Assembly (NCBI RefSeq): GCF_003751635.1
Contig: NZ_RJVI01000002.1
Location: 1 to 64,000 of the forward strand
Origin: Inmirania thermothiophila
GTDB taxonomy: Bacteria > Pseudomonadota > Gammaproteobacteria > DSM-100275
Direction of reading: 5' to 3'
DNA length: 64,000 nt
Within the stretch, counting starts at the first letter, position 1, and every line of letters begins with the position of its first letter. The notes beneath the pieces were generated by a model. It ran no database searches. It saw only the letters and a list, made by a program, of their open reading frames with translations, and was not told where the DNA came from. Of the stretch, positions 1 to 64,000 are shown one piece after another. Position numbers and translations under genes: made by a program.

Positions 1-81
1 TTCGAGGTGGCCGACTACGGTCTGGTGGCCGACCTCAACGAGGCCGTGCCCGAGCTCATCGAGGCCCTCGGCAAGGAGTGA
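1..81 (+). CDS. etfA: Electron transfer flavoprotein alpha subunit, C-terminal end (partial)
   Basis: Only the last 26 codons lie in the window, ending at TGA 79-81. The reading FEVADYGLVADLNEAVPEL matches the conserved C-terminal tail of ETF alpha (FixB family), where the ADYGLVADL stretch belongs to the FAD-binding domain. ETF passes electrons from acyl-CoA dehydrogenases to ETF:quinone oxidoreductase. The next gene begins 7 bases later and encodes an acyl-CoA racemase, which fits a fatty-acid or branched acyl-CoA degradation operon. The assignment rests on a short tail, so it is likely but not certain. Confidence 0.75.
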   Translation, partial: FEVADYGLVADLNEAVPELIEALGKE

Positions 82-88
82 GACCGCG

Positions 89-1243
89 GTGACGGGCCCG
101 CTCGCGGGGGTGCGCATCCTCGACCTCACCCAGCTCCTGCCGGGGCCCCTCTGCACGCGCCACCTGGCCGACCTCGGCGCCGAGGTCATCAAGCTGGAGC
201 CGCCAGAGGGGGATCCGCTGCGCCGGATGGCGCCGGCGGGGCTGTTCGAGGACATCAACCGCGGCAAGGCGAGCATCGCCCTCGACCTCAAGCGGCCGGA
301 GGGGGTCGAGATCGCGCTGCGCCTCGCCGAGGCCGCCGACGTCCTGGTGGAGGGGTTCCGGCCCGGCGTGACGGCGCGGCTGGGGCTCGGCTGGGAGGCG
401 GTGCGCGCGCGCAACCCGCGCCTCGTCTACTGCTCCATCACCGGCTACGGCCAGGACGGCCCCTACCGCGACCGGCCCGGGCACGACATCAACTACCTCG
501 CCATCACGGGGGTGCTGCAGCAGAGCGCGAACCCGGCCGGGCCGGCGGTGCCGGCGCTGCAGGTGGCCGACATCGCCGGCGGCAGCCTCGCGGCGGCGCT
601 GGGGATCCTCGCCGCGCTCATGGAGGCGCGCAGGAGCGGGCGCGGACGGCACGTGGACGTGGCCATGGCCGAGGCGGTGCTCGCGCAGGCGGTGGTCCCG
701 CTGGCCTCGGCGCGGGCGCGGGGCGAGGCCCCGCCGCCGGGGGGCGACACCCTCACCGGGGCGCTGCCGTGGTACCGGGTCTACGCCTGCGCCGACGGGC
801 GCCACCTCGCCGTGGGGGCGCTGGAGGAGCGCTTCTGGCGCCGGCTTTGCGAGGCCCTGGGGCGGCCGGAGTGGGCCGACGCCCACTGCGGCGACGAGGC
901 CCGCCGCAGCGAGGTGGCCGCCGCCCTCGAGGCCCTCTTCGCGACGCGGTCGCGTGACGCCTGGGCCGCCGAGCTGGCCGATGCGGGCTGCTGCGTGACG
1001 CCGGTGCTGGACCCGCTGGAGGCCGCCGCCGATCCGCACTTCGCCGCCCGCGGCGTCGGGGGCGAGGCGGCCGGACGGGTGCCGCCCCTGCGGCTCGACG
1101 GCCGCATCCCGCGCCGCCCGGGTGGTGCGCCCGCCCTCGGCGCCCACGGTCCGGCGCTGCTCGTCGCCCTGGGCTATGATCGCGAGGCGGTGGCGGCGCT
1201 TCGCGCCGCCGGCGTCGTGCACGGCAGCGACGGGGGGGAATGA
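89..1243 (+). CDS. Alpha-methylacyl-CoA racemase (class III CoA-transferase family)
   Basis: The 384-residue protein starts at GTG 89. It opens with the family III CoA-transferase signature (GVRILDLTQLLPGP, then LADLGAEVIKLEPP). The GHDINYLA motif at residues 131-138 gives His132, and ADIAGG at 160-165 gives Asp161. These correspond to the His/Asp acid-base pair that sets alpha-methylacyl-CoA racemases apart from CoA-transferases such as Frc or CaiB. The family epimerises (2R)- and (2S)-methyl-branched acyl-CoA esters so that they can enter beta-oxidation. The adjacent ETF alpha gene supports an acyl-CoA degradation role. The natural substrate cannot be read from the sequence. Confidence 0.85.
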   Translation: MTGPLAGVRILDLTQLLPGPLCTRHLADLGAEVIKLEPPEGDPLRRMAPAGLFEDINRGKASIALDLKRPEGVEIALRLAEAADVLVEGFRPGVTARLGLGWEAVRARNPRLVYCSITGYGQDGPYRDRPGHDINYLAITGVLQQSANPAGPAVPALQVADIAGGSLAAALGILAALMEARRSGRGRHVDVAMAEAVLAQAVVPLASARARGEAPPPGGDTLTGALPWYRVYACADGRHLAVGALEERFWRRLCEALGRPEWADAHCGDEARRSEVAAALEALFATRSRDAWAAELADAGCCVTPVLDPLEAAADPHFAARGVGGEAAGRVPPLRLDGRIPRRPGGAPALGAHGPALLVALGYDREAVAALRAAGVVHGSDGGE

Positions 1244-1245
1244 CC

Positions 1246-1719
1246 ATGGCGCGGTTCGTCTTCAAGGAGGACCCGAAGGGCGGCGTCGGGCTGGAGATCT
1301 TCGCCCGCGACCGCACCGAGGCCTACAACGCGGCGGCCACCGCGCTCTGCCTCTACATGTGGGAGCAGGAGACGGTGGAGGAGCGCGAGGCGGTGCCCAT
1401 CTCCTGGTACGGCTTCAACGAGTCGACGCTGGTGGTGGGGCTGCTGTCCGAGCTCCTCTACCAGATGGACGCCCACGGCTGGGTCTTCAAGCGCTTCGTC
1501 ACCGAGAAGGTGGAGGCCATCGACGACCGCGACGGCGAGCACCTCAAGCACAAGCAGCTCAAGATCACCGGCACCGCCTACGGCGAGCGCCACGACCCGG
1601 CGCGCCATCGGCGCCGTTTCCCCGTCCAGGCGGTGCTGCTGCCGCGGCTGAAGCTGCGCGAGACCGAGGACGGCGGCGTGCGCCTCTACTGCGTCCTCGA
1701 CGTGCCCGAGACCGACTGA
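1246..1719 (+). CDS. Archease-like protein
   Basis: The 157-residue protein has the layout of the archease family: an early region read as GVGLEIFARDRTEAYNAAATAL, a middle helix with a STLVVGLLSELLY stretch, and a C-terminal part rich in beta strands. Archeases activate the RNA ligase RtcB and are small acidic proteins of about 140-160 residues. ATG 1246 is preferred over ATG 1240 because the G-rich Shine-Dalgarno run at 1232-1238 then has normal spacing. The start lies 2 bases past the racemase stop, so the two are probably co-transcribed. No rtcB is visible in the window, and the metal-binding aspartates cannot be assigned securely, so the family call is tentative. Confidence 0.55.
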   Translation: MARFVFKEDPKGGVGLEIFARDRTEAYNAAATALCLYMWEQETVEEREAVPISWYGFNESTLVVGLLSELLYQMDAHGWVFKRFVTEKVEAIDDRDGEHLKHKQLKITGTAYGERHDPARHRRRFPVQAVLLPRLKLRETEDGGVRLYCVLDVPETD

Positions 1720-1752
1720 GCCCTCCGCGCCGCGTCACCGCCCGGTAACACG

Positions 1753-1771
1753 GCGAACGCGACGCGTTCGC
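1753..1771. promoter_or_regulatory. Perfect 9-bp inverted repeat, possible operator
   Basis: The sequence GCGAACGCG-A-CGCGTTCGC is a perfect inverted repeat with a single central base. A one-base centre suits a protein-binding palindrome better than an RNA hairpin. It lies about 190 bp upstream of the sigma-54 promoter and 34 bp after the archease-like stop codon. Which protein binds is unknown. Confidence 0.4.
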
Positions 1772-1850
1772 ACCTTCCTTCCAAGGCCCTGTCTTTCCGA
1801 CGCATTCCGCGGCGTTTCCGCGCCGGAACCAACCGGGGGTGGATGCGCCC

Positions 1851-1872
1851 CGGTGTTACCCGCAGGTAACGC
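1851..1872. promoter_or_regulatory. GGTGTTACC-N4-GGTAACGCC inverted repeat, candidate enhancer site
   Basis: Left arm 1851-1859 (GGTGTTACC) and right arm 1864-1872 (GGTAACGCC) match as inverted repeats at 8 of 9 positions around the spacer CGCA. A further GGTAACAC half-site sits at 1744-1751. The repeat lies about 90-110 bp upstream of the -24 element at 1960, the usual distance for an activator binding site. The sigma-54 activator at 14332-15699 is the obvious candidate to bind here; that link is inference. Confidence 0.5.
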
Positions 1873-1958
1873 CGGGGGGCGCCTTTTCGGAGTGGCGCGC
1901 TCGGAAACAGCCCTGCGATCCGCATGGGAACGGGCCTGCGGCCGCGGTCGGCTGCTCA

Positions 1959-1974
1959 TGGCATGCAGGTTGCA
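1959..1974 (+). promoter_or_regulatory. Sigma-54 (RpoN) -24/-12 promoter
   Basis: TGGCATGCAGGTTGCA at 1959-1974 fits the sigma-54 consensus TGGCAYRNNNNTTGCW at every defined position, with the required GG-N10-GC spacing. Transcription would begin near 1985, giving a leader of about 60 bases before ATG 2047. It lies upstream of the molybdoenzyme operon and implies that an AAA+ enhancer-binding protein is needed for expression. Confidence 0.8.
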
Positions 1975-2046
1975 AAGCCAAAGCGCCACGTCTTCGCCGA
2001 GGTGGGGGCGTGCGGGTTTTCAAACGGCCTACGAGGAGGAGTGAAG

Positions 2047-2778
2047 ATGGCATTCAGCTCTCCGGGTCTGCAGGCCGAGCCGTCGCTGGGTGTGCCCGGG
2101 CGCAAGCGCTGGGCGATGGTCATCGACCTGCGACGCTGCATCGGCTGCATGGCGTGCGTCTGCGCCGACAAGTCCGAGTTCGACGTGCCGCTGGGGGTGT
2201 GGCGCACCATCGTCAAGGTCAAGGACACCGGGCGCTACCCCAACACGCGCCGCCACTTCATGCCGCGGCTGTGCAACCACTGCGACAACCCGCCGTGCGT
2301 GCGCAACTGCCCCACCGAGGCCACCTACAAGCACGACGAGGGCTTCGTCCTGCAGCGCTACGAGCGGTGCATCGCCTGCCGCACCTGCATCGCGGCCTGC
2401 CCCTACAACGCCCGCCACGTCCTGCCCAAGAACCGCTCCCACGTGAAGATCGGCGGCGTGGTGGACAAGTGCACCTTCTGCCAGCATCGCGTGGAGAAGG
2501 GGCTGGTCCCGGCCTGCGTGCAGACCTGCCTCGGGCGCTCGCGCATCTTCGGCGACCTCAACGACCCCAACAGCGAGGTCTCGCGCCTGGTCGCGCGCCA
2601 CAAGACCGTGGTCCTCAAGCCGGAGAAGGGCACCTCGCCCCAGGTCTACTACATCAAGCCGGACCGGGCCATCGCCGAGGAGCGCTACACGGCGCCCGAG
2701 TCCTACGCGGCGAAGGCGGACCTCAAGGCCTTCATCCGGCACAACCGCGGCAGCCGGTTCTTCGCCGGCGTGCTCTGA
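2047..2778 (+). CDS. Molybdoenzyme iron-sulfur electron-transfer subunit (DmsB/PsrB/SoeB type)
   Basis: The 243-residue protein has four Cys groups, as in DmsB and PsrB: C31/C34/C37 with C39; C76/C79/C84/C88; C108/C111/C114/C118; and C142/C145/C157/C161. It would pass electrons between the molybdenum subunit (3699) and the quinone-binding anchor (2797). It has no signal peptide, so it is probably exported with the Tat-bearing Mo subunit. The first group is unusual: the family pattern CxxCxxCxxxC would have a fourth Cys at residue 41, but this is Asp (codon GAC), with an extra Cys at 39. The start ATG 2047 follows a GAGGAGGA Shine-Dalgarno; longer upstream starts run through the promoter. Confidence 0.88.
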   Translation: MAFSSPGLQAEPSLGVPGRKRWAMVIDLRRCIGCMACVCADKSEFDVPLGVWRTIVKVKDTGRYPNTRRHFMPRLCNHCDNPPCVRNCPTEATYKHDEGFVLQRYERCIACRTCIAACPYNARHVLPKNRSHVKIGGVVDKCTFCQHRVEKGLVPACVQTCLGRSRIFGDLNDPNSEVSRLVARHKTVVLKPEKGTSPQVYYIKPDRAIAEERYTAPESYAAKADLKAFIRHNRGSRFFAGVL

Positions 2779-2796
2779 TCGGGGAGGGGTGACGAG

Positions 2797-3672
2797 ATGT
2801 TCGAGTACATGCAGTACAACGTGCTCCCCTGGGGGCGCGAGCTGGCGATCTACTTCTTCCTCGTGGGCATGGCGGCGATGACCTTCGTCCTCGCCGCGGC
2901 GCCCAACGTCTTCGGCGGCGGCACCGCGGCGCTGCAGCCGACCCAGAAGATCGCCTCCGTGGTGGTGCTGGTGCTGCTCGCGGTCTGCGGCGTGATCCTC
3001 ATCGAGGATCTCGGCCAGCCCGGGCGGTTCCTGTATCCGCTGCTCTATTTCCACGTCAGCTCTCCGCTCTCCTGGGGCTCGCTGTTCGTGGTCCTGTTCG
3101 GGCTTGCGGCGCTGGTCTTCGCCTTCGCGGTGTTCACCGGGCGCGACGGTCTGCTCCGCCCGGTGGGGATCGCAGGCTCCGTCCTCGCCCTGCTGCTGCC
3201 GCTCTACACCGGCTGGGACCTGATGGCCAACCAGGCGCGTGAGCTGTGGCACTCGCCGGCGATCCCGCTCATGTTCGTCGCCCTCTCGGTGAACTCCGGT
3301 GTCGCCCTCATGTCGGTGATCGCCATGGCCACCGGGGCCATGAACGAGGAGACGGCGGCATTCCTGCGCCGGGTGCTCGCCTTCTCGCTGGTGGCGACCC
3401 TGGTGATCTTCATCGCCGGTGTGCTGCGCGTGAACTACGGCTCCGCCGAGGAGCAGATCGCCTGGCAGATCATCAACGAGGAGTTCGGGACCAAGTTCTG
3501 GCTCCTGAGCCTCGTGGTCGGGGTCCTGGTCCCGCTGGTGCTGGTGCTGGTGCCGGGCCTGGGGGCCTCGCCCGCCATGATCACCCTGGCCGCGGTGCTC
3601 GCCACCATCGGCGCCTACACCTACCGCGAGGTCTACCTCCTCGCGGGCCAGCTCCCCATGCTCACCTTCTGA
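2797..3672 (+). CDS. NrfD/PsrC-type quinone-interacting membrane anchor subunit
   Basis: The 291-residue protein is almost entirely hydrophobic, with about eight to nine predicted transmembrane segments, the first beginning near residue 14 (AIYFFLVGMAAMTFVL). The FFLVGMAA start, the GHSTP-like central region with conserved charged residues, and the position between an Fe-S subunit and a Mo-bisMGD subunit fit the NrfD/PsrC/SoeC family. This anchor binds quinone and tethers the complex to the periplasmic face of the membrane. A GGGGAGGGGTGA stretch precedes ATG 2797, and the gene starts 18 bases after the Fe-S subunit stop, consistent with one operon. Direction of electron flow (quinone reduction or quinol oxidation) cannot be told from this subunit. 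Confidence 0.85.
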   Translation: MFEYMQYNVLPWGRELAIYFFLVGMAAMTFVLAAAPNVFGGGTAALQPTQKIASVVVLVLLAVCGVILIEDLGQPGRFLYPLLYFHVSSPLSWGSLFVVLFGLAALVFAFAVFTGRDGLLRPVGIAGSVLALLLPLYTGWDLMANQARELWHSPAIPLMFVALSVNSGVALMSVIAMATGAMNEETAAFLRRVLAFSLVATLVIFIAGVLRVNYGSAEEQIAWQIINEEFGTKFWLLSLVVGVLVPLVLVLVPGLGASPAMITLAAVLATIGAYTYREVYLLAGQLPMLTF

Positions 3673-3698
3673 GCCCGGTTTCGCTAGGAGACGACGCC

Positions 3699-6362
3699 AT
3701 GAGCGAGCTCAAGATCAGCCGACGCAACTTCCTCAAGCTGGGCGGCGCGGTTGCCGGTGCCAGCGGCCTGACCCTCGGCTCCCGGCGCCTCAAGGCCATG
3801 GAGCAGGATCTGGGCGGGCGCGACTACTCCGCGGTCACCGGCGCCGAGCGCAAGGCGGTGCCCTACACCTGCCTGACCTGCAACATCGAGGACGGCGGCG
3901 TGGCCTTCGTGGAGAACGGCCGCATCGTCAAGCTCGAGGGCAACATGGACCACCCCAACACCCGCGGCAAGCTCTGCGCCAAGGGCAACTCGGGGTGGCT
4001 CCACGTCTACGACCCCGACCGCATCATGACCCCGCTGATGCGCACCGGCAAGCGCGGCGAGGGCAAGTGGCGGCGCATCAGCTACGACGAGGCCACCAGC
4101 ATCGTCGCCAAGAAGCTGCGCGAGGTCATCGACCGCTCGATCCGCGAGCACGACCCCGGGATCCGCAACGAGATCGTCTTCAAGTGGGGTCGCAACCGCA
4201 CCGGCGGCGCCATCAAGCGCTTCATGCACGCGCTGGGCTCCAACTCGCTGGTCAACCACACCAACATCTGCGAGTCCTCGAAGAAGGTCGGGCTGGAGCC
4301 GGCCTGGGGTCCCGACATCGAGTCCTGCGACTGGGCGAACACGAAGTACATCCTCAACTTCGGCTCCAACATCCTGGAGGCGGCGTACTTCATGAACCCC
4401 AACGCCCAGCGCTGCGTCGACGGCGTCGTGGGCAACAAGGCCAAGATCGTCACCTTCGACGTGCGCATGTCCAACACCGCCGGCTGGTCCGACGAGTGGC
4501 ACGCGCCCTATCCCGGCACCGACGCCGCCATCGCCCTGGCCATGGCCCACGTGATCATGAACGAGGGCCTCTACGACGACGAGTTCATCCGCGACTGGAC
4601 CAACGTCACGCCGGAGCAGCTCAAGGCCCACCTCAAGCCCTTCACGCCGGAGTGGGCGGAGAAGGAGTCGGGCGTGTCGGCGCGCGACATCCGCCGCATC
4701 GCGCGGGAGTTCGCCACCACCAAGCCCGCCACCACCTTCTCCTACCGCGGCCCGTGCAAGCACGTCTACGGCTCCTACCAGGAGGCCGCGATCCAGATGC
4801 TCAACGTCATCACGGGCAACGTGGAGACCCGCGGCGGCTACTGCCTGCCCCGGGGCATGGGCTGGCCGCAGCCCGAGCCGGTGCCGCCGAAGCCGCCGGT
4901 GCCGAGCGTCATCGGCGCGCCGCCCATCTATCCGCTCGCGTCGCACGCGGTCTCCACGCATGCGCCGTACCAGGTGATGGCGGGCGAGGCCAAGGTGTCG
5001 GTCTGGTTCGCCTACTACGACAACCCGGTCTACACCTATCCGGCCGCGCACGTCTGGGAGCGCTTCCTCAAGGACGAGAAGCTGGTGCCGTTCTACGTCT
5101 CCTTCAGCCCCTACATGTCGGAGACGACGGAGCTTGCCGACCTCATCATCCCGGACGTGACCTACCTCGAGCGGCACGATCCGGAGTCCATGCCGGGCGG
5201 GCTCTATCCCTGCCTGTCCATCCGGCAGCCGGTGATCCAGCCCCTGGGCGGCACCCAGGAGTTCCGCCAGACCCTCATCGACATCATCCACAAGGTGGAT
5301 CCGGACGGCTCGCTCGGGATCAAGAAGTACTTCGCCTTCAAGAACCCCGAGGAGTGGATGCGGGCCCACTTCGACAACATCCCCGGGCTCAAGGAGGAGG
5401 GCGGCTGGGACTTCCTCAAGGCCAAGGGGGTGTGGCCCATCTACGGCAAGGTGGACAAGGAGACGGCCAAGATCGTCGACCGCAACGGCGAGGAGGTGCA
5501 GCCGGACTACCAGCTGCACAAGCGCGAGCTGAGCGCGGCCGAGATGGAGGGCGCCGAGGTGGGGCCCGACGGCGTCATCCGCAAGGACGGCCATCCCATC
5601 GGGGTGCGCATCCGCGGCCGCAACTACGTCGGCTTCGGCACGCCGTCGCGGCGGATCGAGCTCTACAAGGAGAGCTACCGCAAGTACGGCTTCAACCCGC
5701 TGCCGACCTACAAGCGGCTGCCCTCGCGCAACAAGAAGCCGGACGAGCTGGTGCTCACCACCTACAAGGTCAACGTCCACACCCAGAGCCGCACGGCCTC
5801 CATCAAGTACCTCGCCGAGCTCTACCACAAGAACCCGGCGTGGATGAACCCGAAGACGGCGGCCGCCCGCGGCCTCAAGGACGGCGACCTCATCCGCATC
5901 ACCTCGCCCATCGGCTACATGGTGACGCGGGTGCACGTCACCGAGGGCATCCACCCGGACGTGGTGGCGGTCTCCACCGCCTGCGGCCACTCCGCCTACG
6001 GGCGCCTGGCGCAGCTCAAGCACAAGGAGAAGGCCGCGGAGTGGGCGCAGGGTGGCGATCCCGACATCACCCACAACGTCTGGTGGGACGACAAGGGCGT
6101 GCACCCCAACTCCATCATCCCGGTGCAGGTGGACCCCATCGGTGGCTCCCAGGGCTGGTACGACACGGTGGTCACCGTGACCAAGGCCCAGCCGGGCGAC
6201 AAGTACGGTGACGTGGTCGCCGACTTCGAGAAGGCGGTCAAGGCCTACGAGCATCAGCTCCGCTACGCCTACACCGGCGATCTCCACCGCGCGAACCACC
6301 CCGAGGTGGACATCGACTGGGACAGCCTGCCGAAGCCCGAGGTGAAGGCCGGCGGTCACTGA
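3699..6362 (+). CDS. Molybdopterin oxidoreductase catalytic subunit, DMSO-reductase family (PsrA/PhsA/ArxA/SoeA-like)
   Basis: The 887-residue protein starts at ATG 3699 behind AGGAG (3686-3690). A twin-arginine signal (SRRNFLK, residues 7-13) precedes a hydrophobic stretch, so it is a folded, cofactor-loaded Tat substrate. The N-terminal Fe-S region has C58, C61 and C93, but residue 65, where CxxCxxxC enzymes have the third Cys, is Asp. C191 in NHTNICESS lies where PsrA/PhsA-type enzymes place the cysteine that binds molybdenum. The C-terminal part (LVLTTYKVNVHTQSRT, then LKDGDLIRITSPIG) is the molydopterin dinucleotide-binding domain. It should form a periplasmic ABC complex with the two preceding genes. 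Sulfur compounds, arsenite/arsenate or another oxyanion are all possible; I do not assign a substrate. Confidence 0.88.
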   Translation: MSELKISRRNFLKLGGAVAGASGLTLGSRRLKAMEQDLGGRDYSAVTGAERKAVPYTCLTCNIEDGGVAFVENGRIVKLEGNMDHPNTRGKLCAKGNSGWLHVYDPDRIMTPLMRTGKRGEGKWRRISYDEATSIVAKKLREVIDRSIREHDPGIRNEIVFKWGRNRTGGAIKRFMHALGSNSLVNHTNICESSKKVGLEPAWGPDIESCDWANTKYILNFGSNILEAAYFMNPNAQRCVDGVVGNKAKIVTFDVRMSNTAGWSDEWHAPYPGTDAAIALAMAHVIMNEGLYDDEFIRDWTNVTPEQLKAHLKPFTPEWAEKESGVSARDIRRIAREFATTKPATTFSYRGPCKHVYGSYQEAAIQMLNVITGNVETRGGYCLPRGMGWPQPEPVPPKPPVPSVIGAPPIYPLASHAVSTHAPYQVMAGEAKVSVWFAYYDNPVYTYPAAHVWERFLKDEKLVPFYVSFSPYMSETTELADLIIPDVTYLERHDPESMPGGLYPCLSIRQPVIQPLGGTQEFRQTLIDIIHKVDPDGSLGIKKYFAFKNPEEWMRAHFDNIPGLKEEGGWDFLKAKGVWPIYGKVDKETAKIVDRNGEEVQPDYQLHKRELSAAEMEGAEVGPDGVIRKDGHPIGVRIRGRNYVGFGTPSRRIELYKESYRKYGFNPLPTYKRLPSRNKKPDELVLTTYKVNVHTQSRTASIKYLAELYHKNPAWMNPKTAAARGLKDGDLIRITSPIGYMVTRVHVTEGIHPDVVAVSTACGHSAYGRLAQLKHKEKAAEWAQGGDPDITHNVWWDDKGVHPNSIIPVQVDPIGGSQGWYDTVVTVTKAQPGDKYGDVVADFEKAVKAYEHQLRYAYTGDLHRANHPEVDIDWDSLPKPEVKAGGH

Positions 6363-6368
6363 CCGGCG

Positions 6369-6396
6369 CGGGGGCGGGGCCGTGGCCCCGCCCCCG
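6369..6396 (+). other. Strong GC hairpin between the Mo subunit and chaperone genes
   Basis: Arms 6369-6381 and 6384-6396 are a perfect 13-bp inverted repeat (CGGGGGCGGGGCC and its complement) around GT. No T-run follows, so it is not a typical intrinsic terminator. It lies 6 bases after the Mo subunit stop and could stabilise the upstream mRNA or lower expression of the downstream chaperone gene. Confidence 0.6.
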
Positions 6397-6447
6397 GTCG
6401 CCTGCGGGCGGACGCGCCGGGGTCGAAACGGAGCAGAGGAGGCCGAG

Positions 6448-7170
6448 ATGGCCGCAACTGAGCTGGATACCGAGGACCGCCTCGCCCTGTGCCGGGCACA
6501 GGCGGGGCTGTACGGGTTTCTGGGGCGCTGCCTCGAGGAGGAGGTGGACCGCGATCTGCTGGATCTCGTGCGCGGCGAGCTGCGCGGGGCGCTGGCCGAG
6601 GCCGGCATGCCCTTCGACGAGGCGTTCTTCCGCGCCGATGCCGAGACGCTGCTCGCCGAGCTGGCCGAAGAGTTCACCACCTGCTTCGTGGCCCCCGGGG
6701 GCGTGGTCCCCTACTGGTCCGTGGTGGAGACCGGGATGATGTACCGCGAGCCGGCGCAGCAGGTGGAGGAGGCCTACCGCGAGGCGGGCTTCGCCTACCG
6801 GCGGCGGCTGAGCGGGGAGTTCCCGGATCACATCGGCACCATGCTGGGCTTCGTGGCCGCCCTCTGGGAGGCCGAGGCCGCGGCCCTCGAGGGGGGCGAC
6901 GAGGCGGCGGCGGCGCAGGCGCGGGCGCGGCGCGAGCGCTTCATGGTGGAGTGCCTCGGGCCCTGGGCCGTGGGCTGGTGCCGGCGGGCCGCCGAGGCGA
7001 GCTTCCACGTCTTCTACCAGCAGGTGGCGCGGGTCGCGGGGCAGGTCATCTGGTCGGATCTCGCCCGCCTCGTGGACAAGCGCCGGCTGCGCGAGCTGGC
7101 TGCGCTCAACGCGCGCGAGCCGAAAAAGCTCGACTACGACGCCGATTTCCGCAAGGCCTCTGGGCTCTGA
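6448..7170 (+). CDS. TorD/DmsD-family molybdoenzyme chaperone
   Basis: The 240-residue, mostly helical protein carries the TorD-family signature PDHIGTMLGFVAALW near residue 130, equivalent to the PDHxxxELxFM region, and a YxFLGRCLEEE start. These cytoplasmic chaperones bind the twin-arginine signal of their partner, hold it back from export and help insert the Mo-bisMGD cofactor. The partner is almost certainly the Tat-signal enzyme encoded 85 bases upstream. The start ATG 6448 follows AGAGGAGG at 6435-6442; a longer frame would begin inside the intergenic hairpin. It is the last gene before a terminator at 7190. Confidence 0.88.
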   Translation: MAATELDTEDRLALCRAQAGLYGFLGRCLEEEVDRDLLDLVRGELRGALAEAGMPFDEAFFRADAETLLAELAEEFTTCFVAPGGVVPYWSVVETGMMYREPAQQVEEAYREAGFAYRRRLSGEFPDHIGTMLGFVAALWEAEAAALEGGDEAAAAQARARRERFMVECLGPWAVGWCRRAAEASFHVFYQQVARVAGQVIWSDLARLVDKRRLRELAALNAREPKKLDYDADFRKASGL

Positions 7171-7189
7171 GGCCGGGAGGGGAGGGAAC

Positions 7190-7213
7190 GGGGCGGCACA
7201 GCCGCCCCCTTTT
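7190..7213 (+). terminator. Intrinsic terminator of the molybdoenzyme operon
   Basis: Arms GGGGCGGC (7190-7197) and GCCGCCCC (7201-7208) form a perfect 8-bp stem with the loop ACA, followed by C and a four-T run at 7210-7213. It lies 20 bases after the chaperone stop and separates this operon from the next gene group. Confidence 0.75.
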
Positions 7214-7233
7214 CGGCCTCGGAACCCGACCGC

Positions 7234-7239
7234 TATACT
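7234..7239 (+). promoter_or_regulatory. Possible -10 element (TATACT) next to the glycosyltransferase start
   Basis: TATACT at 7234-7239 resembles a sigma-70 -10 element in otherwise GC-rich DNA. No clear -35 is seen. Transcription would begin near 7246, almost on the start codon, so the message may be leaderless or start at ATG 7252. Confidence 0.4.
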
Positions 7240-7245
7240 CGGAGA

Positions 7246-8409
7246 ATGGCCATGAAGGTGCTCATGGTGGAGGCGAGCGGGCGGGGCTTTCTTGCCCACC
7301 ACGCCCAGGCCCTTGCTGCGGGCCTCGCCGGTGCGGGGGCGCGGGTGCGCATGGCGACGGCGGCGGGGGACGAACTCGCGGGGTGGCAGGCGCCCTTCGA
7401 GCGGCGGCACTGCCCCGGGCGGGACTGCTGGGGCTGGCTGCGCCGTGAGGTGACGACTTGGCGCCCGGAGGTGGTTCACCTGCAGTGGGTGGACAGCGCG
7501 TGGCAGGCGTGGCGGTTCACCCGCTGGGCGCAGCGGCAGGGCGCGGCGGTGCTCGCGAGTCCGCACAACATCCTGCCCCACCGCGGGCGGCTGCGGCGGC
7601 TGCCGGCGCATCTGCTCTGGTACCGGGCGCTGGATGCGGTGGTGGCCCGGGACGCCCACCTGGGCTGGGCGCTGGAGGAGATCTTCGGCCTGCCCAGGGA
7701 GCGCGTGGTGGTGGACGAGCGCACGCCCAACCTCATGGGGCTTCCGGGCTTCCCGCGCCGCAGGCCGCCGGAGCTTGCGCCCAGGGCCGCGGGCGAGCTG
7801 CGCCTGCTGGTCTTCGGGCACGGCGCGCCCAGCAAGGGCGTAGGGGTGCTGCTGGAGGCTCTCGCCGGGCTCGAGGCTCCGGGGCTGCACCTGGTGCTCG
7901 CGGGCCAGGACCCGCTGCGGGGGGTGCCGGCGGGGCGGCTGGGGGCGGCGCGGCGGCGGGTGCGGGTCAGCGTCATCGACCGCTACCTGGAGCCCGCGGA
8001 GGGGGCCTGGCTGCTGCGCGACGCGGATCTGCTGGTGCTGCCCTACACCAAGCTCTGCCACAGCCCCCAGCTTGCGCTTGCGCGCGACTGCGCGCTGCCG
8101 GTGCTGCGCACTCACCGCGTCCAGGGCATGGACTTCGCGGAGGGGCGGGATGGTGTTACCGTGAAGGCGGGCGAGGGGGCGGCGCTGCGGGAGGCGCTGG
8201 CGGCACTCGCGGCGCAGCCCGGACGTCTCGCCGCGATGCGGCGGGCGCTGGCGGAGGCGGCGCAGGCGGAGGCGGCGCTTGCGGGGCTTGCGCGGATGCA
8301 TCTCGCACTCTACGAGCGGCTGCGGCAGGGTGCGGCGGCGCGGGCCGCGGGACGGGCCGCGATGCAGGCGCGCCGGAGCATCGGAGCCGGCGCCGGCGGG
8401 GGAACATGA
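7246..8409 (+). CDS. Glycosyltransferase family 4 (GT-B fold) protein
   Basis: The 387-residue protein has the two-Rossmann GT-B layout. The N-terminal half begins MKVLMVEASGRGFLAHHAQALAAGLAGAG and includes VVHLQWVDSAW. The C-terminal half has RLLVFGHGAPSKGVGVLLEAL, typical of the nucleotide-sugar domain of group 1 transferases, and LLRDADLLVLPYTK, the usual region after the donor-binding loop. It has no signal peptide and is presumably cytoplasmic or membrane-associated. ATG 7252 (MKVLM) is an equally good start. Its last bases overlap the next gene (ATGA, 8406-8409), so it shares a transcript with a redox cluster, an odd partner for a glycosyltransferase. Donor and acceptor are unknown. Confidence 0.75.
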   Translation: MAMKVLMVEASGRGFLAHHAQALAAGLAGAGARVRMATAAGDELAGWQAPFERRHCPGRDCWGWLRREVTTWRPEVVHLQWVDSAWQAWRFTRWAQRQGAAVLASPHNILPHRGRLRRLPAHLLWYRALDAVVARDAHLGWALEEIFGLPRERVVVDERTPNLMGLPGFPRRRPPELAPRAAGELRLLVFGHGAPSKGVGVLLEALAGLEAPGLHLVLAGQDPLRGVPAGRLGAARRRVRVSVIDRYLEPAEGAWLLRDADLLVLPYTKLCHSPQLALARDCALPVLRTHRVQGMDFAEGRDGVTVKAGEGAALREALAALAAQPGRLAAMRRALAEAAQAEAALAGLARMHLALYERLRQGAAARAAGRAAMQARRSIGAGAGGGT

Positions 8410-8816
8410 CGGCGGCACAGACGGTCATTCTCATCGCGCACGAGGGGCGGCTGGAGGAGCTGCTCAAGCTCATGGAGAAGCGCCGGGAGGTGTTCGAGCA
8501 CTACCGGCTGCTCGCCACCAGCGAGACCGGGGCCGCGATCGAGGAGCGGCTCGGCCTCGAGGTGACGCACCTCTTCTCCGGGCGCAAGGGTGGCGAGATC
8601 CAGCTCTGCGGGCTGGTCTGCACCAACAGCGTGCGCGCGGTCTTCTTCCTGCGCGACCCTGCGGGTGCGGCCCCGGACGAGCCCGACATCACCCCCTTCT
8701 ACCGTGCCTGCGACCTCAACAACGTCCCGTTGGCCACCAACCTGGGCACGGCGGTGGCGCTCACCCAGTGGCTGGGGCGCAAGGTGGCCCGCGGCAGGGA
8801 GGAGGCGGCCCCGTGA
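8406..8816 (+). CDS. Methylglyoxal synthase-like protein with altered active site
   Basis: The 136-residue protein aligns along its whole length with methylglyoxal synthase (MgsA), which turns dihydroxyacetone phosphate into methylglyoxal: ILIAHEGRLEELLKLM, LLATSETGAAIEERLGLEVTHLFSGRKGGE, FFLRDP and PLATNLGTA are all recognisable. The catalytic positions differ. The Asp of the GGDQQ motif (Asp71 in E. coli) is Glu, and the His of PHDPD (His98) is Asp in PDEPD, while the last Asp of that motif (Asp101) is kept. The protein may therefore have another role. It overlaps the glycosyltransferase (ATGA) and the ferredoxin gene (GTGA), so it is translationally coupled to both. Confidence 0.7.
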   Translation: MTAAQTVILIAHEGRLEELLKLMEKRREVFEHYRLLATSETGAAIEERLGLEVTHLFSGRKGGEIQLCGLVCTNSVRAVFFLRDPAGAAPDEPDITPFYRACDLNNVPLATNLGTAVALTQWLGRKVARGREEAAP

Positions 8817-9994
8817 GGATGGACGATCTCGCCCAGGCGGTGCAGGCCCTCGACGGCTCGGCCCTGGTGGTGGACGACGAGTTCTGTCTCAACCTCAGGG
8901 GCCGCAGCGAATGGTGTTCGGCCTGCGCCGACGTCTGCCCCCATGAGGCCCTGGCCCTGAGCCTGGACGAGGTGGCGCTGGACGGGGAGCGCTGCACCGG
9001 CTGCGGCGCCTGCGTCCCGGCCTGTCCGGCGGGGGCCTTACGGCTGACGGGGTTTTCCCCGGCGCGGCTGCTGGAGACGGTGGCCGGGCAGGAGACGGTG
9101 CGGCTGCACTGCCGGGAGAGTCGCAGCCGCGCAGGCGGGGTCGTGATCCCCTGCCACGCGGTCCTCGATGCGCGCCTGGTGGCGGCGATGGCCGCCGACG
9201 GCGTCGCCGAGGTGGTGCTGCACGGTCTCGAGGGCTGCGAGGGCTGCGCGCGGGGTGACGCCCGCGCGGCGGTGGAGCAGGTCCACGAGCGGCTCTCGGC
9301 GTGGTTCGGGCCGCAGGCGCCCAAGCTGCGGGCGGCCGACGGCGCCGAGGAAGGCGCGGCGCAGGCAGGGGACGTGCGCGCGCGCGCCGACCAGGTGCGC
9401 ATGAGCCGGCGCGCCTTCCTGCGCTTCGCGGGGGCGAGGGCCGCCGACGGCGCGCTGGCGGCGGTGCCCGCCACCTGGGCGCTCGCCGCCGAGGACGAGG
9501 ACGAGCGCCTCGACCTCGACGAGCCGTCGCCCTTTTTCCAGGGCGAGGTGGAGCGCCAGCGCGAGGCGGCCTACCAGGCGGTGCTCGCGCCGCGGCTCGC
9601 CGGGCTGCCCTGGGTCGCCGATCTCGAGGCTCCGCCGTGGCGGGGGCGGCGCATCGAGGCCCACTGCACCGCCTGTCTGAGCTGCGGCACCCGCTGCCCC
9701 ACGGGGGCGCTGCGGGCGGAGGAGAGCGACGGGGAGCGGCGCATCGTCTACGACGCCGCCCGCTGCACCGACTGCGCCCTGTGCGAGCGGATCTGCCCGG
9801 CGAAGGCGATCCACCCGGAGCCGGCCCCGCCGGCGGTGGTGCGCGAGGGGACGGTGGTGCTGATGGCACGGGCGCTGGTGCCCTGCGCCCACTGCGAGAC
9901 GCCCTATCTGCCGGAGTCGGAGGACGGGCTGTGCCCGACCTGCCGCAACGAGCGGGAGCTCGACGACGAATGGATGTCCTGGCTCGGAGGCTGA
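8813..9994 (+). CDS. Multi-cluster 4Fe-4S protein with internal twin-arginine-like motif
   Basis: The 393-residue protein contains two ferredoxin-like modules. The N-terminal one has C35xxC38xxxC42P and C61xxC64xxC67xxxC71P. A middle domain carries C100, PC114 and GC142xxC145. The C-terminal module has C285xxC288xxC291xxxC295P and C318xxC321xxC324xxxC328P, then a CxxC...CxxC ribbon (C358, C361, C374, C377). Between the halves lies SRRAFLR (198-204) followed by an Ala-rich stretch, which looks like a Tat signal in mid-protein, as if a cytoplasmic ferredoxin were fused to a NapF/NapG-like one. GTG 8813 is chosen because GGGAGGAGG ends 7 bases before it; ATG 8819 is the alternative. Its electron partners are unknown. 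Confidence 0.75.
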   Translation: MRMDDLAQAVQALDGSALVVDDEFCLNLRGRSEWCSACADVCPHEALALSLDEVALDGERCTGCGACVPACPAGALRLTGFSPARLLETVAGQETVRLHCRESRSRAGGVVIPCHAVLDARLVAAMAADGVAEVVLHGLEGCEGCARGDARAAVEQVHERLSAWFGPQAPKLRAADGAEEGAAQAGDVRARADQVRMSRRAFLRFAGARAADGALAAVPATWALAAEDEDERLDLDEPSPFFQGEVERQREAAYQAVLAPRLAGLPWVADLEAPPWRGRRIEAHCTACLSCGTRCPTGALRAEESDGERRIVYDAARCTDCALCERICPAKAIHPEPAPPAVVREGTVVLMARALVPCAHCETPYLPESEDGLCPTCRNERELDDEWMSWLGG

Positions 9995-9995
9995 G

Positions 9996-10259
9996 GTGCG
10001 GTGGCTGGTGGCGGTCGCGGCGGTCTCGCTCGGCGGCGCGGCGTGGTGGTGGTCGGCCCAGCCGCGCACGCCGGCGGAGCTCTTCCGCACCCGCTGCGCC
10101 ACCTGCCATGAGCTGCCGGACGTCTGCGTCTTCGCGCCGGCGGACCGGCCGTCGATCGTGGACACCATGCGCAGCGCCAACGGGGCCGATGCCGTGATCG
10201 ACCCCGAGGAGGCGGCGCGCATCAAGGCGTATCTGAGGGAGGGCCTGAAGTGTCCGTAG
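9996..10259 (+). CDS. Small membrane-anchored mono-haem cytochrome c
   Basis: The 87-residue protein starts at GTG 9996. An N-terminal hydrophobic segment (WLVAVAAVSLGGAAWWW) could be an uncleaved signal anchor. One haem c motif, CATCH, follows at residues 34-38. The downstream part includes PSIVDTMRSANGADAVIDPEEAARIKAYL, the helical C-terminal half found in small cytochromes c, with a Met in DTM that could be the axial ligand. It would lie on the periplasmic side of the membrane. It starts 1 base after the Fe-S protein stop and overlaps the next gene by 10 bases. Confidence 0.75.
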   Translation: MRWLVAVAAVSLGGAAWWWSAQPRTPAELFRTRCATCHELPDVCVFAPADRPSIVDTMRSANGADAVIDPEEAARIKAYLREGLKCP

Positions 10260-11319
10260 AGGACGCGGCCCGCAAGCTGGGCCTGGAGCAGCGGGTGCTG
10301 GCGGCGCTGACGGCGGTCACCGTCGGCGTCGACGGCAGCGACGTGGTCACCTCGGGGCAGGTCTACGACGTCGTCGCCACGGGCGGCGCGGTGCGCATCC
10401 TCATCGACCCGGACAAGGTGCCGGAGCCGCTCCAGGAGGAGCTGGCGCAGGTGATCGCGCCCTACGTGGAGTCGCTGCCCGGGGTCGAGCGCGTGGTGGT
10501 CAAGCCGCGGCCGCGGCCGGTGGCGCAGCGCGAGCGCATCCCGGGGATCGCCCACGTGGTGGGCGTGCACAGCGGCAAGGGGGGCGTGGGCAAGTCGACG
10601 GTGGTGGTCAACCTCGCCGTCGCCCTGGCCCAGCGCGGCCTGCGCGTGGGGCTGCTGGACGCGGACGTCTACGGACCCTCCTGCCCGACCCTGCTCGGCC
10701 TCTCGGGCCGGGCCGAGGAGGATCCGGAGCAGGGCCGGATCGAGCCCAAGGTCGGGCACGGGGTCAAGGTCATGTCGCTCGGCTTCCTGCTGCCGGAGGG
10801 GCAGGCGCTGATCTGGCGCGGATCGCTGGTGGACGAGGGCCTGCCGCAGCTGTTCGAGCACGTGGCCTGGGGCGAGCTCGACGTGCTCCTCATCGACCTT
10901 CCGCCCGGGACCTCCGACGTGCACATCGCGGTGGCGCGCTACGTGCGGCTTGCCGGCATCGTCACCGTCACCGCGCCGGGGCAGGTCTCGGTGGACGACG
11001 TGCGCCGCGGCATGGAGATGTTCGCGGACATGGCGGTGCCCTGCCTCGGCCTGGTGGAGAACATGAGCGGCGTGGCCTGCCGCGGCTGCGGCCACGTGGC
11101 GGCGGTCTTCGGCGCCGGCGGTGCGCACGAGCTCGCCGAGCAGACCGGGCTGCCGCTGCTGGCGGAGATCCCCTTCGAGCCCGAGGTGAGCGAGCTCTGC
11201 GACGGCGGCCGTCCGGTGGTCACGGCGGCACCCGGCTCGCGCACCGCGGAGGGGATCGAGCGCATCGCCGCCGCCCTCGTGGAGCGGCTGGGTCTCGGCG
11301 CGCGCGTGGAGGCCTCGGC

Positions 11320-11323
<4 letters not shown>
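10250..11323 (+). CDS. Mrp/ApbC-family Fe-S carrier ATPase with N-terminal DUF59 domain
   Basis: The 357-residue protein begins at GTG 10250. Residues 1-90 form a MIP18/DUF59 domain. The P-loop NTPase domain follows, with the deviant Walker A GKGGVGKST, LLDADVYGPSCPTLLG and LIDLPPGTSDVHIAV. VENMSGVACRGCG supplies the CxxC pair that holds a bridging Fe-S cluster in Mrp/ApbC/Nbp35 proteins. These cytoplasmic ATPases assemble and deliver Fe-S clusters. The last codons overlap the next Mrp gene (ATGA). Two adjacent Mrp paralogues in a redox operon suggest dedicated cluster loading for the neighbouring Fe-S proteins; this is inference. Confidence 0.88.
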
Positions 11324-12258
<935 letters not shown>

Positions 12259-12278
12259 CCGCCGCGGGCCCGCGGCGG
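12259..12278 (+). other. Perfect 20-base GC palindrome between genes
   Basis: The palindrome spans 12259-12278, with left arm CCGCCGCGGG. As RNA it would form a hairpin directly before the AGGAGGTGA Shine-Dalgarno (12281-12289) of the next gene, so it could affect translation or mRNA stability. No T-run follows, so it is not a terminator. Confidence 0.5.
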
Positions 12279-12294
12279 AGAGGAGGTGACCGGA

Positions 12295-13050
12295 ATGAGC
12301 GTGACGCGACTGGTGGTGGAGCTCGGCACCCCGCCGGAGGCGGAGGCGGTGGAGGGGCTTGCGGGGGTGGAGGGTCTCGCCCTCGGCCCGCAGGCCCTGG
12401 AGGGGCCGCTGCCTCCGCTTCCGGAAGGGGCGCCCCTTGCCCTCTGCGGTGTCGATCCGGAGGTGGCACCGGCCTGGCACGGGCGGCCCGACACGGTCTG
12501 GGTCTGCGACGGCGGGCTCGAGGAGACGGCGCGGCTGCGCGATGCCTGGCCGGATCTCGTCTGGGTGCCGCGCACCACCGTGTACCAGCCCACGGTGCGC
12601 TACGAGTTCTCGCCGCATCTCGGCACCGAGAGCTTCAAGTTCTACGTCCCGGACATGGGGGCGATGCTGGCGCGGCGGGTCGGCGACGGCGACCAGGACG
12701 TGCGCCGCTGGGTGGTGCGCGCCGCCGAGCTCGGCTTCGGTACCGTGTGGCTGCACGGCAGCCAGGCCGAGGAGCGCGGCCGCGGCCTCGACCTCGAGGC
12801 CCTGGTGCGTGCGCGCAGCCGCTACGACGGCGCGATCTGGATCTCGGGCGGGGTGACGGAGCTGCGTCACCTCGAGAACCTGCGCCGCGAGGGCGGTGCG
12901 GCGGCGGTGGTGCTGCCGCCGGACCGCATCGCCGCCCTGGGCGTGGCCCCTGCGCTGGCCGCCCTGCGCCCTCAGGCGGGCGAGGCGCTGGCGGTGGAGG
13001 TGGCCCGCGGCGGCTGCCCGGGGGCGGCGGGCGAGGGGCTGCCCGCCTGA
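12295..13050 (+). CDS. Unrecognised protein, possibly TIM-barrel-like
   Basis: I do not recognise the family. The 251-residue protein is soluble, with no signal peptide or membrane segment. Its C-terminal half reads like the end of a beta/alpha barrel of the HisA type: FGTVWLHGSQ, then GAIWISGGVTELRHLENLRREGG and AAVVLPPDRI. The middle region (TVYQPTVRYEFSPH, SFKFYVPDMGAML) has several aromatic residues that could form a pocket. A near-perfect Shine-Dalgarno AGGAGGTGA (12281-12289) sets the start at ATG 12295. It sits between the second Mrp ATPase and an exported rhodanese-like protein, and overlaps the latter (TGATG). Confidence 0.5.
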   Translation: MSVTRLVVELGTPPEAEAVEGLAGVEGLALGPQALEGPLPPLPEGAPLALCGVDPEVAPAWHGRPDTVWVCDGGLEETARLRDAWPDLVWVPRTTVYQPTVRYEFSPHLGTESFKFYVPDMGAMLARRVGDGDQDVRRWVVRAAELGFGTVWLHGSQAEERGRGLDLEALVRARSRYDGAIWISGGVTELRHLENLRREGGAAAVVLPPDRIAALGVAPALAALRPQAGEALAVEVARGGCPGAAGEGLPA

Positions 13051-13511
13051 TGCGGCGTCTCGCCGCCGTCCTCCTGGCCCTCGCCGCGGGCGCGGCGGCG
13101 GCCCAGGTCGGCGCCGTGGACGCGGCCGCCTTGGCGCGCTGGCTCGAGGCCGGCGAGGCGGTCACCGTGATCGACCTGCGCCCGCAGGGGGACTACCTCG
13201 CCGGCACGCCGGTGGGGGCGCTGCACGCCGACCCCGCGCGGCCCGAGGCGGTGGGCCTGCCGGAGGGGGGCGGGCGCGCCGTGCTGCTCCTGCCGGCCGA
13301 CGCCGACGAGGGTCTGGTGGCGCGATGGGGGGCGGCGCTCGCCCGGACGGGCTACCGCGCCTATCGCCTGGCGGGGGGCGTGGAGGCGTGGAAGGCCGCC
13401 GGACTTGCGCTGGAGGTCCCGGGGGTGGGGCGGGTGCGCCCGGATTCCGTCCCCTTCGTGGTGCCGCGGGGGCTGTGCGAGATGAACACCCCCGCCCAGG
13501 TCTTCCGCTGA
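13050..13511 (+). CDS. Exported rhodanese-like domain protein lacking the catalytic cysteine
   Basis: The 153-residue protein has a signal peptide (MRRLAAVLLALAAGAAAAQ) followed by a single rhodanese fold: VTVIDLRPQGDYLAGTPVGALHADP, a central strand, and YRAYRLAGGVEAWKAAGL. In active rhodaneses a Cys sits in the loop after the central strand; here that region reads LLLPADADEG with no Cys. The only Cys of the mature protein is near the C-terminus (PRGLCEMN). It may bind a sulfur compound or a partner rather than act as a sulfurtransferase. The start ATG 13050 overlaps the previous stop. The pentahaem cytochrome gene follows 3 bases later, so both should act in the periplasm. Confidence 0.75.
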   Translation: MRRLAAVLLALAAGAAAAQVGAVDAAALARWLEAGEAVTVIDLRPQGDYLAGTPVGALHADPARPEAVGLPEGGGRAVLLLPADADEGLVARWGAALARTGYRAYRLAGGVEAWKAAGLALEVPGVGRVRPDSVPFVVPRGLCEMNTPAQVFR

Positions 13512-13514
13512 GGC

Positions 13515-14429
13515 GTGGCCTGGGCGGCGGTGGCGGCGGCGCTGGCCGCGTGCGCCGGCTGCCACCCGGGGGCGACCGCGGACTTCGCCGGCACCGCGAT
13601 GGCGCGCGCGGCCTCGACCCCGGGCTTCGTGGCGGAGTGGGGGCGGGCGGGGCGCGACCCCGCCTGCCTGCGCTGCCACGCCCCCGCTGGGGGCCCGGGC
13701 GTCGGGTGTGCCGCCTGCCACGGCGAGGGCCATCCCGGGGCGCAGGCGGACCCGGTGCGGGCCTGTGCCCGCTGCCACGACGCACCGGGGGAGAACACCC
13801 TGCGCAGCTATGCAGCGAGCCGGGCGGCGCGCGCCGGGCGGACCTGCATCGACTGCCACGCCCCGCGGGGACGGCCCCACGCCCTACGGGGACCCGCCAC
13901 GGGGGCGCTGCTGCCGGGGTCGGTGGATCTGACCGGCCTGTGGCGGGGCGACGAGGTGGAGCTGGTGCTGGCGGCGCGGGCGGGGCATGCGGTGCCCGGG
14001 GGGACCTCGGGGCGGGCCCTGTGGCTGGTGGCGGAGGCCCGCGACGGTGCCGGGCGCGTGGTGGCCGAGGCGCGCTGGCGCTTCGGCTGGGAGTACGCCG
14101 ACGGGGGCTGGGTCGACCGGACCCTGTGGCCCGACCGGCCGGCCCGCCGCCGATTCGCCGTCCCGCCCCAGGCGGTGGCGGTGGCGGCGCGGGTGCTCTA
14201 TCGCCTTGCGCCGTCGCCCGAGCCCGAGGGGCCCGACGCCGTCCTCGTCGCCCGCCGGCGCTGGCGCCGGCCGGCGGTGGGGCGGCGAGGCGCTGATACA
14301 ATGAACGATCCGGACCGCCGGGGAGGATGGCATGGCACGGTTGTGCCTGGTGGAGGACGATCCCATCATGGGCGAGTCGCTGAGCGACCGCTTCCTGCTG
14401 GAGGGGGTCGCCTGCGACTGGTTCCGTGA
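13515..14429 (+). CDS. Pentahaem cytochrome c, probable lipoprotein or membrane-anchored
   Basis: The open frame of 304 codons starts at GTG 13515. Five haem c motifs are visible: CAGCH (13-17), CLRCH (51-55), CAACH (65-69), CARCH (84-88) and CIDCH (111-115). The rest is a beta-rich domain with GHAVPGGTSGRALWL, the GHxxPxG element that supplies a distal His in several multihaem cytochromes. The N-terminus is a short hydrophobic signal ending in LAAC, so the lipobox Cys would coincide with the first Cys of CAGCH. The frame runs 98 bases into the response-regulator gene and its last 40 or so residues look like unselected sequence. The true end may be nearer 14290 if there is a frameshift, but the sequence as given has no earlier stop. 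Confidence 0.7.
   Translation: MAWAAVAAALAACAGCHPGATADFAGTAMARAASTPGFVAEWGRAGRDPACLRCHAPAGGPGVGCAACHGEGHPGAQADPVRACARCHDAPGENTLRSYAASRAARAGRTCIDCHAPRGRPHALRGPATGALLPGSVDLTGLWRGDEVELVLAARAGHAVPGGTSGRALWLVAEARDGAGRVVAEARWRFGWEYADGGWVDRTLWPDRPARRRFAVPPQAVAVAARVLYRLAPSPEPEGPDAVLVARRRWRRPAVGRRGADTMNDPDRRGGWHGTVVPGGGRSHHGRVAERPLPAGGGRLRLVP
14297..14302 (+). promoter_or_regulatory. Possible -10 element (TACAAT) of the response-regulator gene
   Basis: TACAAT at 14297-14302 stands out in GC-rich sequence, 30 bases before ATG 14332. No convincing -35 is visible. It lies inside the 3' part of the cytochrome reading frame, which suggests that the regulator has its own promoter. Confidence 0.4.
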
Positions 14430-15699
14430 CGTCGGGGCCGCCCTGCGTGCGCTCGGGCGCGGCGGCTACGCCGCGGTGGTGAGCGACATCCGCCTGCCCG
14501 ACGGCAGCGGCGAGGATCTCTTCCTCGCCCTGCGCGAGCGCCTGCCGGCGGTGCCGCCCGTCATCTTCATCACCGGCTACGGCCAGGTGGAGCAGGCGGT
14601 GCGGCTGCTCAAGCTGGGGGCGCGCGACTACATCACCAAGCCCTTCGACCTCGACGCCCTGCTGGAGAAGCTGCGCGGGACGGCGCCGGAGCTCTTCGCC
14701 GAGGACGGCGGCGAGGCGGTCCTCGGGGTCTCCCCGGCGATGCGGTCCGTGGAGGCGATGCTGCGCCGCTTCGCCCCGCACCGCACCACGGTGCTGATCA
14801 CGGGCGAGTCCGGCGTGGGCAAGGAGCATGCCGCCCGCTTCCTCCACGCATGCGGCGGCGCCGAGCGCCCCTTCGTGGCGGTCAACTGCGCCGCCTTCCA
14901 GGAGTCGCTGCTGGAGGCGGAGCTCTTCGGCTACGAGAAGGGGGCCTTCACCGGCGCCGTGCGCAGCCACCGCGGCGTCTTCGAGCGCGCCCACGGCGGC
15001 ACCCTGTTCCTCGACGAGGTGGCGGAGATGTCGCCGGCGATGCAGGCCAAGCTCCTGCGCACGCTGCAGGAACGCACGGTGCAGCGCGTCGGCGGGGAGC
15101 AGCCGCTGGAGGTGGACGTGCGCCTGGTCTGCGCCACCAACCGCGATCTGCGCACGATGGTGGAGGCGGGGGCGTTCCGCGAGGACCTCTACTACCGCAT
15201 CCATGTCGCCCACGTCGCCATCCCGCCCCTGCGCGAGCGCCGCGAGGACGTGCTGTGGTTCGCGCACCGCTTCGTCGAGGAGTTCGCGCGCGCCCACGGC
15301 GAGCCGCGCCATCTGCTCCCGGTGGCCGAGCGCTACCTGATGGAGCAGGACTGGCCGGGCAACCTGCGCGAGCTGCGCCATGCGGTGGAACGCGCCTGCA
15401 TCCTCGCCGACGGCCCGGCCATCGGTCCGCGCGAGCTGGGGCTGGGCCGGCAGGGGGCGGCGCAGCCCGCGGCCGAGCGCATGGACCTTAGAGGCTTTCT
15501 CGAGCACTGCGAGGCGCAGTACATCCGCGACGCGCTCGAGGCCCACGGCTGGCGCATCGCGGAGACCGCGGAGGCCCTCGGCATCAGCCGCAAGAGCCTG
15601 TGGGAGAAGATGCGCCGCCACGGCATCCGCGCCGGCGACGGGCGGGGTGGCGCCGAGGGTGCGGACGGGGATGCGACGCCGGGGGAGGGTGGGTCATGA
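14332..15699 (+). CDS. Sigma-54-dependent response regulator, NtrC family
   Basis: The 455-residue protein has three domains in order. The receiver (about 1-118) has acidic residues ED at 8-10 and the phosphorylatable Asp52 in VVSDIRLPDG. The AAA+ domain (about 135-370) has Walker A GESGVGKE, the sigma-54 contact motif GAFTGA, and Walker B GGTLFLDEVAEM. The C-terminus is a Fis-type helix-turn-helix (WRIAETAEALGISRKSLWEKMRR). Intact GAFTGA means it should activate sigma-54 promoters. The only consensus sigma-54 promoter I found in the window lies upstream of the molybdoenzyme operon (1959-1974). The kinase at 19735-21225 is the nearest candidate partner. GGGAGG at 14321-14326 supports ATG 14332. 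Confidence 0.9.
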   Translation: MARLCLVEDDPIMGESLSDRFLLEGVACDWFRDVGAALRALGRGGYAAVVSDIRLPDGSGEDLFLALRERLPAVPPVIFITGYGQVEQAVRLLKLGARDYITKPFDLDALLEKLRGTAPELFAEDGGEAVLGVSPAMRSVEAMLRRFAPHRTTVLITGESGVGKEHAARFLHACGGAERPFVAVNCAAFQESLLEAELFGYEKGAFTGAVRSHRGVFERAHGGTLFLDEVAEMSPAMQAKLLRTLQERTVQRVGGEQPLEVDVRLVCATNRDLRTMVEAGAFREDLYYRIHVAHVAIPPLRERREDVLWFAHRFVEEFARAHGEPRHLLPVAERYLMEQDWPGNLRELRHAVERACILADGPAIGPRELGLGRQGAAQPAAERMDLRGFLEHCEAQYIRDALEAHGWRIAETAEALGISRKSLWEKMRRHGIRAGDGRGGAEGADGDATPGEGGS

Positions 15700-16625
15700 T
15701 CCTGAGCCAGAACCTGCGCATGTTCCTGCTCGCCGCGCGCCACCTCAGCTTCACGGTGGCGGCGCGCGAGGCCTACGTCTCGCAGCCGGCGGTGACGGTG
15801 CGGATCAAGAAGCTGGAGGAATACCTCGGCTTCGAGCTCTTCACCCGGATGCCGTCGGGGCTGCGGCTGACGCCGGCGGGCAGCGTCTTCTACGAGTACG
15901 CGCAGCGCCTCGAGCTGCTGGCCTCGGAGGCGCAGCGCACGGCCAAGGACGTGGCCGAGGGCGACGAGGCCCATCTCTACCTGGGGGCGAACCGCAGCGC
16001 GACCTCCTACATGCTGCCGCGGCTGCTGATCGCCTTCCACGAGGCCAACCCCAAGGTGCGCATCCGCACCGAGGTCCACGCCTCGGACCGGCTCCTGGAG
16101 CGTCTCACGGCGGGCTATCTGGATGCGGTCATCGTCGAGCAGTCGGTGGACGAGTCGCGCTACCACGTCATGCCGCTGCTCAAGGACGAGGTGGTGGTGA
16201 TCTGCAACCGCGACCACCCGTTGGCGAAGCGGCGCAGCCGTACGGTGACGCTGGACGAGCTCTGCGAGCTGCCGCTCGTCACCCACGAGCCCAACTCGGG
16301 CACGCGCCAGCTCCTCAGCGAGCGCCTCGCCGTGGAGGGCAGGAACGACAGCGATCTCAACATCGTCATGGAGCTGCAGAGCAGCGAGCTGGTCAAGCTC
16401 ATGGTGAGCCGCGGCCAGGGGGCGGGGCTGGTCTCGCGCCTGTCGCTCTCCAACGGCCGCTACGGCGAGGAACTGGTGGTCCTCAGCATCGAGGGCGACC
16501 CCCTCTACCGCTTTTTCAACCTGGTCACCACCGAGAAGGGGCTGGGGCGGGCCAAGGTGCGCGATCTCTGCCGCATCGCCGGCGAGACCTACCGCGAGGA
16601 CATGCTCTTCGAGGAGACGGGCTGA
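15696..16625 (+). CDS. LysR-family transcriptional regulator
   Basis: The 309-residue protein starts with a LysR-type winged helix-turn-helix (NLRMFLLAARHLSFTVAAREAYVSQPAVTVRIKKLEEYLG), continues through the linker helix, and has a substrate-binding domain from about residue 90. It starts at ATG 15696, overlapping the regulator stop (GTCATGA), so the two are coupled. Its target and inducer are not known. The end of the binding domain (FFNLVTTEKGLGRAKVRDLCRIA) resembles the CbbR/CysB side of the family only in general terms. The gene converges on pntB. Confidence 0.88.
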   Translation: MILSQNLRMFLLAARHLSFTVAAREAYVSQPAVTVRIKKLEEYLGFELFTRMPSGLRLTPAGSVFYEYAQRLELLASEAQRTAKDVAEGDEAHLYLGANRSATSYMLPRLLIAFHEANPKVRIRTEVHASDRLLERLTAGYLDAVIVEQSVDESRYHVMPLLKDEVVVICNRDHPLAKRRSRTVTLDELCELPLVTHEPNSGTRQLLSERLAVEGRNDSDLNIVMELQSSELVKLMVSRGQGAGLVSRLSLSNGRYGEELVVLSIEGDPLYRFFNLVTTEKGLGRAKVRDLCRIAGETYREDMLFEETG

Positions 16626-16628
16626 CGG

Positions 16629-16659
16629 GGGGCGTCCGCGGCCCGGCCGCGGACGCCCC
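16629..16659. terminator. Long hairpin between the convergent LysR and pntB genes
   Basis: Arms 16629-16643 and 16645-16659 form a 15-bp perfect inverted repeat (GGGGCGTCCGCGGCC and its complement) between two convergent stop codons. There is no T-run on either side, so it is at best a weak or factor-assisted bidirectional terminator. Confidence 0.45.
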
Positions 16660-16664
16660 GGTCT

Positions 16665-18047
<1,383 letters not shown>

Positions 18048-18052
18048 CGCCG

Positions 18053-18343
18053 TCAGCCCCCGTCGCGGCCGCGGAACATGCGCAGCATGCGCTCGGTCAC
18101 CGCGAAGCCGCCGAAGATGTTGATGGAGGCGAGCAGGGTGGCAAGGAAGCCGAGCCAGGCCGCCCCGGGGGCGCCGTCGCCGAAGCCGCCGACGAGCATG
18201 GCGCCGACGATCACCACGCCGGAGATGGCGTTGGTGAGGGAGATGAGCGGCGTGTGCAGGGCCGGGGTGACGCCCCAGATCACCCAGTAGCCGATGAAGC
18301 AGGAGAGCACGAAGACGTAGAGGGTCTCCATGGGTGCAGACAT
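18053..18343 (-). CDS. pntAB: NAD(P) transhydrogenase subunit alpha, membrane part
   Basis: The 96-residue protein carries the three to four transmembrane helices that in E. coli form the C-terminal part of PntA: LYVFVLSCFIGYWVIWGVTPALHTPLISLTNAISG is the signature. ATG 18343 is chosen because GGAGG lies 7 bases upstream; a longer frame to 18418 overlaps the preceding gene without support. It assembles with PntB to form the proton channel. The split alpha subunit is common in proteobacteria outside the enterics. Confidence 0.92.
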   Translation of the reverse strand: MSAPMETLYVFVLSCFIGYWVIWGVTPALHTPLISLTNAISGVVIVGAMLVGGFGDGAPGAAWLGFLATLLASINIFGGFAVTERMLRMFRGRDGG

Positions 18344-18365
18344 GGCGGGACCTCCGCGATGGGCG

Positions 18366-19490
18366 CTAGGACGTGGGGGCGTGCCGGATGTCGCCCTCGT
18401 GCACGACGAGGGCGGCATCGACGATGGCGTCGCCGGTGTCGAGGACCAGGCTCGCGTCGCCGTCCTCCCGGTGCAGCAGCAGCCCCATGAGGTTGGCGAC
18501 GTTGCGGGCGTAGAACTGGCTTGCGTCGGTGGCGAGCCGCGCCGGCAGGTTCGTGGGGCCGAGGATGGTGACGTCGCCCACGCGCACGATCTCGTCGGCG
18601 CGCGTCAGCTCGCAGTTGCCGCCGCTCGCCGCCGCGAGGTCCACGATCACGGCCCCCCGGCGCATGCGCTCGACGGTCTTGGCCTCGATGAGCAGCGGGG
18701 CGCGCCGGCCGGGTACGAGGGCGGTGCTGATCACCACGTCGGCGTCGAGCAGGCGCTCGCCGAGGGCGTCGCGCAGCCGCTGCTGGCTGTCGGCGGAGAG
18801 CTCGCGGGCGTAGCCCCCCTCGCCGTGGGCGTCCTCCTCCAGGCGGATGTCGATGAAGGAGGCCCCCAGGGACTGCACCTGTTCGGCGACCTCGGGGCGC
18901 ACGTCGAAGGCCTCCACCACCGCCCCGAGCCGGCGCGCGGTGGCGATGGCCTGCAGGCCGGCCACACCCGCCCCCAGCACCACCACCCGCGCCGGGCGGG
19001 CCGAGCCGGCGGCGGTCATCATCATCGGGAAGAAGCGCTGGAGGGCCGCGGCGGCCTCGATCACCGCCCGGTAGCCGGCGATGTTGGCCTGCGAGGAGAG
19101 GGCGTCCATGCCCTGGGCGCGGGTGATGCGGGGGATGCGCTCCATGGCGATGGCGCTCGCCCGCAGCGCCGCGAGGCGCTCGAACAGCCCCTCGTCGCGG
19201 TGCGGCTCCAGCAGCCCGACCACCAGCACGCCCTCGGCCGCGCCCTCCAGCTCGGCCAGCGCCGGTCGCCGCACCTTGCACACCACGGGGCAGGACCACA
19301 CGGCGGCGGCGTCCGCGACGCGGGCCCCGGCCGCCTCGTAGTCGGCGTCGCGGAAGCCGGCGGCCTCGCCGGCGCCGGCCTCCACCACCACCTCGACGCC
19401 CTCGCCGAGGAGCCGGCGAAGGCTGTCCGGGGTGGCGGCGACGCGGGTCTCCCCCGCCGCCGTCTCCTTCGGAATCCCGATGCTCAGCAA
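18366..19490 (-). CDS. pntAA: NAD(P) transhydrogenase subunit alpha, NAD-binding part
   Basis: The protein is related to alanine dehydrogenase: IGIPKETAAGETRVAATPDSL at the N-terminus, then the Rossmann motif VVVLGAGVAGLQAIATARRLGA and VISTALVPGRRAPLLI. It is domain I of the transhydrogenase, which binds NAD(H) on the cytoplasmic side. No ATG or GTG fits the family start. TTG 19490, 5 bases after a GGAGGAGGTGCGG Shine-Dalgarno, gives MLSIGIPKE and a 374-residue protein of normal size. A longer frame to 19556 adds only low-complexity residues. A sigma-70-like promoter lies at 19674-19702. Confidence 0.9.
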   Translation of the reverse strand: MLSIGIPKETAAGETRVAATPDSLRRLLGEGVEVVVEAGAGEAAGFRDADYEAAGARVADAAAVWSCPVVCKVRRPALAELEGAAEGVLVVGLLEPHRDEGLFERLAALRASAIAMERIPRITRAQGMDALSSQANIAGYRAVIEAAAALQRFFPMMMTAAGSARPARVVVLGAGVAGLQAIATARRLGAVVEAFDVRPEVAEQVQSLGASFIDIRLEEDAHGEGGYARELSADSQQRLRDALGERLLDADVVISTALVPGRRAPLLIEAKTVERMRRGAVIVDLAAASGGNCELTRADEIVRVGDVTILGPTNLPARLATDASQFYARNVANLMGLLLHREDGDASLVLDTGDAIVDAALVVHEGDIRHAPTS

Positions 19491-19673
19491 GACCGCACCT
19501 CCTCCCGTTGCGGGCCCCCGGCCGCCGGCGCCCCCGCGGCCGCAGGGCGGCCGCACCCAAGGCCGGTGTGCCGGCCCGCAGGATCGTCTCGGCGGGTTGC
19601 GCGCTGGATCCCGCAGCGGTCGCCGGCGGACGCGCGGGTGCCCATCGACTCTTCTGCTGCAGGGATCAGGAAG

Positions 19674-19702
19674 TCTAATGGGCGGCCGCCCGGGGCTGCC
19701 AA
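19674..19702 (-). promoter_or_regulatory. Sigma-70-type promoter of the pnt operon
   Basis: On the minus strand TTGGCA (19702-19697) and ATTAGA (19679-19674) are separated by 17 bases. This lies in one of the least GC-rich stretches of the area, about 180 bases before the pntAA start. An inverted GTCTAA (19673-19678) / TTAGAC (19713-19718) pair brackets the promoter and could be an operator. The region 19491-19734 has no gene. Confidence 0.6.
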
Positions 19703-19734
19703 TAACGTTTTGTTAGACAGGGGCCATGTATCCC

Positions 19735-21225
19735 CTATGGGAGGACACCGATCTCCCGATCGGGCGGGTGGCCGGGTGCGTCCTCCCGGTCCAGGGGGAG
19801 GGTGACGCGGAAGCGGGTGTCCCCGGCCTCGCTGGTGACCTGGATCTCCCCGCCGAGGCCGTCGACGATCTGGTAGGTGACCCAGAGGCCGAGCCCGCGC
19901 CCGCCGGCCTTGGTGGTGGCGAAGGGCTCGAACAGCCGCGGCAGGGCCTCGGCGGGGATCGGGGGGCCGTCGTTGCAGACCTCGAGCCGGACGAGGCCGC
20001 CCTCGATCGAGGCGCGGACGCCCACGCGGCCGCCCTCGGGGGCGGCCTGGACGGCGTTCAGCAGGAGGTTGATGAGGACCTGGCGGACCAGGCTCGCGGG
20101 CAGGCGGGTGCGCTCGGGGATGCGGTTGTCCCACGCGAGGGTGATGCCGCGGCGGCCCGCCTCCGGGGCCACCAGCCGGCGCACGTCCTCGATGTCCTCC
20201 CGGGTCAGGGGGTGGGGGTCGGGACGCGCCTCCACCAGGAGCGCGGCCACGGTCTCGCGGATCTGGTGCAGGCCGCGCTCGAGCAGGGAGACGGTGCGCT
20301 GGGTGAGGGGGTCGTCGCAGCCATGGCGGCGCAGGGTGCTCACGGCGTTGAGCAGCCCGCCGAGGGGGTTGTTGATCTCGTGGGCGATGCCGGCGGTGAA
20401 GCGGCCGATGGCGGCGAGCCGCTCGGCCACCACCATCTGCTGTTCCAGGCGCTGCTTCTCGCGCAGCTCCGCCACCATGCGCTCGAACTGGACCGCGAGC
20501 TGGCCGATCTCGTCCCCCGCCGCGGGCAGCTCCAGCTCCACCCGCTCCGGCACCTCGCGGCCCACCGCGCGCATGGCGCGCGCCAGGCGCACCAGCGGCT
20601 CGGCGTACTGGGCCCCCCAGTAGGCGCCCAGCGGCAGCAGGAAGACCACCGCAAGCAGGGTCGCGGCGACGGCGCGGCCGCCGAAGCCGAGGATGCGCTG
20701 GCGGAAGATCTCGCGCGGGTAGGACATCACCAGCGTCCCCAGGAGGACGCCGTCGGAGACGATGGGCACGGTGACGTGGAAGCCCTGACCCGAGGGGGGG
20801 GTGAAGGTCTGCTCGGTGCCGGTGCGCGCGGCGGCGACGAGGTCGCGCACGGCGGCGTACTCGGGGCCGTCCTCGCCGGGGTCGCTCTGCATCGGGAAGC
20901 GCCGCGGCTCGGTGGAGACGTAGACCCGGGCCATGGGGTCGAGGATCATCAGCAGGTCCGGCCGCAGTCCGCCGCGGGCGTGGGCCTCGGGAAGGGCCGA
21001 GGCGATGATCTCGTAGGCCTTCCAGACGTCGTCGTGCAGCAGCGCCGGGGTGAGGGTGCGGGCCAGCAGGCGGCCGGTGGCGGTGGCGGTGGCGGTGAGG
21101 TCGGCGCGCAGGTCCTGCGCCGCGCGCACGAGCAGGGCGCTGGTCACCACCAGCGCGGTGACGAGGATGAGGACGGTGGTGCGCAGCGGCACCTTGTAGC
21201 GCAGGCTGAGATCCCGCAGGGTCAT
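19735..21225 (-). CDS. Membrane sensor histidine kinase, NtrB-like
   Basis: The 496-residue kinase has a transmembrane segment at about 15-35, a periplasmic domain, a second transmembrane segment at about 182-205, a HAMP-like linker, then a dimerisation domain with His282 in GIAHEINNPLGGLLNAV. The ATPase domain follows with NLLLNAVQAAPEGG (N box) and GGRGLGLWVTYQIV (G2 box). The HEINNP form is typical of kinases paired with NtrC-type regulators. It starts 4 bases after the stop of the PhnD-like binding protein, so the two should sense a ligand together. No response regulator is adjacent; the NtrC-type regulator at 14332 is the likely partner. Confidence 0.88.
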   Translation of the reverse strand: MTLRDLSLRYKVPLRTTVLILVTALVVTSALLVRAAQDLRADLTATATATGRLLARTLTPALLHDDVWKAYEIIASALPEAHARGGLRPDLLMILDPMARVYVSTEPRRFPMQSDPGEDGPEYAAVRDLVAAARTGTEQTFTPPSGQGFHVTVPIVSDGVLLGTLVMSYPREIFRQRILGFGGRAVAATLLAVVFLLPLGAYWGAQYAEPLVRLARAMRAVGREVPERVELELPAAGDEIGQLAVQFERMVAELREKQRLEQQMVVAERLAAIGRFTAGIAHEINNPLGGLLNAVSTLRRHGCDDPLTQRTVSLLERGLHQIRETVAALLVEARPDPHPLTREDIEDVRRLVAPEAGRRGITLAWDNRIPERTRLPASLVRQVLINLLLNAVQAAPEGGRVGVRASIEGGLVRLEVCNDGPPIPAEALPRLFEPFATTKAGGRGLGLWVTYQIVDGLGGEIQVTSEAGDTRFRVTLPLDREDAPGHPPDREIGVLP

Positions 21226-21229
21226 GGCG

Positions 21230-22072
21230 TCAGGGGGCGACGGCGAGCATCATGGCGCGGATGTCGGCGAAGAGGGTGTCGTCGCCCGGGGTGAAGCCGT
21301 CCAGATTGAGCCGCGCGAGGATCTGCCGGCCCTCGGGGTCGCGCGCCATCCCCACCAGCACCCGCCGCAGGGCCGCCACCGTCGCCTCGTCCGCGTCGGC
21401 ACGGGCGACGATGGGCGGGAAGCCGAACTTGCGCGAGCGCTCCACCACCCGGGTGCGCGCGGTGAGCTGCGGCTCGGTGCGCGCGAGGCTCTCCCAGATG
21501 TAGCCGTCGACGGCGCCGCCGTCGGCGAGGCCCACCGCCACCGCCTCCACCACCTTGCGGTGGGCCCAGGTGAAGAAGGTGCGGCGGAAGAAGCGGGCCG
21601 GATCCCGCCCGAGCGTGCGCAGGCGGTACTGGGGCACGAGGAAGCCGGAGTTGGAGTCCGGGTCCGAGTAGGCGAAGACCCTGCCATTGAGGTCGAGGAT
21701 GGAGCGCGTGTCGGTGTCGGAGGCGGGCACGATGAGATAGGACTGGTAGAGGGGCTCGCCGCGATAGAGGGGCACCGCCACCAGCCGCAGGCGCTCGCGG
21801 AAGCGCACGTAGGGGAAGCCGCAGAGCCAGGCGGCCTCGGCGCGCCCGGTGACGAGCAGCTCCACCACCTCGCGGTAGGCGGTGCGCTGGACGAACGCCA
21901 CCGGCCGGCCGAGACGCCGCGCCAGGTAGTCGCGCCACTGCTCCAGAAGCCCCGTGCGGTCGTCGAGGATGACCGCGGTGAGGCCGATGCGCAGCGGCGG
22001 CGCCGGCGAGGCGGGGGCGGGGCCCAGCAGGAGCACGAGCCCCAGGATGAACGCGCGCGTCACCGTCTTCAT
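21230..22072 (-). CDS. PhnD-like periplasmic binding protein, probable sensor partner of the kinase
   Basis: The 280-residue protein has a signal peptide (MKTVTRAFILGLVLLLGPAPASP) and the PhnD/phosphonate-binding fold: LRIGLTAVILDDRTGLLEQW, YREVVELLVTGRAEAAWLCGFPYV, FAYSDPDSNSGFLVPQY and FFRRTFFTWAHRKVVEAVAVGLADGGAVDGYIWESL. No ABC permease or ATPase accompanies it; the next gene is the histidine kinase. That arrangement matches AioX/ArxX, where a PhnD-like protein detects an oxyanion and hands the signal to a kinase. An AAAGG Shine-Dalgarno supports ATG 22072. Transport of phosphonate is the less likely alternative. Confidence 0.8.
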   Translation of the reverse strand: MKTVTRAFILGLVLLLGPAPASPAPPLRIGLTAVILDDRTGLLEQWRDYLARRLGRPVAFVQRTAYREVVELLVTGRAEAAWLCGFPYVRFRERLRLVAVPLYRGEPLYQSYLIVPASDTDTRSILDLNGRVFAYSDPDSNSGFLVPQYRLRTLGRDPARFFRRTFFTWAHRKVVEAVAVGLADGGAVDGYIWESLARTEPQLTARTRVVERSRKFGFPPIVARADADEATVAALRRVLVGMARDPEGRQILARLNLDGFTPGDDTLFADIRAMMLAVAP

Positions 22073-22171
22073 CGGGCCGCCTTTCCCGGGTGTCGGCTCC
22101 CGGCCATTGTAGCGCGCTGGCGGTGCGGCGGCGCGCGCCGATAGAATCGGGGGCCACGGCTGGGAGGGGGC

Positions 22172-22933
22172 ATGGCGAGACTGCTGCTCTGGGCGACGCT
22201 GCTGCTCTGGGCCGGCGCGGCGCCGGCGGGCGAGGTGCGCCTCGCCGCGGCGGCCGATCTGACCTACGCCCTCGGCGAGATCCTGCCGCGCTTCGAGGTC
22301 GCAAGCGGCCACCACGTCCGCCTCAGCCTCGGCTCATCCGGGCGGTTCGCGCGCCAGATCCTGCGGGGGGCCCCGTTCGAGCTCTACATGAGCGCCGACG
22401 AGGGCTACGTGCGCCGCCTCGCCGAGGCGGGCCGGACCGAGGGCGAGGGCGCGCTCTATGCGGAGGGGCGCATCGTCCTCTTCGTCCCTGAGGGCTCGCG
22501 CATCGGGGAAGTGAGCTCCCTGGAGGGGCTGGGAGCGGCCGCGCGGGACGGCCGCCTGCGCCGGCTCGCCATCGCCAACCCCGCGCACGCCCCCTACGGG
22601 CGCGCGGCGGCCGAGGCCCTGCGCGCGGCGGGGGTGTGGGCGGCGGTGGAGCCGCTGCTGGTCCTCGGCGACAACGCCGCCCAGGCGACGCGCTTCGCGG
22701 TGGAGGGCGGCGCCGACGCCGGCATCATCCCCCTCTCCATGGCCAGGGCCCCGGCCCTCGCCGGGCGCGGCCGCTGGCGCCTGGTGCCGGCGCGGCTGCA
22801 CCGCCCGCTGCGCCAGCGCATGGTGCTGATCCGTGGCGCCGGCGCCGCCGCGCGCGCCCTCTATGCCTACCTGCAAGGGGCCGAGGCGCGCGCGGTGCTG
22901 GCCCGCTACGGCTTTCTGCTCCCGGGAGGCTGA
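22172..22933 (+). CDS. modA: Molybdate ABC transporter, periplasmic binding protein
   Basis: The 253-residue protein has a signal peptide (ARLLLWATLLLWAGAAPA) and the ModA fold: EVRLAAAADLTYALGEILPRFE, VRLSLGSSGRFARQILRGAPFELYMSADEGYVRRLAEAG and VLGDNAAQATRFAVEGGADAGIIPLSMA. The early AAADL and the later SSGRFARQI supply oxyanion-binding Ser/Thr and main-chain groups. It binds molybdate or tungstate for the ModBC importer and is the first of three tightly packed genes. A TAGAAT -10-like element lies about 25 bases upstream. A molybdate importer fits the nearby Mo enzyme. Confidence 0.92.
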   Translation: MARLLLWATLLLWAGAAPAGEVRLAAAADLTYALGEILPRFEVASGHHVRLSLGSSGRFARQILRGAPFELYMSADEGYVRRLAEAGRTEGEGALYAEGRIVLFVPEGSRIGEVSSLEGLGAAARDGRLRRLAIANPAHAPYGRAAAEALRAAGVWAAVEPLLVLGDNAAQATRFAVEGGADAGIIPLSMARAPALAGRGRWRLVPARLHRPLRQRMVLIRGAGAAARALYAYLQGAEARAVLARYGFLLPGG

Positions 22934-23599
22934 GTGGACTGGGAGGCCTTCGCCCTCTCCCTGCGCCTGGCCGCATGGACCACCCTCGTGTTGGCGGGGA
23001 TGGGGCTGGCGACGGCGCGGCTGCTGGCCTGGCGACGCTTCCCCGGGCGCAGCGTGGTGGAGGCCCTGGTGGCCCTGCCCCTGGTGCTGCCGCCGACGGT
23101 GCTGGGCTTCTACCTGCTGGCGCTCTTCAGCCCCGAGGCGGTGCTGGGGCGGCTGTTCCTGCGCCTGACCGGCGACACCCTCGCCTTCTCCTTCGCCGGG
23201 CTGCTGCTCGCCTCCGTGGTCTACAGCCTGCCCTTCGCGGTGCAGCCCATGCTGCGGGCCTTCGAGGCGGTGCCGGCCGAGATGCGGGAGGCGGCGTGGC
23301 TGAGCGGCCTCGGCCGCTGGGCCACCTTCCTGCGCGTGGAGCTGCCCCTGGCCTGGCCCGGGGTGCTGAGCGGCCTCGTCCTCGCCTTCGCCCACACCAT
23401 GGGCGAGTTCGGCGTGGTCCTCATGGTCGGCGGCAACATCGCCGGCGAGACGCGCACCGTCTCCATCGCCATCTACGACCGCGTCCAGGCCTTCGACGAC
23501 GCCGCCGCGGCGCGCATGTCGGCGCTGCTGCTGCTCTTCGCGGTGCTCACCATCGGCGCCGTCTTCGCCCTCGAACGGCGCCGCCGGGACCATGCCTGA
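22934..23599 (+). CDS. modB: Molybdate ABC transporter, permease
   Basis: The 221-residue inner-membrane protein has about five transmembrane helices. It carries the EAA-type loop for the ATPase: AAWLSGLGRWATFLRVELPLAWPGVLSGLVLAFAHTMGEFGVVLMVGGNIAGETRTVSIAIYD, a stretch highly characteristic of ModB. The GTG start at 22934 directly follows the modA stop. The protein forms the channel for molybdate entry and overlaps modC by 8 bases. Confidence 0.93.
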   Translation: MDWEAFALSLRLAAWTTLVLAGMGLATARLLAWRRFPGRSVVEALVALPLVLPPTVLGFYLLALFSPEAVLGRLFLRLTGDTLAFSFAGLLLASVVYSLPFAVQPMLRAFEAVPAEMREAAWLSGLGRWATFLRVELPLAWPGVLSGLVLAFAHTMGEFGVVLMVGGNIAGETRTVSIAIYDRVQAFDDAAAARMSALLLLFAVLTIGAVFALERRRRDHA

Positions 23600-24701
23600 G
23601 GCGGGCCTGGAGGTGGCGGTGCGCGACCGCGGGGCGCGCCGGCTGCTTGCCGAGTTCGCGGCCGCCCCGGGCGAGACCGTGGTCTTCGTCGGCCCCTCCG
23701 GCAGCGGCAAGACCACCCTCCTGCGCACCATCGCGGGGCTGCACCGGCCGGCCTCGGGGCGCATCCGCTGCGACGGCGCCACCTGGCTCGACACCGCCGC
23801 CGGGGTGGCGCTGCCGCCGCAGCGGCGGCGGGTGGGGATGGTCTTCCAGCACTACGCGCTGCTGCCGCATCTGAGCGCGCGCGACAACGTCGCCCTCGCC
23901 CTCGGCCATCTGCCGGCGGCGCAGCGGCGCCGCCGCGCCGAGGCGCTGCTGGAGCGGGTGCACTTGGGCGGCAAGGGCGGGGTGCGGCCGGGGCGGTTGT
24001 CCGGGGGCGAGCAGCAGCGCGTGGCCCTGGCGCGGGCGCTCGCGCGCGAGCCGCGGGTGCTGCTCCTCGACGAGCCCTTCTCGGCCGTGGACCAGGTCAC
24101 GCGGCGCAAGCTGCGGCTGGAGATGGCCGAGATCGTGCGCGGGCTGGCGGTTCCGGTGGTCCTGGTCACCCACGACCTGGAGGAGGCCCACGTCCTGGGG
24201 ACGCGCCTGTGCGTGCTGCACCACGGCGAGCTGCTGCAGGCGGGGGCGCCGGAGCTGGTGCGGCGTCGCCCGCGGGATGCGCGCGTGGCGCGGCTGCTGG
24301 ACCTGCGCAACGTCTTCCCGGCCACGGTGGAGGGGCACCGGGAGGCCGACGGGGTGACCGTGCTGCGCTGGGCCGGGGGGCGGCTGGAGGCGCCCCTTGC
24401 GCCCCGCTACCGTCCGGGGGAGGCCGTGACCTGGTGCATCCCCCCGGAGCTGGTGCTGCTGCACCGGCGGGACCGGCCCTCCCGCGGCGAGGCGGAGAAC
24501 CCCTGCCGCGGGCGGGTGGTGGAGGCCCAGGCCATCGGGGGCATGGTCAACGTGCTGATCCGCACCCAGCCCGGCGACGCCCTGGTGCACATGGACCTGC
24601 CGCCCCACGTGGTGCGGCGCAACCGGGTGCGGGCGGGCGACGAGGTGGCCTTCAGCCTCCTCGGCGAGGCCATCCACGTGATGCCGCCGGAGCCCGCCTG
24701 A
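23592..24701 (+). CDS. modC: Molybdate ABC transporter, ATPase
   Basis: The 369-residue protein has an ABC ATPase domain with Walker A GPSGSGKTT, Q-loop FQHYALLPHLSARDNVALAL, signature LSGGEQQRVALARALA and Walker B VLLLDEPFSAVD. The C-terminal 80 residues form a molybdate-binding MOP/TOBE domain (ENPCRGRVVEAQAIGGMVNVLI, VVRRNRVRAGDEVAFSLLGEAIHVM). In ModC this domain allows feedback by molybdate. The start overlaps modB. The gene converges on znuB with a 6-base gap. Confidence 0.93.
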   Translation: MPEAGLEVAVRDRGARRLLAEFAAAPGETVVFVGPSGSGKTTLLRTIAGLHRPASGRIRCDGATWLDTAAGVALPPQRRRVGMVFQHYALLPHLSARDNVALALGHLPAAQRRRRAEALLERVHLGGKGGVRPGRLSGGEQQRVALARALAREPRVLLLDEPFSAVDQVTRRKLRLEMAEIVRGLAVPVVLVTHDLEEAHVLGTRLCVLHHGELLQAGAPELVRRRPRDARVARLLDLRNVFPATVEGHREADGVTVLRWAGGRLEAPLAPRYRPGEAVTWCIPPELVLLHRRDRPSRGEAENPCRGRVVEAQAIGGMVNVLIRTQPGDALVHMDLPPHVVRRNRVRAGDEVAFSLLGEAIHVMPPEPA

Positions 24702-24707
24702 GGCGCC

Positions 24708-26203
<1,496 letters not shown>

Positions 26204-26214
<11 letters not shown>

Positions 26215-26674
26215 GGGTGCCGGCGCAGCCGTCGCAGAGCGCCACCACCTCCACCGCGCGGGGCGGGGCGGAGAAGCCGTGGCGGGCCGCGCTCGCCGCC
26301 GCGGCGGCGGCGAGCGCCCGGTCCTCGATCTCCTCGGTGCGCCCGCAGGCGGCGCAGACGAGGAAGCCGCCGGCGTGGGGTCCGCCGCGCGGGCAGCCGA
26401 GCCAGGCGTTGCGGCTCGCGATGCGGTGGACGAGGCCCAGCCCCTGCAGGAACTCGAGGGCGCGGTAGACCGTCGGGGGCGCGGCGCGGCGCCCCTCGGC
26501 GCGCAGGCCGTCGAGGATCTCGTAGGCGCCCACCGGGCGGTGGCCGCGCCAGACGAGCTCGAGCACGCGGCGGCGAAGCGGCGTCAGGCGCGCGCCGCTG
26601 CGGCGGCAGGCCGCTTCGGCGCGGGTCACCGCCTCCTCGATGCAGCGTCCGTGATCGGTGCAGCCGTTCCCCAC
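26204..26674 (-). CDS. zur: Zinc uptake regulator, Fur family
   Basis: The 156-residue protein has the Fur-family winged helix ([51 protein letters not shown]). The structural zinc site is given by CAACG and CDGC. As in Zur proteins the regulatory domain is short. GTG 26674 is chosen because it directly precedes the N-terminal helix and has a CGAGGG Shine-Dalgarno about 10 bases upstream; a longer frame to 27397 overlaps znuA and is not real. Zur with zinc represses uptake genes. A palindromic site at 26737-26750 lies between zur and the divergent znuA, which implies joint autoregulation. Confidence 0.88.
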
Positions 26675-26736
26675 GGCGAGCGCCCTCGGTTCCCTCGCCC
26701 CCGCCCCGGAACCCGCGGTGGGCCCTGATGCAGCAA

Positions 26737-26750
26737 TGTTATAACATAAC
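26737..26750. promoter_or_regulatory. Zur box in the zur/znuA divergent promoter
   Basis: TGTTATAACATAAC contains the 10-bp palindrome TGTTATAACA (26737-26746) and GTTAT-N3-ATAAC (26738-26750), matching the TGTTATAnTATAACA type of gammaproteobacterial Zur sites. TATAAC at 26740-26745 can serve as the znuA -10, so bound Zur would block it. Confidence 0.8.
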
Positions 26751-26755
26751 GTGCC

Positions 26756-27616
26756 ATGCTGCGCCCGGGCCTCGCCGTGCTGCTCCTGCTCCTCGCCGCT
26801 GCGGCGGGTGCGGCGCCGCGCGTCGTGGCGACGGTGCCGCCGGCGGCGGCGGTCGCGGCCGCAGTCACCGACGGCGCGGCGTCCCTGCGGCTGCTCCTGC
26901 CCGGGGGGCAGTCGCCCCACGGTGCGGCGCTGCGGCCCTCGGCCGCGCGCGCCCTCGCCGAGGCCGACCTCGTGGTCTGGGTGGGGCCGACCCTGGAGTC
27001 GGGGCTTGCCCGCGCCGTCGCCGCGCTGCCGGCGCAGCGGGTCCTGACCTGGACGGCGCTCGCGGGGGTGCGGCTTCGCGGCGGCGAGGCCGGCCCCCAG
27101 GGGGTGGACCCGCACCTGTGGCTGGATCCGGCCAACGCGGCGGTGCTGGCGCAGGCGCTGGCGGAGCGGCTCGCGGCGCTGGATCCGGCCGCGGCGGAGC
27201 GCTACCGCGCCCGGGCCGCGCGCTTCGCCGCGGATCTCGCGGCCTTGGAGGGGGCGATGGCGCGGCGGCTCGCGCCCCTGCGGGGGCGGGGGCTGGTGGT
27301 CTACCATGACGCCCTGGGCTACCTCACCGCCCGCTTCGGACTGCGGGTGGTGGCGACGGTGGCACCCGATCCGGAGCGGCTTCCGGGGGCGCGGCACGTG
27401 GGCGAGCTGCGGGCGCGCATCGCCCGCGGCGAGGTGGCGTGCGTGGTGCGCGAGCCCCAGTTCCCCCCGCGGCTGCTGGCGCGGCTGGTGGCGGGGACGC
27501 GGGTGCCGGTGGTGGCGGTGGACGTCGTCGGGGCGGGGCTGCGGCCCGGCCCCGAGGCGTACCGGCGGCTCCTCGAGGGGGTGGTGGCAGGGCTCGAGGG
27601 ATGCCTCGGCGGCTGA
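26756..27616 (+). CDS. znuA: Zinc ABC transporter, periplasmic binding protein
   Basis: The 286-residue protein has a signal peptide (LRPGLAVLLLLLAAAAGAAPR) and the ZnuA/TroA fold. Zinc-binding His residues are visible in GGQSPHGAAL, GVDPHLWLDPANA and VYHDALGYLTARFGL. The His-rich loop found in many ZnuA proteins is absent. The start ATG 26756 lies only 5 bases after the Zur box with no Shine-Dalgarno, so the message may be leaderless. It is divergent from zur-znuCB, and apbE overlaps its last base. Confidence 0.9.
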   Translation: MLRPGLAVLLLLLAAAAGAAPRVVATVPPAAAVAAAVTDGAASLRLLLPGGQSPHGAALRPSAARALAEADLVVWVGPTLESGLARAVAALPAQRVLTWTALAGVRLRGGEAGPQGVDPHLWLDPANAAVLAQALAERLAALDPAAAERYRARAARFAADLAALEGAMARRLAPLRGRGLVVYHDALGYLTARFGLRVVATVAPDPERLPGARHVGELRARIARGEVACVVREPQFPPRLLARLVAGTRVPVVAVDVVGAGLRPGPEAYRRLLEGVVAGLEGCLGG

Positions 27617-28668
27617 TGCGGCGGGCGGCGCTGCTGATGGCGCTGGCGGTCCTCGCGGCCGGCTGCCAGCGGCAGCCGCCGCCGCTCGTGCGCGAGCGCC
27701 TGGTGGTCTTCGGCACCTACGTCGACTTCACCATCGCCGGGGTCGAGGAGGCGCGCGCGCGGGAGGCCATCGCCCGCATCGGGCAGGACTTCCAGCGCTT
27801 CGACCGCGAGTGGCACCCGTGGCGGCCGGGCGCGCTGGTGGCGCTCAACCGGGCGCTGGCCGAGGGCCGGCGCGCCTGCCCGCCGCGGGAGCTCGCCGAG
27901 CTGGTGCGCCTGAGCCAGCGGGCCTACGCCGCGAGCGGCGGGCTGTTCAACCCGGCCATCGGCCGGCTGATCGAGCTCTGGGGCTTCCACAGCGACGAGC
28001 CGCTCACGGGCAGGCCGCCGCCCCCGGCCGAGCGCATCCGCGCCCTGGTGGCGGCCGACCCGGGCATGGACGACGTCACGGTGGACGCCGCCGGCTGCGT
28101 CAGCAGCCGCAACCCGGCGGTGTCGCTGGACTTCGGGGGCATCGCCAAGGGCTACGCCGTCGATCTGGCGGTGGCCCGCCTGCGCGAGCTGGGCATCGCC
28201 GACGCCATCGTCAACGCCGGCGGGGACCTGCGCGCCATCGGCTCGCGCAACGGCGCGCCGTGGCGCATCGGCATCCGCCACCCCCAGGGGCGGGGCGTGC
28301 TCGCCGCGCTGGAGGTGAGCGGGGACGAGAGCGTCTACACCTCCGGCAACTACGAGCGCTTCAACGTCCACGAGGGCGTGCGCTACGCCCACATCCTCGA
28401 TCCGCGCACCGGGTGGCCGGTGCAGGGCGTCACCTCGGCCACGGTGCTGCACCACGACGGCGCCTGGGCCGATGCGGCCGCCACCGCGCTGGTGGTGGCG
28501 GGGGTGGCGCGCTGGCACGAGGTCGCCGCGGCCATGGGCGCCTCCGGGGCCCTGCTCGTGGACGAGGCCGGGGTGCTCTACATGGACCCGGTGATGCGCG
28601 CCCGGCTGCGTATCGAGACCTCGCCCCCGCCGCGGGTCGTTCTCGCGCCGCCGCTCGGCGGCGGTTGA
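27616..28668 (+). CDS. apbE: FAD:protein FMN transferase, ApbE family lipoprotein
   Basis: The 350-residue protein has a lipoprotein signal (MRRAALLMALAVLAAGC) and ApbE signatures: FDREWHPWRPGALVALNRAL, ASGGLFNPAIGRLIELWGF, SLDFGGIAKGYAVDLAVARL, DAIVNAGGDLRAIG, HILDPRTGWPVQGVTSATV and WADAAATALVV. ApbE attaches FMN covalently to Thr residues of exported flavoproteins such as NqrB/C, RnfG and NosR. No obvious target gene lies in the window. ATG 27616 overlaps the znuA stop (TGATG); ATG 27601 is an in-frame alternative. Confidence 0.9.
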   Translation: MRRAALLMALAVLAAGCQRQPPPLVRERLVVFGTYVDFTIAGVEEARAREAIARIGQDFQRFDREWHPWRPGALVALNRALAEGRRACPPRELAELVRLSQRAYAASGGLFNPAIGRLIELWGFHSDEPLTGRPPPPAERIRALVAADPGMDDVTVDAAGCVSSRNPAVSLDFGGIAKGYAVDLAVARLRELGIADAIVNAGGDLRAIGSRNGAPWRIGIRHPQGRGVLAALEVSGDESVYTSGNYERFNVHEGVRYAHILDPRTGWPVQGVTSATVLHHDGAWADAAATALVVAGVARWHEVAAAMGASGALLVDEAGVLYMDPVMRARLRIETSPPPRVVLAPPLGGG

Positions 28669-28744
28669 GGGCGCCCCGGCTGGCGCAGGCCCGCGCCGTC
28701 CGCTAGACTATGCTGCACTGCACCATCCGGACGGAGACACCCCC

Positions 28745-30454
28745 ATGGAAGCACGGAAGGAGAACCGCGCCATCGCCGCCTGCGGCGCCGCGCCGCAGCC
28801 CGACCCCTACGGCATCGCCCGTTCCCTGACGCGGGCGCAGCAGGCGTGGCTGGAGCACCCGCAGGCCCTGTGGGGCGAGCTGCTGCGGCTGCAGGGGGGG
28901 ATGGCGGCGGTGGCGGCCCAGGTCGGGGCACGCTGGTTCGGCCTGCCGATGCCCGACGTCGAGGTCCCGGTGGCCGAGGACGAGCGCTTCCAGGACCCGG
29001 TCTGGAGCGCCCACCCCGGGTGGGACGCGCTCAAGGAGCAGTATCTCCTCCTGAGCCGCTGGCTGGTGGACCTCGCTTACGGCGCGCCCGGCCTCGACGA
29101 GCAAGAGCGGCGCCGCGCCGGGTTCTGGACGCGGCAGTATGTGGATGCGCTCGCGCCCACCAACTTCCTCTGGGGCAATCCGGTGGCGCTGCTGCGCGCC
29201 CTCCAGACCGGCGGGGCGAGCCTCGCCGACGGGCTGCGGCACTTCATCGAGGAGGCCCCGGAGGGCCTGCCGCGCATGGTGGACATGTCCCGCTTCCGGG
29301 TGGGCGGGAACCTCGCCACAACCCCGGGGGCGGTGGTGATGCGCAACGAGCTGGTGGAGCTGATCCAGTACGCGCCGTCCACCGAGCGGGTGCGCGCGAT
29401 CCCGGTGGTGATCGTCGCGCCGTGGATCAACAAGTACTACATCCTCGACCTCAACGAGCGAAAGAGCCTGGTGCGCTGGCTCACCGGGCAGGGCTTCACG
29501 GTCTTCGTCACGAGCTGGCGCAACCCCGGTCCGGAGATGCGCGACACCACCTTCGAGGACTACGTCCTCAAGGGCGTGGGGGCCTGCGTGGAGGCCGCGC
29601 GCGAGATCTGCGGGGTGCCGCAGGTGCACCTGACCGGCTACTGCATCGGCGGCACCGCGGTGGCGGCCTACATGGCCTGGATGAACCGGGAGGCCAAGCC
29701 CAAGTCGCGCCTGCCGGTGGCGCACTGGAGCCTGTTCACGACCCTGGTGGACTTCTCCGACCCCGGCGACATCGGCGCCTTCATCGACGAGGCCGCGGTG
29801 GAGGAGATCGAGCGCCGGATGGCCGGGCGCGGCTATCTCGACGGCGCCGAGATGGCGACCTCGTTCCGCATGCTGCGGCCCAACAGCCTCATCTGGCACT
29901 ACTGGGTCCACAACTACCTGCTGGGCGAGGAGCCGCCCGCCTTCGACGTCCTCTACTGGAACATGGACTCGACGCGCATGCCCGAGGCCATGCACCGCTT
30001 CTACCTGCGCGAGCTCTATCTGCACAACCGCCTCGCCCAGTCCGACGCCCTCGTGCTCGGCGGACGCAAGATCGACCTCGGGCGCATCGCCCAGCCCCTC
30101 TACGCCGTCGGCACCGAGCAGGACCACATCGTCCCGTGGCGGCAGAGCTTCCGCATCTGCGGCCTGGTCAAGGGCCCGGTGCGCTACGCCCTCAGCACCT
30201 CCGGCCACGTCCTCGGCGTGGTCAACCCGCCGGTGCAGCCGCCGAAGCGGGCCTACTGGGCGGGGGAGGCCGCGGGTGCGGCCGACGCCGAGGCCTGGCG
30301 CGAGCGCCAGCCCAAGGTCGCGGGGACGTGGTGGGAGGACTGGGCGGCCTGGCTCGGGGAGCGCTGCGGCGACGAGGTCCCCGCGCGCGCCCCCGGCAGC
30401 GAGGCCTTCCCCGCCCTCGCGCCCGCGCCCGGCACCTACGTCCTCGAGCGCTGA
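28745..30454 (+). CDS. phaC: Class I poly(3-hydroxyalkanoate) synthase
   Basis: The 569-residue protein has the N-terminal PhaC domain and an alpha/beta-hydrolase catalytic domain. The lipase-like box is GYCIGG with nucleophile Cys300. GTEQDHIVPW supplies the Asp and SGHVLGVVNPP the His of the triad. PWINKYYILDL and FTVFVTSWRNP are class I PhaC hallmarks. It polymerises hydroxyacyl-CoA into storage granules. ATG 28745 follows CGGAG at good spacing. phaA and phaB are not adjacent. The gene converges on egtD and their ends overlap by about 19 bases. Confidence 0.93.
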   Translation: MEARKENRAIAACGAAPQPDPYGIARSLTRAQQAWLEHPQALWGELLRLQGGMAAVAAQVGARWFGLPMPDVEVPVAEDERFQDPVWSAHPGWDALKEQYLLLSRWLVDLAYGAPGLDEQERRRAGFWTRQYVDALAPTNFLWGNPVALLRALQTGGASLADGLRHFIEEAPEGLPRMVDMSRFRVGGNLATTPGAVVMRNELVELIQYAPSTERVRAIPVVIVAPWINKYYILDLNERKSLVRWLTGQGFTVFVTSWRNPGPEMRDTTFEDYVLKGVGACVEAAREICGVPQVHLTGYCIGGTAVAAYMAWMNREAKPKSRLPVAHWSLFTTLVDFSDPGDIGAFIDEAAVEEIERRMAGRGYLDGAEMATSFRMLRPNSLIWHYWVHNYLLGEEPPAFDVLYWNMDSTRMPEAMHRFYLRELYLHNRLAQSDALVLGGRKIDLGRIAQPLYAVGTEQDHIVPWRQSFRICGLVKGPVRYALSTSGHVLGVVNPPVQPPKRAYWAGEAAGAADAEAWRERQPKVAGTWWEDWAAWLGERCGDEVPARAPGSEAFPALAPAPGTYVLER

Positions 30455-31325
30455 TCGGGGGCTCGCCGCCCCCGGGCGGCGAGGAGGTGGAGGCTGAAGC
30501 GCCGCTGCGGGTCCGTCCACAGGGCGACGGGGGCGAGCCCCGCCTCGCCGGCGAGGGCGAGGACGGCGTCGGGGTCGTACTTGTAGGCGTGCTCGATGCG
30601 GAGGGGCTCGCCGGGGTCGAATGTGAAGCGGTCGCGGCCGGCGCCACCTCCGCCCCCAGTTCCCGGCGCATGCGCGCCAGCAGGTTGCGGCTGAAGCGGG
30701 CGGTGACGCCGGCGGGGTCGTCGTAGGCGGCCTCGAGCACGGCGGCATCCTTGGGCAGGTCGACGCCCACGAGGACGTGCCCGCCGGCGGCGAGGGCGGC
30801 GCTGCGGGCGAGCACCGCCCGCGCCTCGCCGGGCTCGAAGTTGCCGATGCTCGAGCCGGGGTAGAAGACCACCCGGGGCAGGCCAGCGGGGGCGTGGTCG
30901 AGGGCGAGGGGGGCGGTGTAGTCGGCGCAGGTGGGCAGGATCTCGAGCCCGGGGTGGTCCCGGGCGAGGGCCTCGGCGGCCGCGTGCAGGTGGTCGCGGG
31001 AGATGTCGATGGGCAGGTAGGCGGCCGGGCGGAGGTGGGCGAGCAGGGTGCGGATCTTGCGCTCCGAGCCGCTGCCGAGCTCCACCACCAGCGCCCCCGC
31101 CGGCAGCAGGCGGGCGAGTTCCGGACCCGCCGCGCGCAGGATCGCCAGCTCGGTGCGGGTCGGGTAGTACTCGGGCAGCTCGGTGATGGCCTCGAACAGG
31201 CGCGAGCCCTCGCCATCGTAGAGGAAGACCGGCGGGATCGCGCGCGGGCGGCGGGCGAGGCCGGCGAGCACCGCCTCGCGGAAGCGCGCAGGCGGCGGGG
31301 CGAGGTCGGTCAGGCGCACGCTCAT
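30436..31325 (-). pseudogene. egtD: Histidine N-alpha-methyltransferase (ergothioneine), frameshifted with an internal gap
   Basis: From ATG 31325 the frame encodes a clear EgtD N-terminus: FLYDGEGSRLFEAITELPEYYPTRTE, LVVELGSGSERKIRTLL, PIDISRDHL and VFYPGSSIGNFEP, up to NLLARMRRELGAE near 30660. After that the frame turns to unrelated Ser/Pro/Arg-rich sequence. The conserved C-terminus continues in another frame: FTFDPGEPLRIEHAYKY, then WTDPQRRFSLHLL, ending at a stop at 30436. The span is 890 bases, not a multiple of three, and about 30-40 residues (the RIEMHLV region) are missing. EgtD trimethylates His in ergothioneine synthesis. This copy is either inactivated by a deletion or reflects a sequence error. 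Confidence 0.75.
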
Positions 31326-32623
31326 GGGTCGGCGGCGAGGCGCATCCCGGTCATCTGCCAGCGGTCGTGGCCGTAGAAGAAGTTGCGGTAGGTGGCGCGG
31401 ACGTGGGTGCGCGAGGTCAGGCACGAGCCGCCCCGGCAGACCATCTGGTTGGCCATGAACTTGGCGTTGTACTCGCCGAGCGAGCCGGCGAGCGGGCGGA
31501 AGCCGGGGTAGGGGCGGTAGGGGCTCGCCGTCCACTCCCAGACCTGGCCCCAGATCCCGCGCACGCCCGCCCCCTCCGCCACCGGCACCGGATGGAGGTG
31601 GTCGTCCTCGACGAAGTTGCCCTCCGGCGCGGTCTCCCGCGCCACCACCTCCCACTCCGCCTCGGTGGGCAGCCGCGCCCCCGCCCAGCGGGCGTAGGCG
31701 TCGGCCTCGTAGAAGCTCAGGTGGGCCACCGGCTCGTCGGCGGCGAGGGGGCGCACGCCGCCGAGGGTGTAGACCTCCCACCCCTCCGGGCCGCGGTGCC
31801 AGTGCAGCGGATGGCGCCAGCCCTCGTCGCGCACCCGCACCCAGGCGTCGGCAAGCCACCAGCGCGGGTCGCGGTAGCCGCCGTCCTCCACGAAGGCGAG
31901 GTACTCGCCGCAGGTGACCGGCCGCGAGGCGATGCGGAAGGGCGCGAGCCAGACCCGGTGGCGCGGGGTCTCGTTGTCGTAGGCGAAGCCCGCGCCGCCG
32001 TGGCCGATCTCCACCAGTCCCCCGGGGTGGTCGATCCAGTCCATGGACGCAGGCGCCACCGCCGGCGGCGGCGCGAGGTCGTCGCGGTAGGCCGGGCGCA
32101 GGGGGTGGATGCCGAGGTTGTGCTTGATGTCGGTGAGGAGCAGCTCCTGGTGCTGCTGCTCGTGGTGGAGGCCGAGCACGGTGCGGAAGGCGATCTCGGG
32201 CCAGGCGGCGGCGGGGGCCTGCGCGAGCAGCGCGGTCATGGCCGCGTCCACGTGGGCCCGGTAGCGCAGGATCTCCGCCACCGTGGGGCGCGAGAGCAGG
32301 CCGCGGCGCGGGCGCGGCCAGAAGCTGCCCACGGTCTCGTAGTAGCTGTTGAAGAGCTGCGCGTAGGCGGGGCGGAAGGGGCGATGGTCCGGGGCCAGGG
32401 GGGCGAGGACGAAGGTCTCGAAGAACCAGGTGACGTGGGCGAGGTGCCACTTGGGCGGGCTGACCTCCGGGATGCTCTGCACCACGTGGTCCTCGATCTC
32501 CAGCGGGCGGCAGATCCGCTCGCTGAAGCCGCGCACGGCGCGGTAGGCCGCGATCAGCGTCCCGCGCGCCTCGCCCGCGGGCGGGGCGGCGAGCGCCGTC
32601 GTCCAGTCGCCTTCCCTGCTCAC
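31322..32623 (-). CDS. egtB: Ergothioneine biosynthesis sulfoxide synthase
   Basis: The 433-residue protein has an N-terminal DinB-like domain with the iron-binding histidines in PPKWHLAHVTWFFETF and LGLHHEQQHQELLLTDIKHNL. The C-terminal formylglycine-generating-enzyme-like domain has RPVTCGEYLAFVEDGGY, ARLPTEAEWEVVARET, GQVWEWTASPY and FMANQMVCRGGSCLT. It joins a thiol substrate to trimethylhistidine with oxygen. GTG 32623 is preferred because GGAG lies 8 bases before it; ATG 32659 is possible. The stop overlaps the egtD start (ATGA), so the two are coupled. The egtD defect downstream leaves its role in doubt. Confidence 0.9.
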   Translation of the reverse strand: MSREGDWTTALAAPPAGEARGTLIAAYRAVRGFSERICRPLEIEDHVVQSIPEVSPPKWHLAHVTWFFETFVLAPLAPDHRPFRPAYAQLFNSYYETVGSFWPRPRRGLLSRPTVAEILRYRAHVDAAMTALLAQAPAAAWPEIAFRTVLGLHHEQQHQELLLTDIKHNLGIHPLRPAYRDDLAPPPAVAPASMDWIDHPGGLVEIGHGGAGFAYDNETPRHRVWLAPFRIASRPVTCGEYLAFVEDGGYRDPRWWLADAWVRVRDEGWRHPLHWHRGPEGWEVYTLGGVRPLAADEPVAHLSFYEADAYARWAGARLPTEAEWEVVARETAPEGNFVEDDHLHPVPVAEGAGVRGIWGQVWEWTASPYRPYPGFRPLAGSLGEYNAKFMANQMVCRGGSCLTSRTHVRATYRNFFYGHDRWQMTGMRLAADP

Positions 32624-32741
32624 GCCGGAAGCTCCGCCCCCTTTCCCATGCGCAACCATAGCAGAGCCGGCGGCGTCCGGAGGCCGGGCTGTGCTAGGCT
32701 GGCGCGGCGCGATCGCGGCCGGAACCGGAGAAGGGGGGGAC

Positions 32742-33212
32742 ATGGCGAGAAGGGCCCTGTGGCGCAACCTGTTCCGACGCCCGCCGCCGTGGCCCGAGCG
32801 GGTGGCGGCGCTGTGGGCGGCCACCCCGCTGTTCGAGGGCGTGCCGGCGGCGGCGCTGCGGCGGCTCGCCGCCACCACGCACCGCCGCGTCTACGCCCCC
32901 GGCGAGGTCCTCTTCCGCGCCGCCGAACCCGCGGCCGGGGCGCTGCTCGTGGTCAGCGGCCGGGTGGAGATCCGCGACGGCGCAGACGCCGTGGCGGAGC
33001 TCGCCGCGGGGGACTTCGCGGGCGAGACGGGGCTCGTCCTGGAGGCGCCGCGGGGGGTGGATGCGGTGGCCCTGGAGCGGGTGGAGGCGGCCTTCCTGCT
33101 GCGCCTCGAGGTGGAGGCGTGGATGGGGCGCGAGCCACGCGCGGGGGCGCGGCTCGCCCTCAACCTGGCCTCGGTGCTGGCGCGGCGGCTGCTGGAGGAG
33201 CCGGCGGCGTGA
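32742..33212 (+). CDS. Small cyclic-nucleotide-binding-domain protein
   Basis: The 156-residue protein has one cNMP-binding (Crp/Popeye-type) beta-barrel: TPLFEGVPAAALRRLAATTHRRVYAPGEVLFRAAEPAAGALLVVSGRVEI, then LAAGDFAGETGLVLEAPRGVDAVALERVEAAFLLRL. No helix-turn-helix or enzyme domain follows, only a short helix. It may regulate the membrane protein encoded next, with which it overlaps (GTGA at 33209). GGAGAAGGGGGGG precedes ATG 32742. Ligand unknown. Confidence 0.75.
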   Translation: MARRALWRNLFRRPPPWPERVAALWAATPLFEGVPAAALRRLAATTHRRVYAPGEVLFRAAEPAAGALLVVSGRVEIRDGADAVAELAAGDFAGETGLVLEAPRGVDAVALERVEAAFLLRLEVEAWMGREPRAGARLALNLASVLARRLLEEPAA

Positions 33213-34240
33213 CCCTGTGGCGGCTGCCGGCCCTGCGCGCCGGGGCGCTCTTCGTGGCGGTGACGGCGGCGGGTGCGGCGCTCGCCTGGCTGCTTGCGCC
33301 GCTGCTGCCGGCCCTGGTGCTGGCGCTGCTGCTGCGCACGGCGCTGGAGCCGCTGGTGACCGCGCTCGAGCGCGGCGGGCTGGGGCGGGGGGTGGCGGTG
33401 CTCGCGGCCCTTGCGGTGCTGGTGGGCGGGGCCGCATTGGCGCTGGCGGTGGCGGTCCCGTCCCTGGCGGCGCAGCTCGGCGAGCTGCAGGCGCGCCTGC
33501 CGGCGATCTGGGCCGGCCTCGGCCGCGCGGCGGCGGCGCTGCAGGACTGGCTCGAGGCGACGCTGGGGCTGTCGGTCGACCTGCGCTCGATGCTGCCGCC
33601 GCTGGTGGGGGAGCTGCAGCGGCTCGGGGCGGCGGCGCTGCGCGCGGTGGGCGGGGCCCTCGCCGAGGCCGCGGGGCTGGTGCTGCTGGTGCCGGTGCTG
33701 GCCTTCTTCCTGCTGCGCGACTTCCGGGCCCTGCGTGACCGCCTCATGGGGCTGCTGCCCAACCGGGCCTTCGAGGCCGGTTGGCGCATCTACGGCCGCG
33801 TCGCCCGCCGCCTCGAGGCCTACGTGCGCGGGGTGATGCTGCAGTCGCTGGTGATGGCCTGCATCACCGGGGTCGGCTTCGCCCTCGTGGGGCTCGATCT
33901 CGCGGTGCTGCTGGGGGCGCTCGCGGGGCTGCTCAACGTGATCCCCTACGTGGGGCCGCTGCTGGCCATGGCGGGGCCGGTGCTGGTGGCGCTGGCGGCG
34001 CCGCAGCCCGAGCTCTGGCAGGTGGCGGCCGCCGCCGGGACGGTGCTCCTTGCGCAGATCGTGGACAACGTCCTGGTGGTGCCGCTGGTGATCGCCCAGG
34101 CCGCGGCCCTGCATCCGCTGACGGTGATCGTGGCGGTGGTGGTGGCGGGGGGGCAGTTCGGCTTCTTCGGCATGATCGCGGCGGTGCCGCTGCTCTTCAC
34201 CCTCAAGATCGTCTACCGCGGGCTGCGCGAGGGGGTCTGA
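33209..34240 (+). CDS. AI-2E family (PerM/YdiK-like) membrane transporter
   Basis: The 343-residue protein has about eight transmembrane segments and a central soluble helical loop (about 85-150). Family signatures include VLAFFLLRDFRALRDRL, GVMLQSLVMACITGVGFALVGLD, LAGLLNVIPYVGPLLA and VDNVLVVPLVIAQAAALHPLTVIV. The family covers exporters and ion antiporters of varied function, so the substrate is not assigned. It starts at GTG 33209 within the stop of the upstream gene, and its end overlaps the convergent lipoprotein gene by 28 bases. Confidence 0.85.
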   Translation: MTLWRLPALRAGALFVAVTAAGAALAWLLAPLLPALVLALLLRTALEPLVTALERGGLGRGVAVLAALAVLVGGAALALAVAVPSLAAQLGELQARLPAIWAGLGRAAAALQDWLEATLGLSVDLRSMLPPLVGELQRLGAAALRAVGGALAEAAGLVLLVPVLAFFLLRDFRALRDRLMGLLPNRAFEAGWRIYGRVARRLEAYVRGVMLQSLVMACITGVGFALVGLDLAVLLGALAGLLNVIPYVGPLLAMAGPVLVALAAPQPELWQVAAAAGTVLLAQIVDNVLVVPLVIAQAAALHPLTVIVAVVVAGGQFGFFGMIAAVPLLFTLKIVYRGLREGV

Positions 34241-34659
34241 TCGGAGCGCAGCACGGGCTCGGGCCAGGGGCTGCCGCGGCAGGCCGCCCCTTGGGCGCGC
34301 CAGCCGCGCACGATCCCGCTCTCGTCGACGAAGAGGGTGATCTCGCAGGTGATGACGTAGGGCTCGGGGGGCAGGCCGGGTCCCGGGATCACCGTGATCC
34401 AGCGGACGTCGCCCTCGTCGCCCCCGACGAAGATGTGGGTCGGGGCCTCGAGGCCCGGCTGCACGCCGGTCTCGACCCGGCGCCACGTCAGCGCCCGCCG
34501 GCCCTGCGGCAGGGCGTGCTCGAGGTAGCCGTAGCCGAGCCGCTCGACGGCCTCGCCGGCCGGGCGGCCGACGAGCCCGTCGAGGGCGCGGCGGAAGCTC
34601 CCGGTCCCGGCGCAGCCGGCGACGAGCAGGGCGAGGGACAGGATGCCGATGGCACGCAT
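34213..34659 (-). CDS. Hypothetical lipoprotein
   Basis: The 148-residue protein has a lipoprotein signal peptide with lipobox VAGC (MRAIGILSLALLVAGCAG). The mature part includes LVGRPAGEAVERLGYGYLEHALPQGRR, the pattern of small outer-membrane lipoproteins with a BamE/SmpA-like start, and ends with a beta region (VITCEITLFVDESGIVRGWRAQGAAC) with two Cys that could pair. Function unknown. It overlaps the convergent AI-2E gene by 28 bases and its start lies 64 bases from the tRNA-Leu gene. Confidence 0.7.
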   Translation of the reverse strand: MRAIGILSLALLVAGCAGTGSFRRALDGLVGRPAGEAVERLGYGYLEHALPQGRRALTWRRVETGVQPGLEAPTHIFVGGDEGDVRWITVIPGPGLPPEPYVITCEITLFVDESGIVRGWRAQGAACRGSPWPEPVLRSDQTPSRSPR

Positions 34660-34696
34660 GGCGCCTCCGCGGGGGTGCGGCCCGGACCGCCGGCGG

Positions 34697-34702
34697 TATA
34701 AT
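34697..34702 (+). promoter_or_regulatory. -10 element (TATAAT) of the tRNA-Leu gene
   Basis: A perfect TATAAT at 34697-34702 lies 20 bases before the mature 5' end of the tRNA. The -35 region is GC-rich and not recognisable. Confidence 0.7.
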
Positions 34703-34722
34703 AGGCGTTCGGCGTCGCACGG

Positions 34723-34810
34723 GCGAAAGTGGCGGAACTGGTAGACGCGCCGGCCTTAGAAGCCGGTGGGGTGACCCCCCGTGAGAGTTCGAGTCTCTCC
34801 TTTCGCACCA
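34723..34810 (+). tRNA. tRNA-Leu (anticodon TAG), CCA encoded
   Basis: Acceptor arms GCGAAAG (34723-34729) and CTTTCGC (34800-34806) pair perfectly. The anticodon loop reads CTTAGAA, giving TAG (Leu, CUA codons). A long variable arm (GGTGGGGTGACCCCCCG region) marks a class II tRNA. GTTCGAGTC gives the T arm. Discriminator A is followed by an encoded CCA at 34808-34810. Confidence 0.95.
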
Positions 34811-34870
34811 GGCAGGGGCGGGCGGTGAGACGGCCGCCACCGGCGGGGCGCCGCGAGGCATCGAGGCGGT

Positions 34871-34902
34871 GGCCGCTCCCACGGGGGCGGCCTTGTTGTT
34901 GT
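34871..34902 (+). terminator. Intrinsic terminator after tRNA-Leu
   Basis: Arms GGCCGCTCC (34871-34879) and GGGGCGGCC (34884-34892) pair over 9 positions, including one G-U, around a 4-base loop, followed by the T-rich TTGTTGTTGT. It separates the tRNA from tig. Confidence 0.6.
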
Positions 34903-34943
34903 CACCACCGGGCCGGGCCCGGGGGCGGGGAGTGAGCGGAACG

Positions 34944-36233
34944 ATGCGAGTCACGGTCGAGGTCACCGAGGGGCTGGGGCGCCGGATGAAGGTGGAGGTG
35001 CCCGCGGAGACCATTGAGCAGGAGGTGGAGAGCCGGCTGCGTTCGCTCGCCGGGCGTGTCAAGGTCCCGGGCTTCCGCCCCGGCAAGGTGCCCTTCCGGG
35101 TGGTGCAGCGCCAGTTCGGCGAGGAGGTGCGCCGGGAGGTGATCGGCGACGTCATGGCGCGCACCTATCAAGAAGCCCTGATCAAGGAGTCCCTGCGTCC
35201 GGCGGGCGGCCCCACCATCGAGCCCGGCGAGCTGGAGGCGGGCAAGCCCTTCCAGTACACGGCAACCTTCGAGGTCTATCCGGAGATCGAGCTCGCCGAC
35301 CCGGCGGCGCTCGAGATCGAGCGCCCGACCGCGGAGGTCACCGACGCCGACATCGACGCCATGATCGAGCGGCTGCGCCGCCAGCGCACCCGCTGGGAGG
35401 CGGTGGCGCGGGAGGCGCGCGAGGGCGACCGGGTCACCATCGACTTCCACGGCACCTGCGAGGGCGAGGAGTTCGGCGGCAACCGGGCCGAGGAGGTGCC
35501 GGTGGTGATCGGCGCCGGCAGCCTCATCCCGGGCTTCGAGGAGCAGCTCGTGGGCGCGAAGGCGGGCGAGGAGCGCGTCGTGGAGGTCACCTTCCCGGAG
35601 GACTACCGCGACAGGAAGCTCGCCGGCAGGCCGGCGCGCTTCGAGGTGCGGGTGCGCAGCGTCGAGGAGCCGGTGCTGCCCGAGGTGGATGCGGAGTTCA
35701 TCCGGGCCTACGGGATCGAGGACGGCGACATGGAGCGCTTCCGCCGGGAGCTGCGCGCCAACATGGAGCGGGAGCTCGCCGACACCCTGCGCGCCATGAC
35801 CAAGCGGGCGGTGGTGGAGGCGCTCCTCGCCGCCAATCCGGTGGAGCTTCCCCAGGCGCTCGTCAAGGAGGAGATCGACGCCCTGCGCAAGCAGCTCGGC
35901 CCCGGGGCCGAGCAGGCCCCGGACGCGCTCTTCGAGGCCGAGGCGCGGCGGCGGGTGGCCGCCGGGCTGCTGCTCGGCGAGGCCATGAAGAAGGCCGGCA
36001 TCGAGCTCGACGAGGCGCGTGTGCGGGCCGAGATCGAGCGCCGCGCGGCGGCCTACGAGGACCCCGAGGAGGTGGTCCGCTGGTACCATGCCAACCCGCA
36101 GGCGCGGGCGGCGGTGGAGCACCTGGTGCTGGAGGAGCAGATCATCGACTGGCTCCTGGAGCAGGCCAAGGTCACCGAGCGCGCGCACAGCTTCGACGAG
36201 ATCATGAACCCGCGGCAGGCCGAGGCCGCGTGA
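34944..36233 (+). CDS. tig: Trigger factor, ribosome-associated chaperone and prolyl isomerase
   Basis: The 429-residue protein has the ribosome-binding N-domain with [12 protein letters not shown] (the GFRxGKxP signature), the FKBP-like domain ([41 protein letters not shown]) and the helical C-domain. ATG 34944 ([15 protein letters not shown]) matches the family start; GTG 34932 would add four residues. It binds nascent chains at the ribosome exit. clpP follows after 17 bases and clpX and lon come next, the usual proteostasis order. Confidence 0.95.
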
Positions 36234-36250
36234 GCAAGGAGCGAGTCCCC

Positions 36251-36886
36251 ATGGCCGAGCAGCAGCGGATCCCCGAGCGCGCCCTCAATCTCATCCCCAT
36301 GGTGGTGGAGCAGACCGCGCGCGGGGAGCGGGCCTACGACATCTACTCCCGTCTCCTCAAGGAGCGGGTGGTCTTCCTCGTGGGGCCGGTGGACGACCAC
36401 ACCGCCAACCTCGTGGTGGCCCAGCTGCTCTTCCTCGAGGCGGAGAACCCGGACAAGGACATCCACCTCTACATCAACTCGCCCGGGGGGATCGTGACCG
36501 CCGGGCTGGCCATCTACGACACCATGCAGTTCATCAAGCCCGACGTCAGCACCATGTGCATCGGGCAGGCGGCGAGCATGGGGGCGCTGATCCTCGCCGG
36601 CGGCGCGGCCGGCAAGCGCTACTCGCTGCCCCACTCCCGCATCATGATCCACCAGCCCCTGGGCGGGGTGCAGGGCCAGGCGGCGGACATCGAGATCCAT
36701 GCCCGCGAGATGCTCCAGGTGCGCGACCGGCTCAACCGCATCCTTGCCCACCATACCGGGCAGCCCCTGGAGAAGATCCAGCAGGACACCGACCGGGACA
36801 ACTTCATGACCGCCGCGGAGGCGGTGGCGTACGGCCTCATCGACCGCGTCCTCGAGCGGCGCCAGGGGGCCGGCCAGGAGGCCTGA
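36251..36886 (+). CDS. clpP: ATP-dependent Clp protease proteolytic subunit
   Basis: The 211-residue serine protease has its triad at Ser109 (GQAASMGA), His134 ([10 protein letters not shown]) and Asp183 (DTDRDNFM), each two residues before the E. coli positions. ATG 36251 follows AAGGAGCG at normal spacing; the frame extends to GTG 36230 overlapping tig but lacks support. It forms a tetradecamer that degrades substrates unfolded by ClpX, encoded 228 bases downstream. Confidence 0.95.
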
Positions 36887-37045
36887 GCGGCCGCCGCCCC
36901 GCACGGCGGCGCCGGCGCGGAACCTGGACCCCCTCCGGGGCGTCCGAAGGGCATGGCGGCGGTGCTTGCCCTTCTCCCCTGGAGCCCGCTCGGTGCGGAT
37001 GCGGCGGCACGGCCTGACGGAGGTCAAGGGGGCCGGGTTCAGGGG

Positions 37046-37075
37046 TTGAAGTCCGCGGCCGATCATTGCAATGAT
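37046..37075 (+). promoter_or_regulatory. Candidate clpX promoter with a 14-bp palindrome
   Basis: TTGAAG at 37046-37051 could be a -35 element, with a CAATGA -10-like sequence 17 bases later (37069-37074). The latter lies in a perfect 14-bp palindrome ATCATTGCAATGAT (37062-37075). This is the least GC-rich part of the 228-base clpP-clpX gap, which holds no gene. Confidence 0.4.
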
Positions 37076-37114
37076 GGCGGCGACGATCCACGCCGTAAGG
37101 CCTGAGGTGGCGCC

Positions 37115-38392
<1,278 letters not shown>

Positions 38393-38507
38393 GGCCGCAA
38401 GGCGCCGGCGGGGGCGTGCGCCCCTTGAAGCCGGCCCGGCCCGCCCCCATGATGCGGCCGGCGCCGGCGCGGCCCGCCGCCGTCCACCGACCGAGGGATC
38501 CCGATCC

Positions 38508-40952
<2,445 letters not shown>

Positions 40953-40982
40953 AGGGGGGCGCGCCGGAGGCCGCAGGCTTCC

Positions 40983-41012
40983 TTGACAGGCCGGAAAGCG
41001 GACCGTTATAAA
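40983..41012 (+). promoter_or_regulatory. Sigma-70 promoter of hupB
   Basis: A consensus TTGACA at 40983-40988 is followed by TTATAA/TATAAA at 41006-41012 with 17-18 bases between. The leader to ATG 41092 is about 70 bases. It could also drive the two downstream tRNA genes up to the terminator at 41553. Confidence 0.85.
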
Positions 41013-41091
41013 GCCGACCTGCGCCGGGTGCGGCGCCATGCGACGGCGGGTCGCATCGCGGTGCGCCCGCAGAGACAAAAAGGGGGAATCC

Positions 41092-41364
41092 ATGAACAAA
41101 AGCGAGCTCATCGACCGCATCGCCGAGGGTGCGGACATCTCCAAGGCCGCCGCGGCGCGTGCCCTCGATGCCATGGTGCAGGCGGTCACCGAGGCCCTCG
41201 CCCGCGGCGAGCAGGTCTCGCTGGTGGGCTTCGGCACCTTCACGGTGCGCCAGCGGGCCGCCCGCGAGGGCCGCAACCCGAAGACCGGGGAGACCATCAC
41301 CATCGCCGCCTCGCGTGTCCCCGCCTTCAAGGCTGGCAAGGCGCTCAAGGATGCCGTAAACTAG
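41092..41364 (+). CDS. hupB: DNA-binding protein HU-beta
   Basis: The 90-residue protein is a standard [56 protein letters not shown] in the DNA-clasping arm, and [15 protein letters not shown] at the end. It dimerises and bends DNA. AGGGGGAATCC precedes ATG 41092; longer frames are not supported. The lon-hupB-ppiD order is the usual gammaproteobacterial one. Confidence 0.96.
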
Positions 41365-41376
41365 CGCGCCTTCCCG

Positions 41377-41452
41377 GGGTGCTTAGCTCAGCTGGGAGAG
41401 CGTCGCCCTTACAAGGCGAAAGTCGGGGGTTCAAGTCCCTCAGCACCCACCA
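41377..41452 (+). tRNA. tRNA-Val (anticodon TAC), CCA encoded
   Basis: The acceptor stem GGGTGCT (41377-41383) pairs with AGCACCC (41442-41448). The anticodon loop CTTACAA gives TAC. GTTCAAGTC lies in the T loop. Discriminator A and CCA end at 41452, for a total of 76 bases. Confidence 0.96.
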
Positions 41453-41466
41453 CGGGTGCAGATTTC

Positions 41467-41543
41467 GGAGTGGTAGTTCAGCTGGTTAGAATACCGGCCT
41501 GTCACGCCGGGGGTCGCGGGTTCGAGTCCCGTCCACTCCGCCA
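41467..41543 (+). tRNA. tRNA-Asp (anticodon GTC), CCA encoded
   Basis: The 77-base gene has acceptor arms GGAGTGG (41467-41473) and CCACTCC (41533-41539). The anticodon loop CTGTCAC gives GTC, GGTTCGAGTCC lies in the T arm, the discriminator is G and CCA is encoded. It follows tRNA-Val after 14 bases. Confidence 0.96.
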
Positions 41544-41552
41544 ACGCTAAGA

Positions 41553-41583
41553 GGGGCGCCCGAGGCGGGCGCCCCTTTTCTTT
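41553..41583 (+). terminator. Intrinsic terminator after hupB and the tRNA genes
   Basis: Arms GGGGCGCCC (41553-41561) and GGGCGCCCC (41567-41575) form a perfect 9-bp stem with a 5-base loop, followed by TTTTCTTT. It ends 37 bases before ppiD. Confidence 0.9.
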
Positions 41584-41619
41584 GCCCACCGGGGCCTCGA
41601 ACGGGAGCGGGTTGCGCCG

Positions 41620-43530
41620 ATGCTGCAGTGGATCCGAGATCGCGCCCAGGGCTGGCTCGCCTGGATCATCGTCCTCTTCATCACCGTCCCCTTCGCCCTC
41701 TGGGGCGTGAACCAGTACTTCCAGGCCGCCTCGCGGGTGGTGGTGGCCAAGGTGGGCGAGCGCGAGATCCTGCAGGCGGAGCTCGAGCGCGCCTACCGCG
41801 CGCAGCGGGAGCGGCTGCGCGAGACCCTGGGGGAGCGCTTCGACGAGCTCGCCCCGGACGAGATCGCGCTCAAGCGCCAGGTCCTCGACGGCCTCATCGA
41901 GGGCGAGGTCCTGCTGCAGGCGGCGCGCGAGGCCGGGATGCGCCTGGGCGACGTCCAGGTGGCGCAGTTCATCGCCTCCAACCCCGCCTTCCAGCGCGAC
42001 GGGCGCTTCGACCGGGGGCGGTACGAGGCCTTCCTCGCGCGCCGCGGAGAGAGCGCGCCGGCCTTCGAGGCGGGCCTGCGCGGCGCCCTCGTGCGCGAGC
42101 AGCTCGCCCTCGCCGTGCAGGGGACGGCGCTGGTGGCGGCCGCCGAGGTGGACGAGGCGTTGCGCCTGCAGCTCGAGCGGCGCGACCTGGTGCTGATCCG
42201 GGTGCCGGTGGCCCGCTTCGCCGAGGCCGCGGAGGCGACCGAGGCCGAGATCGCCCGCCACTACGAGGCGCACAAGGACCGCTACCGCGAGCCGCGCCGC
42301 GTCAAGGCGGCCTATCTGGAGCTGTCGGTGGAGGCGCTCGCGCGGGATGTGCAGGTGAGCGAGGAGGCCCTGCGGCAGGCCTACGAGGAGGGCCGCGACC
42401 GCTTCGTCACCCCGGAGGAGCGGCACGTGCGCCACATCCTGGTCGCCGTGCCGCCGGATGCGGACGAGGCCACCGAGGCGGCGGCGCGCAGCAGGATCGA
42501 GGCCGTGCGGGCCCGCATCGAGGCGGGGGAGGACTTCGCCGAGGTGGCGAAGGAGGCCTCGGAGGATCCGGGCTCGGCCCCCCAGGGCGGGGATCTGGGC
42601 TGGATCCAGCAGGGGATCATGGACCCGGCCTTCGAGAAGGCCGCCTTCGCGCTCCCCTCCGGCAAGGTGAGCGAGCCCGTGCGCAGCGCCTTCGGCTGGC
42701 ACCTGATCGAGGTGCTGGAGCGGCGGGGCGGCGAGGGCCGGCCCTTCGAGGCGGTGCGCGAGACGCTGGCCGAGGAGCTGCGCCGGCGCCAGGCCGAGCA
42801 GCGCTACTTCGAGCTCGCCGACCGGCTCGCGACCCTCGCCTACGAGAACCCGCAGTCGCTGGAGCCCGCGGCCGAGGCGCTGGGCCTTGCGGTGAAGACC
42901 ACCGACTGGTTCTCGCCGGAGCAGGGCGCCGGCATCGCCGCCGATGCGCGCGTGCGCGCCGCGGCCTTCTCGGCCGCGGTGCTGGAGGAGGGGCTCAACA
43001 GCGACCCGCTGGAGCTCGCCCCGGACCGGATGGTGGTGCTGCGGGTGATCGAGCAGCGGCCGGAGCGGGTGCGTCCGCTGGAGGAGGTCCGCGACGAGGT
43101 GGCCGCCGCGGTGCGCGCCGAGAAGGCCGCGCGCGAGGCCGAGGCCCTGGCGGAGCGGCTCCGCGGGCGGCTCGCGGCGGGGGAGGATCCGCAGCAGGTG
43201 GCGGCGGCGCAGGGCCTCGCCGTGGAGCGCCGCGATGGGGTCGGCCGCGACGGCGGCGGGCTTTCGCCGGAGGTGGCCGAGGCGGCGTTCCGGCTGCCGG
43301 GGCCCGGTGCCGGGGCGGTGTCGTGGGGGGTGGTGGCCCTCGGCGGCGGGGACCGCATGGTGGTGGGCGTGGCCCGCGTCCAGCCCGGGGATCCCTCGGC
43401 GGCGGACGCCGAGCTTCGGCGGCGGCTGCGCGAGGCCATCGCCGAGGGGCGCGGGCGCGACGAGCTCGCCGGCCTGGTGGGCCGCCTGCGCCAGCAGCTC
43501 GGCGTGCGGATCTTCGAGGAGAACCTGTAG
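41620..43530 (+). CDS. ppiD: Membrane-anchored periplasmic peptidyl-prolyl isomerase
   Basis: The 636-residue protein has one N-terminal transmembrane anchor (GWLAWIIVLFITVPFALWGV), a SurA-like chaperone region, and a parvulin domain (ERHVRHILVAVP, AEVAKEASEDPGSAPQGGDLGWIQQGIMDPAFEKAAFALPSGKVSEPVRSAFGWHLIEV). It helps secreted proteins leave the Sec translocon and fold. The length and position after hupB match PpiD. Confidence 0.93.
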   Translation: MLQWIRDRAQGWLAWIIVLFITVPFALWGVNQYFQAASRVVVAKVGEREILQAELERAYRAQRERLRETLGERFDELAPDEIALKRQVLDGLIEGEVLLQAAREAGMRLGDVQVAQFIASNPAFQRDGRFDRGRYEAFLARRGESAPAFEAGLRGALVREQLALAVQGTALVAAAEVDEALRLQLERRDLVLIRVPVARFAEAAEATEAEIARHYEAHKDRYREPRRVKAAYLELSVEALARDVQVSEEALRQAYEEGRDRFVTPEERHVRHILVAVPPDADEATEAAARSRIEAVRARIEAGEDFAEVAKEASEDPGSAPQGGDLGWIQQGIMDPAFEKAAFALPSGKVSEPVRSAFGWHLIEVLERRGGEGRPFEAVRETLAEELRRRQAEQRYFELADRLATLAYENPQSLEPAAEALGLAVKTTDWFSPEQGAGIAADARVRAAAFSAAVLEEGLNSDPLELAPDRMVVLRVIEQRPERVRPLEEVRDEVAAAVRAEKAAREAEALAERLRGRLAAGEDPQQVAAAQGLAVERRDGVGRDGGGLSPEVAEAAFRLPGPGAGAVSWGVVALGGGDRMVVGVARVQPGDPSAADAELRRRLREAIAEGRGRDELAGLVGRLRQQLGVRIFEENL

Positions 43531-43560
43531 CCGGCGCGGCGGGCGCGCGCCGCCCGCCCC

Positions 43561-44358
43561 TCAGTCGGTGCCGGCCTCGGAGAGGCCCATCGCGGTGACG
43601 TTGTAGCCGGCGTCCACGTACAGGATCTCCCCCGTGATCCCCGCGGCGAGGTCGGAGCAGAGGAAGGCGGCGGCGTTGCCCACGTCGTCGATGGTGACGT
43701 TGCGGCGCAGCGGCGCGTGGCGCTCGGCGTAGTCCAGCAGGCGGCGGAAGTCGCGGATCCCGGAGGCGGCCAGGGTGCGGATGGGGCCGGCCGAGATGGC
43801 GTTGACGCGGATCCCGCGGGGGCCGAGGTCGGCGGCGAGGTAGCGCACGCTGGCCTCGAGGCTGGCCTTGGCCAGGCCCATGACGTTGTAGTGCGGGATC
43901 GCGCGCACGGCACCGAGGTAGGTCAGGGTGAGGAGGGCGGCCTCGCGGCCCGCCATCATCGGCAGCAGGGCCTTGGCGAGGGCGGTGAAGCTGTAGCTGG
44001 AGACCTCGTGGGCGATGCGGAAGCCCTCGCGGGTGACGGTGTCCACGTAGGCCCCCTCCAGCTCCTCCTTGGGCGCGTAGGCGACGGCGTGGACGAGGAT
44101 GTCGAGCCCGTCCCAGCGTGCCCCGAGCCCGCGGGCCAGGGCCTCGAGGTCCTCGTCGCGGGTGACGTCGCAGGGCAGGAGCAGATCCGAGCCCAGCTCG
44201 GCGGCGAGCTCCGCGACGCGGCGGCGCAGCTTGTCGTTCTGGTAGGTGAAGGCGAGCTCGGCGCCCTCGCGGTGCATGGCCCGGGCCACCCCCCAGGCGA
44301 TGGAACGGTTGGAGGCGACCCCCACGATGAGGGCGCGCTTGCCGGTCAGGAATCCCAT
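43561..44358 (-). CDS. fabI: Enoyl-[acyl-carrier-protein] reductase (NADH)
   Basis: The 265-residue short-chain dehydrogenase family protein has the FabI hallmarks [28 protein letters not shown] and the catalytic Y-x6-K arrangement in [14 protein letters not shown]. It carries out the last reduction of fatty acid elongation. GGAGGAAG precedes ATG 44358. The gene converges on ppiD; a GC hairpin without a T-run (43538-43558) lies between the stops. The fragment to 46410 in the same frame is antisense to the peptide-binding gene and is not real. Confidence 0.95.
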
Positions 44359-44402
44359 GGTTCTTCCTCCCCCGCTGAGACCTGCCGCCCCGGGCTGCGG
44401 GA

Positions 44403-44408
44403 TATAAT
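44403..44408 (+). promoter_or_regulatory. -10 element (TATAAT) of the peptide-transporter operon
   Basis: TATAAT at 44403-44408 is a perfect -10 element. Transcription would start near 44415, only a few bases before ATG 44419, so the first gene may have little or no leader. No clear -35 is visible. Confidence 0.6.
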
Positions 44409-44418
44409 CGCCGCCGTC

Positions 44419-46632
44419 ATGCGGTCGCGGACCCAGCCCCGGCGCCGGCGCAAGGGCGGCATTATACCGATCGCGCGGTGGGGCGCGGCGATGGCGGCGG
44501 CGCTCCTTGCCGCGGGCTGCAGCGACCGGCCCTGGAACAGCCCCTATCCGGTGGAGGAGGCGGGGCGCCCGATCCTCTACGCCTCCTTCCAGGAGCGGCC
44601 GAAGCACCTCGACCCGGCGCGCGCCTACAGCGCCAACGAGTACGCCTTCATCGCCCAGATCTACGAGCCGCCGCTGCATTATCACTACCTCAAGCGGCCC
44701 TACACCCTGGAGCCGCTGGCGGCGGCGGCGATGCCCCGCGAGATCCTCCTCGACGGCGCGGGGCGGGTGCTCCCCCCCGATGCGCCGCCCGAGGCGGTGG
44801 CCTTCACGGTGTACGAGATCCGCATCCGCCGCGGCATGCGCTACCAGCCGCATCCGGCGCTCGCCCGCGACGATGCGGGCCGTCTGCTCTATGCGCGGGC
44901 GCCGCCGGAGCTGCTGCGGCGGGTGCGCCGCCTCGCCGACTTCCCCCGCAGCGGCACGCGGGAGGTGACGGCGGCGGACTTCGTGCACCAGATCAAGCGC
45001 CTCGCGCACCCCGCCCTGCACTCGCCGATCCTCGGCCTCATGGCCGAGCACATCGTGGGGCTTGCCGAGCTCGCCGCGCGGCTTCGGGCCGACTGGGAGG
45101 CGGGCGGGCGCGGCTTCCTGGACCTTGGGCGCTACCGCCTCGAGGGCGCCGAGGTGGTGGACCGCTACACCTACCGCATCCGCATCCGCGGGCGCTACCC
45201 GCAGATGATCTACTGGCTCGCGATGCCCTTCTTCGCACCGGTGCCGCCGGAGGCCGACCGCTTCTACGCCCAGCCGGGGCTCGCCGAGCGCAACATCACC
45301 ATGGACTGGTACCCCATCGGCAGCGGCCCGTTCATGCTGGTGGAGAACAATCCCAACCGGCGCATGGTGCTCGCGCGCAACCCGAACTTCCACGGCGAGG
45401 CCTACCCCGTCGAGGGCGCGCCCGGGGACGAGGCGCGCGGGCTGCTGCGCGATGCCGGGCAGGCGCTGCCCTTGGTGGAGCGCGCCGTCTACAGCCTGGA
45501 GAAGGAGGACATCCCGTACTGGAACAAGTTCCTGCAGGGCTGGTACGACGTCTCGGGGATCAGCTCCGACAGCTTCGATCAGGCGGTGCGCATCGGCGGG
45601 CGCGGCGAGGCCGAGGTCAGCCCCGCCCTTGCCGCCCAGGGGATCCGGCTGCTCACGGACGTCGCCCCGTCGATCTTCTACCTCGGCTTCAACATGCTCG
45701 ACCCGGTGGTGGGGGGCGGGTCGGCGTCGGCGCGTCTGCTGCGCCGGGCGCTCTCCATCGCCATCGACTACGACGAGTACATCGCGATCTTCCTCAACGG
45801 CCGCGGCATCGCCGCCCAGGGCCCGATCCCGCCCGGGATCTTCGGCCATCGCCCGGGGGCGGCGGGTGTCAACCCGTATGTCTACCGCTGGGTGGACGGG
45901 CGGCCGGTGCGGCGGGGCCTCGACGAGGCGCGCGCCCTGCTCGCGCAGGCGGGCTACCCCGACGGGCGCGATCCGCGGACCGGGCGGCCGCTGGTCCTGC
46001 ACCTGGACGTCACCGCCACGGGTCCTGAGGACAAGGCGCGTCTGGACTGGTTCCGCAAGCAGTTCGCCAAGCTGGGCATCCAGCTCGTGATCCGCGCCAC
46101 CGACTACAACCGCTTCCAGGACAAGATGGCGCGGGGCGACGCCCAGATCTTCCTCTGGGGCTGGAACGCCGACTACCCCGATCCCGAGAACTTCCTCTTC
46201 CTGCTCTACGGGGCCAACGGCAAGGCGGCCCACGGCGGGGAGAACGCGGCCAACTACGCGGACTCCGAGTTCGACCGCCTCTTCGAGCGCATGCGCGCGA
46301 TGCCCGACGGCCCCGCGCGCCAGGCGGTCATCGACCGCATGGTGGAGATCGTGCGCCGCGACGCGCCGTGGGTGTGGGGGCTGCACCCGAAGCGCTTCCT
46401 CCTGCACCACGCCTGGTACGGCAACGCGAGCCTCAACGCCATGGCCAACGACACCCTCAAGTACGTGCGCATCGACCCGGCGCTGCGCGAGCGGCTGCGC
46501 GGGGCGTGGAACCGGCCCGTGCTGTGGCCGCTGGGGGTGGCGCTGGGGCTGCTGGCGGCGGCGGTGCTCCCGGCCTGGGCCGCCTATCGGCGGCGCGAGC
46601 GGCGCACCGCCTTCGGGGAGGGCGGGGCATGA
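44419..46632 (+). CDS. Peptide ABC transporter, substrate-binding lipoprotein with C-terminal membrane segment
   Basis: The 737-residue protein is a family 5 extracellular solute-binding protein (OppA/DppA/YejA group). The N-terminus has five basic residues, a hydrophobic segment and a lipobox (LLAAGC). Family features include [67 protein letters not shown] and [21 protein letters not shown]. Unusually, it ends with a transmembrane helix ([23 protein letters not shown]) and an RRRERR tail. It would deliver peptides to the permeases encoded next, and it overlaps the first one (ATGA). YejA-like is the closest guess. Confidence 0.85.
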
Positions 46633-47606
46633 CCGCTTACCTCGTCCGCCGCCTGCTCTACGCGGTGCCGATCCTGCTCGGCGTCAACCTCATCACCTTC
46701 GTGCTGTTCTTCGTCGTCAACACGCCGGACGACATGGCCCGCATCCACCTCGGGGTCAAGCGCGTCACCCCCGAGGCGATCCAGCAGTGGAAGCACGAGC
46801 GCGGCTACGACCGGCCCCTGCTCTACAACCCCGAGGCCGAGGGCCTGGGGCGGTTCACCGAGACCGTCTTCTTCCAGAAGTCCCTGGGGCTGTTCCTGCT
46901 CCGCTTCGGCCGCTCGGACGCCGGGCGCGACATCGGCGAGGACCTGCGCCAGCGCATGGGGCCGAGCCTCGCCATCGCGGTGCCGGTCTTCCTCGTGGGG
47001 CTCGCCACCAACATCGCCATCGCCCTCTTCATCGTCCTCTTCCGCGCCAGCTACCTGGACGCCTGGGCGCAGGTGGCGGCGGTGATCCTGATGTCGATCT
47101 CGCCCCTCTATTACGTCATCGCCGGCCAGTACCTGATCGGCCGGCTCATGCGGCTGGTGCCCATCTCGGGCTTCGGCGACGGGCTCGACGCCTGGCGCTT
47201 CCTGATCCTGCCGGTGGCGGTGGGGGTGGTCTCGGGCATCGGCTCGGGGGTGCGCTGGTACCGCACCTTGTTTCTCGAGGAGATTCACCGCGAGTACGTG
47301 CGCACCGCGCGCGCCAAGGGGCTCGCCGAGCCGCGCGTGCTCTTCGGCCACGTCCTGCGCAACGCCCTGATCCCGATCCTCACCGGGGCGGTGGTGATCC
47401 TGCCCATGCTCTTCCTGGGAAGCCTGATCCTGGAGTCCTTCTTCGGCATCCCTGGGCTCGGCAGCTACACCATCGACGCCATCGCCGCCCAGGACTTCGC
47501 CATCGTCCGCGTCATGGTCTTCATCGGCTCGGTCCTCTACATCCTCGGGTTGATCGCCACCGACGTGGCCTACACCCTGGCGGACCCGCGGGTGCGGCTG
47601 CGATGA
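46629..47606 (+). CDS. Peptide ABC transporter permease (OppB/YejB-like)
   Basis: The 325-residue protein begins [27 protein letters not shown], as OppB/DppB/YejB permeases do. It has about six transmembrane helices and the EAA loop [31 protein letters not shown]. Translation is coupled to the binding protein upstream and to the second permease downstream through 4-base overlaps. Confidence 0.9.
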
Positions 47607-48958
47607 GCGCGGTGGGCTGGCAGCCGGTGCTGCTGTGGACCGACGCCCTCGTGTGGGGACTCGCGCTGGCGGTGCTGGGGCTGGCGCTCGGGCTGCGCCG
47701 CAGCGGTGCCGCCCGCGAGACCTGGGGCCGCATCGTGGGCCGGCCCCTGGGGGCGGCCTCGGCGGTGGTGCTTGCGGCCTACGCCGGGGTGGGGCTCGCC
47801 GACTCGGTGCATCTGCGCGGCCCGGACGGCGCCGTGCTCAGCGTGCTGGACCTGGCGCTGACGCCGCTGCGCACCCATGTGGAGAAGACGTACTCGGCGC
47901 CCTTCGCCCTGCGCCAGCTCAGCGGCGAGATGGTGCAGCGCCCCGACGGGCGGGTGGAGCGGGTGCGCCCCCGCCTGCGCTTCGGCGGGGCGCACCTGCG
48001 CGACGAGGCCGGGCGGGCGGCCGACATCGCGCGCCGCGGCGGCCTCGGCGCCGCGGCGGGGCTCGCGGCCGGGGCGCTGGCGCTCCTGCCTGCGGCGTGG
48101 GCGCAGCGGGGCCGGCGGTGGAGCGCGGCGGCGCGGGCGGGGGCGGCGACGTGGCTTGCGCTGGGGGTGCTCGCCGGCGCGGTGGCGGCGCTTGCGCCGC
48201 ACTACCACGTGCTGGGCACGGACAAGGTGGGCGAGGACGTCCTCTACCAGGCGCTCAAGGGCGTGCGCACGGGGCTCGTGATCGGCACCCTGACCACCCT
48301 CGTGATGCTGCCCTTCGCCGTCGCCCTCGGCACCGCCGCCGGCTACTTCGGCGGGCGGGTGGACGACCTGGTCCAGTACACCTACACGACCCTCAGCTCC
48401 ATCCCCGGGGTGCTCCTCATCGCCGCCGCGGTGCTCATGCTCCAGGTCTACATGGGGACCCATCCGGAGGCGTTTCCCACCAACGAGGCCCGCGCCGACG
48501 CGCGGCTGCTCTTCCTGTGCGTGATCCTCGGCGTGACCAGCTGGACCCACCTGTGCCGGCTGCTGCGGGGCGAGGCCCTGAAGCTGCGCGAGCTCGACTA
48601 CGTCGCCGCGGCCCGCGCCCAGGGCGCGGGCCACCTGCGCATCCTCGCCCGCCATGTCGTCCCCAACGTCTGGCACATCGTGCTCATCACCGTGGTCCTC
48701 GACTTCAGCGGGCTGGTGCTGGCCGAGGCGGTGCTGTCCTATGTCGGCGTCGGCGTCGACCCGACCATGGAGAGCTGGGGCAACATGATCAACGGCGCGC
48801 GGCTGGAGCTGGCGCGCGAGCCGGTGGTCTGGTGGTCGCTTGCGGCCTCGTTCCTGTTCATGTTCGGGCTCGTGCTCGCGGCCAACGTCTTCGCCGACCA
48901 CGTGCGCGACGCCCTCGACCCGCGCCTGCGGGCCGGCCTGGCGGGAGGGAGCGGATGA
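47603..48958 (+). CDS. Peptide ABC transporter permease (OppC/YejE-like) with extended N-terminus
   Basis: The 451-residue protein has the OppC/YejE core in its second half (LGTDKVGEDVLYQALKGVRTGLVIG, and the EAA loop LDYVAAARAQGAGHLRILARHVVPNVWHIV). The first 190 residues add several hydrophobic helices and a soluble segment of about 70 residues, making it much longer than OppC (about 300). YejE also has an enlarged N-terminus, which supports a Yej-type system. It pairs with the OppB-like permease. Confidence 0.88.
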   Translation: MSAVGWQPVLLWTDALVWGLALAVLGLALGLRRSGAARETWGRIVGRPLGAASAVVLAAYAGVGLADSVHLRGPDGAVLSVLDLALTPLRTHVEKTYSAPFALRQLSGEMVQRPDGRVERVRPRLRFGGAHLRDEAGRAADIARRGGLGAAAGLAAGALALLPAAWAQRGRRWSAAARAGAATWLALGVLAGAVAALAPHYHVLGTDKVGEDVLYQALKGVRTGLVIGTLTTLVMLPFAVALGTAAGYFGGRVDDLVQYTYTTLSSIPGVLLIAAAVLMLQVYMGTHPEAFPTNEARADARLLFLCVILGVTSWTHLCRLLRGEALKLRELDYVAAARAQGAGHLRILARHVVPNVWHIVLITVVLDFSGLVLAEAVLSYVGVGVDPTMESWGNMINGARLELAREPVVWWSLAASFLFMFGLVLAANVFADHVRDALDPRLRAGLAGGSG

Positions 48959-50943
48959 GCGCGGAGGCGCTGCTGGAGGTGCGCGGGCTTGCGGTCCGCA
49001 TCGGCGAGGGGGCGCGCGCGGTGCGCCCGGTGGACGGGGTCGATCTCGCGGTGCGGCGCGGCGAGGTGGTGGCGCTGCTCGGCGAATCGGGCTGCGGCAA
49101 GTCGATGACGGCGCTCGCCCTCATGCGGCTGCTGCCCGAGCCCGGCGGGCGCGTCGTCGCGGGCAGCGTGCGCCTCGCCGGCGAGGAGCTCCTCACCCTG
49201 CCCGAGCACGCCATGCGGCGGCTGCGCGGCGGGCGCATGGCGATGATCTTCCAGGAGCCCATGACCGCCCTCAATCCCGTCCTCACCGTCGGGCGCCAGA
49301 TCATGGAGAGCCTGGCGGTGCACCGAGGGCTGCGCGGGACGCAGGCGCGGGCGCAGGCGGCCGAGCTTCTCGCCGCGGTGGGCATCCCCGACCCGGCGGC
49401 GCGCCTCGACGCCTGGCCGCATCAGCTCTCGGGCGGCATGAAGCAGCGCGTCATGATCGCCATGGCGCTCGCCGGCGAGCCCGAGCTCCTCATCGCCGAC
49501 GAGCCCACCACGGCCCTCGACGTCACCATCCAGGCCCAGGTGCTGGATCTGCTGCGCCGGCTGCAGCGCGAGCGGGGCATGGGCATGCTGCTCATCACCC
49601 ACGACCTCGGCGTGGTGGCGCAGACGGCGGACCGGGTCGCGGTGATGTACGCCGGCGAGATCGTCGAGGAGGCCCCCCGCGGGCGCTTCTTCCACCACCA
49701 CGCCCACCCCTACACCGCGCGGCTCTTCGCCGCCCTGCCCGACCCGGCGCGGCGCGGCGAACCCCTGGCCGTGATCCCCGGCATGGTCCCGCCGCTGGAC
49801 CGCCCCTTCGAGGGCTGCCGCTTCGCCCCGCGCTGCGCGCGGGCGGACGGGCGCTGCCGGGCCGAGGCCCCGGACTGGCGCCGGCTCGCCGACGATCACC
49901 GCGTGCGCTGCCACCACCCGGCGGAGCCCGCCCCGGCGCGGCCGCCGCGCCCGGCACCGGCCGCGGGCACCGCCGCGGCCGGGACCCTGCTCGAGGTCGA
50001 GGGGCTGCGGGTGCACTTTCCGGTGCGCCGCGGGCCGCTGCGCCGTCCGGCCGCCTGGGTGCGGGCCGTCGACGGCGTCGATCTCGCGCTCGCCGCGGGC
50101 GAGACCGTGGCCCTCGTGGGCGAGTCCGGCTGCGGCAAGACCACCGTGGGCAAGGCGATCCTGCGCCTCGTGGAGCCCACCGCGGGCCGGGTGCGCTTCG
50201 ACGGCGTGGAGCTCACCACGCTGCCCGCCCGGGCGCTGCGGCGCCGGCGGCGCGCCCTGCAGATGATCTTCCAGGATCCCTATGCCTCCATGAACCCGCG
50301 CATGCGGGTCGGGGACATCGTCGCCGAGGGCATGGTGGTGCAGGGCGTGGGCGGCGGGCGCGAGGGGCGCCGCCGGCGTGTGGCGGAGCTGCTGGAGGCG
50401 GTGGGGCTGCCGCCGGAGGCGGCGGCGCGCTTCCCCCACGAGTTCTCGGGCGGGCAGCGCCAGCGCATCTGCATCGCCCGCGCCCTCGCCGTGGAGCCGC
50501 GGCTGGTGGTCTGCGACGAGCCCACCAGCGCGCTCGACGTCTCGGTGCAGGCGCAGATCCTCAACCTCCTGCGCGAGCTGCAGGGGCGGCTGGGCCTCGC
50601 CTACCTCTTCATCACCCACAACCTCGCGGTGGTGGGCTATCTCGCCCAGCGGGTGGCGGTGATGTACTTGGGGCGCATCGTGGAGGAGGGCGGGGTCGAG
50701 GCCGTGCTCACCCGGCCGGCGCACCCCTACACCCAGGCCCTGCTGGCCGCGGTGCCGCGCCCGGTCCCCGGGCGGGAGGCGCCGGCCCTGCGGCTCGCCG
50801 GCGAGCCGCCCTCGCCGCTGAGCCCGCCCGCGGGCTGCCCCTTCCATCCGCGCTGCCCGGAGGCGCGTCCGGCGTGTGCGCGCGCGCTGCCCGCGGTGCG
50901 CGAGCTCGGTACCGGCCACCGCGTCCGCTGCCTGCTCTACTGA
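48955..50943 (+). CDS. Peptide ABC transporter, fused double ATPase (YejF-like)
   Basis: The 662-residue protein contains two complete ABC ATPase domains, as in YejF/DdpDF fusions. The first has [25 protein letters not shown] and [14 protein letters not shown]. The second has [25 protein letters not shown] and [13 protein letters not shown]. Each is followed by an oligopeptide-transporter C-terminal Cys motif ([14 protein letters not shown] and [14 protein letters not shown]), which in related ATPases can bind an Fe-S cluster. It ends 6 bases before the convergent acr3 stop. Confidence 0.92.
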
Positions 50944-50949
50944 GGCGGC

Positions 50950-52086
50950 TCAGCCCCCGCCGTGGTGCAGGTGGAGGGCGGTGGGGCAGCAGCGCTCGTA
51001 CGGCTCGACCCCATCGCGGCGCTCGTACCAGGCGCGGGTGGCGTTGACCATGCGCACCGCGGCGAGCATCACCGGCACCTCGATGAGGACCCCGACCACG
51101 GTGGCCAGGGCCGCGCCCGACTCGAAGCCGAAGAGGGCGATGGCGGTGGCCACGGCAAGCTCGAAGAAGTTGCTCGCGCCGATCAGGGCCGAGGGCCCGG
51201 CGACGCAGTGGGGCGAGCGCACGGCGCGGTTGAGCAGATAGGCCAGCCCCGAATTGAAGAAGACCTGCACCAGGATGGGCACGGCGATGAGCGCGATCAC
51301 CAGCGGCTGGGCGAGGATGAAGCCGCCCTGGAAGCCGAAGAGCAGCACCAGCGTCGCCAGCAGGGCGACCAGCGAGACCGGGCCGAGGGCGCGGATGGTG
51401 GCCTCCAGGCGGGCGACGCCGCCGGGACGGGCGAGGAGCCGGCCGCGCCAGACCGCCGCCGCGGTCAGCGGCACGACGATGTAGAGCAGCACCGACAGCA
51501 GCAGCGTCTCCCACGGCACGGTGATGGAGGAGACGCCCAGCAGCAGGCCGACGATGGGGGCGAAGGCGAAGACCATGATGACGTCGTTGAGGGCCACCTG
51601 GGAGAGGGTGAAGTGCGGCTCCCCGCGCATCAGATGGCTCCAGACGAAGACCATCGCCGTGCAGGGTGCGGCGGCGAGGATGATGAGCCCGGCGATGTAG
51701 CTGTCGATCTGCTCCGCCGGCAGCCACGGGCGGAAGAGCTGGCCCAGGAACAGCCAGCCCAGCGCCGCCATGGAGAACGGCTTGACCAGCCAGTTGACGA
51801 AGAGGGTCACGCCCACCCCGCGCCAGTGCCGGCGCACCCCGCGCAGCGCCCGCAGGTCGATCTTCAGCAGCATCGGGATGATCATGAGCCAGATGAGCAC
51901 CGCCACCGGCAGGTTGATGCGGGCCACCTCGAGCCGGCCGAGGGCCTGGAACAGGCCCGGGAAGCGCTGCCCGAGGAGGATGCCGGCGCCGATGCAGGCC
52001 AGCACCCACACGGTGAGGTAGCGCTCGAAGATGCCCATGGGGGCGCCCGCCTCGCGGCGGGCCGTCGCCTCGCACTGTGCGCTCAC
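50950..52086 (-). CDS. acr3: Arsenite efflux permease, ACR3 family
   Basis: The 378-residue membrane protein has about ten transmembrane helices. The arsenite-binding Cys is in LAAAPCTAMVFVWSHL, and the conserved Glu is in GVLIEVPVML. GTG 52086 is chosen because it gives the MSAQCEA start typical of ACR3 proteins and overlaps the arsC stop. It extrudes arsenite from the cytoplasm. It is the last gene of arsR-arsC-acr3. Arsenic detoxification is common and does not by itself show that the Mo enzyme acts on arsenic. Confidence 0.93.
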   Translation of the reverse strand: MSAQCEATARREAGAPMGIFERYLTVWVLACIGAGILLGQRFPGLFQALGRLEVARINLPVAVLIWLMIIPMLLKIDLRALRGVRRHWRGVGVTLFVNWLVKPFSMAALGWLFLGQLFRPWLPAEQIDSYIAGLIILAAAPCTAMVFVWSHLMRGEPHFTLSQVALNDVIMVFAFAPIVGLLLGVSSITVPWETLLLSVLLYIVVPLTAAAVWRGRLLARPGGVARLEATIRALGPVSLVALLATLVLLFGFQGGFILAQPLVIALIAVPILVQVFFNSGLAYLLNRAVRSPHCVAGPSALIGASNFFELAVATAIALFGFESGAALATVVGVLIEVPVMLAAVRMVNATRAWYERRDGVEPYERCCPTALHLHHGGG

Positions 52087-52523
52087 GTCTCGTGCTCCTC
52101 GTCCAGCGTGTCCAGCAGGTCCTCGACCCGGCGCCGGATCTCGTCCCGCGTCGCCCGGAAGACCGCCATCACCTCCGCCTCGCTGCCCTGCGCCCGCGCC
52201 GGGTCCTCCAGAGGCCAGTGCAGCCTGCGCGTGCCCGGCGGCAGGGTGGGGCAGTGCGCGTCGGCGTGGCCGCACACGGTGACCACCAGATCGGCCCACG
52301 CCAGCATCTCGGGGGTCAGGCGCGTGGACTCCTGGTCCGAGATGTCCACGCCCGCCTCGGCCATGACCGCGATGGCGCGCGGATTCTTGCCGTGGGCCTC
52401 GATCCCCGCCGACTGCACCTCGACACGGCCGCGCCCCAGCGCCCGCAGCCAGCCCTCGGCCATCTGCGAGCGGCAGCTGTTGCCCGTGCACAGGAAGAGG
52501 ACGCGCGGCACCCGACGCGGCAT
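52083..52523 (-). CDS. arsC: Arsenate reductase, thioredoxin-coupled (low-molecular-weight phosphatase fold)
   Basis: The 146-residue protein has the CX5R active site at the N-terminus (LFLCTGNSCRSQMAEGWLR) and the redox Cys pair VTVCGHADAHCP, as in thioredoxin-linked ArsC. AGVDISDQESTRL and WADLVVTV are further family marks. It reduces arsenate to arsenite, which ACR3 then exports. The stop overlaps the acr3 GTG by 3 bases. Confidence 0.92.
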   Translation of the reverse strand: MPRRVPRVLFLCTGNSCRSQMAEGWLRALGRGRVEVQSAGIEAHGKNPRAIAVMAEAGVDISDQESTRLTPEMLAWADLVVTVCGHADAHCPTLPPGTRRLHWPLEDPARAQGSEAEVMAVFRATRDEIRRRVEDLLDTLDEEHET

Positions 52524-52539
52524 GCGCGGCTCCCCCGGG

Positions 52540-52890
52540 TCAGGCGCAGCGGCGGGCCGGCGGCCGCTGCGGCATGGTCTGGAGGCGGGCGCGGTCGGCG
52601 GCGAGGACCGACCCCGCGAGCACCTCCGTCGTGGTCTCCACGATGCGGCGCGCCCACGGGGCCAGATCGCGGGCCACCGAGTAGAAGACCCACTGGCCCT
52701 CGCGGCGCGCCTCGAGGATGCCGAGGTCGCGCAGCAGCGCCAGATGGCGCGAGATGCGCGGCTGCGCGAGATCGAGGGCGTGGGTCAGCTCGCAGACGCA
52801 GAGCTCGCCCTCGGCGGCCAGCAGCAGCACGAGGCGAAGGCGGGTGCCGTCGGCGAGGGCGCGGAAGAGCTCCTCGGGGGTGCGCGGCAT
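52540..52890 (-). CDS. arsR: Arsenical resistance operon repressor, ArsR family
   Basis: The 116-residue winged-helix protein has the ArsR metal site ELCVCELTHAL in the recognition-helix region and RISRHLALLRDLGILEARREGQWVFYSV. Arsenite binding to the Cys pair releases it from DNA. It is the first gene of the minus-strand ars operon. An inverted repeat at 52909-52924, just upstream of its start, is the likely operator. Confidence 0.93.
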   Translation of the reverse strand: MPRTPEELFRALADGTRLRLVLLLAAEGELCVCELTHALDLAQPRISRHLALLRDLGILEARREGQWVFYSVARDLAPWARRIVETTTEVLAGSVLAADRARLQTMPQRPPARRCA

Positions 52891-52908
52891 GTCGTCACCA
52901 GTGGATGG

Positions 52909-52924
52909 GAATATCCGCATATTC
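52909..52924. promoter_or_regulatory. Probable ArsR operator
   Basis: GAATAT-CCGC-ATATTC is a perfect 6-bp inverted repeat around 4 bases, AT-rich in a GC-rich setting, 19 bases upstream of the arsR start codon. It matches the style of ArsR-family operators. Confidence 0.75.
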
Positions 52925-53038
52925 TGCCCGCATCCGGGCGGGGCGGCAAGACCTCGCACCGTGCGGAAGGGGGTGGCCGCATCCGCCCCGGGGGTGTCGG
53001 TGCTGCTATGCTTGGGCGGAGGCGTCAGGGACCGGTGC

Positions 53039-54751
53039 ATGGCCAGGGGCGGGCACGGGATGGCAGCGGCATCGAGGGACGAGGGACGGCGGGGTGTGGC
53101 GCGGTGGCCGCTGCCGATCCTGGTCGTGGGGATCCTCCTGAGCCTTTCTGCGGGCGGGCTCGTCGAGGCGCTGGTGCGGGTGGAGCAGGCGGAGGCCGCG
53201 CGCGCCGAGCGCGATGCCCGCGCGCTGCGGCTCATGAACCGCGTCGAGCGCTCCCTGGCGCGGCTGTGGGAGGCGGCGCGGCTTGCCGCCATCGCCCTCG
53301 AGACCCCACCGGCCCGGGCCTCGGGCTTCCAGCGGCTGGCCCGCCACCTGCTGGTGGGCGAGCCCGGGATCGGGGCGGTGGGCTGGGCGGGGGCGACCGA
53401 GGCCCTGGTGGTGCGCGAGGGCGCCTCGGGGGCGGCGGCGGTCCTCTACCGGGCCGCGCTGGAGCCGGAGGGGGGACCCCTCTGGTTCGTGCCCGCCGGC
53501 GCCGGCGAGGCGCCGTGGCTGGGCACGCTGGCGCTGCGCACCGGGGATGGCGTCCTCTGGGTCGTCGTGGGCGCGCCCGAGAGCGATGCCGGGCTGCGGG
53601 TCGCCCTCGAGGGGCGCGGCGACGGGCTCGCCGCCGGCTGGCGGGTGCTGCTGCGGCGCGTGGTCTCGCTCCCCGGGGCGGAGCTTCCCCTCGCCGTCCA
53701 TGGGGCGCCCGTCGTGCCGGCGGGGGCGTGGCCTGCGAGCGCGGCGGTGGCGGCGCTCGGCCTTGCGGTGACGCTCCTCGTCGCCGGGCGCGAGCGCCGG
53801 CGCGCGCTGCGCCTCGCCGCCCTCGGCGAGGACATCCATCGCATGAGGCGGGTGCGGCAGGCCCTGGAAGGACGCCTCGGCTGGACGGAGGCGGCCCTCG
53901 CCGCGGGCGGGGTCGCGGTATGGCGTTCGGACCCCTGGGGCCGCGGCCGCTGGTCGGCGGCGGCGGGGGCGATGCTGGGCCTCGGCGCGCATGCCCGCAT
54001 CCGCCATCGCGACCAGGTGCTGGCGCGGGTCGACGGCACCGACGCGCGGGCGGTGCGCGAGACGCTGCGGGAGGCGGTGGCGCGGCGCCGCGGCTACGTC
54101 GTCGAGTACCGGGTGCGGCGTCCCGACGGCGCGGTGCGGCGGGTGCGCGAGAAAGGGGCGTGGACGGACGCCGCGGGCGGCGGGCTCGTCGGCGTCATGC
54201 TGGATGTGACGGAGCTGCGCCGCCGCGAGCTCGACCTGGCGCGGGAGAACCGCGCCCTGAGGCTGCAGCGGCGGGGCGCCGAGGCGCTGGCCGCCGCGCC
54301 CGGGGGGGCGGGCGGCGCCCGCGTCCTGGCGCAGGCGCTGGTGGAGGAGGGCGGCTACGCCGCGGTCTGGGTCGCACGGGCCGAGCCCGGCGCGGCCCTC
54401 GCCTGGGCCGGCGGTGCGGCGAAGGGGGTGGACGTCGCGGCGCTGGGTCCGGGCCGCGTCCCTGCCGGCCCGTGGCGCGAGGCCCTGCTCGGCCGCGCCG
54501 TCCACGTCGACGATCTCGCCCGCATCGGCAGCGGCGAGCCCTGGCGCGAGGAGGCCTTCGGCCGGGGGCTGCGTGCCGCGCTCTTCCTCCCGGTGCCGTG
54601 GGGGCGGCGGGTCGTGGGCGTGCTCGCGCTGTACCGGGCCGAGCCGGGGGCGTGGGACGAGGGCGAGCTTGCCCTGCTGGGGGCGCTCTGTGAGGACCTC
54701 GGCGCCGCCCTCGCCGCCGCGGTGCGCGGGGCCGGCGGGGCGGCGGGCTGA
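53039..54751 (+). CDS. Membrane sensor protein with PAS and GAF domains but no output domain
   Basis: The 570-residue protein has a transmembrane helix at about 25-45 (PILVVGILLSLSAGGLVEAL), a periplasmic CHASE-like region, a second helix at about 230-248, a PAS domain (about 290-400, with VEYRVRRPDGAVRRVREKG and GVMLDVTELRRRELDL), and a GAF-like domain to the C-terminus (VHVDDLARIGSG, ALFLPVPWGRRVVGVLALYRAEPGAW, ELALLGALCEDLGAALAAAV). No histidine kinase, GGDEF, EAL or methyl-accepting domain follows before the stop. ATG 53060 is an alternative start. It may pass its signal to a separate partner, or it may be truncated. Confidence 0.65.
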   Translation: MARGGHGMAAASRDEGRRGVARWPLPILVVGILLSLSAGGLVEALVRVEQAEAARAERDARALRLMNRVERSLARLWEAARLAAIALETPPARASGFQRLARHLLVGEPGIGAVGWAGATEALVVREGASGAAAVLYRAALEPEGGPLWFVPAGAGEAPWLGTLALRTGDGVLWVVVGAPESDAGLRVALEGRGDGLAAGWRVLLRRVVSLPGAELPLAVHGAPVVPAGAWPASAAVAALGLAVTLLVAGRERRRALRLAALGEDIHRMRRVRQALEGRLGWTEAALAAGGVAVWRSDPWGRGRWSAAAGAMLGLGAHARIRHRDQVLARVDGTDARAVRETLREAVARRRGYVVEYRVRRPDGAVRRVREKGAWTDAAGGGLVGVMLDVTELRRRELDLARENRALRLQRRGAEALAAAPGGAGGARVLAQALVEEGGYAAVWVARAEPGAALAWAGGAAKGVDVAALGPGRVPAGPWREALLGRAVHVDDLARIGSGEPWREEAFGRGLRAALFLPVPWGRRVVGVLALYRAEPGAWDEGELALLGALCEDLGAALAAAVRGAGGAAG

Positions 54752-54758
54752 GGGCCGC

Positions 54759-54787
54759 TTGCGGCGGTGGGGGCTTCCCTGTACCCT
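54759..54787 (+). promoter_or_regulatory. Promoter of the 4.5S RNA gene
   Basis: TTGCGG (54759-54764) and TACCCT (54782-54787) are separated by 17 bases. Transcription would start near 54795, just before the RNA's 5' stem. Confidence 0.5.
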
Positions 54788-54801
54788 GCGCCGGGTCGAT
54801 G

Positions 54802-54903
54802 GCCGGCTTGTGCCGGTCCCCCCGCGACGATACGCTGTGAACCCGGTCAGGCCCGGAAGGGAGCAGCCGTAGCAGCGGACTCGGGCGCCGGGGTGCGGCT
54901 GGC
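54802..54903 (+). ncRNA. ffs: Signal recognition particle RNA (4.5S RNA)
   Basis: The core GTGAACCCGGTCAGGCCCGG and GGGAGCAGCCG contains the conserved SRP domain IV apical loop and the symmetric/asymmetric loops that bind Ffh. The 5' end GCCGGC (54802-54807) pairs with the 3' end GCTGGC (54898-54903). The length is about 102 bases, as in E. coli (114). It sits immediately upstream of dnaX, a common place for ffs. Confidence 0.92.
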
Positions 54904-54975
54904 ACGAGCGGCCGCCCATTGCGGGCGCCGGGCCCGGGCGGGCCCGGCCCGCCACTCCATCGGCGATCGTCCTTC

Positions 54976-56604
54976 ATGAGCTATCTCGCACTGGCCCGCA
55001 AGTGGCGCCCCCGCCGGTTCGAGGAGGTGGTGGGGCAGGAGCACGTGGTGCGCGCCCTCGTGCACGCGCTGGACAGCGGCCGGCTCCATCACGCCTACCT
55101 CTTCACGGGCACCCGCGGCGTGGGGAAGACGACGCTGGCGCGGATCCTCGCCAAGGCCCTCAACTGCGAGGAGGGGGTGAGCGCCGCGCCGTGCGGGCGC
55201 TGCACGAGCTGCCGCGAGGTGGACGCGGGCCGCTTCGTGGATCTGATCGAGGTGGATGCCGCCTCGCGCACCAAGGTCGAGGACACGCGGGAGCTCCTGG
55301 ACAACGTCCAGTACGCGCCGAGCCGCGGCCGCTACAAGGTGTACCTCGTGGACGAGGTGCACATGCTCTCGGCCCACAGCTTCAACGCGCTGCTCAAGAC
55401 CCTCGAGGAGCCGCCGGAGCACGTCAAGTTCCTGCTCGCCACCACCGACCCGCAGAAGCTGCCGGTGACCGTGCTCTCGCGCTGCCTGCAGCTGCACCTG
55501 AAGCGGCTGCCGCGCGAGCGCATCGCGGCGCAGCTCGGGCGCATCCTGCGCGAGGAGGGGATCGAGCACGAGGAGGCGGCGCTGGTGCGCCTGGCGCGGG
55601 CGGCGGAGGGGAGCATGCGCGATGCGCTGAGCCTGCTCGACCAGGCCATCGTCCACGGCGCCGGCGCGGTGCGCGACGCCGACGTGCGGGCCATGCTCGG
55701 CGAGGCCGAGGGGGGACGCCTGAAAGCGATCCTCGAGGCCCTGGCCGAGGGCGACGGGGCGCGGCTGCTGGCGGTGGCGCGGGAGGTGGCCGACGAGGTC
55801 GCCGACTGCGAGACCGTGCTCGCGGACCTCGTGGGGCTGCTGCAGGAGGTGGCGCTGGCGCAGGTGGTCCCGGAGAGCGCCGAGGGCGCCCTCCACGACC
55901 CGGAGACGGTGCGCGAGCTGGCGGCGCGGTTTAGCCCCGAGGCGGTGCAGCTCCACTACCAGATCGCGCTCACGGCCCGCGCCGACCTCGCCCTGGCCCC
56001 GGATCCGCGCACCGCCTTCGAGATGACGCTGGTGCGGATGCTGGTCTTCCGCCCCGAGGGGCTGGCCACGCGCGTCCCCCCGGGCGGGACGGCGGACCAG
56101 GGCGGGCCGCGCCCGCCCCGGGTCGAGCCCGTCGGTGCGCAGGCCCCTTCGGCGAAGCCGGCCGCACCGCTGCAGGTCGCGGCGGGCGCGGGCGGCGGCG
56201 GGGACTGGGGGGCGCTGGTGGAGGCCTCGGGGGTGCGCGGCATGGCGCGGGAGCTGGCCCTCAACTGCGTCCTCGAGGCGCGCGACGACAGGCGCATCCG
56301 GCTGCGCCTCGACCCGGCGCGGGCGCAGCTTCGCAGCGCCACCGTGGAGGGGCGGCTGCGGGCGGCGCTGGCGCGGCATCTCGGGCGCGAGGATCTGCGC
56401 CTCGAGATCGTGGTCGCCGAGCCCGAGGCGGAGACCCCGGCGCAGCGGCGTGTGCGCGAGGCGCGCGAGCGCCAGGCGGCGGCCGAGGCCGCGATCCGGG
56501 AGGACCCCGTGGTGCAGGGGCTGCAGGCCGTGCTCGATGCGCGCATCGAGCACGGCAGCGTGCGTCCGCGGGACGGTGGGACGGATGCCAGAGGAGGCGA
56601 GTGA
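54976..56604 (+). CDS. dnaX: DNA polymerase III subunits tau/gamma
   Basis: The 542-residue clamp-loader ATPase has Walker A GTRGVGKTT (45-53), the zinc-binding Cys C64, C73, C76 and C79, the DExx box VYLVDEVHMLS and sensor LLATTDPQKLP. The C-terminal third is Ala/Arg-rich, followed by a tau domain V-like region (ELALNCVLEARDDRRIRLRLDPA). I see no A-rich slippery site like that of E. coli dnaX, so a gamma form made by frameshifting is not evident. No clear Shine-Dalgarno precedes ATG 54976. Confidence 0.94.
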   Translation: MSYLALARKWRPRRFEEVVGQEHVVRALVHALDSGRLHHAYLFTGTRGVGKTTLARILAKALNCEEGVSAAPCGRCTSCREVDAGRFVDLIEVDAASRTKVEDTRELLDNVQYAPSRGRYKVYLVDEVHMLSAHSFNALLKTLEEPPEHVKFLLATTDPQKLPVTVLSRCLQLHLKRLPRERIAAQLGRILREEGIEHEEAALVRLARAAEGSMRDALSLLDQAIVHGAGAVRDADVRAMLGEAEGGRLKAILEALAEGDGARLLAVAREVADEVADCETVLADLVGLLQEVALAQVVPESAEGALHDPETVRELAARFSPEAVQLHYQIALTARADLALAPDPRTAFEMTLVRMLVFRPEGLATRVPPGGTADQGGPRPPRVEPVGAQAPSAKPAAPLQVAAGAGGGGDWGALVEASGVRGMARELALNCVLEARDDRRIRLRLDPARAQLRSATVEGRLRAALARHLGREDLRLEIVVAEPEAETPAQRRVREARERQAAAEAAIREDPVVQGLQAVLDARIEHGSVRPRDGGTDARGGE

Positions 56605-56607
56605 GCG

Positions 56608-56934
56608 ATGCGTGGAGGCTTGGGCAATCTGATGAAGCAGGCCCAGAAGATGCAGGAGGCCATGCAGAAGGCGCAGGAGGAGATCGCCGCGCTGGAGGTC
56701 ACGGGCGAGGCCGGCGGCGGCCTGGTGCGCGTGACCATGAGCGGGCGGCACGAGGTGCGCCGCGTGGCCATCGACCGCGGCCTGCTCGCCGACGACGATC
56801 CCGAGATGGTGGAGGATCTGGTGGCGGCGGCGTTCAACGACGCCGCGCGCCGGCTCGAGGAGGCGATCCAGGCGAAGTTCTCGGGCCTCACCGCGGGCAT
56901 GGGGCTGCCCGCGGGCCTGAAGCTGCCATTCTGA
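56608..56934 (+). CDS. Nucleoid-associated protein, YbaB/EbfC family
   Basis: The 108-residue protein is typical of the family: [58 protein letters not shown], then [16 protein letters not shown]. It forms a DNA-binding dimer. It lies 3 bases after dnaX and 4 before recR, the conserved dnaX-ybaB-recR order. Confidence 0.95.
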
Positions 56935-56938
56935 GGGG

Positions 56939-57550
56939 ATGGCCGCCGCCTCGCCCCTCATCGAGGCGCTGATGGAGGCCCTGCGGGTGCTGCCCGGGGT
57001 CGGGCCCCGCTCGGCGCGGCGCATGGCCTATCATCTGCTGGAGCGCGATCGCGAGGGCGGGCGGAGGCTAGCGCAGGTCCTGCGCGAGGCGATGGAGCGG
57101 GTGGGGCGGTGCGAGGCGTGCCGGACCCTCACCGAGGAGCCCCGCTGCCGGCTCTGCGCCGGGAGCGGGCGCGACCGCAGCGTGCTCTGCGTGGTGGAGA
57201 CGCCGGCGGACGTGGAGGCCATCGAGGCCGCAGGGGTCTACCGCGGGCTCTACTTCGTCCTCATGGGGCGGCTCTCGCCCCTGGACGGGATCGGCCCGCG
57301 CGAGCTCGGTCTGGACCGGCTCGAGGCGAGGCTGCGGGGCGGGGAGGTGCGCGAGGTGATCCTGGCCACCAACCCCACGGTGGAGGGCGAGGCCACGGCG
57401 CACTACATCGCCGAGATGGCGCGCGCGGCCGGCGTGCGGGCGACGCGCATCGCCTGCGGGGTCCCCCTCGGCGGGGATCTGGAGTACCTGGATGCGGGGA
57501 CGCTGTCGCACGCCCTCGCGGGGCGGCGCGAGGTGGCCGACGAGGAGTGA
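56939..57550 (+). CDS. recR: Recombination protein RecR
   Basis: The 203-residue protein has a helix-hairpin-helix ([19 protein letters not shown]), a Cys4 zinc finger ([16 protein letters not shown]) and a Toprim domain ([39 protein letters not shown]). It acts with RecF/RecO to load RecA on gapped DNA. Confidence 0.96.
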
Positions 57551-57553
57551 GCC

Positions 57554-57901
57554 ATGAGCGAAGAGTGCCTCTTCTGCAAGATGGTGGCCGGCGAGATCCG
57601 GCCCGACGTGGTCTACGACGACGAGCACGTGCTGGCCTTCCGCGACATCAACCCCCAGGCGCCGGTGCACGTGCTGGTGGTGCCCAGGCGGCACGTGGCC
57701 ACCCTCAACGACCTCGAGGAGGCGGACGCGGCGCTTGCGGGGCGGCTGTTCCTCGCCGCGCGCCGGGTGGCCGAGCAGGAGGGTGTCGCCGAGGACGGCT
57801 ACCGCACCGTGGTCAACTGCAACAAGGCCGGCGGCCAGCTCGTCTTCCACCTGCACATGCACGTGCTCGGCGGCCGCCAGATGGGCTGGCCCCCCGGCTG
57901 A
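57554..57901 (+). CDS. HIT-family nucleotide hydrolase (HinT-like)
   Basis: The 115-residue protein starts CLFCKMVAGEIRPDVVYDDEHVLAFRDINPQAPVHVLVVP and ends with the histidine triad HLHMHVLGGRQMGWPPG. HinT-type enzymes hydrolyse purine nucleoside phosphoramidates. It follows recR by 3 bases and converges on rsgA. Confidence 0.95.
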   Translation: MSEECLFCKMVAGEIRPDVVYDDEHVLAFRDINPQAPVHVLVVPRRHVATLNDLEEADAALAGRLFLAARRVAEQEGVAEDGYRTVVNCNKAGGQLVFHLHMHVLGGRQMGWPPG

Positions 57902-57911
57902 GCAAGGCCCC

Positions 57912-58841
57912 TCACCCGGCGACGATGCGGCGGTAGCTCGCGAGCCGCTCCGGGTCGAGGGCGCCGCGCGCGGCCGCCGCTTCCACCGCGCAGCCGGGCT
58001 CGCCGAGGTGGCGGCAGTCGGCGAAGCGGCACGCCGGGGCGAGGCGCGCGATGTCCACGAAGCCCCGCGCCACCTCCCGCGGCTCCGTGGTCCACAGGGC
58101 GAAGGCCCGCACCCCGGGCGAGTCGATGAGGTCGCCGCCGCGCGGCAGGTGGTAGAGGGTGGTGGCGGTGGTGGTGTGGCGGCCGAGCCCGGTGGCCTCG
58201 GACAGGCGCCCGATGCGGATCGGAAGGTCCGGGAGCAGCGCCTTGACCAGCGACGACTTGCCCACCCCGGACTGGCCCACGAGGATGCTGGTCCGCCCGG
58301 CCAGCAGCGCCGCCAGGGCGTCGATCCCGGAGGCGGTGCACGTGCTGGCGAACGCCACCGCGTAGCCCATGTCGGCGTAGGGGGCGAGCCGCGCCCGCCA
58401 GTCGGCGCGCGCCGCCTCGTCCAGGAGGTCCGCCTTGTTGACGAGGACGGCGGCGCCGATGCCGCACAGCTCCGCCGCCGCCAGGTAGCGGTCCAGGAGG
58501 TGGCGGTCGAAGGGCGGCTGCGGCGCCACCACCACCACCACGCGGTCGAGGTTGGCGGCGACGGGGCGGGGCCTGCCGCGCCGGTCCGGGCGCAGCAGCA
58601 CGCCGTGGCGCGGCGCCACCGAGACCACCACGCCCTGGCCCGAGCCGTCCGGGACCCAGCCGACGCGGTCGCCGCAGACGACGTCGCGCAGACGGGCGCG
58701 GGCGACGCAGCGCACCACCGTCCCGTCCCCCCCCTCCACGGCGAGGAAGCGGCCGTAGTTGGCGAGCACCAGGCCGCCGCGCTCCTCCCCCGCGCCCGGT
58801 CCCGCCTGGCGCCGGCGCGGCGGCGGGTGCGCCCGCCTCAA
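57912..58841 (-). CDS. rsgA: Ribosome small-subunit GTPase
   Basis: The 309-residue protein has the circularly permuted GTPase order of RsgA/YjeQ: NKADLLD (G4), then GQSGVGKSSL (G1), the T-rich switch GRHTTTATTLYHLP and DSPG (G3). An OB-fold domain precedes it and a zinc knuckle (CRFADCRHLGEPGCAV) follows. It takes part in late 30S maturation. Confidence 0.94.
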   Translation of the reverse strand: MRRAHPPPRRRQAGPGAGEERGGLVLANYGRFLAVEGGDGTVVRCVARARLRDVVCGDRVGWVPDGSGQGVVVSVAPRHGVLLRPDRRGRPRPVAANLDRVVVVVAPQPPFDRHLLDRYLAAAELCGIGAAVLVNKADLLDEAARADWRARLAPYADMGYAVAFASTCTASGIDALAALLAGRTSILVGQSGVGKSSLVKALLPDLPIRIGRLSEATGLGRHTTTATTLYHLPRGGDLIDSPGVRAFALWTTEPREVARGFVDIARLAPACRFADCRHLGEPGCAVEAAAARGALDPERLASYRRIVAG

Positions 58842-58857
58842 GCCGCCCCCTCCCGGC

Positions 58858-59202
58858 TCACGCCTCCTCCACCAGCCGGTCCACCTTGGCGGCGCAGATG
58901 AAGTCGTTCTCGGACAGCCCCCCGACGGCGTGGGTGCTCCAGGTCACGGTGCACCGTCCCCAGCCCACCGCGAGCTCCGGGTGGTGGTCCTCGCGGTGGG
59001 CGACCCAGGCCACGGCGTTGACGAAGGCCATGGTCTCGTGGAAGTTCGCGAAGCGGAAGGTGCGCCGGATGGCACGGCCGTCGTCGGTGAGGGCCCAGCC
59101 CTCGGCCAGCCGCCCGAGCAGGTGCCGCGCCTGCGCCGGCTCCAGCGGCGGCGTCCCGCCCTCGCACGGCCGGCAGCGTCTCTTCGCCAGATCGTCGCTC
59201 AT
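58858..59202 (-). CDS. phhB: Pterin-4a-carbinolamine dehydratase
   Basis: The 114-residue protein has the family motif [33 protein letters not shown], including the HHP catalytic His residues. It recycles the carbinolamine formed by pterin-dependent hydroxylases; stand-alone copies are also common in bacteria without phhA. An AGGAGGCAAGGC region precedes ATG 59202, which overlaps the stop of the M48 protease gene. Confidence 0.92.
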
Positions 59203-60452
59203 CGCCTTGCCTCCTCGCGGGGCGCCTGCGCCCGTGGCGCCGCCCCGTCCTGCGGCAGTGTAGCCCCGAGCCAGCCCAGGCGCTCGGCCGGGGGCGGATG
59301 GCTGTCGTGCCAGGCCGAGTAGAGCGGGTCCGGCTGCGCCGCCGCGCTGTCCTCGTAGAGGGTGAGCAGCGCCCTGCGCAGCGGCACGCGCCCGACGACG
59401 GCTGCGGCGTAGGCGTCGGCCTCGCGTTCGTGGCGGCGGCTGACGGCGTGGACGAGCGGGGTGAGCGGGGCGGCGAGCCAGGGACCGGCGACGACGATCA
59501 GGAGCAGGGTCCCGTGGGGGGCGGGCCGGGCGGGTCCGAGCCCGCTCTGGAGCCACGGCTGCGAGGCGAGCCAGCCGAGCAGGGCGAGGCCCGCGAGCGA
59601 GACGGCGGCGGCGAGCGCGAGGCGGCGGCGGATGTGCCCGAGGCGGTCGTGGCCGAGCTCGTGGGCGACGACGGCGAGCACCTCCTCCGGGCCCAGGCGG
59701 GCGAGCAGGGTGTCGAAGAGGACGACGCGGCGGGCCGCGCCGAGGCCGGCGAAGTAGGCGTTGCCGTGGGCGCTGCGGCGCGAGCCGTCGGCCACCAGCA
59801 CCTCGCGCGCCCGCAGCCCGCAGCGGCGCAGCAGGTCCCGGATGTGCTCGGACAGGGTCGGGTCCGCGAGCGGCCGGTGGCGGAAGAAGAGCGGCGCGAT
59901 GAGGACCGGGAAGATCCAGGCCAGGAGCAGGTTGAGGGCCATCCAGAGCAGCCACACCCAGAGCCACCACGTGCGCGGGGCCGCGGCCACGAGCCACAGC
60001 GCCGCCGCCGCCGCAGGGCCGCCGAGGACGACCGCGAGGGCGGCCATGCGCCCGAGGTCGGCGAGGAAGAGGCGCGGCGTGGTGCGGTTGAAGCCGAAGC
60101 GCTCCTCCACCACGAAGGTCCGGTACGCGGCGAGGGGCAGGTGCAGCAGCGCCGACAGCAGCGCGAAGGCGCCGACCACGGCGAGGCCCAGGGCGAGGCC
60201 CTCGAGCCCCGCCGCCCGGCCTGCGCGGTCGAGGGCGTCGAGGCCGCCGCCCACGGTCCAGGCGAGCGCCAGCACCGCCTCCTGCACCGCGGCGACGGCG
60301 CCGAGACGGGCCCGCGCCGCGCCGTAGTCCGCGGCCCGCGGGCCCTGGGCGCGCCGGCGTGCGAGAAAACGGACCTGGCGCGCGGCGAGGGCGAGCTCCA
60401 CCGCCGTCACCGCGGCCACCAGGGCCGAGAACGCCGCCGCCGCCGGGTTCAC
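59199..60452 (-). CDS. M48-family membrane metalloprotease (CAAX prenyl protease 1/Ste24-like)
   Basis: The 417-residue protein has several transmembrane helices, the Ste24-type segment [22 protein letters not shown], the zinc site [13 protein letters not shown], and the third zinc ligand region [16 protein letters not shown]. It starts at GTG 60452 with AGAGG upstream. It is probably an inner-membrane quality-control protease. It is divergent from orn; their starts are 60 bases apart. Confidence 0.92.
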
Positions 60453-60466
60453 CGTGCGGCCTCTGC

Positions 60467-60472
60467 TACAAT
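60467..60472 (+). promoter_or_regulatory. -10 element of orn
   Basis: TACAAT at 60467-60472 lies 40 bases before ATG 60513, in the short gap between the divergent M48 protease and orn genes. No clear -35 is visible. Confidence 0.5.
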
Positions 60473-60512
60473 CGCCGGGCCCTGCCGGCGGAGATCAGCT
60501 CGAGAGCCTGTC

Positions 60513-61079
60513 ATGAGCGAAGCAAGCGAGGCGCCCGGCGCCGACCGTCTCATCTGGATCGACCTCGAGATGACGGGCCTCGACCCGGCGCGCGACACCA
60601 TACTCGAGATCGCCACCGTGGTCACGGATGCGCGGCTCGAGGTGGTGGCGGAAGGGCCGGTGCTGGCCATCCACCAGCCCGACGAGGTGCTCGCCGCGAT
60701 GGACGAGTGGAACCGCCGCCATCACGGCGCCTCGGGCCTCATCGCGCGCGTCCGCGCGAGCACCGTGACCCTGGCCGAGGCGGAGGAGCGCACCCTCGCC
60801 TTCCTCCGCCGGCACGTCCCCGAGGGCGCCTCGCCCATGTGCGGCAACAGCATCTGCCAGGACCGCCGCTTCCTCGCCCGCCTCATGCCCCGCCTCGAGG
60901 CCTATTTCCACTACCGCAACCTCGACGTCAGCACCCTCAAGGAGCTGGCGCGCCGGTGGGCGCCGGAGGTGGCGGCGGCCTTCCGCAAGGACCCGGCCCA
61001 CCTCGCCCTCTCCGACATCCACGACTCCATCCGCGAGCTGCGGCACTACCGCGATCATCTCCTGCGGCTTCCCTCCTGA
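60513..61079 (+). CDS. orn: Oligoribonuclease
   Basis: The 188-residue DEDD-type 3'-5' exonuclease has [25 protein letters not shown] (Asp, Glu), [18 protein letters not shown] and [21 protein letters not shown]. It degrades very short RNAs and pGpG to mononucleotides. Length and motifs match Orn. Confidence 0.96.
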
Positions 61080-61099
61080 ACGCCGTCCCCCGGCACGGC

Positions 61100-61128
61100 T
61101 TGCAAGGCAAAAGAAGCGTCTACATAAT
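61100..61128 (+). promoter_or_regulatory. Sigma-70-type promoter in an AT-rich intergenic region
   Basis: TTGCAA (61100-61105) and CATAAT (61123-61128) are separated by 17 bases. The 141-base gap between orn and the ThDP enzyme (61080-61220) is strikingly A-rich compared with the rest of the window. The leader would be about 85 bases, with a GGGAGGTGGGG Shine-Dalgarno before ATG 61221. Confidence 0.65.
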
Positions 61129-61179
61129 CCAGTTCAAGTTGGATAAGAAAAAGATAAAAGAACCACCGAGGATCAGACC

Positions 61180-61203
61180 AAAAAAACCGACCGCAAGGGT
61201 CGG
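61180..61203 (-). terminator. Intrinsic terminator on the minus strand
   Basis: On the minus strand CCGACC (61203-61198) and GGTCGG (61192-61187) form a 6-bp stem with a 5-base loop, followed at once by seven T (61186-61180). It faces the wrong way for the neighbouring plus-strand genes, so it would stop antisense transcription coming from the ThDP gene. Confidence 0.55.
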
Positions 61204-61220
61204 GAGAGGGAGGTGGGGCT

Positions 61221-63032
61221 ATGGCTGCCGTGGATCCGTCCGTCGCCGATGTGCAGGCACAATCCCGCATCGAGGCCGCCGATCTGATCGTCGCCTACCT
61301 CGAGCAGCTCGGGGTGGAGTACGTCTTCGGTGTCCCCGGTGGGGCCATCGAACCGCTCTACAACGCGCTCGCGCGCAGCGCAAGACGTGGCGGGCCGCGG
61401 CCCATCGTCGCCCGCCACGAGACCGGGGCCGCCTTCATGGCCGACGGCTACACCCGGATCACGGGGCGGCTGGGGGTGTGCTGCTCCACCACGGGTCCCG
61501 GTGCCACCAACCTGATCACCGGGGTCTCGTCCGCCTACGACAACAACATCCCGATGCTGGTGATCACGGCCCAGACCGCCCTCAACACCTTCGGCAAGGG
61601 GGCGATCCAGGAATCGTCGTGCACCGGCGTCAACACGGTCGGGATGTTCCAGTACTGCACGCGGTACAACACCCTCGTCTCGCACCCGGAGCAGCTGGAG
61701 CGCAAGCTCGCCTCGGCGGTGTTGTCCGCCTTCCAGTCGCCGGCGGGGCCGGCGCATCTGAGCATTCCGCTGGACATCCTGCGCGGCCCCGCGCCGGTTT
61801 CGTCGCCGAGCTTCGATCTCGCCGCGCTGCTGAGGCGGCCGTCGCTGATGGACGAGGACGCCGTGGAGCGGCTCTGCCAGGCGCTGACGGAGGCGCGCCG
61901 GCCGGTGATCGTCATCGGTGACGGATGCAGCGAGGCCATCGGCACCCTCCTCGAGGTGGCGCTGCTGCTCGAGGCGCAGGTCCTCACTACGCCGCACGGC
62001 AAGGGTCTGGTGAGTCCGTACCACCCGCTCTTCCGCGGGGTCATCGGGTTTGCCGGTCATCGCAGCGCCGAGCGGGTGCTGGAGGATCCGGGCGTGGATC
62101 TGGTGGTTGCCGTCGGGACCGGGCTCGGGGAGTTCGAGAGCAATGCCTGGGACGAGCGGGGACTGCTCAACCGCAGACTGGTCCACGTGGAGAGCACGGA
62201 GGGGCATCTCACCCGTTCCCCCATGGCCCGGCTCCACGTCCGCGGGCGCATCCTCTCCATCTTCGAGCGGGTCAAGGATCATCTGCTGGAGCGGGGCTAC
62301 GCCACGCGCGAGGACCTGCTGGAGGGGGCCCGGCGGAGTGTCTGGGGGGCGCCGGCGAGCGGGGAGGCGCCCCGGCGGCACTTCGAGCTCGACGACGAGG
62401 ACAAGTGCCGGGACGAGGGCGCGCCCATCAAGCCGCAGCGGCTGATGACGGAGCTCACCCGCCTGTTTCCGCCCAGCACGCGCTACTTCGCCGACACCGG
62501 CAGCAGCCTGGCCTGGACGATCCACTACCTGCACCCCTACGACCGGCGGGTGGCCGGGCGCCGGGACGCCCACGGGGGGCTCTACCGGACCTGCGTCAAC
62601 TTCGCCTCCATGGGCTGGGCCATCGGCGCCTCGGTGGGGGCAGCCGTGGGGGCCAGGGGCACCCCGGTGGTCTGCATCGTCGGCGACGGCGCCATGCTCA
62701 TGAGCGGTCAGGAGATCACGGTGGCCCTCCAGGAGCGGGTGCCGGTGGTCTTCGTGGTGCTCAACGACGGCGCCCTCGGCATGGTCAAGCACGGCCAGCG
62801 GCTCGGGGGCGCCGAGCGCATCGGCACCGAGCTGCCCGAGACCGACTTCGCCGCCATGGCGCGGGCCATGGGCGTGCCCGGGCATGTGATCCGCTCGCCG
62901 CAGGACCTCGAGGCGCTGGACGTGGCGGCCATCTGCGCCCGTCCCGGGCCTACGCTGCTGGACGTGCGCATCGATCCCGAGGAGATCCCGCCCATGGGCA
63001 AGCGGGTGCGCGTCCTGCAGGGTAAGGCCTGA
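61221..63032 (+). CDS. Thiamine diphosphate-dependent enzyme, acetolactate synthase-like
   Basis: The 603-residue protein has the three-domain layout of the acetolactate synthase/oxalyl-CoA decarboxylase/pyruvate oxidase family. The Pyr domain has VEYVFGVPGGAIEPLYNAL with catalytic Glu in ARHETGAAFMADGYTRITG. A Rossmann-like central domain follows. The PP domain carries the ThDP motif GDGAMLMSGQEITVALQERVPVVFVVLND. No ilvN-like small subunit is adjacent; the next two genes resemble citrate synthase/citryl-CoA lyase. The reaction is therefore probably not plain acetolactate synthesis, but the substrate is unknown. The start follows GGGAGGTGGGG. Confidence 0.8.
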   Translation: MAAVDPSVADVQAQSRIEAADLIVAYLEQLGVEYVFGVPGGAIEPLYNALARSARRGGPRPIVARHETGAAFMADGYTRITGRLGVCCSTTGPGATNLITGVSSAYDNNIPMLVITAQTALNTFGKGAIQESSCTGVNTVGMFQYCTRYNTLVSHPEQLERKLASAVLSAFQSPAGPAHLSIPLDILRGPAPVSSPSFDLAALLRRPSLMDEDAVERLCQALTEARRPVIVIGDGCSEAIGTLLEVALLLEAQVLTTPHGKGLVSPYHPLFRGVIGFAGHRSAERVLEDPGVDLVVAVGTGLGEFESNAWDERGLLNRRLVHVESTEGHLTRSPMARLHVRGRILSIFERVKDHLLERGYATREDLLEGARRSVWGAPASGEAPRRHFELDDEDKCRDEGAPIKPQRLMTELTRLFPPSTRYFADTGSSLAWTIHYLHPYDRRVAGRRDAHGGLYRTCVNFASMGWAIGASVGAAVGARGTPVVCIVGDGAMLMSGQEITVALQERVPVVFVVLNDGALGMVKHGQRLGGAERIGTELPETDFAAMARAMGVPGHVIRSPQDLEALDVAAICARPGPTLLDVRIDPEEIPPMGKRVRVLQGKA

Positions 63033-63045
63033 GGCGGAGGCGCCC

Positions 63046-63864
63046 GTGGAGCTTCCGCGCGATGTGATCCGCAGCCGCATCTGGGAGGAGGAGCCCGAGG
63101 CCGACAACGAGTTCGCGGCGCGTGCCTGCTACTGTCGCGGCTTCGACGTCTACGGTGAGCTCCTTACCAAGGCCGGCTTCATCGAGTATCTCTTTCTCCT
63201 CTTCGCGGGGGATCCCCCCACGGCGGCGCAGGCGCGCCTGCTGGATCGGCTGGCCCTGGCCCTCGCCAACCCCGGCCCGCGCGAGCCCAGCGTCAACGCC
63301 GCCATGGCCGCGGGGGCCGGCGGATCGAGCGCCGCCTCGGCCCTGATGGCCGCGCTCGCCGTGGGCGCGGGGGGGCTCGGCGGCGGCCGCGAGGTCTGGT
63401 GGGCGGTGCGGGGCTGGCACGCCTGCGGCACCGATCTCGAGGCCTGGGTGTGCTGGCTGCGTGAGCCGCCGGTGGAGCCGCGGGCCGACGTCTGGCCGGC
63501 GCCGGAGCATCCTGTGGGGTTCGACCCCAACGGCGCCTCCTGTGCGGAGCCGGTGCGGCGTACCCTGGATGCGCTCGCCGCCACCGGGGCGGGGGAGCGG
63601 CTGGCGTGGCTTCGTGCGCAGCGGCCGGTGCTGGAGGCGGCCGTGGGCTGTCCCCTGGCCATGAGCGGCGTTGCCGCCGCCGCCTACGCCGATCTCGGGC
63701 TGTCGCCGGAGCAGGCGGAGATGCTGCACCTGCTCCTACGCCTGCCCGGGGCGGCGGTGCACGCCCTCGAGCAGCAGGGGCTCGGGTGGCGGCGCTACCC
63801 CTTCTTCGCCGAGGGGCTCGAGCTTTTGGACGACCCGGGCGGGGCAGGGGAGGGTGCACCGTGA
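63046..63864 (+). CDS. Citrate synthase/citryl-CoA lyase-like protein
   Basis: The 272-residue protein starts at GTG 63046, 13 bases after the ThDP gene. YCRGFDVYGELLTKAGFIEYLFLLFAGDPPTAAQARLLDRLALALANPGPREPSVNAAMAAGAGGSS matches the entry part of the short citrate-synthase-like/citryl-CoA-lyase family, and SPEQAEMLHLLLRLPGAAVHALEQ its end. HPVGFDPNGASC stands where citrate synthases have HPxYxxxDPR, so the catalytic His and Asp cannot be assigned with confidence. It may work with the next gene, a second member of the same family. Function inferred from family only. Confidence 0.6.
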   Translation: MELPRDVIRSRIWEEEPEADNEFAARACYCRGFDVYGELLTKAGFIEYLFLLFAGDPPTAAQARLLDRLALALANPGPREPSVNAAMAAGAGGSSAASALMAALAVGAGGLGGGREVWWAVRGWHACGTDLEAWVCWLREPPVEPRADVWPAPEHPVGFDPNGASCAEPVRRTLDALAATGAGERLAWLRAQRPVLEAAVGCPLAMSGVAAAAYADLGLSPEQAEMLHLLLRLPGAAVHALEQQGLGWRRYPFFAEGLELLDDPGGAGEGAP

Positions 63865-64000
63865 GGGCGCGCACGCCGTACGGCCCCGGGAGGCTGCGCC
63901 GCACCGAGGGCCGCTACCGCACCCGCATGGGCAAGTGCTTTCCCGGCGAGCGGGTGGTCTTCCGCGGGCTCGACCTGCACCGCGACCTCGCCCGCGCCGA
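63861..64000 (+). CDS. Second citryl-CoA lyase-like protein (partial, runs off the window)
   Basis: From GTG 63861, overlapping the previous stop (GTGA), 46 codons are visible to the window edge. TRMGKCFPGERVVFRGLDLHRDL resembles the N-terminus of citryl-CoA lyase/citrate-synthase-like proteins, which share the FPGERVVFRGxDLH stretch. It appears to form a pair with the gene before it. Only the N-terminus can be judged. Confidence 0.5.
   Translation, partial: MRARTPYGPGRLRRTEGRYRTRMGKCFPGERVVFRGLDLHRDLARA

What the first reader, a model, noticed from the sequence alone, without database searches (positions are those of the whole stretch)
1720..22072. Molybdoenzyme operon with a sigma-54 promoter and AioXSR/ArxXSR-like sensing components nearby
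Seen: a full-consensus sigma-54 promoter (1959-1974) with an inverted repeat GGTGTTACC-N4-GGTAACGCC about 100 bp upstream; an NtrC-type regulator with intact GAFTGA (14332-15699); a histidine kinase (19735-21225) directly after a PhnD-like binding protein with no transporter genes (21230-22072). Known: AioX/ArxX (PhnD-like), AioS/ArxS and AioR/ArxR control arsenite oxidase genes through sigma-54. Inferred: the three genes form one oxyanion-sensing circuit for the molybdoenzyme, but split around the pnt operon. The molybdenum subunit's Fe-S region does not look like canonical ArxA, so the sensed compound and substrate may be different.
Basis: partly seen in the sequence, partly recalled or inferred. 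Interest (0 to 1): 0.75.

Follow-up and report, generated by a model that had tools for sequence, protein, structure and literature searches.

The report
Arsenite-sensor-controlled molybdenum enzyme of unknown family
A conserved bacterial gene set joins the known arsenite sensor-kinase-regulator switch to a periplasmic molybdenum enzyme that is neither of the two known arsenite oxidases, which makes it a testable candidate for a third way in which bacteria transform arsenic.

Summary
The PhnD-like protein, kinase and NtrC-type regulator are full-length relatives of AioX/ArxX, AioS/ArxS and AioR/ArxR. All seven arsenite-contact residues of AioX, including Cys106, are kept. The inverted repeat is GTTACCCGCAGGTAAC, which fits the published AioR consensus GTTN10AAC, 104 bp upstream of the -24/-12 element. 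A scan of about 85,000 species genomes found 53 orthologs of the Mo subunit (57-79% identity). In 48 of them X (mostly with S and R) lies within 10 kb, and the box-plus-sigma-54 layout is conserved (33 of 51 promoters against 1 of 680 other gene starts). In the window, R kept its ancestral place while X-S moved across pnt. The Mo subunit is not AioA, ArxA, ArrA, PhsA or TtrA: 28% identical to ArxA, AU test rejects grouping. It carries an unusual CxxCNxxD...C Fe-S motif. The window's genome has no AioA or ArxA; 29 of 36 genomes with this operon have neither. Arsenic-resistance genes flank many copies. Most likely: arsenite induces a third, quinone-linked arsenic oxidoreductase, probably an arsenite oxidase. 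Control by XSR is strongly supported; arsenite as signal is likely; the reaction is inferred. No paper describing this family was found.

The parts
1814..1829 (.). second GTTN10AAC match (GTTTCCGCGCCGGAAC), possible second R site
   Evidence: pattern search
1855..1870 (.). AioR/ArxR-type box GTTACCCGCAGGTAAC (core of the reported inverted repeat)
   Evidence: consensus GTTN10AAC from PMC5335332; conserved in orthologs
1959..1974 (+). sigma-54 (-24/-12) promoter TGGCATGCAGGTTGCA
   Evidence: RpoN present in genome
2047..2778 (+). B subunit, four [4Fe-4S] (16 Cys), no own Tat signal
2797..3672 (+). C subunit, NrfD/PsrC-type membrane anchor
   Evidence: Pfam NrfD 1e-33
3699..6362 (+). A subunit, Tat-exported Mo-bisPGD catalytic subunit, C58/C61/D65/C93 Fe-S motif, Mo ligand C191
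6448..7170 (+). D, TorD/NarJ-type assembly chaperone
   Evidence: Pfam Nitrate_red_del
7246..8409 (+). glycosyltransferase-like protein conserved in clade-1 operons
8406..8816 (+). MGS-like small protein conserved in clade-1 operons
8819..9994 (+). polyferredoxin, full-length homolog of ArxB2 (28% over about 380 aa)
9993..10256 (+). small c-type cytochrome (one CxxCH; start uncertain)
10250..11323 (+). Mrp/NBP35-type ATPase 1
11320..12258 (+). Mrp/NBP35-type ATPase 2
12286..13050 (+). protein with weak His_biosynth match; similar domain in clade-2 operons
13050..13511 (+). rhodanese-like exported protein; 32% to the clade-2 counterpart
13515..14429 (+). multihaem c-type cytochrome (5 CxxCH)
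14332..15699 (+). R, AioR/ArxR-type sigma-54-dependent response regulator
   Evidence: 55-56% to ArxR and KH32C R, 45% to AioR NT-26
19735..21225 (-). S, AioS/ArxS-type histidine kinase; periplasmic N-terminus 40% to ArxS
21230..22072 (-). X, AioX/ArxX-type periplasmic arsenite-binding protein
22172..24701 (+). modABC molybdate transporter, neighbour of X (associated, membership not shown)
   Evidence: read from the translations; no family search was run on these three
50950..52930 (-). arsR-arsC-acr3 arsenic resistance genes, 29 kb away (associated)

Best explanation
Arsenite in the periplasm is bound by X (21230-22072) through its Cys and oxyanion pocket. X signals to kinase S, S phosphorylates R, and R binds the GTTN10AAC box(es) near 1814-1870 and drives RpoN-dependent transcription from 1959-1974. 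The operon so switched on makes a Tat-exported, quinone-linked molybdoenzyme (A Mo subunit, B Fe-S subunit, C NrfD anchor, D chaperone) with accessory redox and assembly proteins, one of them an ArxB2 homolog. The enzyme most likely oxidises arsenite to arsenate and passes electrons to the quinone pool, as ArxABC does, but it belongs to a separate molybdoenzyme family. Shown by computation: homology, residue conservation, synteny, promoter conservation, phylogeny. Inferred: the ligand, the phosphotransfer chain, the substrate and the direction of the reaction.
For: X: 239 bits to AioX structures, 117 to ArrX, 52 to PtxB; all seven contact residues kept, Cys106 equivalent in every sequence with that column (residues from PMC5908839). 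X tree interleaves X of AIO, ARX and this operon, so the same sensors serve different enzymes. 48 of 53 Mo-operon orthologs have X in the flanks; the one full-flank locus without XSR (L136) also lacks box and promoter. Box and -24/-12 layout conserved. From the sensor side, 25 of 26 plasmids with X carry AioA, ArxA or this operon. KH32C plasmid: arsR-C-D-A-acr3 next to R-S-X | B-C-A-D. Ars genes in 16 of 53 ortholog flanks plus KH32C and G321, none in 21 control loci. No AioA or ArxA in the window's genome; 29 of 36 genomes with the operon have neither. ArxB2 homolog in the operon.
Against: No expression, binding or activity data. The pocket residues are also kept in ArrX, which binds arsenate (PMC5908839), so ligand choice is not fixed by them. 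G321 and three other genomes carry ArxA as well, and G321 has a separate XSR for it, which could mean a different substrate. Nearest characterised enzymes by sequence are polysulfide/thiosulfate reductases, not arsenic enzymes. Rhodanese-like proteins in both clades hint at sulfur chemistry. Most ars-gene neighbours are in clade 2; in the window they are 29 kb away.
Confidence: 0.6

Rival explanations
1. The circuit is arsenite-sensing, but the enzyme acts on another arsenic or antimony species: thioarsenite/thioarsenate, antimonite, or arsenate reduction.
For: Co-occurrence with true ArxA and a second XSR in G321 and with AioA and ArxA in Herbaspirillum ST 5-3 suggests non-redundant roles; rhodanese-like and Mrp accessory proteins; His at -4 and Lys at +5 of the Mo-Cys, as in ArrA rows of the alignment.
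Against: Most carriers have no other arsenite oxidase; R is of AioR/ArxR, not ArrR, type (PMC5908839); AioX and ArxX did not bind antimonite, thiosulfate or tetrathionate in ITC (PMC5908839).
Confidence: 0.27
2. XSR here senses a sulfur or other oxyanion and the enzyme is a PsrA/PhsA-like sulfur enzyme; the link with arsenic is accidental.
For: Best family-model and structure hits are PhsA/PsrA; some carriers are sulfur oxidisers or phototrophs by name.
Against: Pocket with the arsenite cysteine, sensor interleaving with AioX/ArxX, ars genes in flanks; PhsA model score 379 against a cut-off of 694; tree separates them with 100/99 support.
Confidence: 0.1
3. R, S and X belong with other genes (modABC, pnt or the LysR gene), and the Mo operon has its own control.
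For: In the window X-S are on the opposite strand beyond pnt, next to modABC.
Against: Synteny in 48 of 53 orthologs, with X-S-R directly downstream in clade 1 or divergent in clade 2; matching R box at the Mo promoter.
Confidence: 0.03

Closest known systems
arx cluster (arxXSR with arxB2ABCD; ArxA anaerobic arsenite oxidase)
   Same: XSR module, sigma-54 control, Tat-exported Mo subunit with 4x[4Fe-4S] subunit, NrfD anchor, TorD-type chaperone, ArxB2-like polyferredoxin
   Different: Mo subunit only 28% identical and in another clade (AU p 2e-32); order B-C-A-D; Fe-S motif CxxCNxxD; extra Mrp, rhodanese-like and cytochrome genes
aio cluster (aioXSR with aioBA)
   Same: XSR module, GTTN10AAC box, RpoN promoter
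   Different: AioBA is a Rieske protein plus a Mo subunit without protein ligand to Mo; the enzyme here has no Rieske subunit and is not AioA
Polysulfide/thiosulfate reductase (PsrABC/PhsABC)
   Same: Nearest solved fold and sequence (2vpw), same three-subunit plan
   Different: 29-30% identity, below the PhsA cut-off, separate clade; no XSR in the flanks of the ones seen here
Arr arsenate reductase with ArrXSR
   Same: PhnD-like sensor, kinase and regulator next to a molybdoenzyme
   Different: ArrR is CitB-like without AAA+ (PMC5908839); ArrA model 188 bits against a cut-off of 1600
NaoABC antimonite oxidase (PMC11521347)
   Same: Newly described quinone-linked metalloid-oxidising member of the DMSO reductase family
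   Different: NaoA is near NapA and NaoC has a Rieske domain; here NrfD anchor and a PsrA-side position
42%-identical Mo proteins without XSR (G101, G145, G236, G089)
   Same: Closest relatives of A and B outside the XSR-linked set
   Different: No XSR in the flanks; the Mo-ligand Cys is replaced

Membership tests
AioXSR/ArxXSR regulatory module | X: AioX subfamily protein with Tyr88, Cys106, Tyr131, Ser161, Ser163, His192, Asp210 | tested here: met
   all seven in the window's X; 239 bits to AioX
AioXSR/ArxXSR regulatory module | S: AioS/ArxS-type kinase including its periplasmic part | tested here: met
   46% to ArxS over 479 aa; residues 1-204 40%, E 4e-38
AioXSR/ArxXSR regulatory module | R: AtoC-type regulator with AAA+ and GAFTGA, closer to AioR/ArxR than to the host's other NtrC-type proteins | tested here: met
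   468 bits to ArxR, 340 to AioR NT-26, 302 to best own paralog
AioXSR/ArxXSR regulatory module | GTTN10AAC site upstream of a -24/-12 promoter of the enzyme genes | tested here: met
AioXSR/ArxXSR regulatory module | arsenite binding by X and arsenite-dependent induction | not testable with these tools
   needs ITC and expression data
ArxA arsenite oxidase | Mo subunit in the ArxA clade | tested here: not met
   28% identity; separate clade, AU test rejects union with ArxA
ArxA arsenite oxidase | arxB2 companion gene | tested here: met
   full-length homolog 8819-9994
ArxA arsenite oxidase | gene order arxB2-A-B-C-D | tested here: not met
   order is B-C-A-D with the B2 homolog downstream
AioBA arsenite oxidase | AioA model TIGR02693 over cut-off and Rieske AioB | tested here: not met
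   A scores 30 bits, cut-off 359; no AioA in the genome
ArrA arsenate reductase | NF041714 over cut-off 1600 | tested here: not met
   188 bits; tree
PhsA/PsrA | NF012032 over cut-off 694 and place in the Phs/Psr clade | tested here: not met
   379 bits; 100/99 separation
TtrA/TtrS tetrathionate system | TtrA NF011567 and TtrS NF040750 over cut-off | tested here: not met
   119 of 1750 and 71 of 750 bits
SoeA | cytoplasmic Mo subunit without Tat signal | tested here: not met
   Tat signal present; a SoeA-like cytoplasmic protein is encoded elsewhere in the genome (by reading)
arsenite oxidase (as an activity) | As(III) oxidation by the purified or expressed complex | not testable with these tools

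The most novel reading that the evidence does not exclude
The B-C-A-D complex is a third, previously unrecognised respiratory arsenite oxidase family, independent of AioBA and ArxAB, present in dozens of alpha-, beta- and gammaproteobacteria, many with neither known oxidase, and recruited under the same arsenite sensor module.
Probability: 0.5. Interest if true: 0.85.

Novelty: new variant of a known kind. Interest (0 to 1): 0.72.

Why it matters
Surveys of arsenic cycling count aioA, arxA and arrA. A third arsenite-controlled molybdoenzyme would be missed by all of them. At least one study reports a strain that oxidises arsenite without AioA or ArxA and concludes that an unknown enzyme must exist (PMC6620896); whether that strain has this operon was not tested here. 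The operon occurs in named, cultured strains (Azoarcus sp. KH32C, Aromatoleum toluclasticum, Thauera aminoaromatica, Hydrogenophilus thiooxidans, Allochromatium humboldtianum), so the idea can be tested by gene deletion. It also shows one sensor module serving at least three unrelated enzyme types, and the CxxCNxxD motif suggests an aspartate-ligated Fe-S cluster.

Tried and rejected
ArxA, AioA, ArrA, PhsA/PsrA, TtrA and SoeA memberships were tested and not met. NaoABC was considered from the paper and set aside (NapA-like, Rieske subunit). TtrS-like sensing rejected (71 of 750 bits). Lower-identity X homologs (36-39%) in five sampled genomes sit beside other kinases and none of these enzymes, so they were not counted. 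The AlphaFold model of A (20-row alignment) is poor (mean pLDDT 63, pTM 0.66), low just around the active site, so no active-site claim rests on it; Foldseek only confirms the fold, with PsrA, acetylene hydratase and ArrA on top. The ArrA structure paper was not held, so a residue-level comparison with ArrA was not made. The fine branching between the two XSR-linked Mo clades and the XSR-less sisters is unresolved. Controls for the ars-gene count are few (21 loci) and not fully matched.
Full report
Observation. The -24/-12 element TGGCATGCAGGTTGCA lies at 1959-1974 and is the only match to a tight sigma-54 pattern in the 64 kb. The inverted repeat GGTGTTACC-N4-GGTAACGCC has the core GTTACCCGCAGGTAAC at 1855-1870. 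The regulator at 14332-15699 has receiver, AAA+ with GAFTGA and HTH; the kinase and the PhnD-like protein are adjacent on the minus strand. The genome has one RpoN and about 15 sigma-54 activators.

Identity of the regulatory genes. The PhnD-like protein matches the AioX crystal structures at 239 bits (E 6e-70), ArrX at 117 bits and phosphite-binding PtxB at 52 bits. The seven residues that form the arsenite pocket of AioX (Tyr88, Cys106, Tyr131, Ser161, Ser163, His192, Asp210; PMC5908839) are all kept in the window's X. Cys106 is kept in all 59 aligned homologs that cover it, while a phosphonate transporter protein has Gly there. The kinase is 46% identical to ArxS over its length, with 40% in the periplasmic part, and the regulator is 55% identical to ArxR (468 bits) and 45% to AioR of NT-26 (340 bits), against 302 bits for the best paralog in its own genome.

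The box. AioR is documented to bind GTTN10AAC, with a footprint on GTTCGGATTTCCGAAC (PMC5335332). The window's repeat fits this consensus, and a second fit lies at 1814-1829.

Orthologs. A scan of 84,980 species genomes found 53 orthologs of the Mo subunit at 57-79% identity in alpha-, beta- and gammaproteobacteria. In 48 of them X is within the 10-kb flanks, in most with S and R. Four of the other five are truncated contigs. The fifth, L136, has full flanks, no XSR, and also neither box nor -24/-12 element. Two layouts occur. In clade 1 (71-79%, the window's type) the order is B-C-A-TorD-GT-MGS-Fdx-Mrp-Mrp-...-cytochrome-X-S-R on one strand. In clade 2 (57-61%) R-S-X is divergent from B-C-A-TorD. 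The window keeps R behind the cytochrome, while X-S lie beyond a LysR gene and pnt on the other strand, so the split is a local rearrangement. Across 51 promoters, 41 have GTTN10AAC, 43 a good -24/-12 element and 33 both at 60-130 bp, against 1 of 680 other gene starts in the same loci. Distances gather at 92-95, 103-104 and 111-113 bp; the window has 104.

From the sensor side. Of 26 plasmid records with X, 22 carry AioA, two ArxA (Sulfuricella, Cereibacter ORIO) and one this operon (Azoarcus sp. KH32C); the last, Methylorubrum extorquens AM1, has arsC genes near X but no AioA hit. In a sample of 399 genomes of the phylum, all X homologs of at least 44% identity sit by AIO, ARX or this operon, save one duplicate copy with X and S only. 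In the X tree, sensors of the three systems are interleaved and group largely by taxon, e.g. Hydrogenophaga AIO among Comamonadaceae sensors of this operon. This agrees with the report that XSR trees follow 16S and not the enzyme (PMC5908839), and argues that the sensors do the same job.

Arsenic context. In KH32C the operon is beside arsR-arsC-arsD-arsA-acr3. Arsenic resistance genes other than a lone arsR occur in the flanks of 16 of the 53 orthologs, in KH32C and in G321, and in none of 21 control loci. The window itself has arsR-arsC-acr3 at 50950-52930. In G321 the operon with its XSR is followed directly by a true arx cluster with a second XSR. The window's genome has no AioA and no ArxA. 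Among 36 genomes with the operon, 4 have AioA over the cut-off, 4 have full-size ArxA, 29 have neither; many are MAGs, so absences are soft.

The enzyme. A is a Tat-exported Mo-bisPGD subunit, B a 16-Cys Fe-S subunit, C an NrfD anchor, D a TorD-type chaperone. A is 30% identical to a PsrA-like protein, 29% to PhsA, 28% to ArxA, 24% to ArrA and not meaningfully to AioA. It passes no curated model cut-off. Trees place the XSR-linked A proteins outside ArxA/ArrA (100/100) and PhsA/PsrA (100/99), and the AU test rejects a union with ArxA (p 2e-32). All sampled members keep C58-x2-C61-x3-D65...C93, H187, C191 (Mo ligand by alignment), K195, K196 and the G164-R165 pair, which also appears in the ArxA and ArrA rows. 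The nearest relatives without XSR (about 42%) have lost the Mo-ligand Cys. The ferredoxin at 8819-9994 is a full-length homolog of ArxB2, a protein typical of arx clusters (PMC6549141).

Mechanism and confidence. Shown by comparison: orthology of X, S and R, the conserved box and promoter, and the conserved link to this enzyme. Strong inference: R controls the operon through RpoN (about 0.93). Good inference: arsenite is the signal (about 0.8). Moderate inference: the enzyme oxidises arsenite and feeds the quinone pool (about 0.5-0.6). Other arsenic or antimony species, or arsenate reduction, are the main rivals.

Novelty. In 5.39 million open papers, searches for XSR with other enzymes and for further arsenite oxidases found Aio, Arx, a Soe-like candidate in Thioalkalivibrio (PMC6620896) and NaoABC for antimonite (PMC11521347), none of which is this family. 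Subscription papers and preprints were not searchable, so prior description cannot be excluded.

Noticed in passing
G101, G145, G236, G089, G144 (L101, L104, L105, L106, L108): Sister molybdoenzymes without XSR have lost the Mo-ligand cysteine; G144 also lacks the N-terminal Fe-S cysteines. They may use another ligand or bind no Mo.
   Followed up: partly
L094-L095 (G321) and L141/G469 (Herbaspirillum sp. ST 5-3): G321 has this operon and an arx cluster back to back, each with its own XSR; Herbaspirillum ST 5-3 has AioA, ArxA and this operon in one genome.
   Followed up: partly
window 8819-9994: ArxB2-like polyferredoxin with a central domain of unknown function; shared by arx and this operon, so arxB2 is not arx-specific.
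   Followed up: partly
L135, L143, L152, L155, about 100 bp upstream of B: A second GTTN10AAC-like motif (GTTGCGTAAAGGAAAC or GTTGCTGAAAGGAAAC) overlaps the -12 element in four Rhodocyclales loci.
   Followed up: no
L197 (Methylorubrum extorquens AM1 megaplasmid): X and S next to arsC genes without an AioA match on that replicon.
   Followed up: no
L174, L175, L176: Thermomicrobium, Rhodococcus jostii RHA1 and Natrinema encode 32%-identical Mo proteins; in Rhodococcus and Natrinema an Mrp/NBP35 ATPase gene follows. An uncharacterised related family.
   Followed up: no
window 15690-16625: LysR regulator closest to NF040786 (selenium metabolism-associated LysR), between R and pnt; role unknown.
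   Followed up: no

Follow-up and report, generated by a model that had tools for sequence, protein, structure and literature searches.

Genes at the locus

The 64,000-nucleotide stretch of Inmirania thermothiophila DNA analysed here (the window) carries at 2047–14429 a 13-gene operon that is kept across Gamma- and Alphaproteobacteria. In clade I of the relatives the gene order is B, C, A, TorD, glycosyltransferase, MGS, ferredoxin, cytochrome, Mrp, Mrp, HisF-like, rhodanese and multihaem cytochrome, although detection of the operon genes was incomplete in some clade I loci, partly because the locus ends. The genes in the window are as follows.

2047–2778, forward: subunit B, four-cluster ferredoxin with motif I CIGCMACVCADK (sequence)
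2797–3672, forward: subunit C, NrfD/PsrC membrane anchor (Pfam NrfD, 1e-33)
3699–6362, forward: subunit A, catalytic Mo-bisPGD subunit of 887 aa with a Tat signal (ATG start; Pfam)
6448–7170, forward: TorD/NarJ-type chaperone (Pfam Nitrate_red_del, 4.5e-18)
7246–8409, forward: glycosyltransferase family 4 (GT4) (annotation, conserved)
8406–8816, forward: methylglyoxal-synthase-like (MGS-like) protein (annotation, conserved)
8819–9994, forward: multi-cluster ferredoxin (annotation, conserved)
9996–10259, forward: small c-type cytochrome-like protein (weak Pfam match; kept throughout the operon's relatives where detected)
10250–11323, forward: Mrp/ApbC-type P-loop ATPase 1 (annotation, conserved)
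11320–12258, forward: Mrp/ApbC-type P-loop ATPase 2 (annotation, conserved)
12286–13050, forward: possible HisA/HisF-like barrel protein (weak Pfam match, 1.7e-4, conserved)
13050–13511, forward: rhodanese-like protein with a signal peptide (annotation)
13515–14429, forward: multihaem c-type cytochrome (annotation)

The operon is widely spread, and is undescribed in the literature searched, where no account of it was found.

The FS0 ligand site of subunit A

Pfam matches to subunit A, all above their gathering scores (Molybdopterin, Molydop_binding, Molybdop_Fe4S4 and TAT_signal), supplied the molybdopterin, dinucleotide-binding and Fe4S4 domains of the MopB (DMSO reductase) superfamily, and an AF2 model (pLDDT 85.4) had the expected fold, with ArrA (6cz7) and PsrA (2vpw) as its nearest structures. 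The residues relevant to the N-terminal FS0 cluster and to the Mo site were located as follows.

3870–3881, forward: FS0 ligands C58 (3870–3872) and C61 (3879–3881) (sequence, alignment)
3891–3893, forward: D65, codon GAC, at the third FS0 ligand position (sequence, alignment)
3975–3977, forward: FS0 ligand C93 (sequence, alignment)
4257–4283, forward: H187, C191 (predicted Mo ligand, codon 4269–4271) and K195 (alignment with ArrA and PsrA; conserved in clade I)

Both the letters and the alignments agreed with the earlier note, which had read CLTCNIED...GKLCAKG with an Asp (GAC) at residue 65: the pattern is C58-x2-C61-x3-D65...C93, in which D65 stands opposite the third Cys of the CxxCxxxC motif in PsrA (CEGCFWRCG), ArrA (CQGCTSWC) and related proteins. 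C191, which is kept in clade I, stands opposite the Mo Cys of PsrA and ArrA, and is flanked by ArrA-like Arg, His and Lys residues that PsrA lacks in the alignment.

Conservation of the aspartate

Twenty-three homologous loci with 71–80% identity were present in the genome collection, distributed among Chromatiales, Rhodospirillales and Rhodobacterales, and Asp occupied the third position in all 22 that cover the FS0 motif, the remaining locus (L027) beginning past it. The same residue was found in every member of clade Ib (~59% identity: L041, L056 and the Azoarcus locus L087), and throughout clade II (~42% identity, CPYFDGG, ~785 aa). Clade III, with 34–40% identity and the motif CWQCVTR[C/D], comprised nine Cys-state members and three Asp-state members (L044, L047 and L051) in the tree. 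The canonical four-Cys FS0 pattern (CxxCxxxC...C) was consequently absent from clades I and II and from these last three proteins.

When the 38 Asp-state proteins (25 from clade I, ten from clade II and three from clade III) were aligned, C58, C61, D65 and C93 were kept in all 38, with no Ala, Ser or Gly at position 65, and K95 proved likewise invariant in alignment A2. The presence of Asp in all close homologues covering the motif, encoded by both GAC and GAT (the window gene being counted more than once), rules out a private mutation or sequencing error at D65. The earlier note had proposed such an alignment as a check on whether Asp65 is conserved across a clade, naming Cys in close homologues, or another Cys at the ligand site, as the findings that would count against it; neither was encountered, and no Cys had been gained as a replacement ligand in any Asp group among the 38 proteins.

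In clade II (L034 and L058–L066) the Cys that ligates Mo has been lost together with its GR/H/C (Arg/His) neighbours, while the three Cys and one Asp at FS0 are kept; its members are probably electron-transfer proteins devoid of normal Mo catalysis. In the wider group the FS0 pattern was mostly CCCC, with CCTC in L039 and CLDS in L036. L039 carries Thr at the third ligand position (CNQCGGQTGITC), with a further Cys four residues on. In the relative recorded as L036 and L078, only C-L-D-S is left at the FS0 ligand positions and the Mo ligand is gone, L036 having lost both C61 and C93.

One further irregularity was a TGA in place of the codon for the first FS0 Cys of L048 (also recorded as L057 and L077:7688) in G271, a complete genome with SelB. 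Selenocysteine was considered at this site and judged the less likely reading: three close relatives have TGC or TGT there, the sequence downstream being almost identical, and the hairpin was no better than those of shuffled sequences, so that a private nonsense change or an error is likelier.

Origins of the aspartate and a second ligand change in subunit B

Trees, parsimony and the approximately unbiased (AU) test were run with the FS0 columns left out. Parsimony required two Cys/Asp changes, and a single clade of all Asp proteins, as a single origin would demand, was rejected by the AU test with p = 1.5e-4, the test group being one defined by the trait and including long branches. As judged from these sequences, Asp at the third FS0 position arose at least twice.

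Motif I of subunit B exhibited a change of its own, to CxxCxxCxCAD, in which Asp takes the place of the final Cys and an additional Cys stands two residues before it. We found this form in the window, in all clade I Chromatiales members and in L023, L029 and L067 (13 homologous loci besides the window), whereas the other alphaproteobacterial members of clade I and every outgroup had CxxCxxCxxAC; on the subunit A tree the Asp state of subunit B needs two changes. By analogy with NarH, the replaced Cys is presumably a ligand of the cluster to which motifs I and IV both contribute.

Regulatory elements

The features that would govern expression of the operon lie on either side of it.

1855–1870, forward: GTTAC-N6-GTAAC dyad GTTACCCGCAGGTAAC, probable activator site (motif count)
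1959–1974, forward: sigma-54 −24/−12 site TGGCATGCAGGTTGCA upstream of B (no other perfect match in the window)
14332–15699, forward: NtrC-type sigma-54-dependent response regulator (55% identity with its counterpart next to the Azoarcus operon)
19735–21225, reverse: sensor histidine kinase (47% identical to the Azoarcus homologue)
21233–22072, reverse: AioX-family periplasmic sensor (phmmer against AioX 6esv, E 1.3e-69)

The AioX homologue is the sole copy in the genome. The Cys opposite Cys106 of AioX, the residue that binds arsenite in that protein (PMC5908839), is kept in the window homologue and conserved in the loci. In the search of the window for −24/−12 sites, 1.6 matches would be expected by chance at up to one mismatch. 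Dyads of the GTTAC-N6-GTAAC form numbered 33 in the 11 kb upstream of the operon (window plus relatives) as against seven in 451 kb elsewhere; in its strict form the dyad occurs once in the window and twice in many relatives. Paired palindromes plus a −24/−12 box likewise precede aioBA (PMC3834237), and the dyad and promoter of this operon match that layout, so that by sequence both the sensor with its arsenite-binding Cys and the upstream elements are of the AioXSR type. An AioXSR-like three-component system, sigma-54 promoter and dyads (1855–1974, 14332–15699 and 19735–22072) here accompany an operon other than aio. Adjoining the AioX gene is a possible molybdate-type ABC transporter (22172–24698) consisting of an SBP_bac_11 protein, a permease and an ATPase with TOBE.

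AioX homologues adjoin the operons of clade Ib, many of those of clade I and all three of the Asp-state clade III, often together with the kinase and regulator. None was found near the clade II loci, although clade II has Asp, and the Cys-state L074 has two dyads; the association of Asp with this form of control is therefore not a strict one.

Comparison with known enzymes

The nearest precedent for the ligand set is the Kuenenia nitrite oxidoreductase subunit NXR-A, also a Mo-bisPGD subunit, in which an FS0 bound by C67, D71, C75 and C115 has been solved, and whose authors tie ligation by Asp or His to tuning of the potential (PMC8387239). Subunit A resembles it in sequence by having a conserved Asp for one Cys with the other three Cys kept. 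However, NXR-A is NarG-type with Asp at the second position (CxxxDxxxC...C), whereas subunit A has it at the third (CxxCxxxD...C) together with a predicted Cys ligand to Mo, and scored 54 bits with the NarG model against a cut-off of 1084. Since Asp occupies the third position here and the second in NXR, the site in subunit A is a new FS0 variant. Asp also replaces a cluster Cys in the ferredoxin of Pyrococcus furiosus, which differs from subunit A in being a small ferredoxin with the pattern CxxDxxC.

The ABC complex shares its subunit plan, Tat export, Cys ligand to Mo and NrfD anchor with PsrABC and PhsABC, and PhsA was the best NCBIfam match of subunit A (379 bits, below the cut-off of 694), but those enzymes have a CCCC FS0 and different residues around the Mo ligand. 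With ArrAB and ArxAB there is a likeness in fold (ArrA 6cz7 being closest), in the Arg, His and Lys around the Mo Cys, and in regulation of the AioX/ArxX/ArrX type. They differ in the CCCC FS0 of ArrA (L094) and of the ArrA/ArxA-like L095, in gene order, and in the nine extra genes of the present operon; subunit A scored 188 bits with the ArrA model against a cut-off of 1600, and L094 and L095 branched apart from clade I, these being the only two ArxA/ArrA reference rows and lying on long branches. The likeness to the AioXSR-controlled aioBA operon consists in the sensor with an arsenite-binding Cys, the histidine kinase, the sigma-54 regulator, the palindromes and the −24/−12 box. The enzyme encoded here is nevertheless not AioBA: its FS0 and subunits differ, and subunit A scored only 30 bits with the AioA model (TIGR02693) against a cut-off of 359.

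Function and substrate

On the evidence of its sequence, the complex is probably a periplasmic quinone-linked oxidoreductase responsive to metalloid (arsenite). Its expression would be switched on by the AioX-type three-component system acting with the sigma-54 promoter, a form of control that points to arsenite, or some comparable trivalent metalloid or chalcogen oxyanion, as the probable substrate. As regards substrate, direction and potential, we infer with moderate confidence that the enzyme is linked to quinone, acts on arsenite or an oxyanion like it, and has an FS0 tuned by Asp. The window also contains ACR3 and arsC-like genes (50953–52523, reverse), the ACR3 having 72% identity with the one that adjoins the operon in Azoarcus; ACR3 was not found beside the operon at most of the loci examined.

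Alternatively, the operon could be unconnected with metalloids, its AioX-like sensor recognising another oxyanion (sulfur, selenium or phosphite) and its enzyme acting on a sulfur compound, a proposal compatible with Asp at FS0. The PhsA match, albeit below cut-off, would suit such a role, as would the many sulfur oxidisers among the hosts, the rhodanese gene within the operon, and the TusA and DsrE genes adjoining a distant relative in Rhodococcus RHA1. It accords less well with a sensor that keeps the Cys by which AioX binds arsenite, with ArrA as the best fold match, with an ArrA-like rather than PsrA-like set of residues around the Mo ligand, and with the occurrence of ACR3 in this window as well as next to the operon in Azoarcus, and we regard it as possible but doubtful. 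The stronger version of the metalloid proposal, namely a further As/Sb-responsive respiratory molybdoenzyme apart from Aio, Arx and Arr, having two clusters with a non-Cys ligand (FS0 and, in part of the family, this genome included, that of the subunit B CxxCxxCxCAD motif), is itself tentative, and falls somewhat short of an even chance.

Nature of the FS0 cluster

The conserved ligand residues, the two origins of Asp, the operon and its regulatory elements are features of the sequence itself; the best reading of them is an FS0 ligated by three Cys and one Asp, and either 4Fe or 4Fe/3Fe interconvertible. The cluster would have C58, C61 and C93 as ligands, with D65 binding through its carboxylate, in a resting state that is probably [4Fe-4S](Cys)3(Asp), with an Asp-bound iron that may be labile. 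Electrons would pass through it between the Mo-bisPGD, with C191 as predicted ligand, and the four clusters of subunit B, which in turn would communicate with the quinone pool via the NrfD-type subunit C. The harder oxygen ligand most likely moves the potential of FS0, probably upwards, as would fit a comparatively oxidising couple.

That the site houses a working cluster is suggested by the FS0 with three Cys and one Asp already solved in NXR, and by L036, in which real loss has taken other ligands and the Mo ligand too. The state of clade II, with three Cys and Asp retained in spite of the lost Mo-ligating Cys, points to selection on the cluster site itself. It also shows, as a reservation about the reading given above, an Asp site independent of normal Mo catalysis.

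A less probable arrangement, though one that retains some weight, is a [3Fe-4S] cluster held by C58, C61 and C93 only, with D65 as a non-binding stand-in. High-potential [3Fe-4S] clusters do occupy the FS0 place in AioA and IdrA (PMC10100899), and the regulation seen here is aio-like. A residue that binds nothing need not be Asp, yet neither Ala, Ser nor Gly replaced it in the 38 proteins; Asp was moreover acquired twice, and from NXR is known to be capable of binding FS0 iron. Asp-ligated clusters of ferredoxins interconvert between 4Fe and 3Fe, which would lend the 3Fe form some further plausibility.

Outright loss of FS0, leaving the remaining Cys as relics or as structural residues, is very improbable. 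Cofactor loss is known in the superfamily (PMC10100899) and the related L036 offers an example of CLDS lacking C61, C93 and the Mo ligand, but the invariance of C58, C61 and C93 in 38 proteins, and of K95 in alignment A2, is hard to reconcile with it. In NarG and DmsA, FS0 must be assembled before the Mo cofactor is inserted (PMC10609526), and since clade I keeps its Mo Cys an FS0 is to be expected there. Least credible of all is a fourth ligand from elsewhere (such as H85, invariant in clades I and II, or a distant Cys) with Asp in the second shell, as H85 is missing from the Asp-state clade III proteins and no Cys is gained in Asp-state proteins.

The earlier note had suggested a modified or absent FS0 of unusual redox behaviour. 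Modification is upheld by an Asp that is fixed, convergent and always accompanied by the other three Cys; absence is not, because true loss resembles L036; and unusual redox behaviour is plausible by analogy with NXR and the ferredoxins. We consider the joint reading reasonably probable: an FS0 with three Cys and one Asp, in an enzyme that is under AioX-type control, is linked to quinone, and has arsenite, or some comparable trivalent metalloid or chalcogen oxyanion, as its substrate.

Implications

In Mo-bisPGD enzymes the ligand at the third FS0 position can evidently switch from Cys to Asp, has done so at least twice, and thereafter stays. Closely related enzymes in the Cys state (clade III) and in the Asp state constitute a natural test of tuning by a hard ligand at the cluster where the electron wire begins. 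The operon genes mark an unstudied, widespread system under control of the arsenite type, and it may represent a metalloid respiration so far missing from the record.
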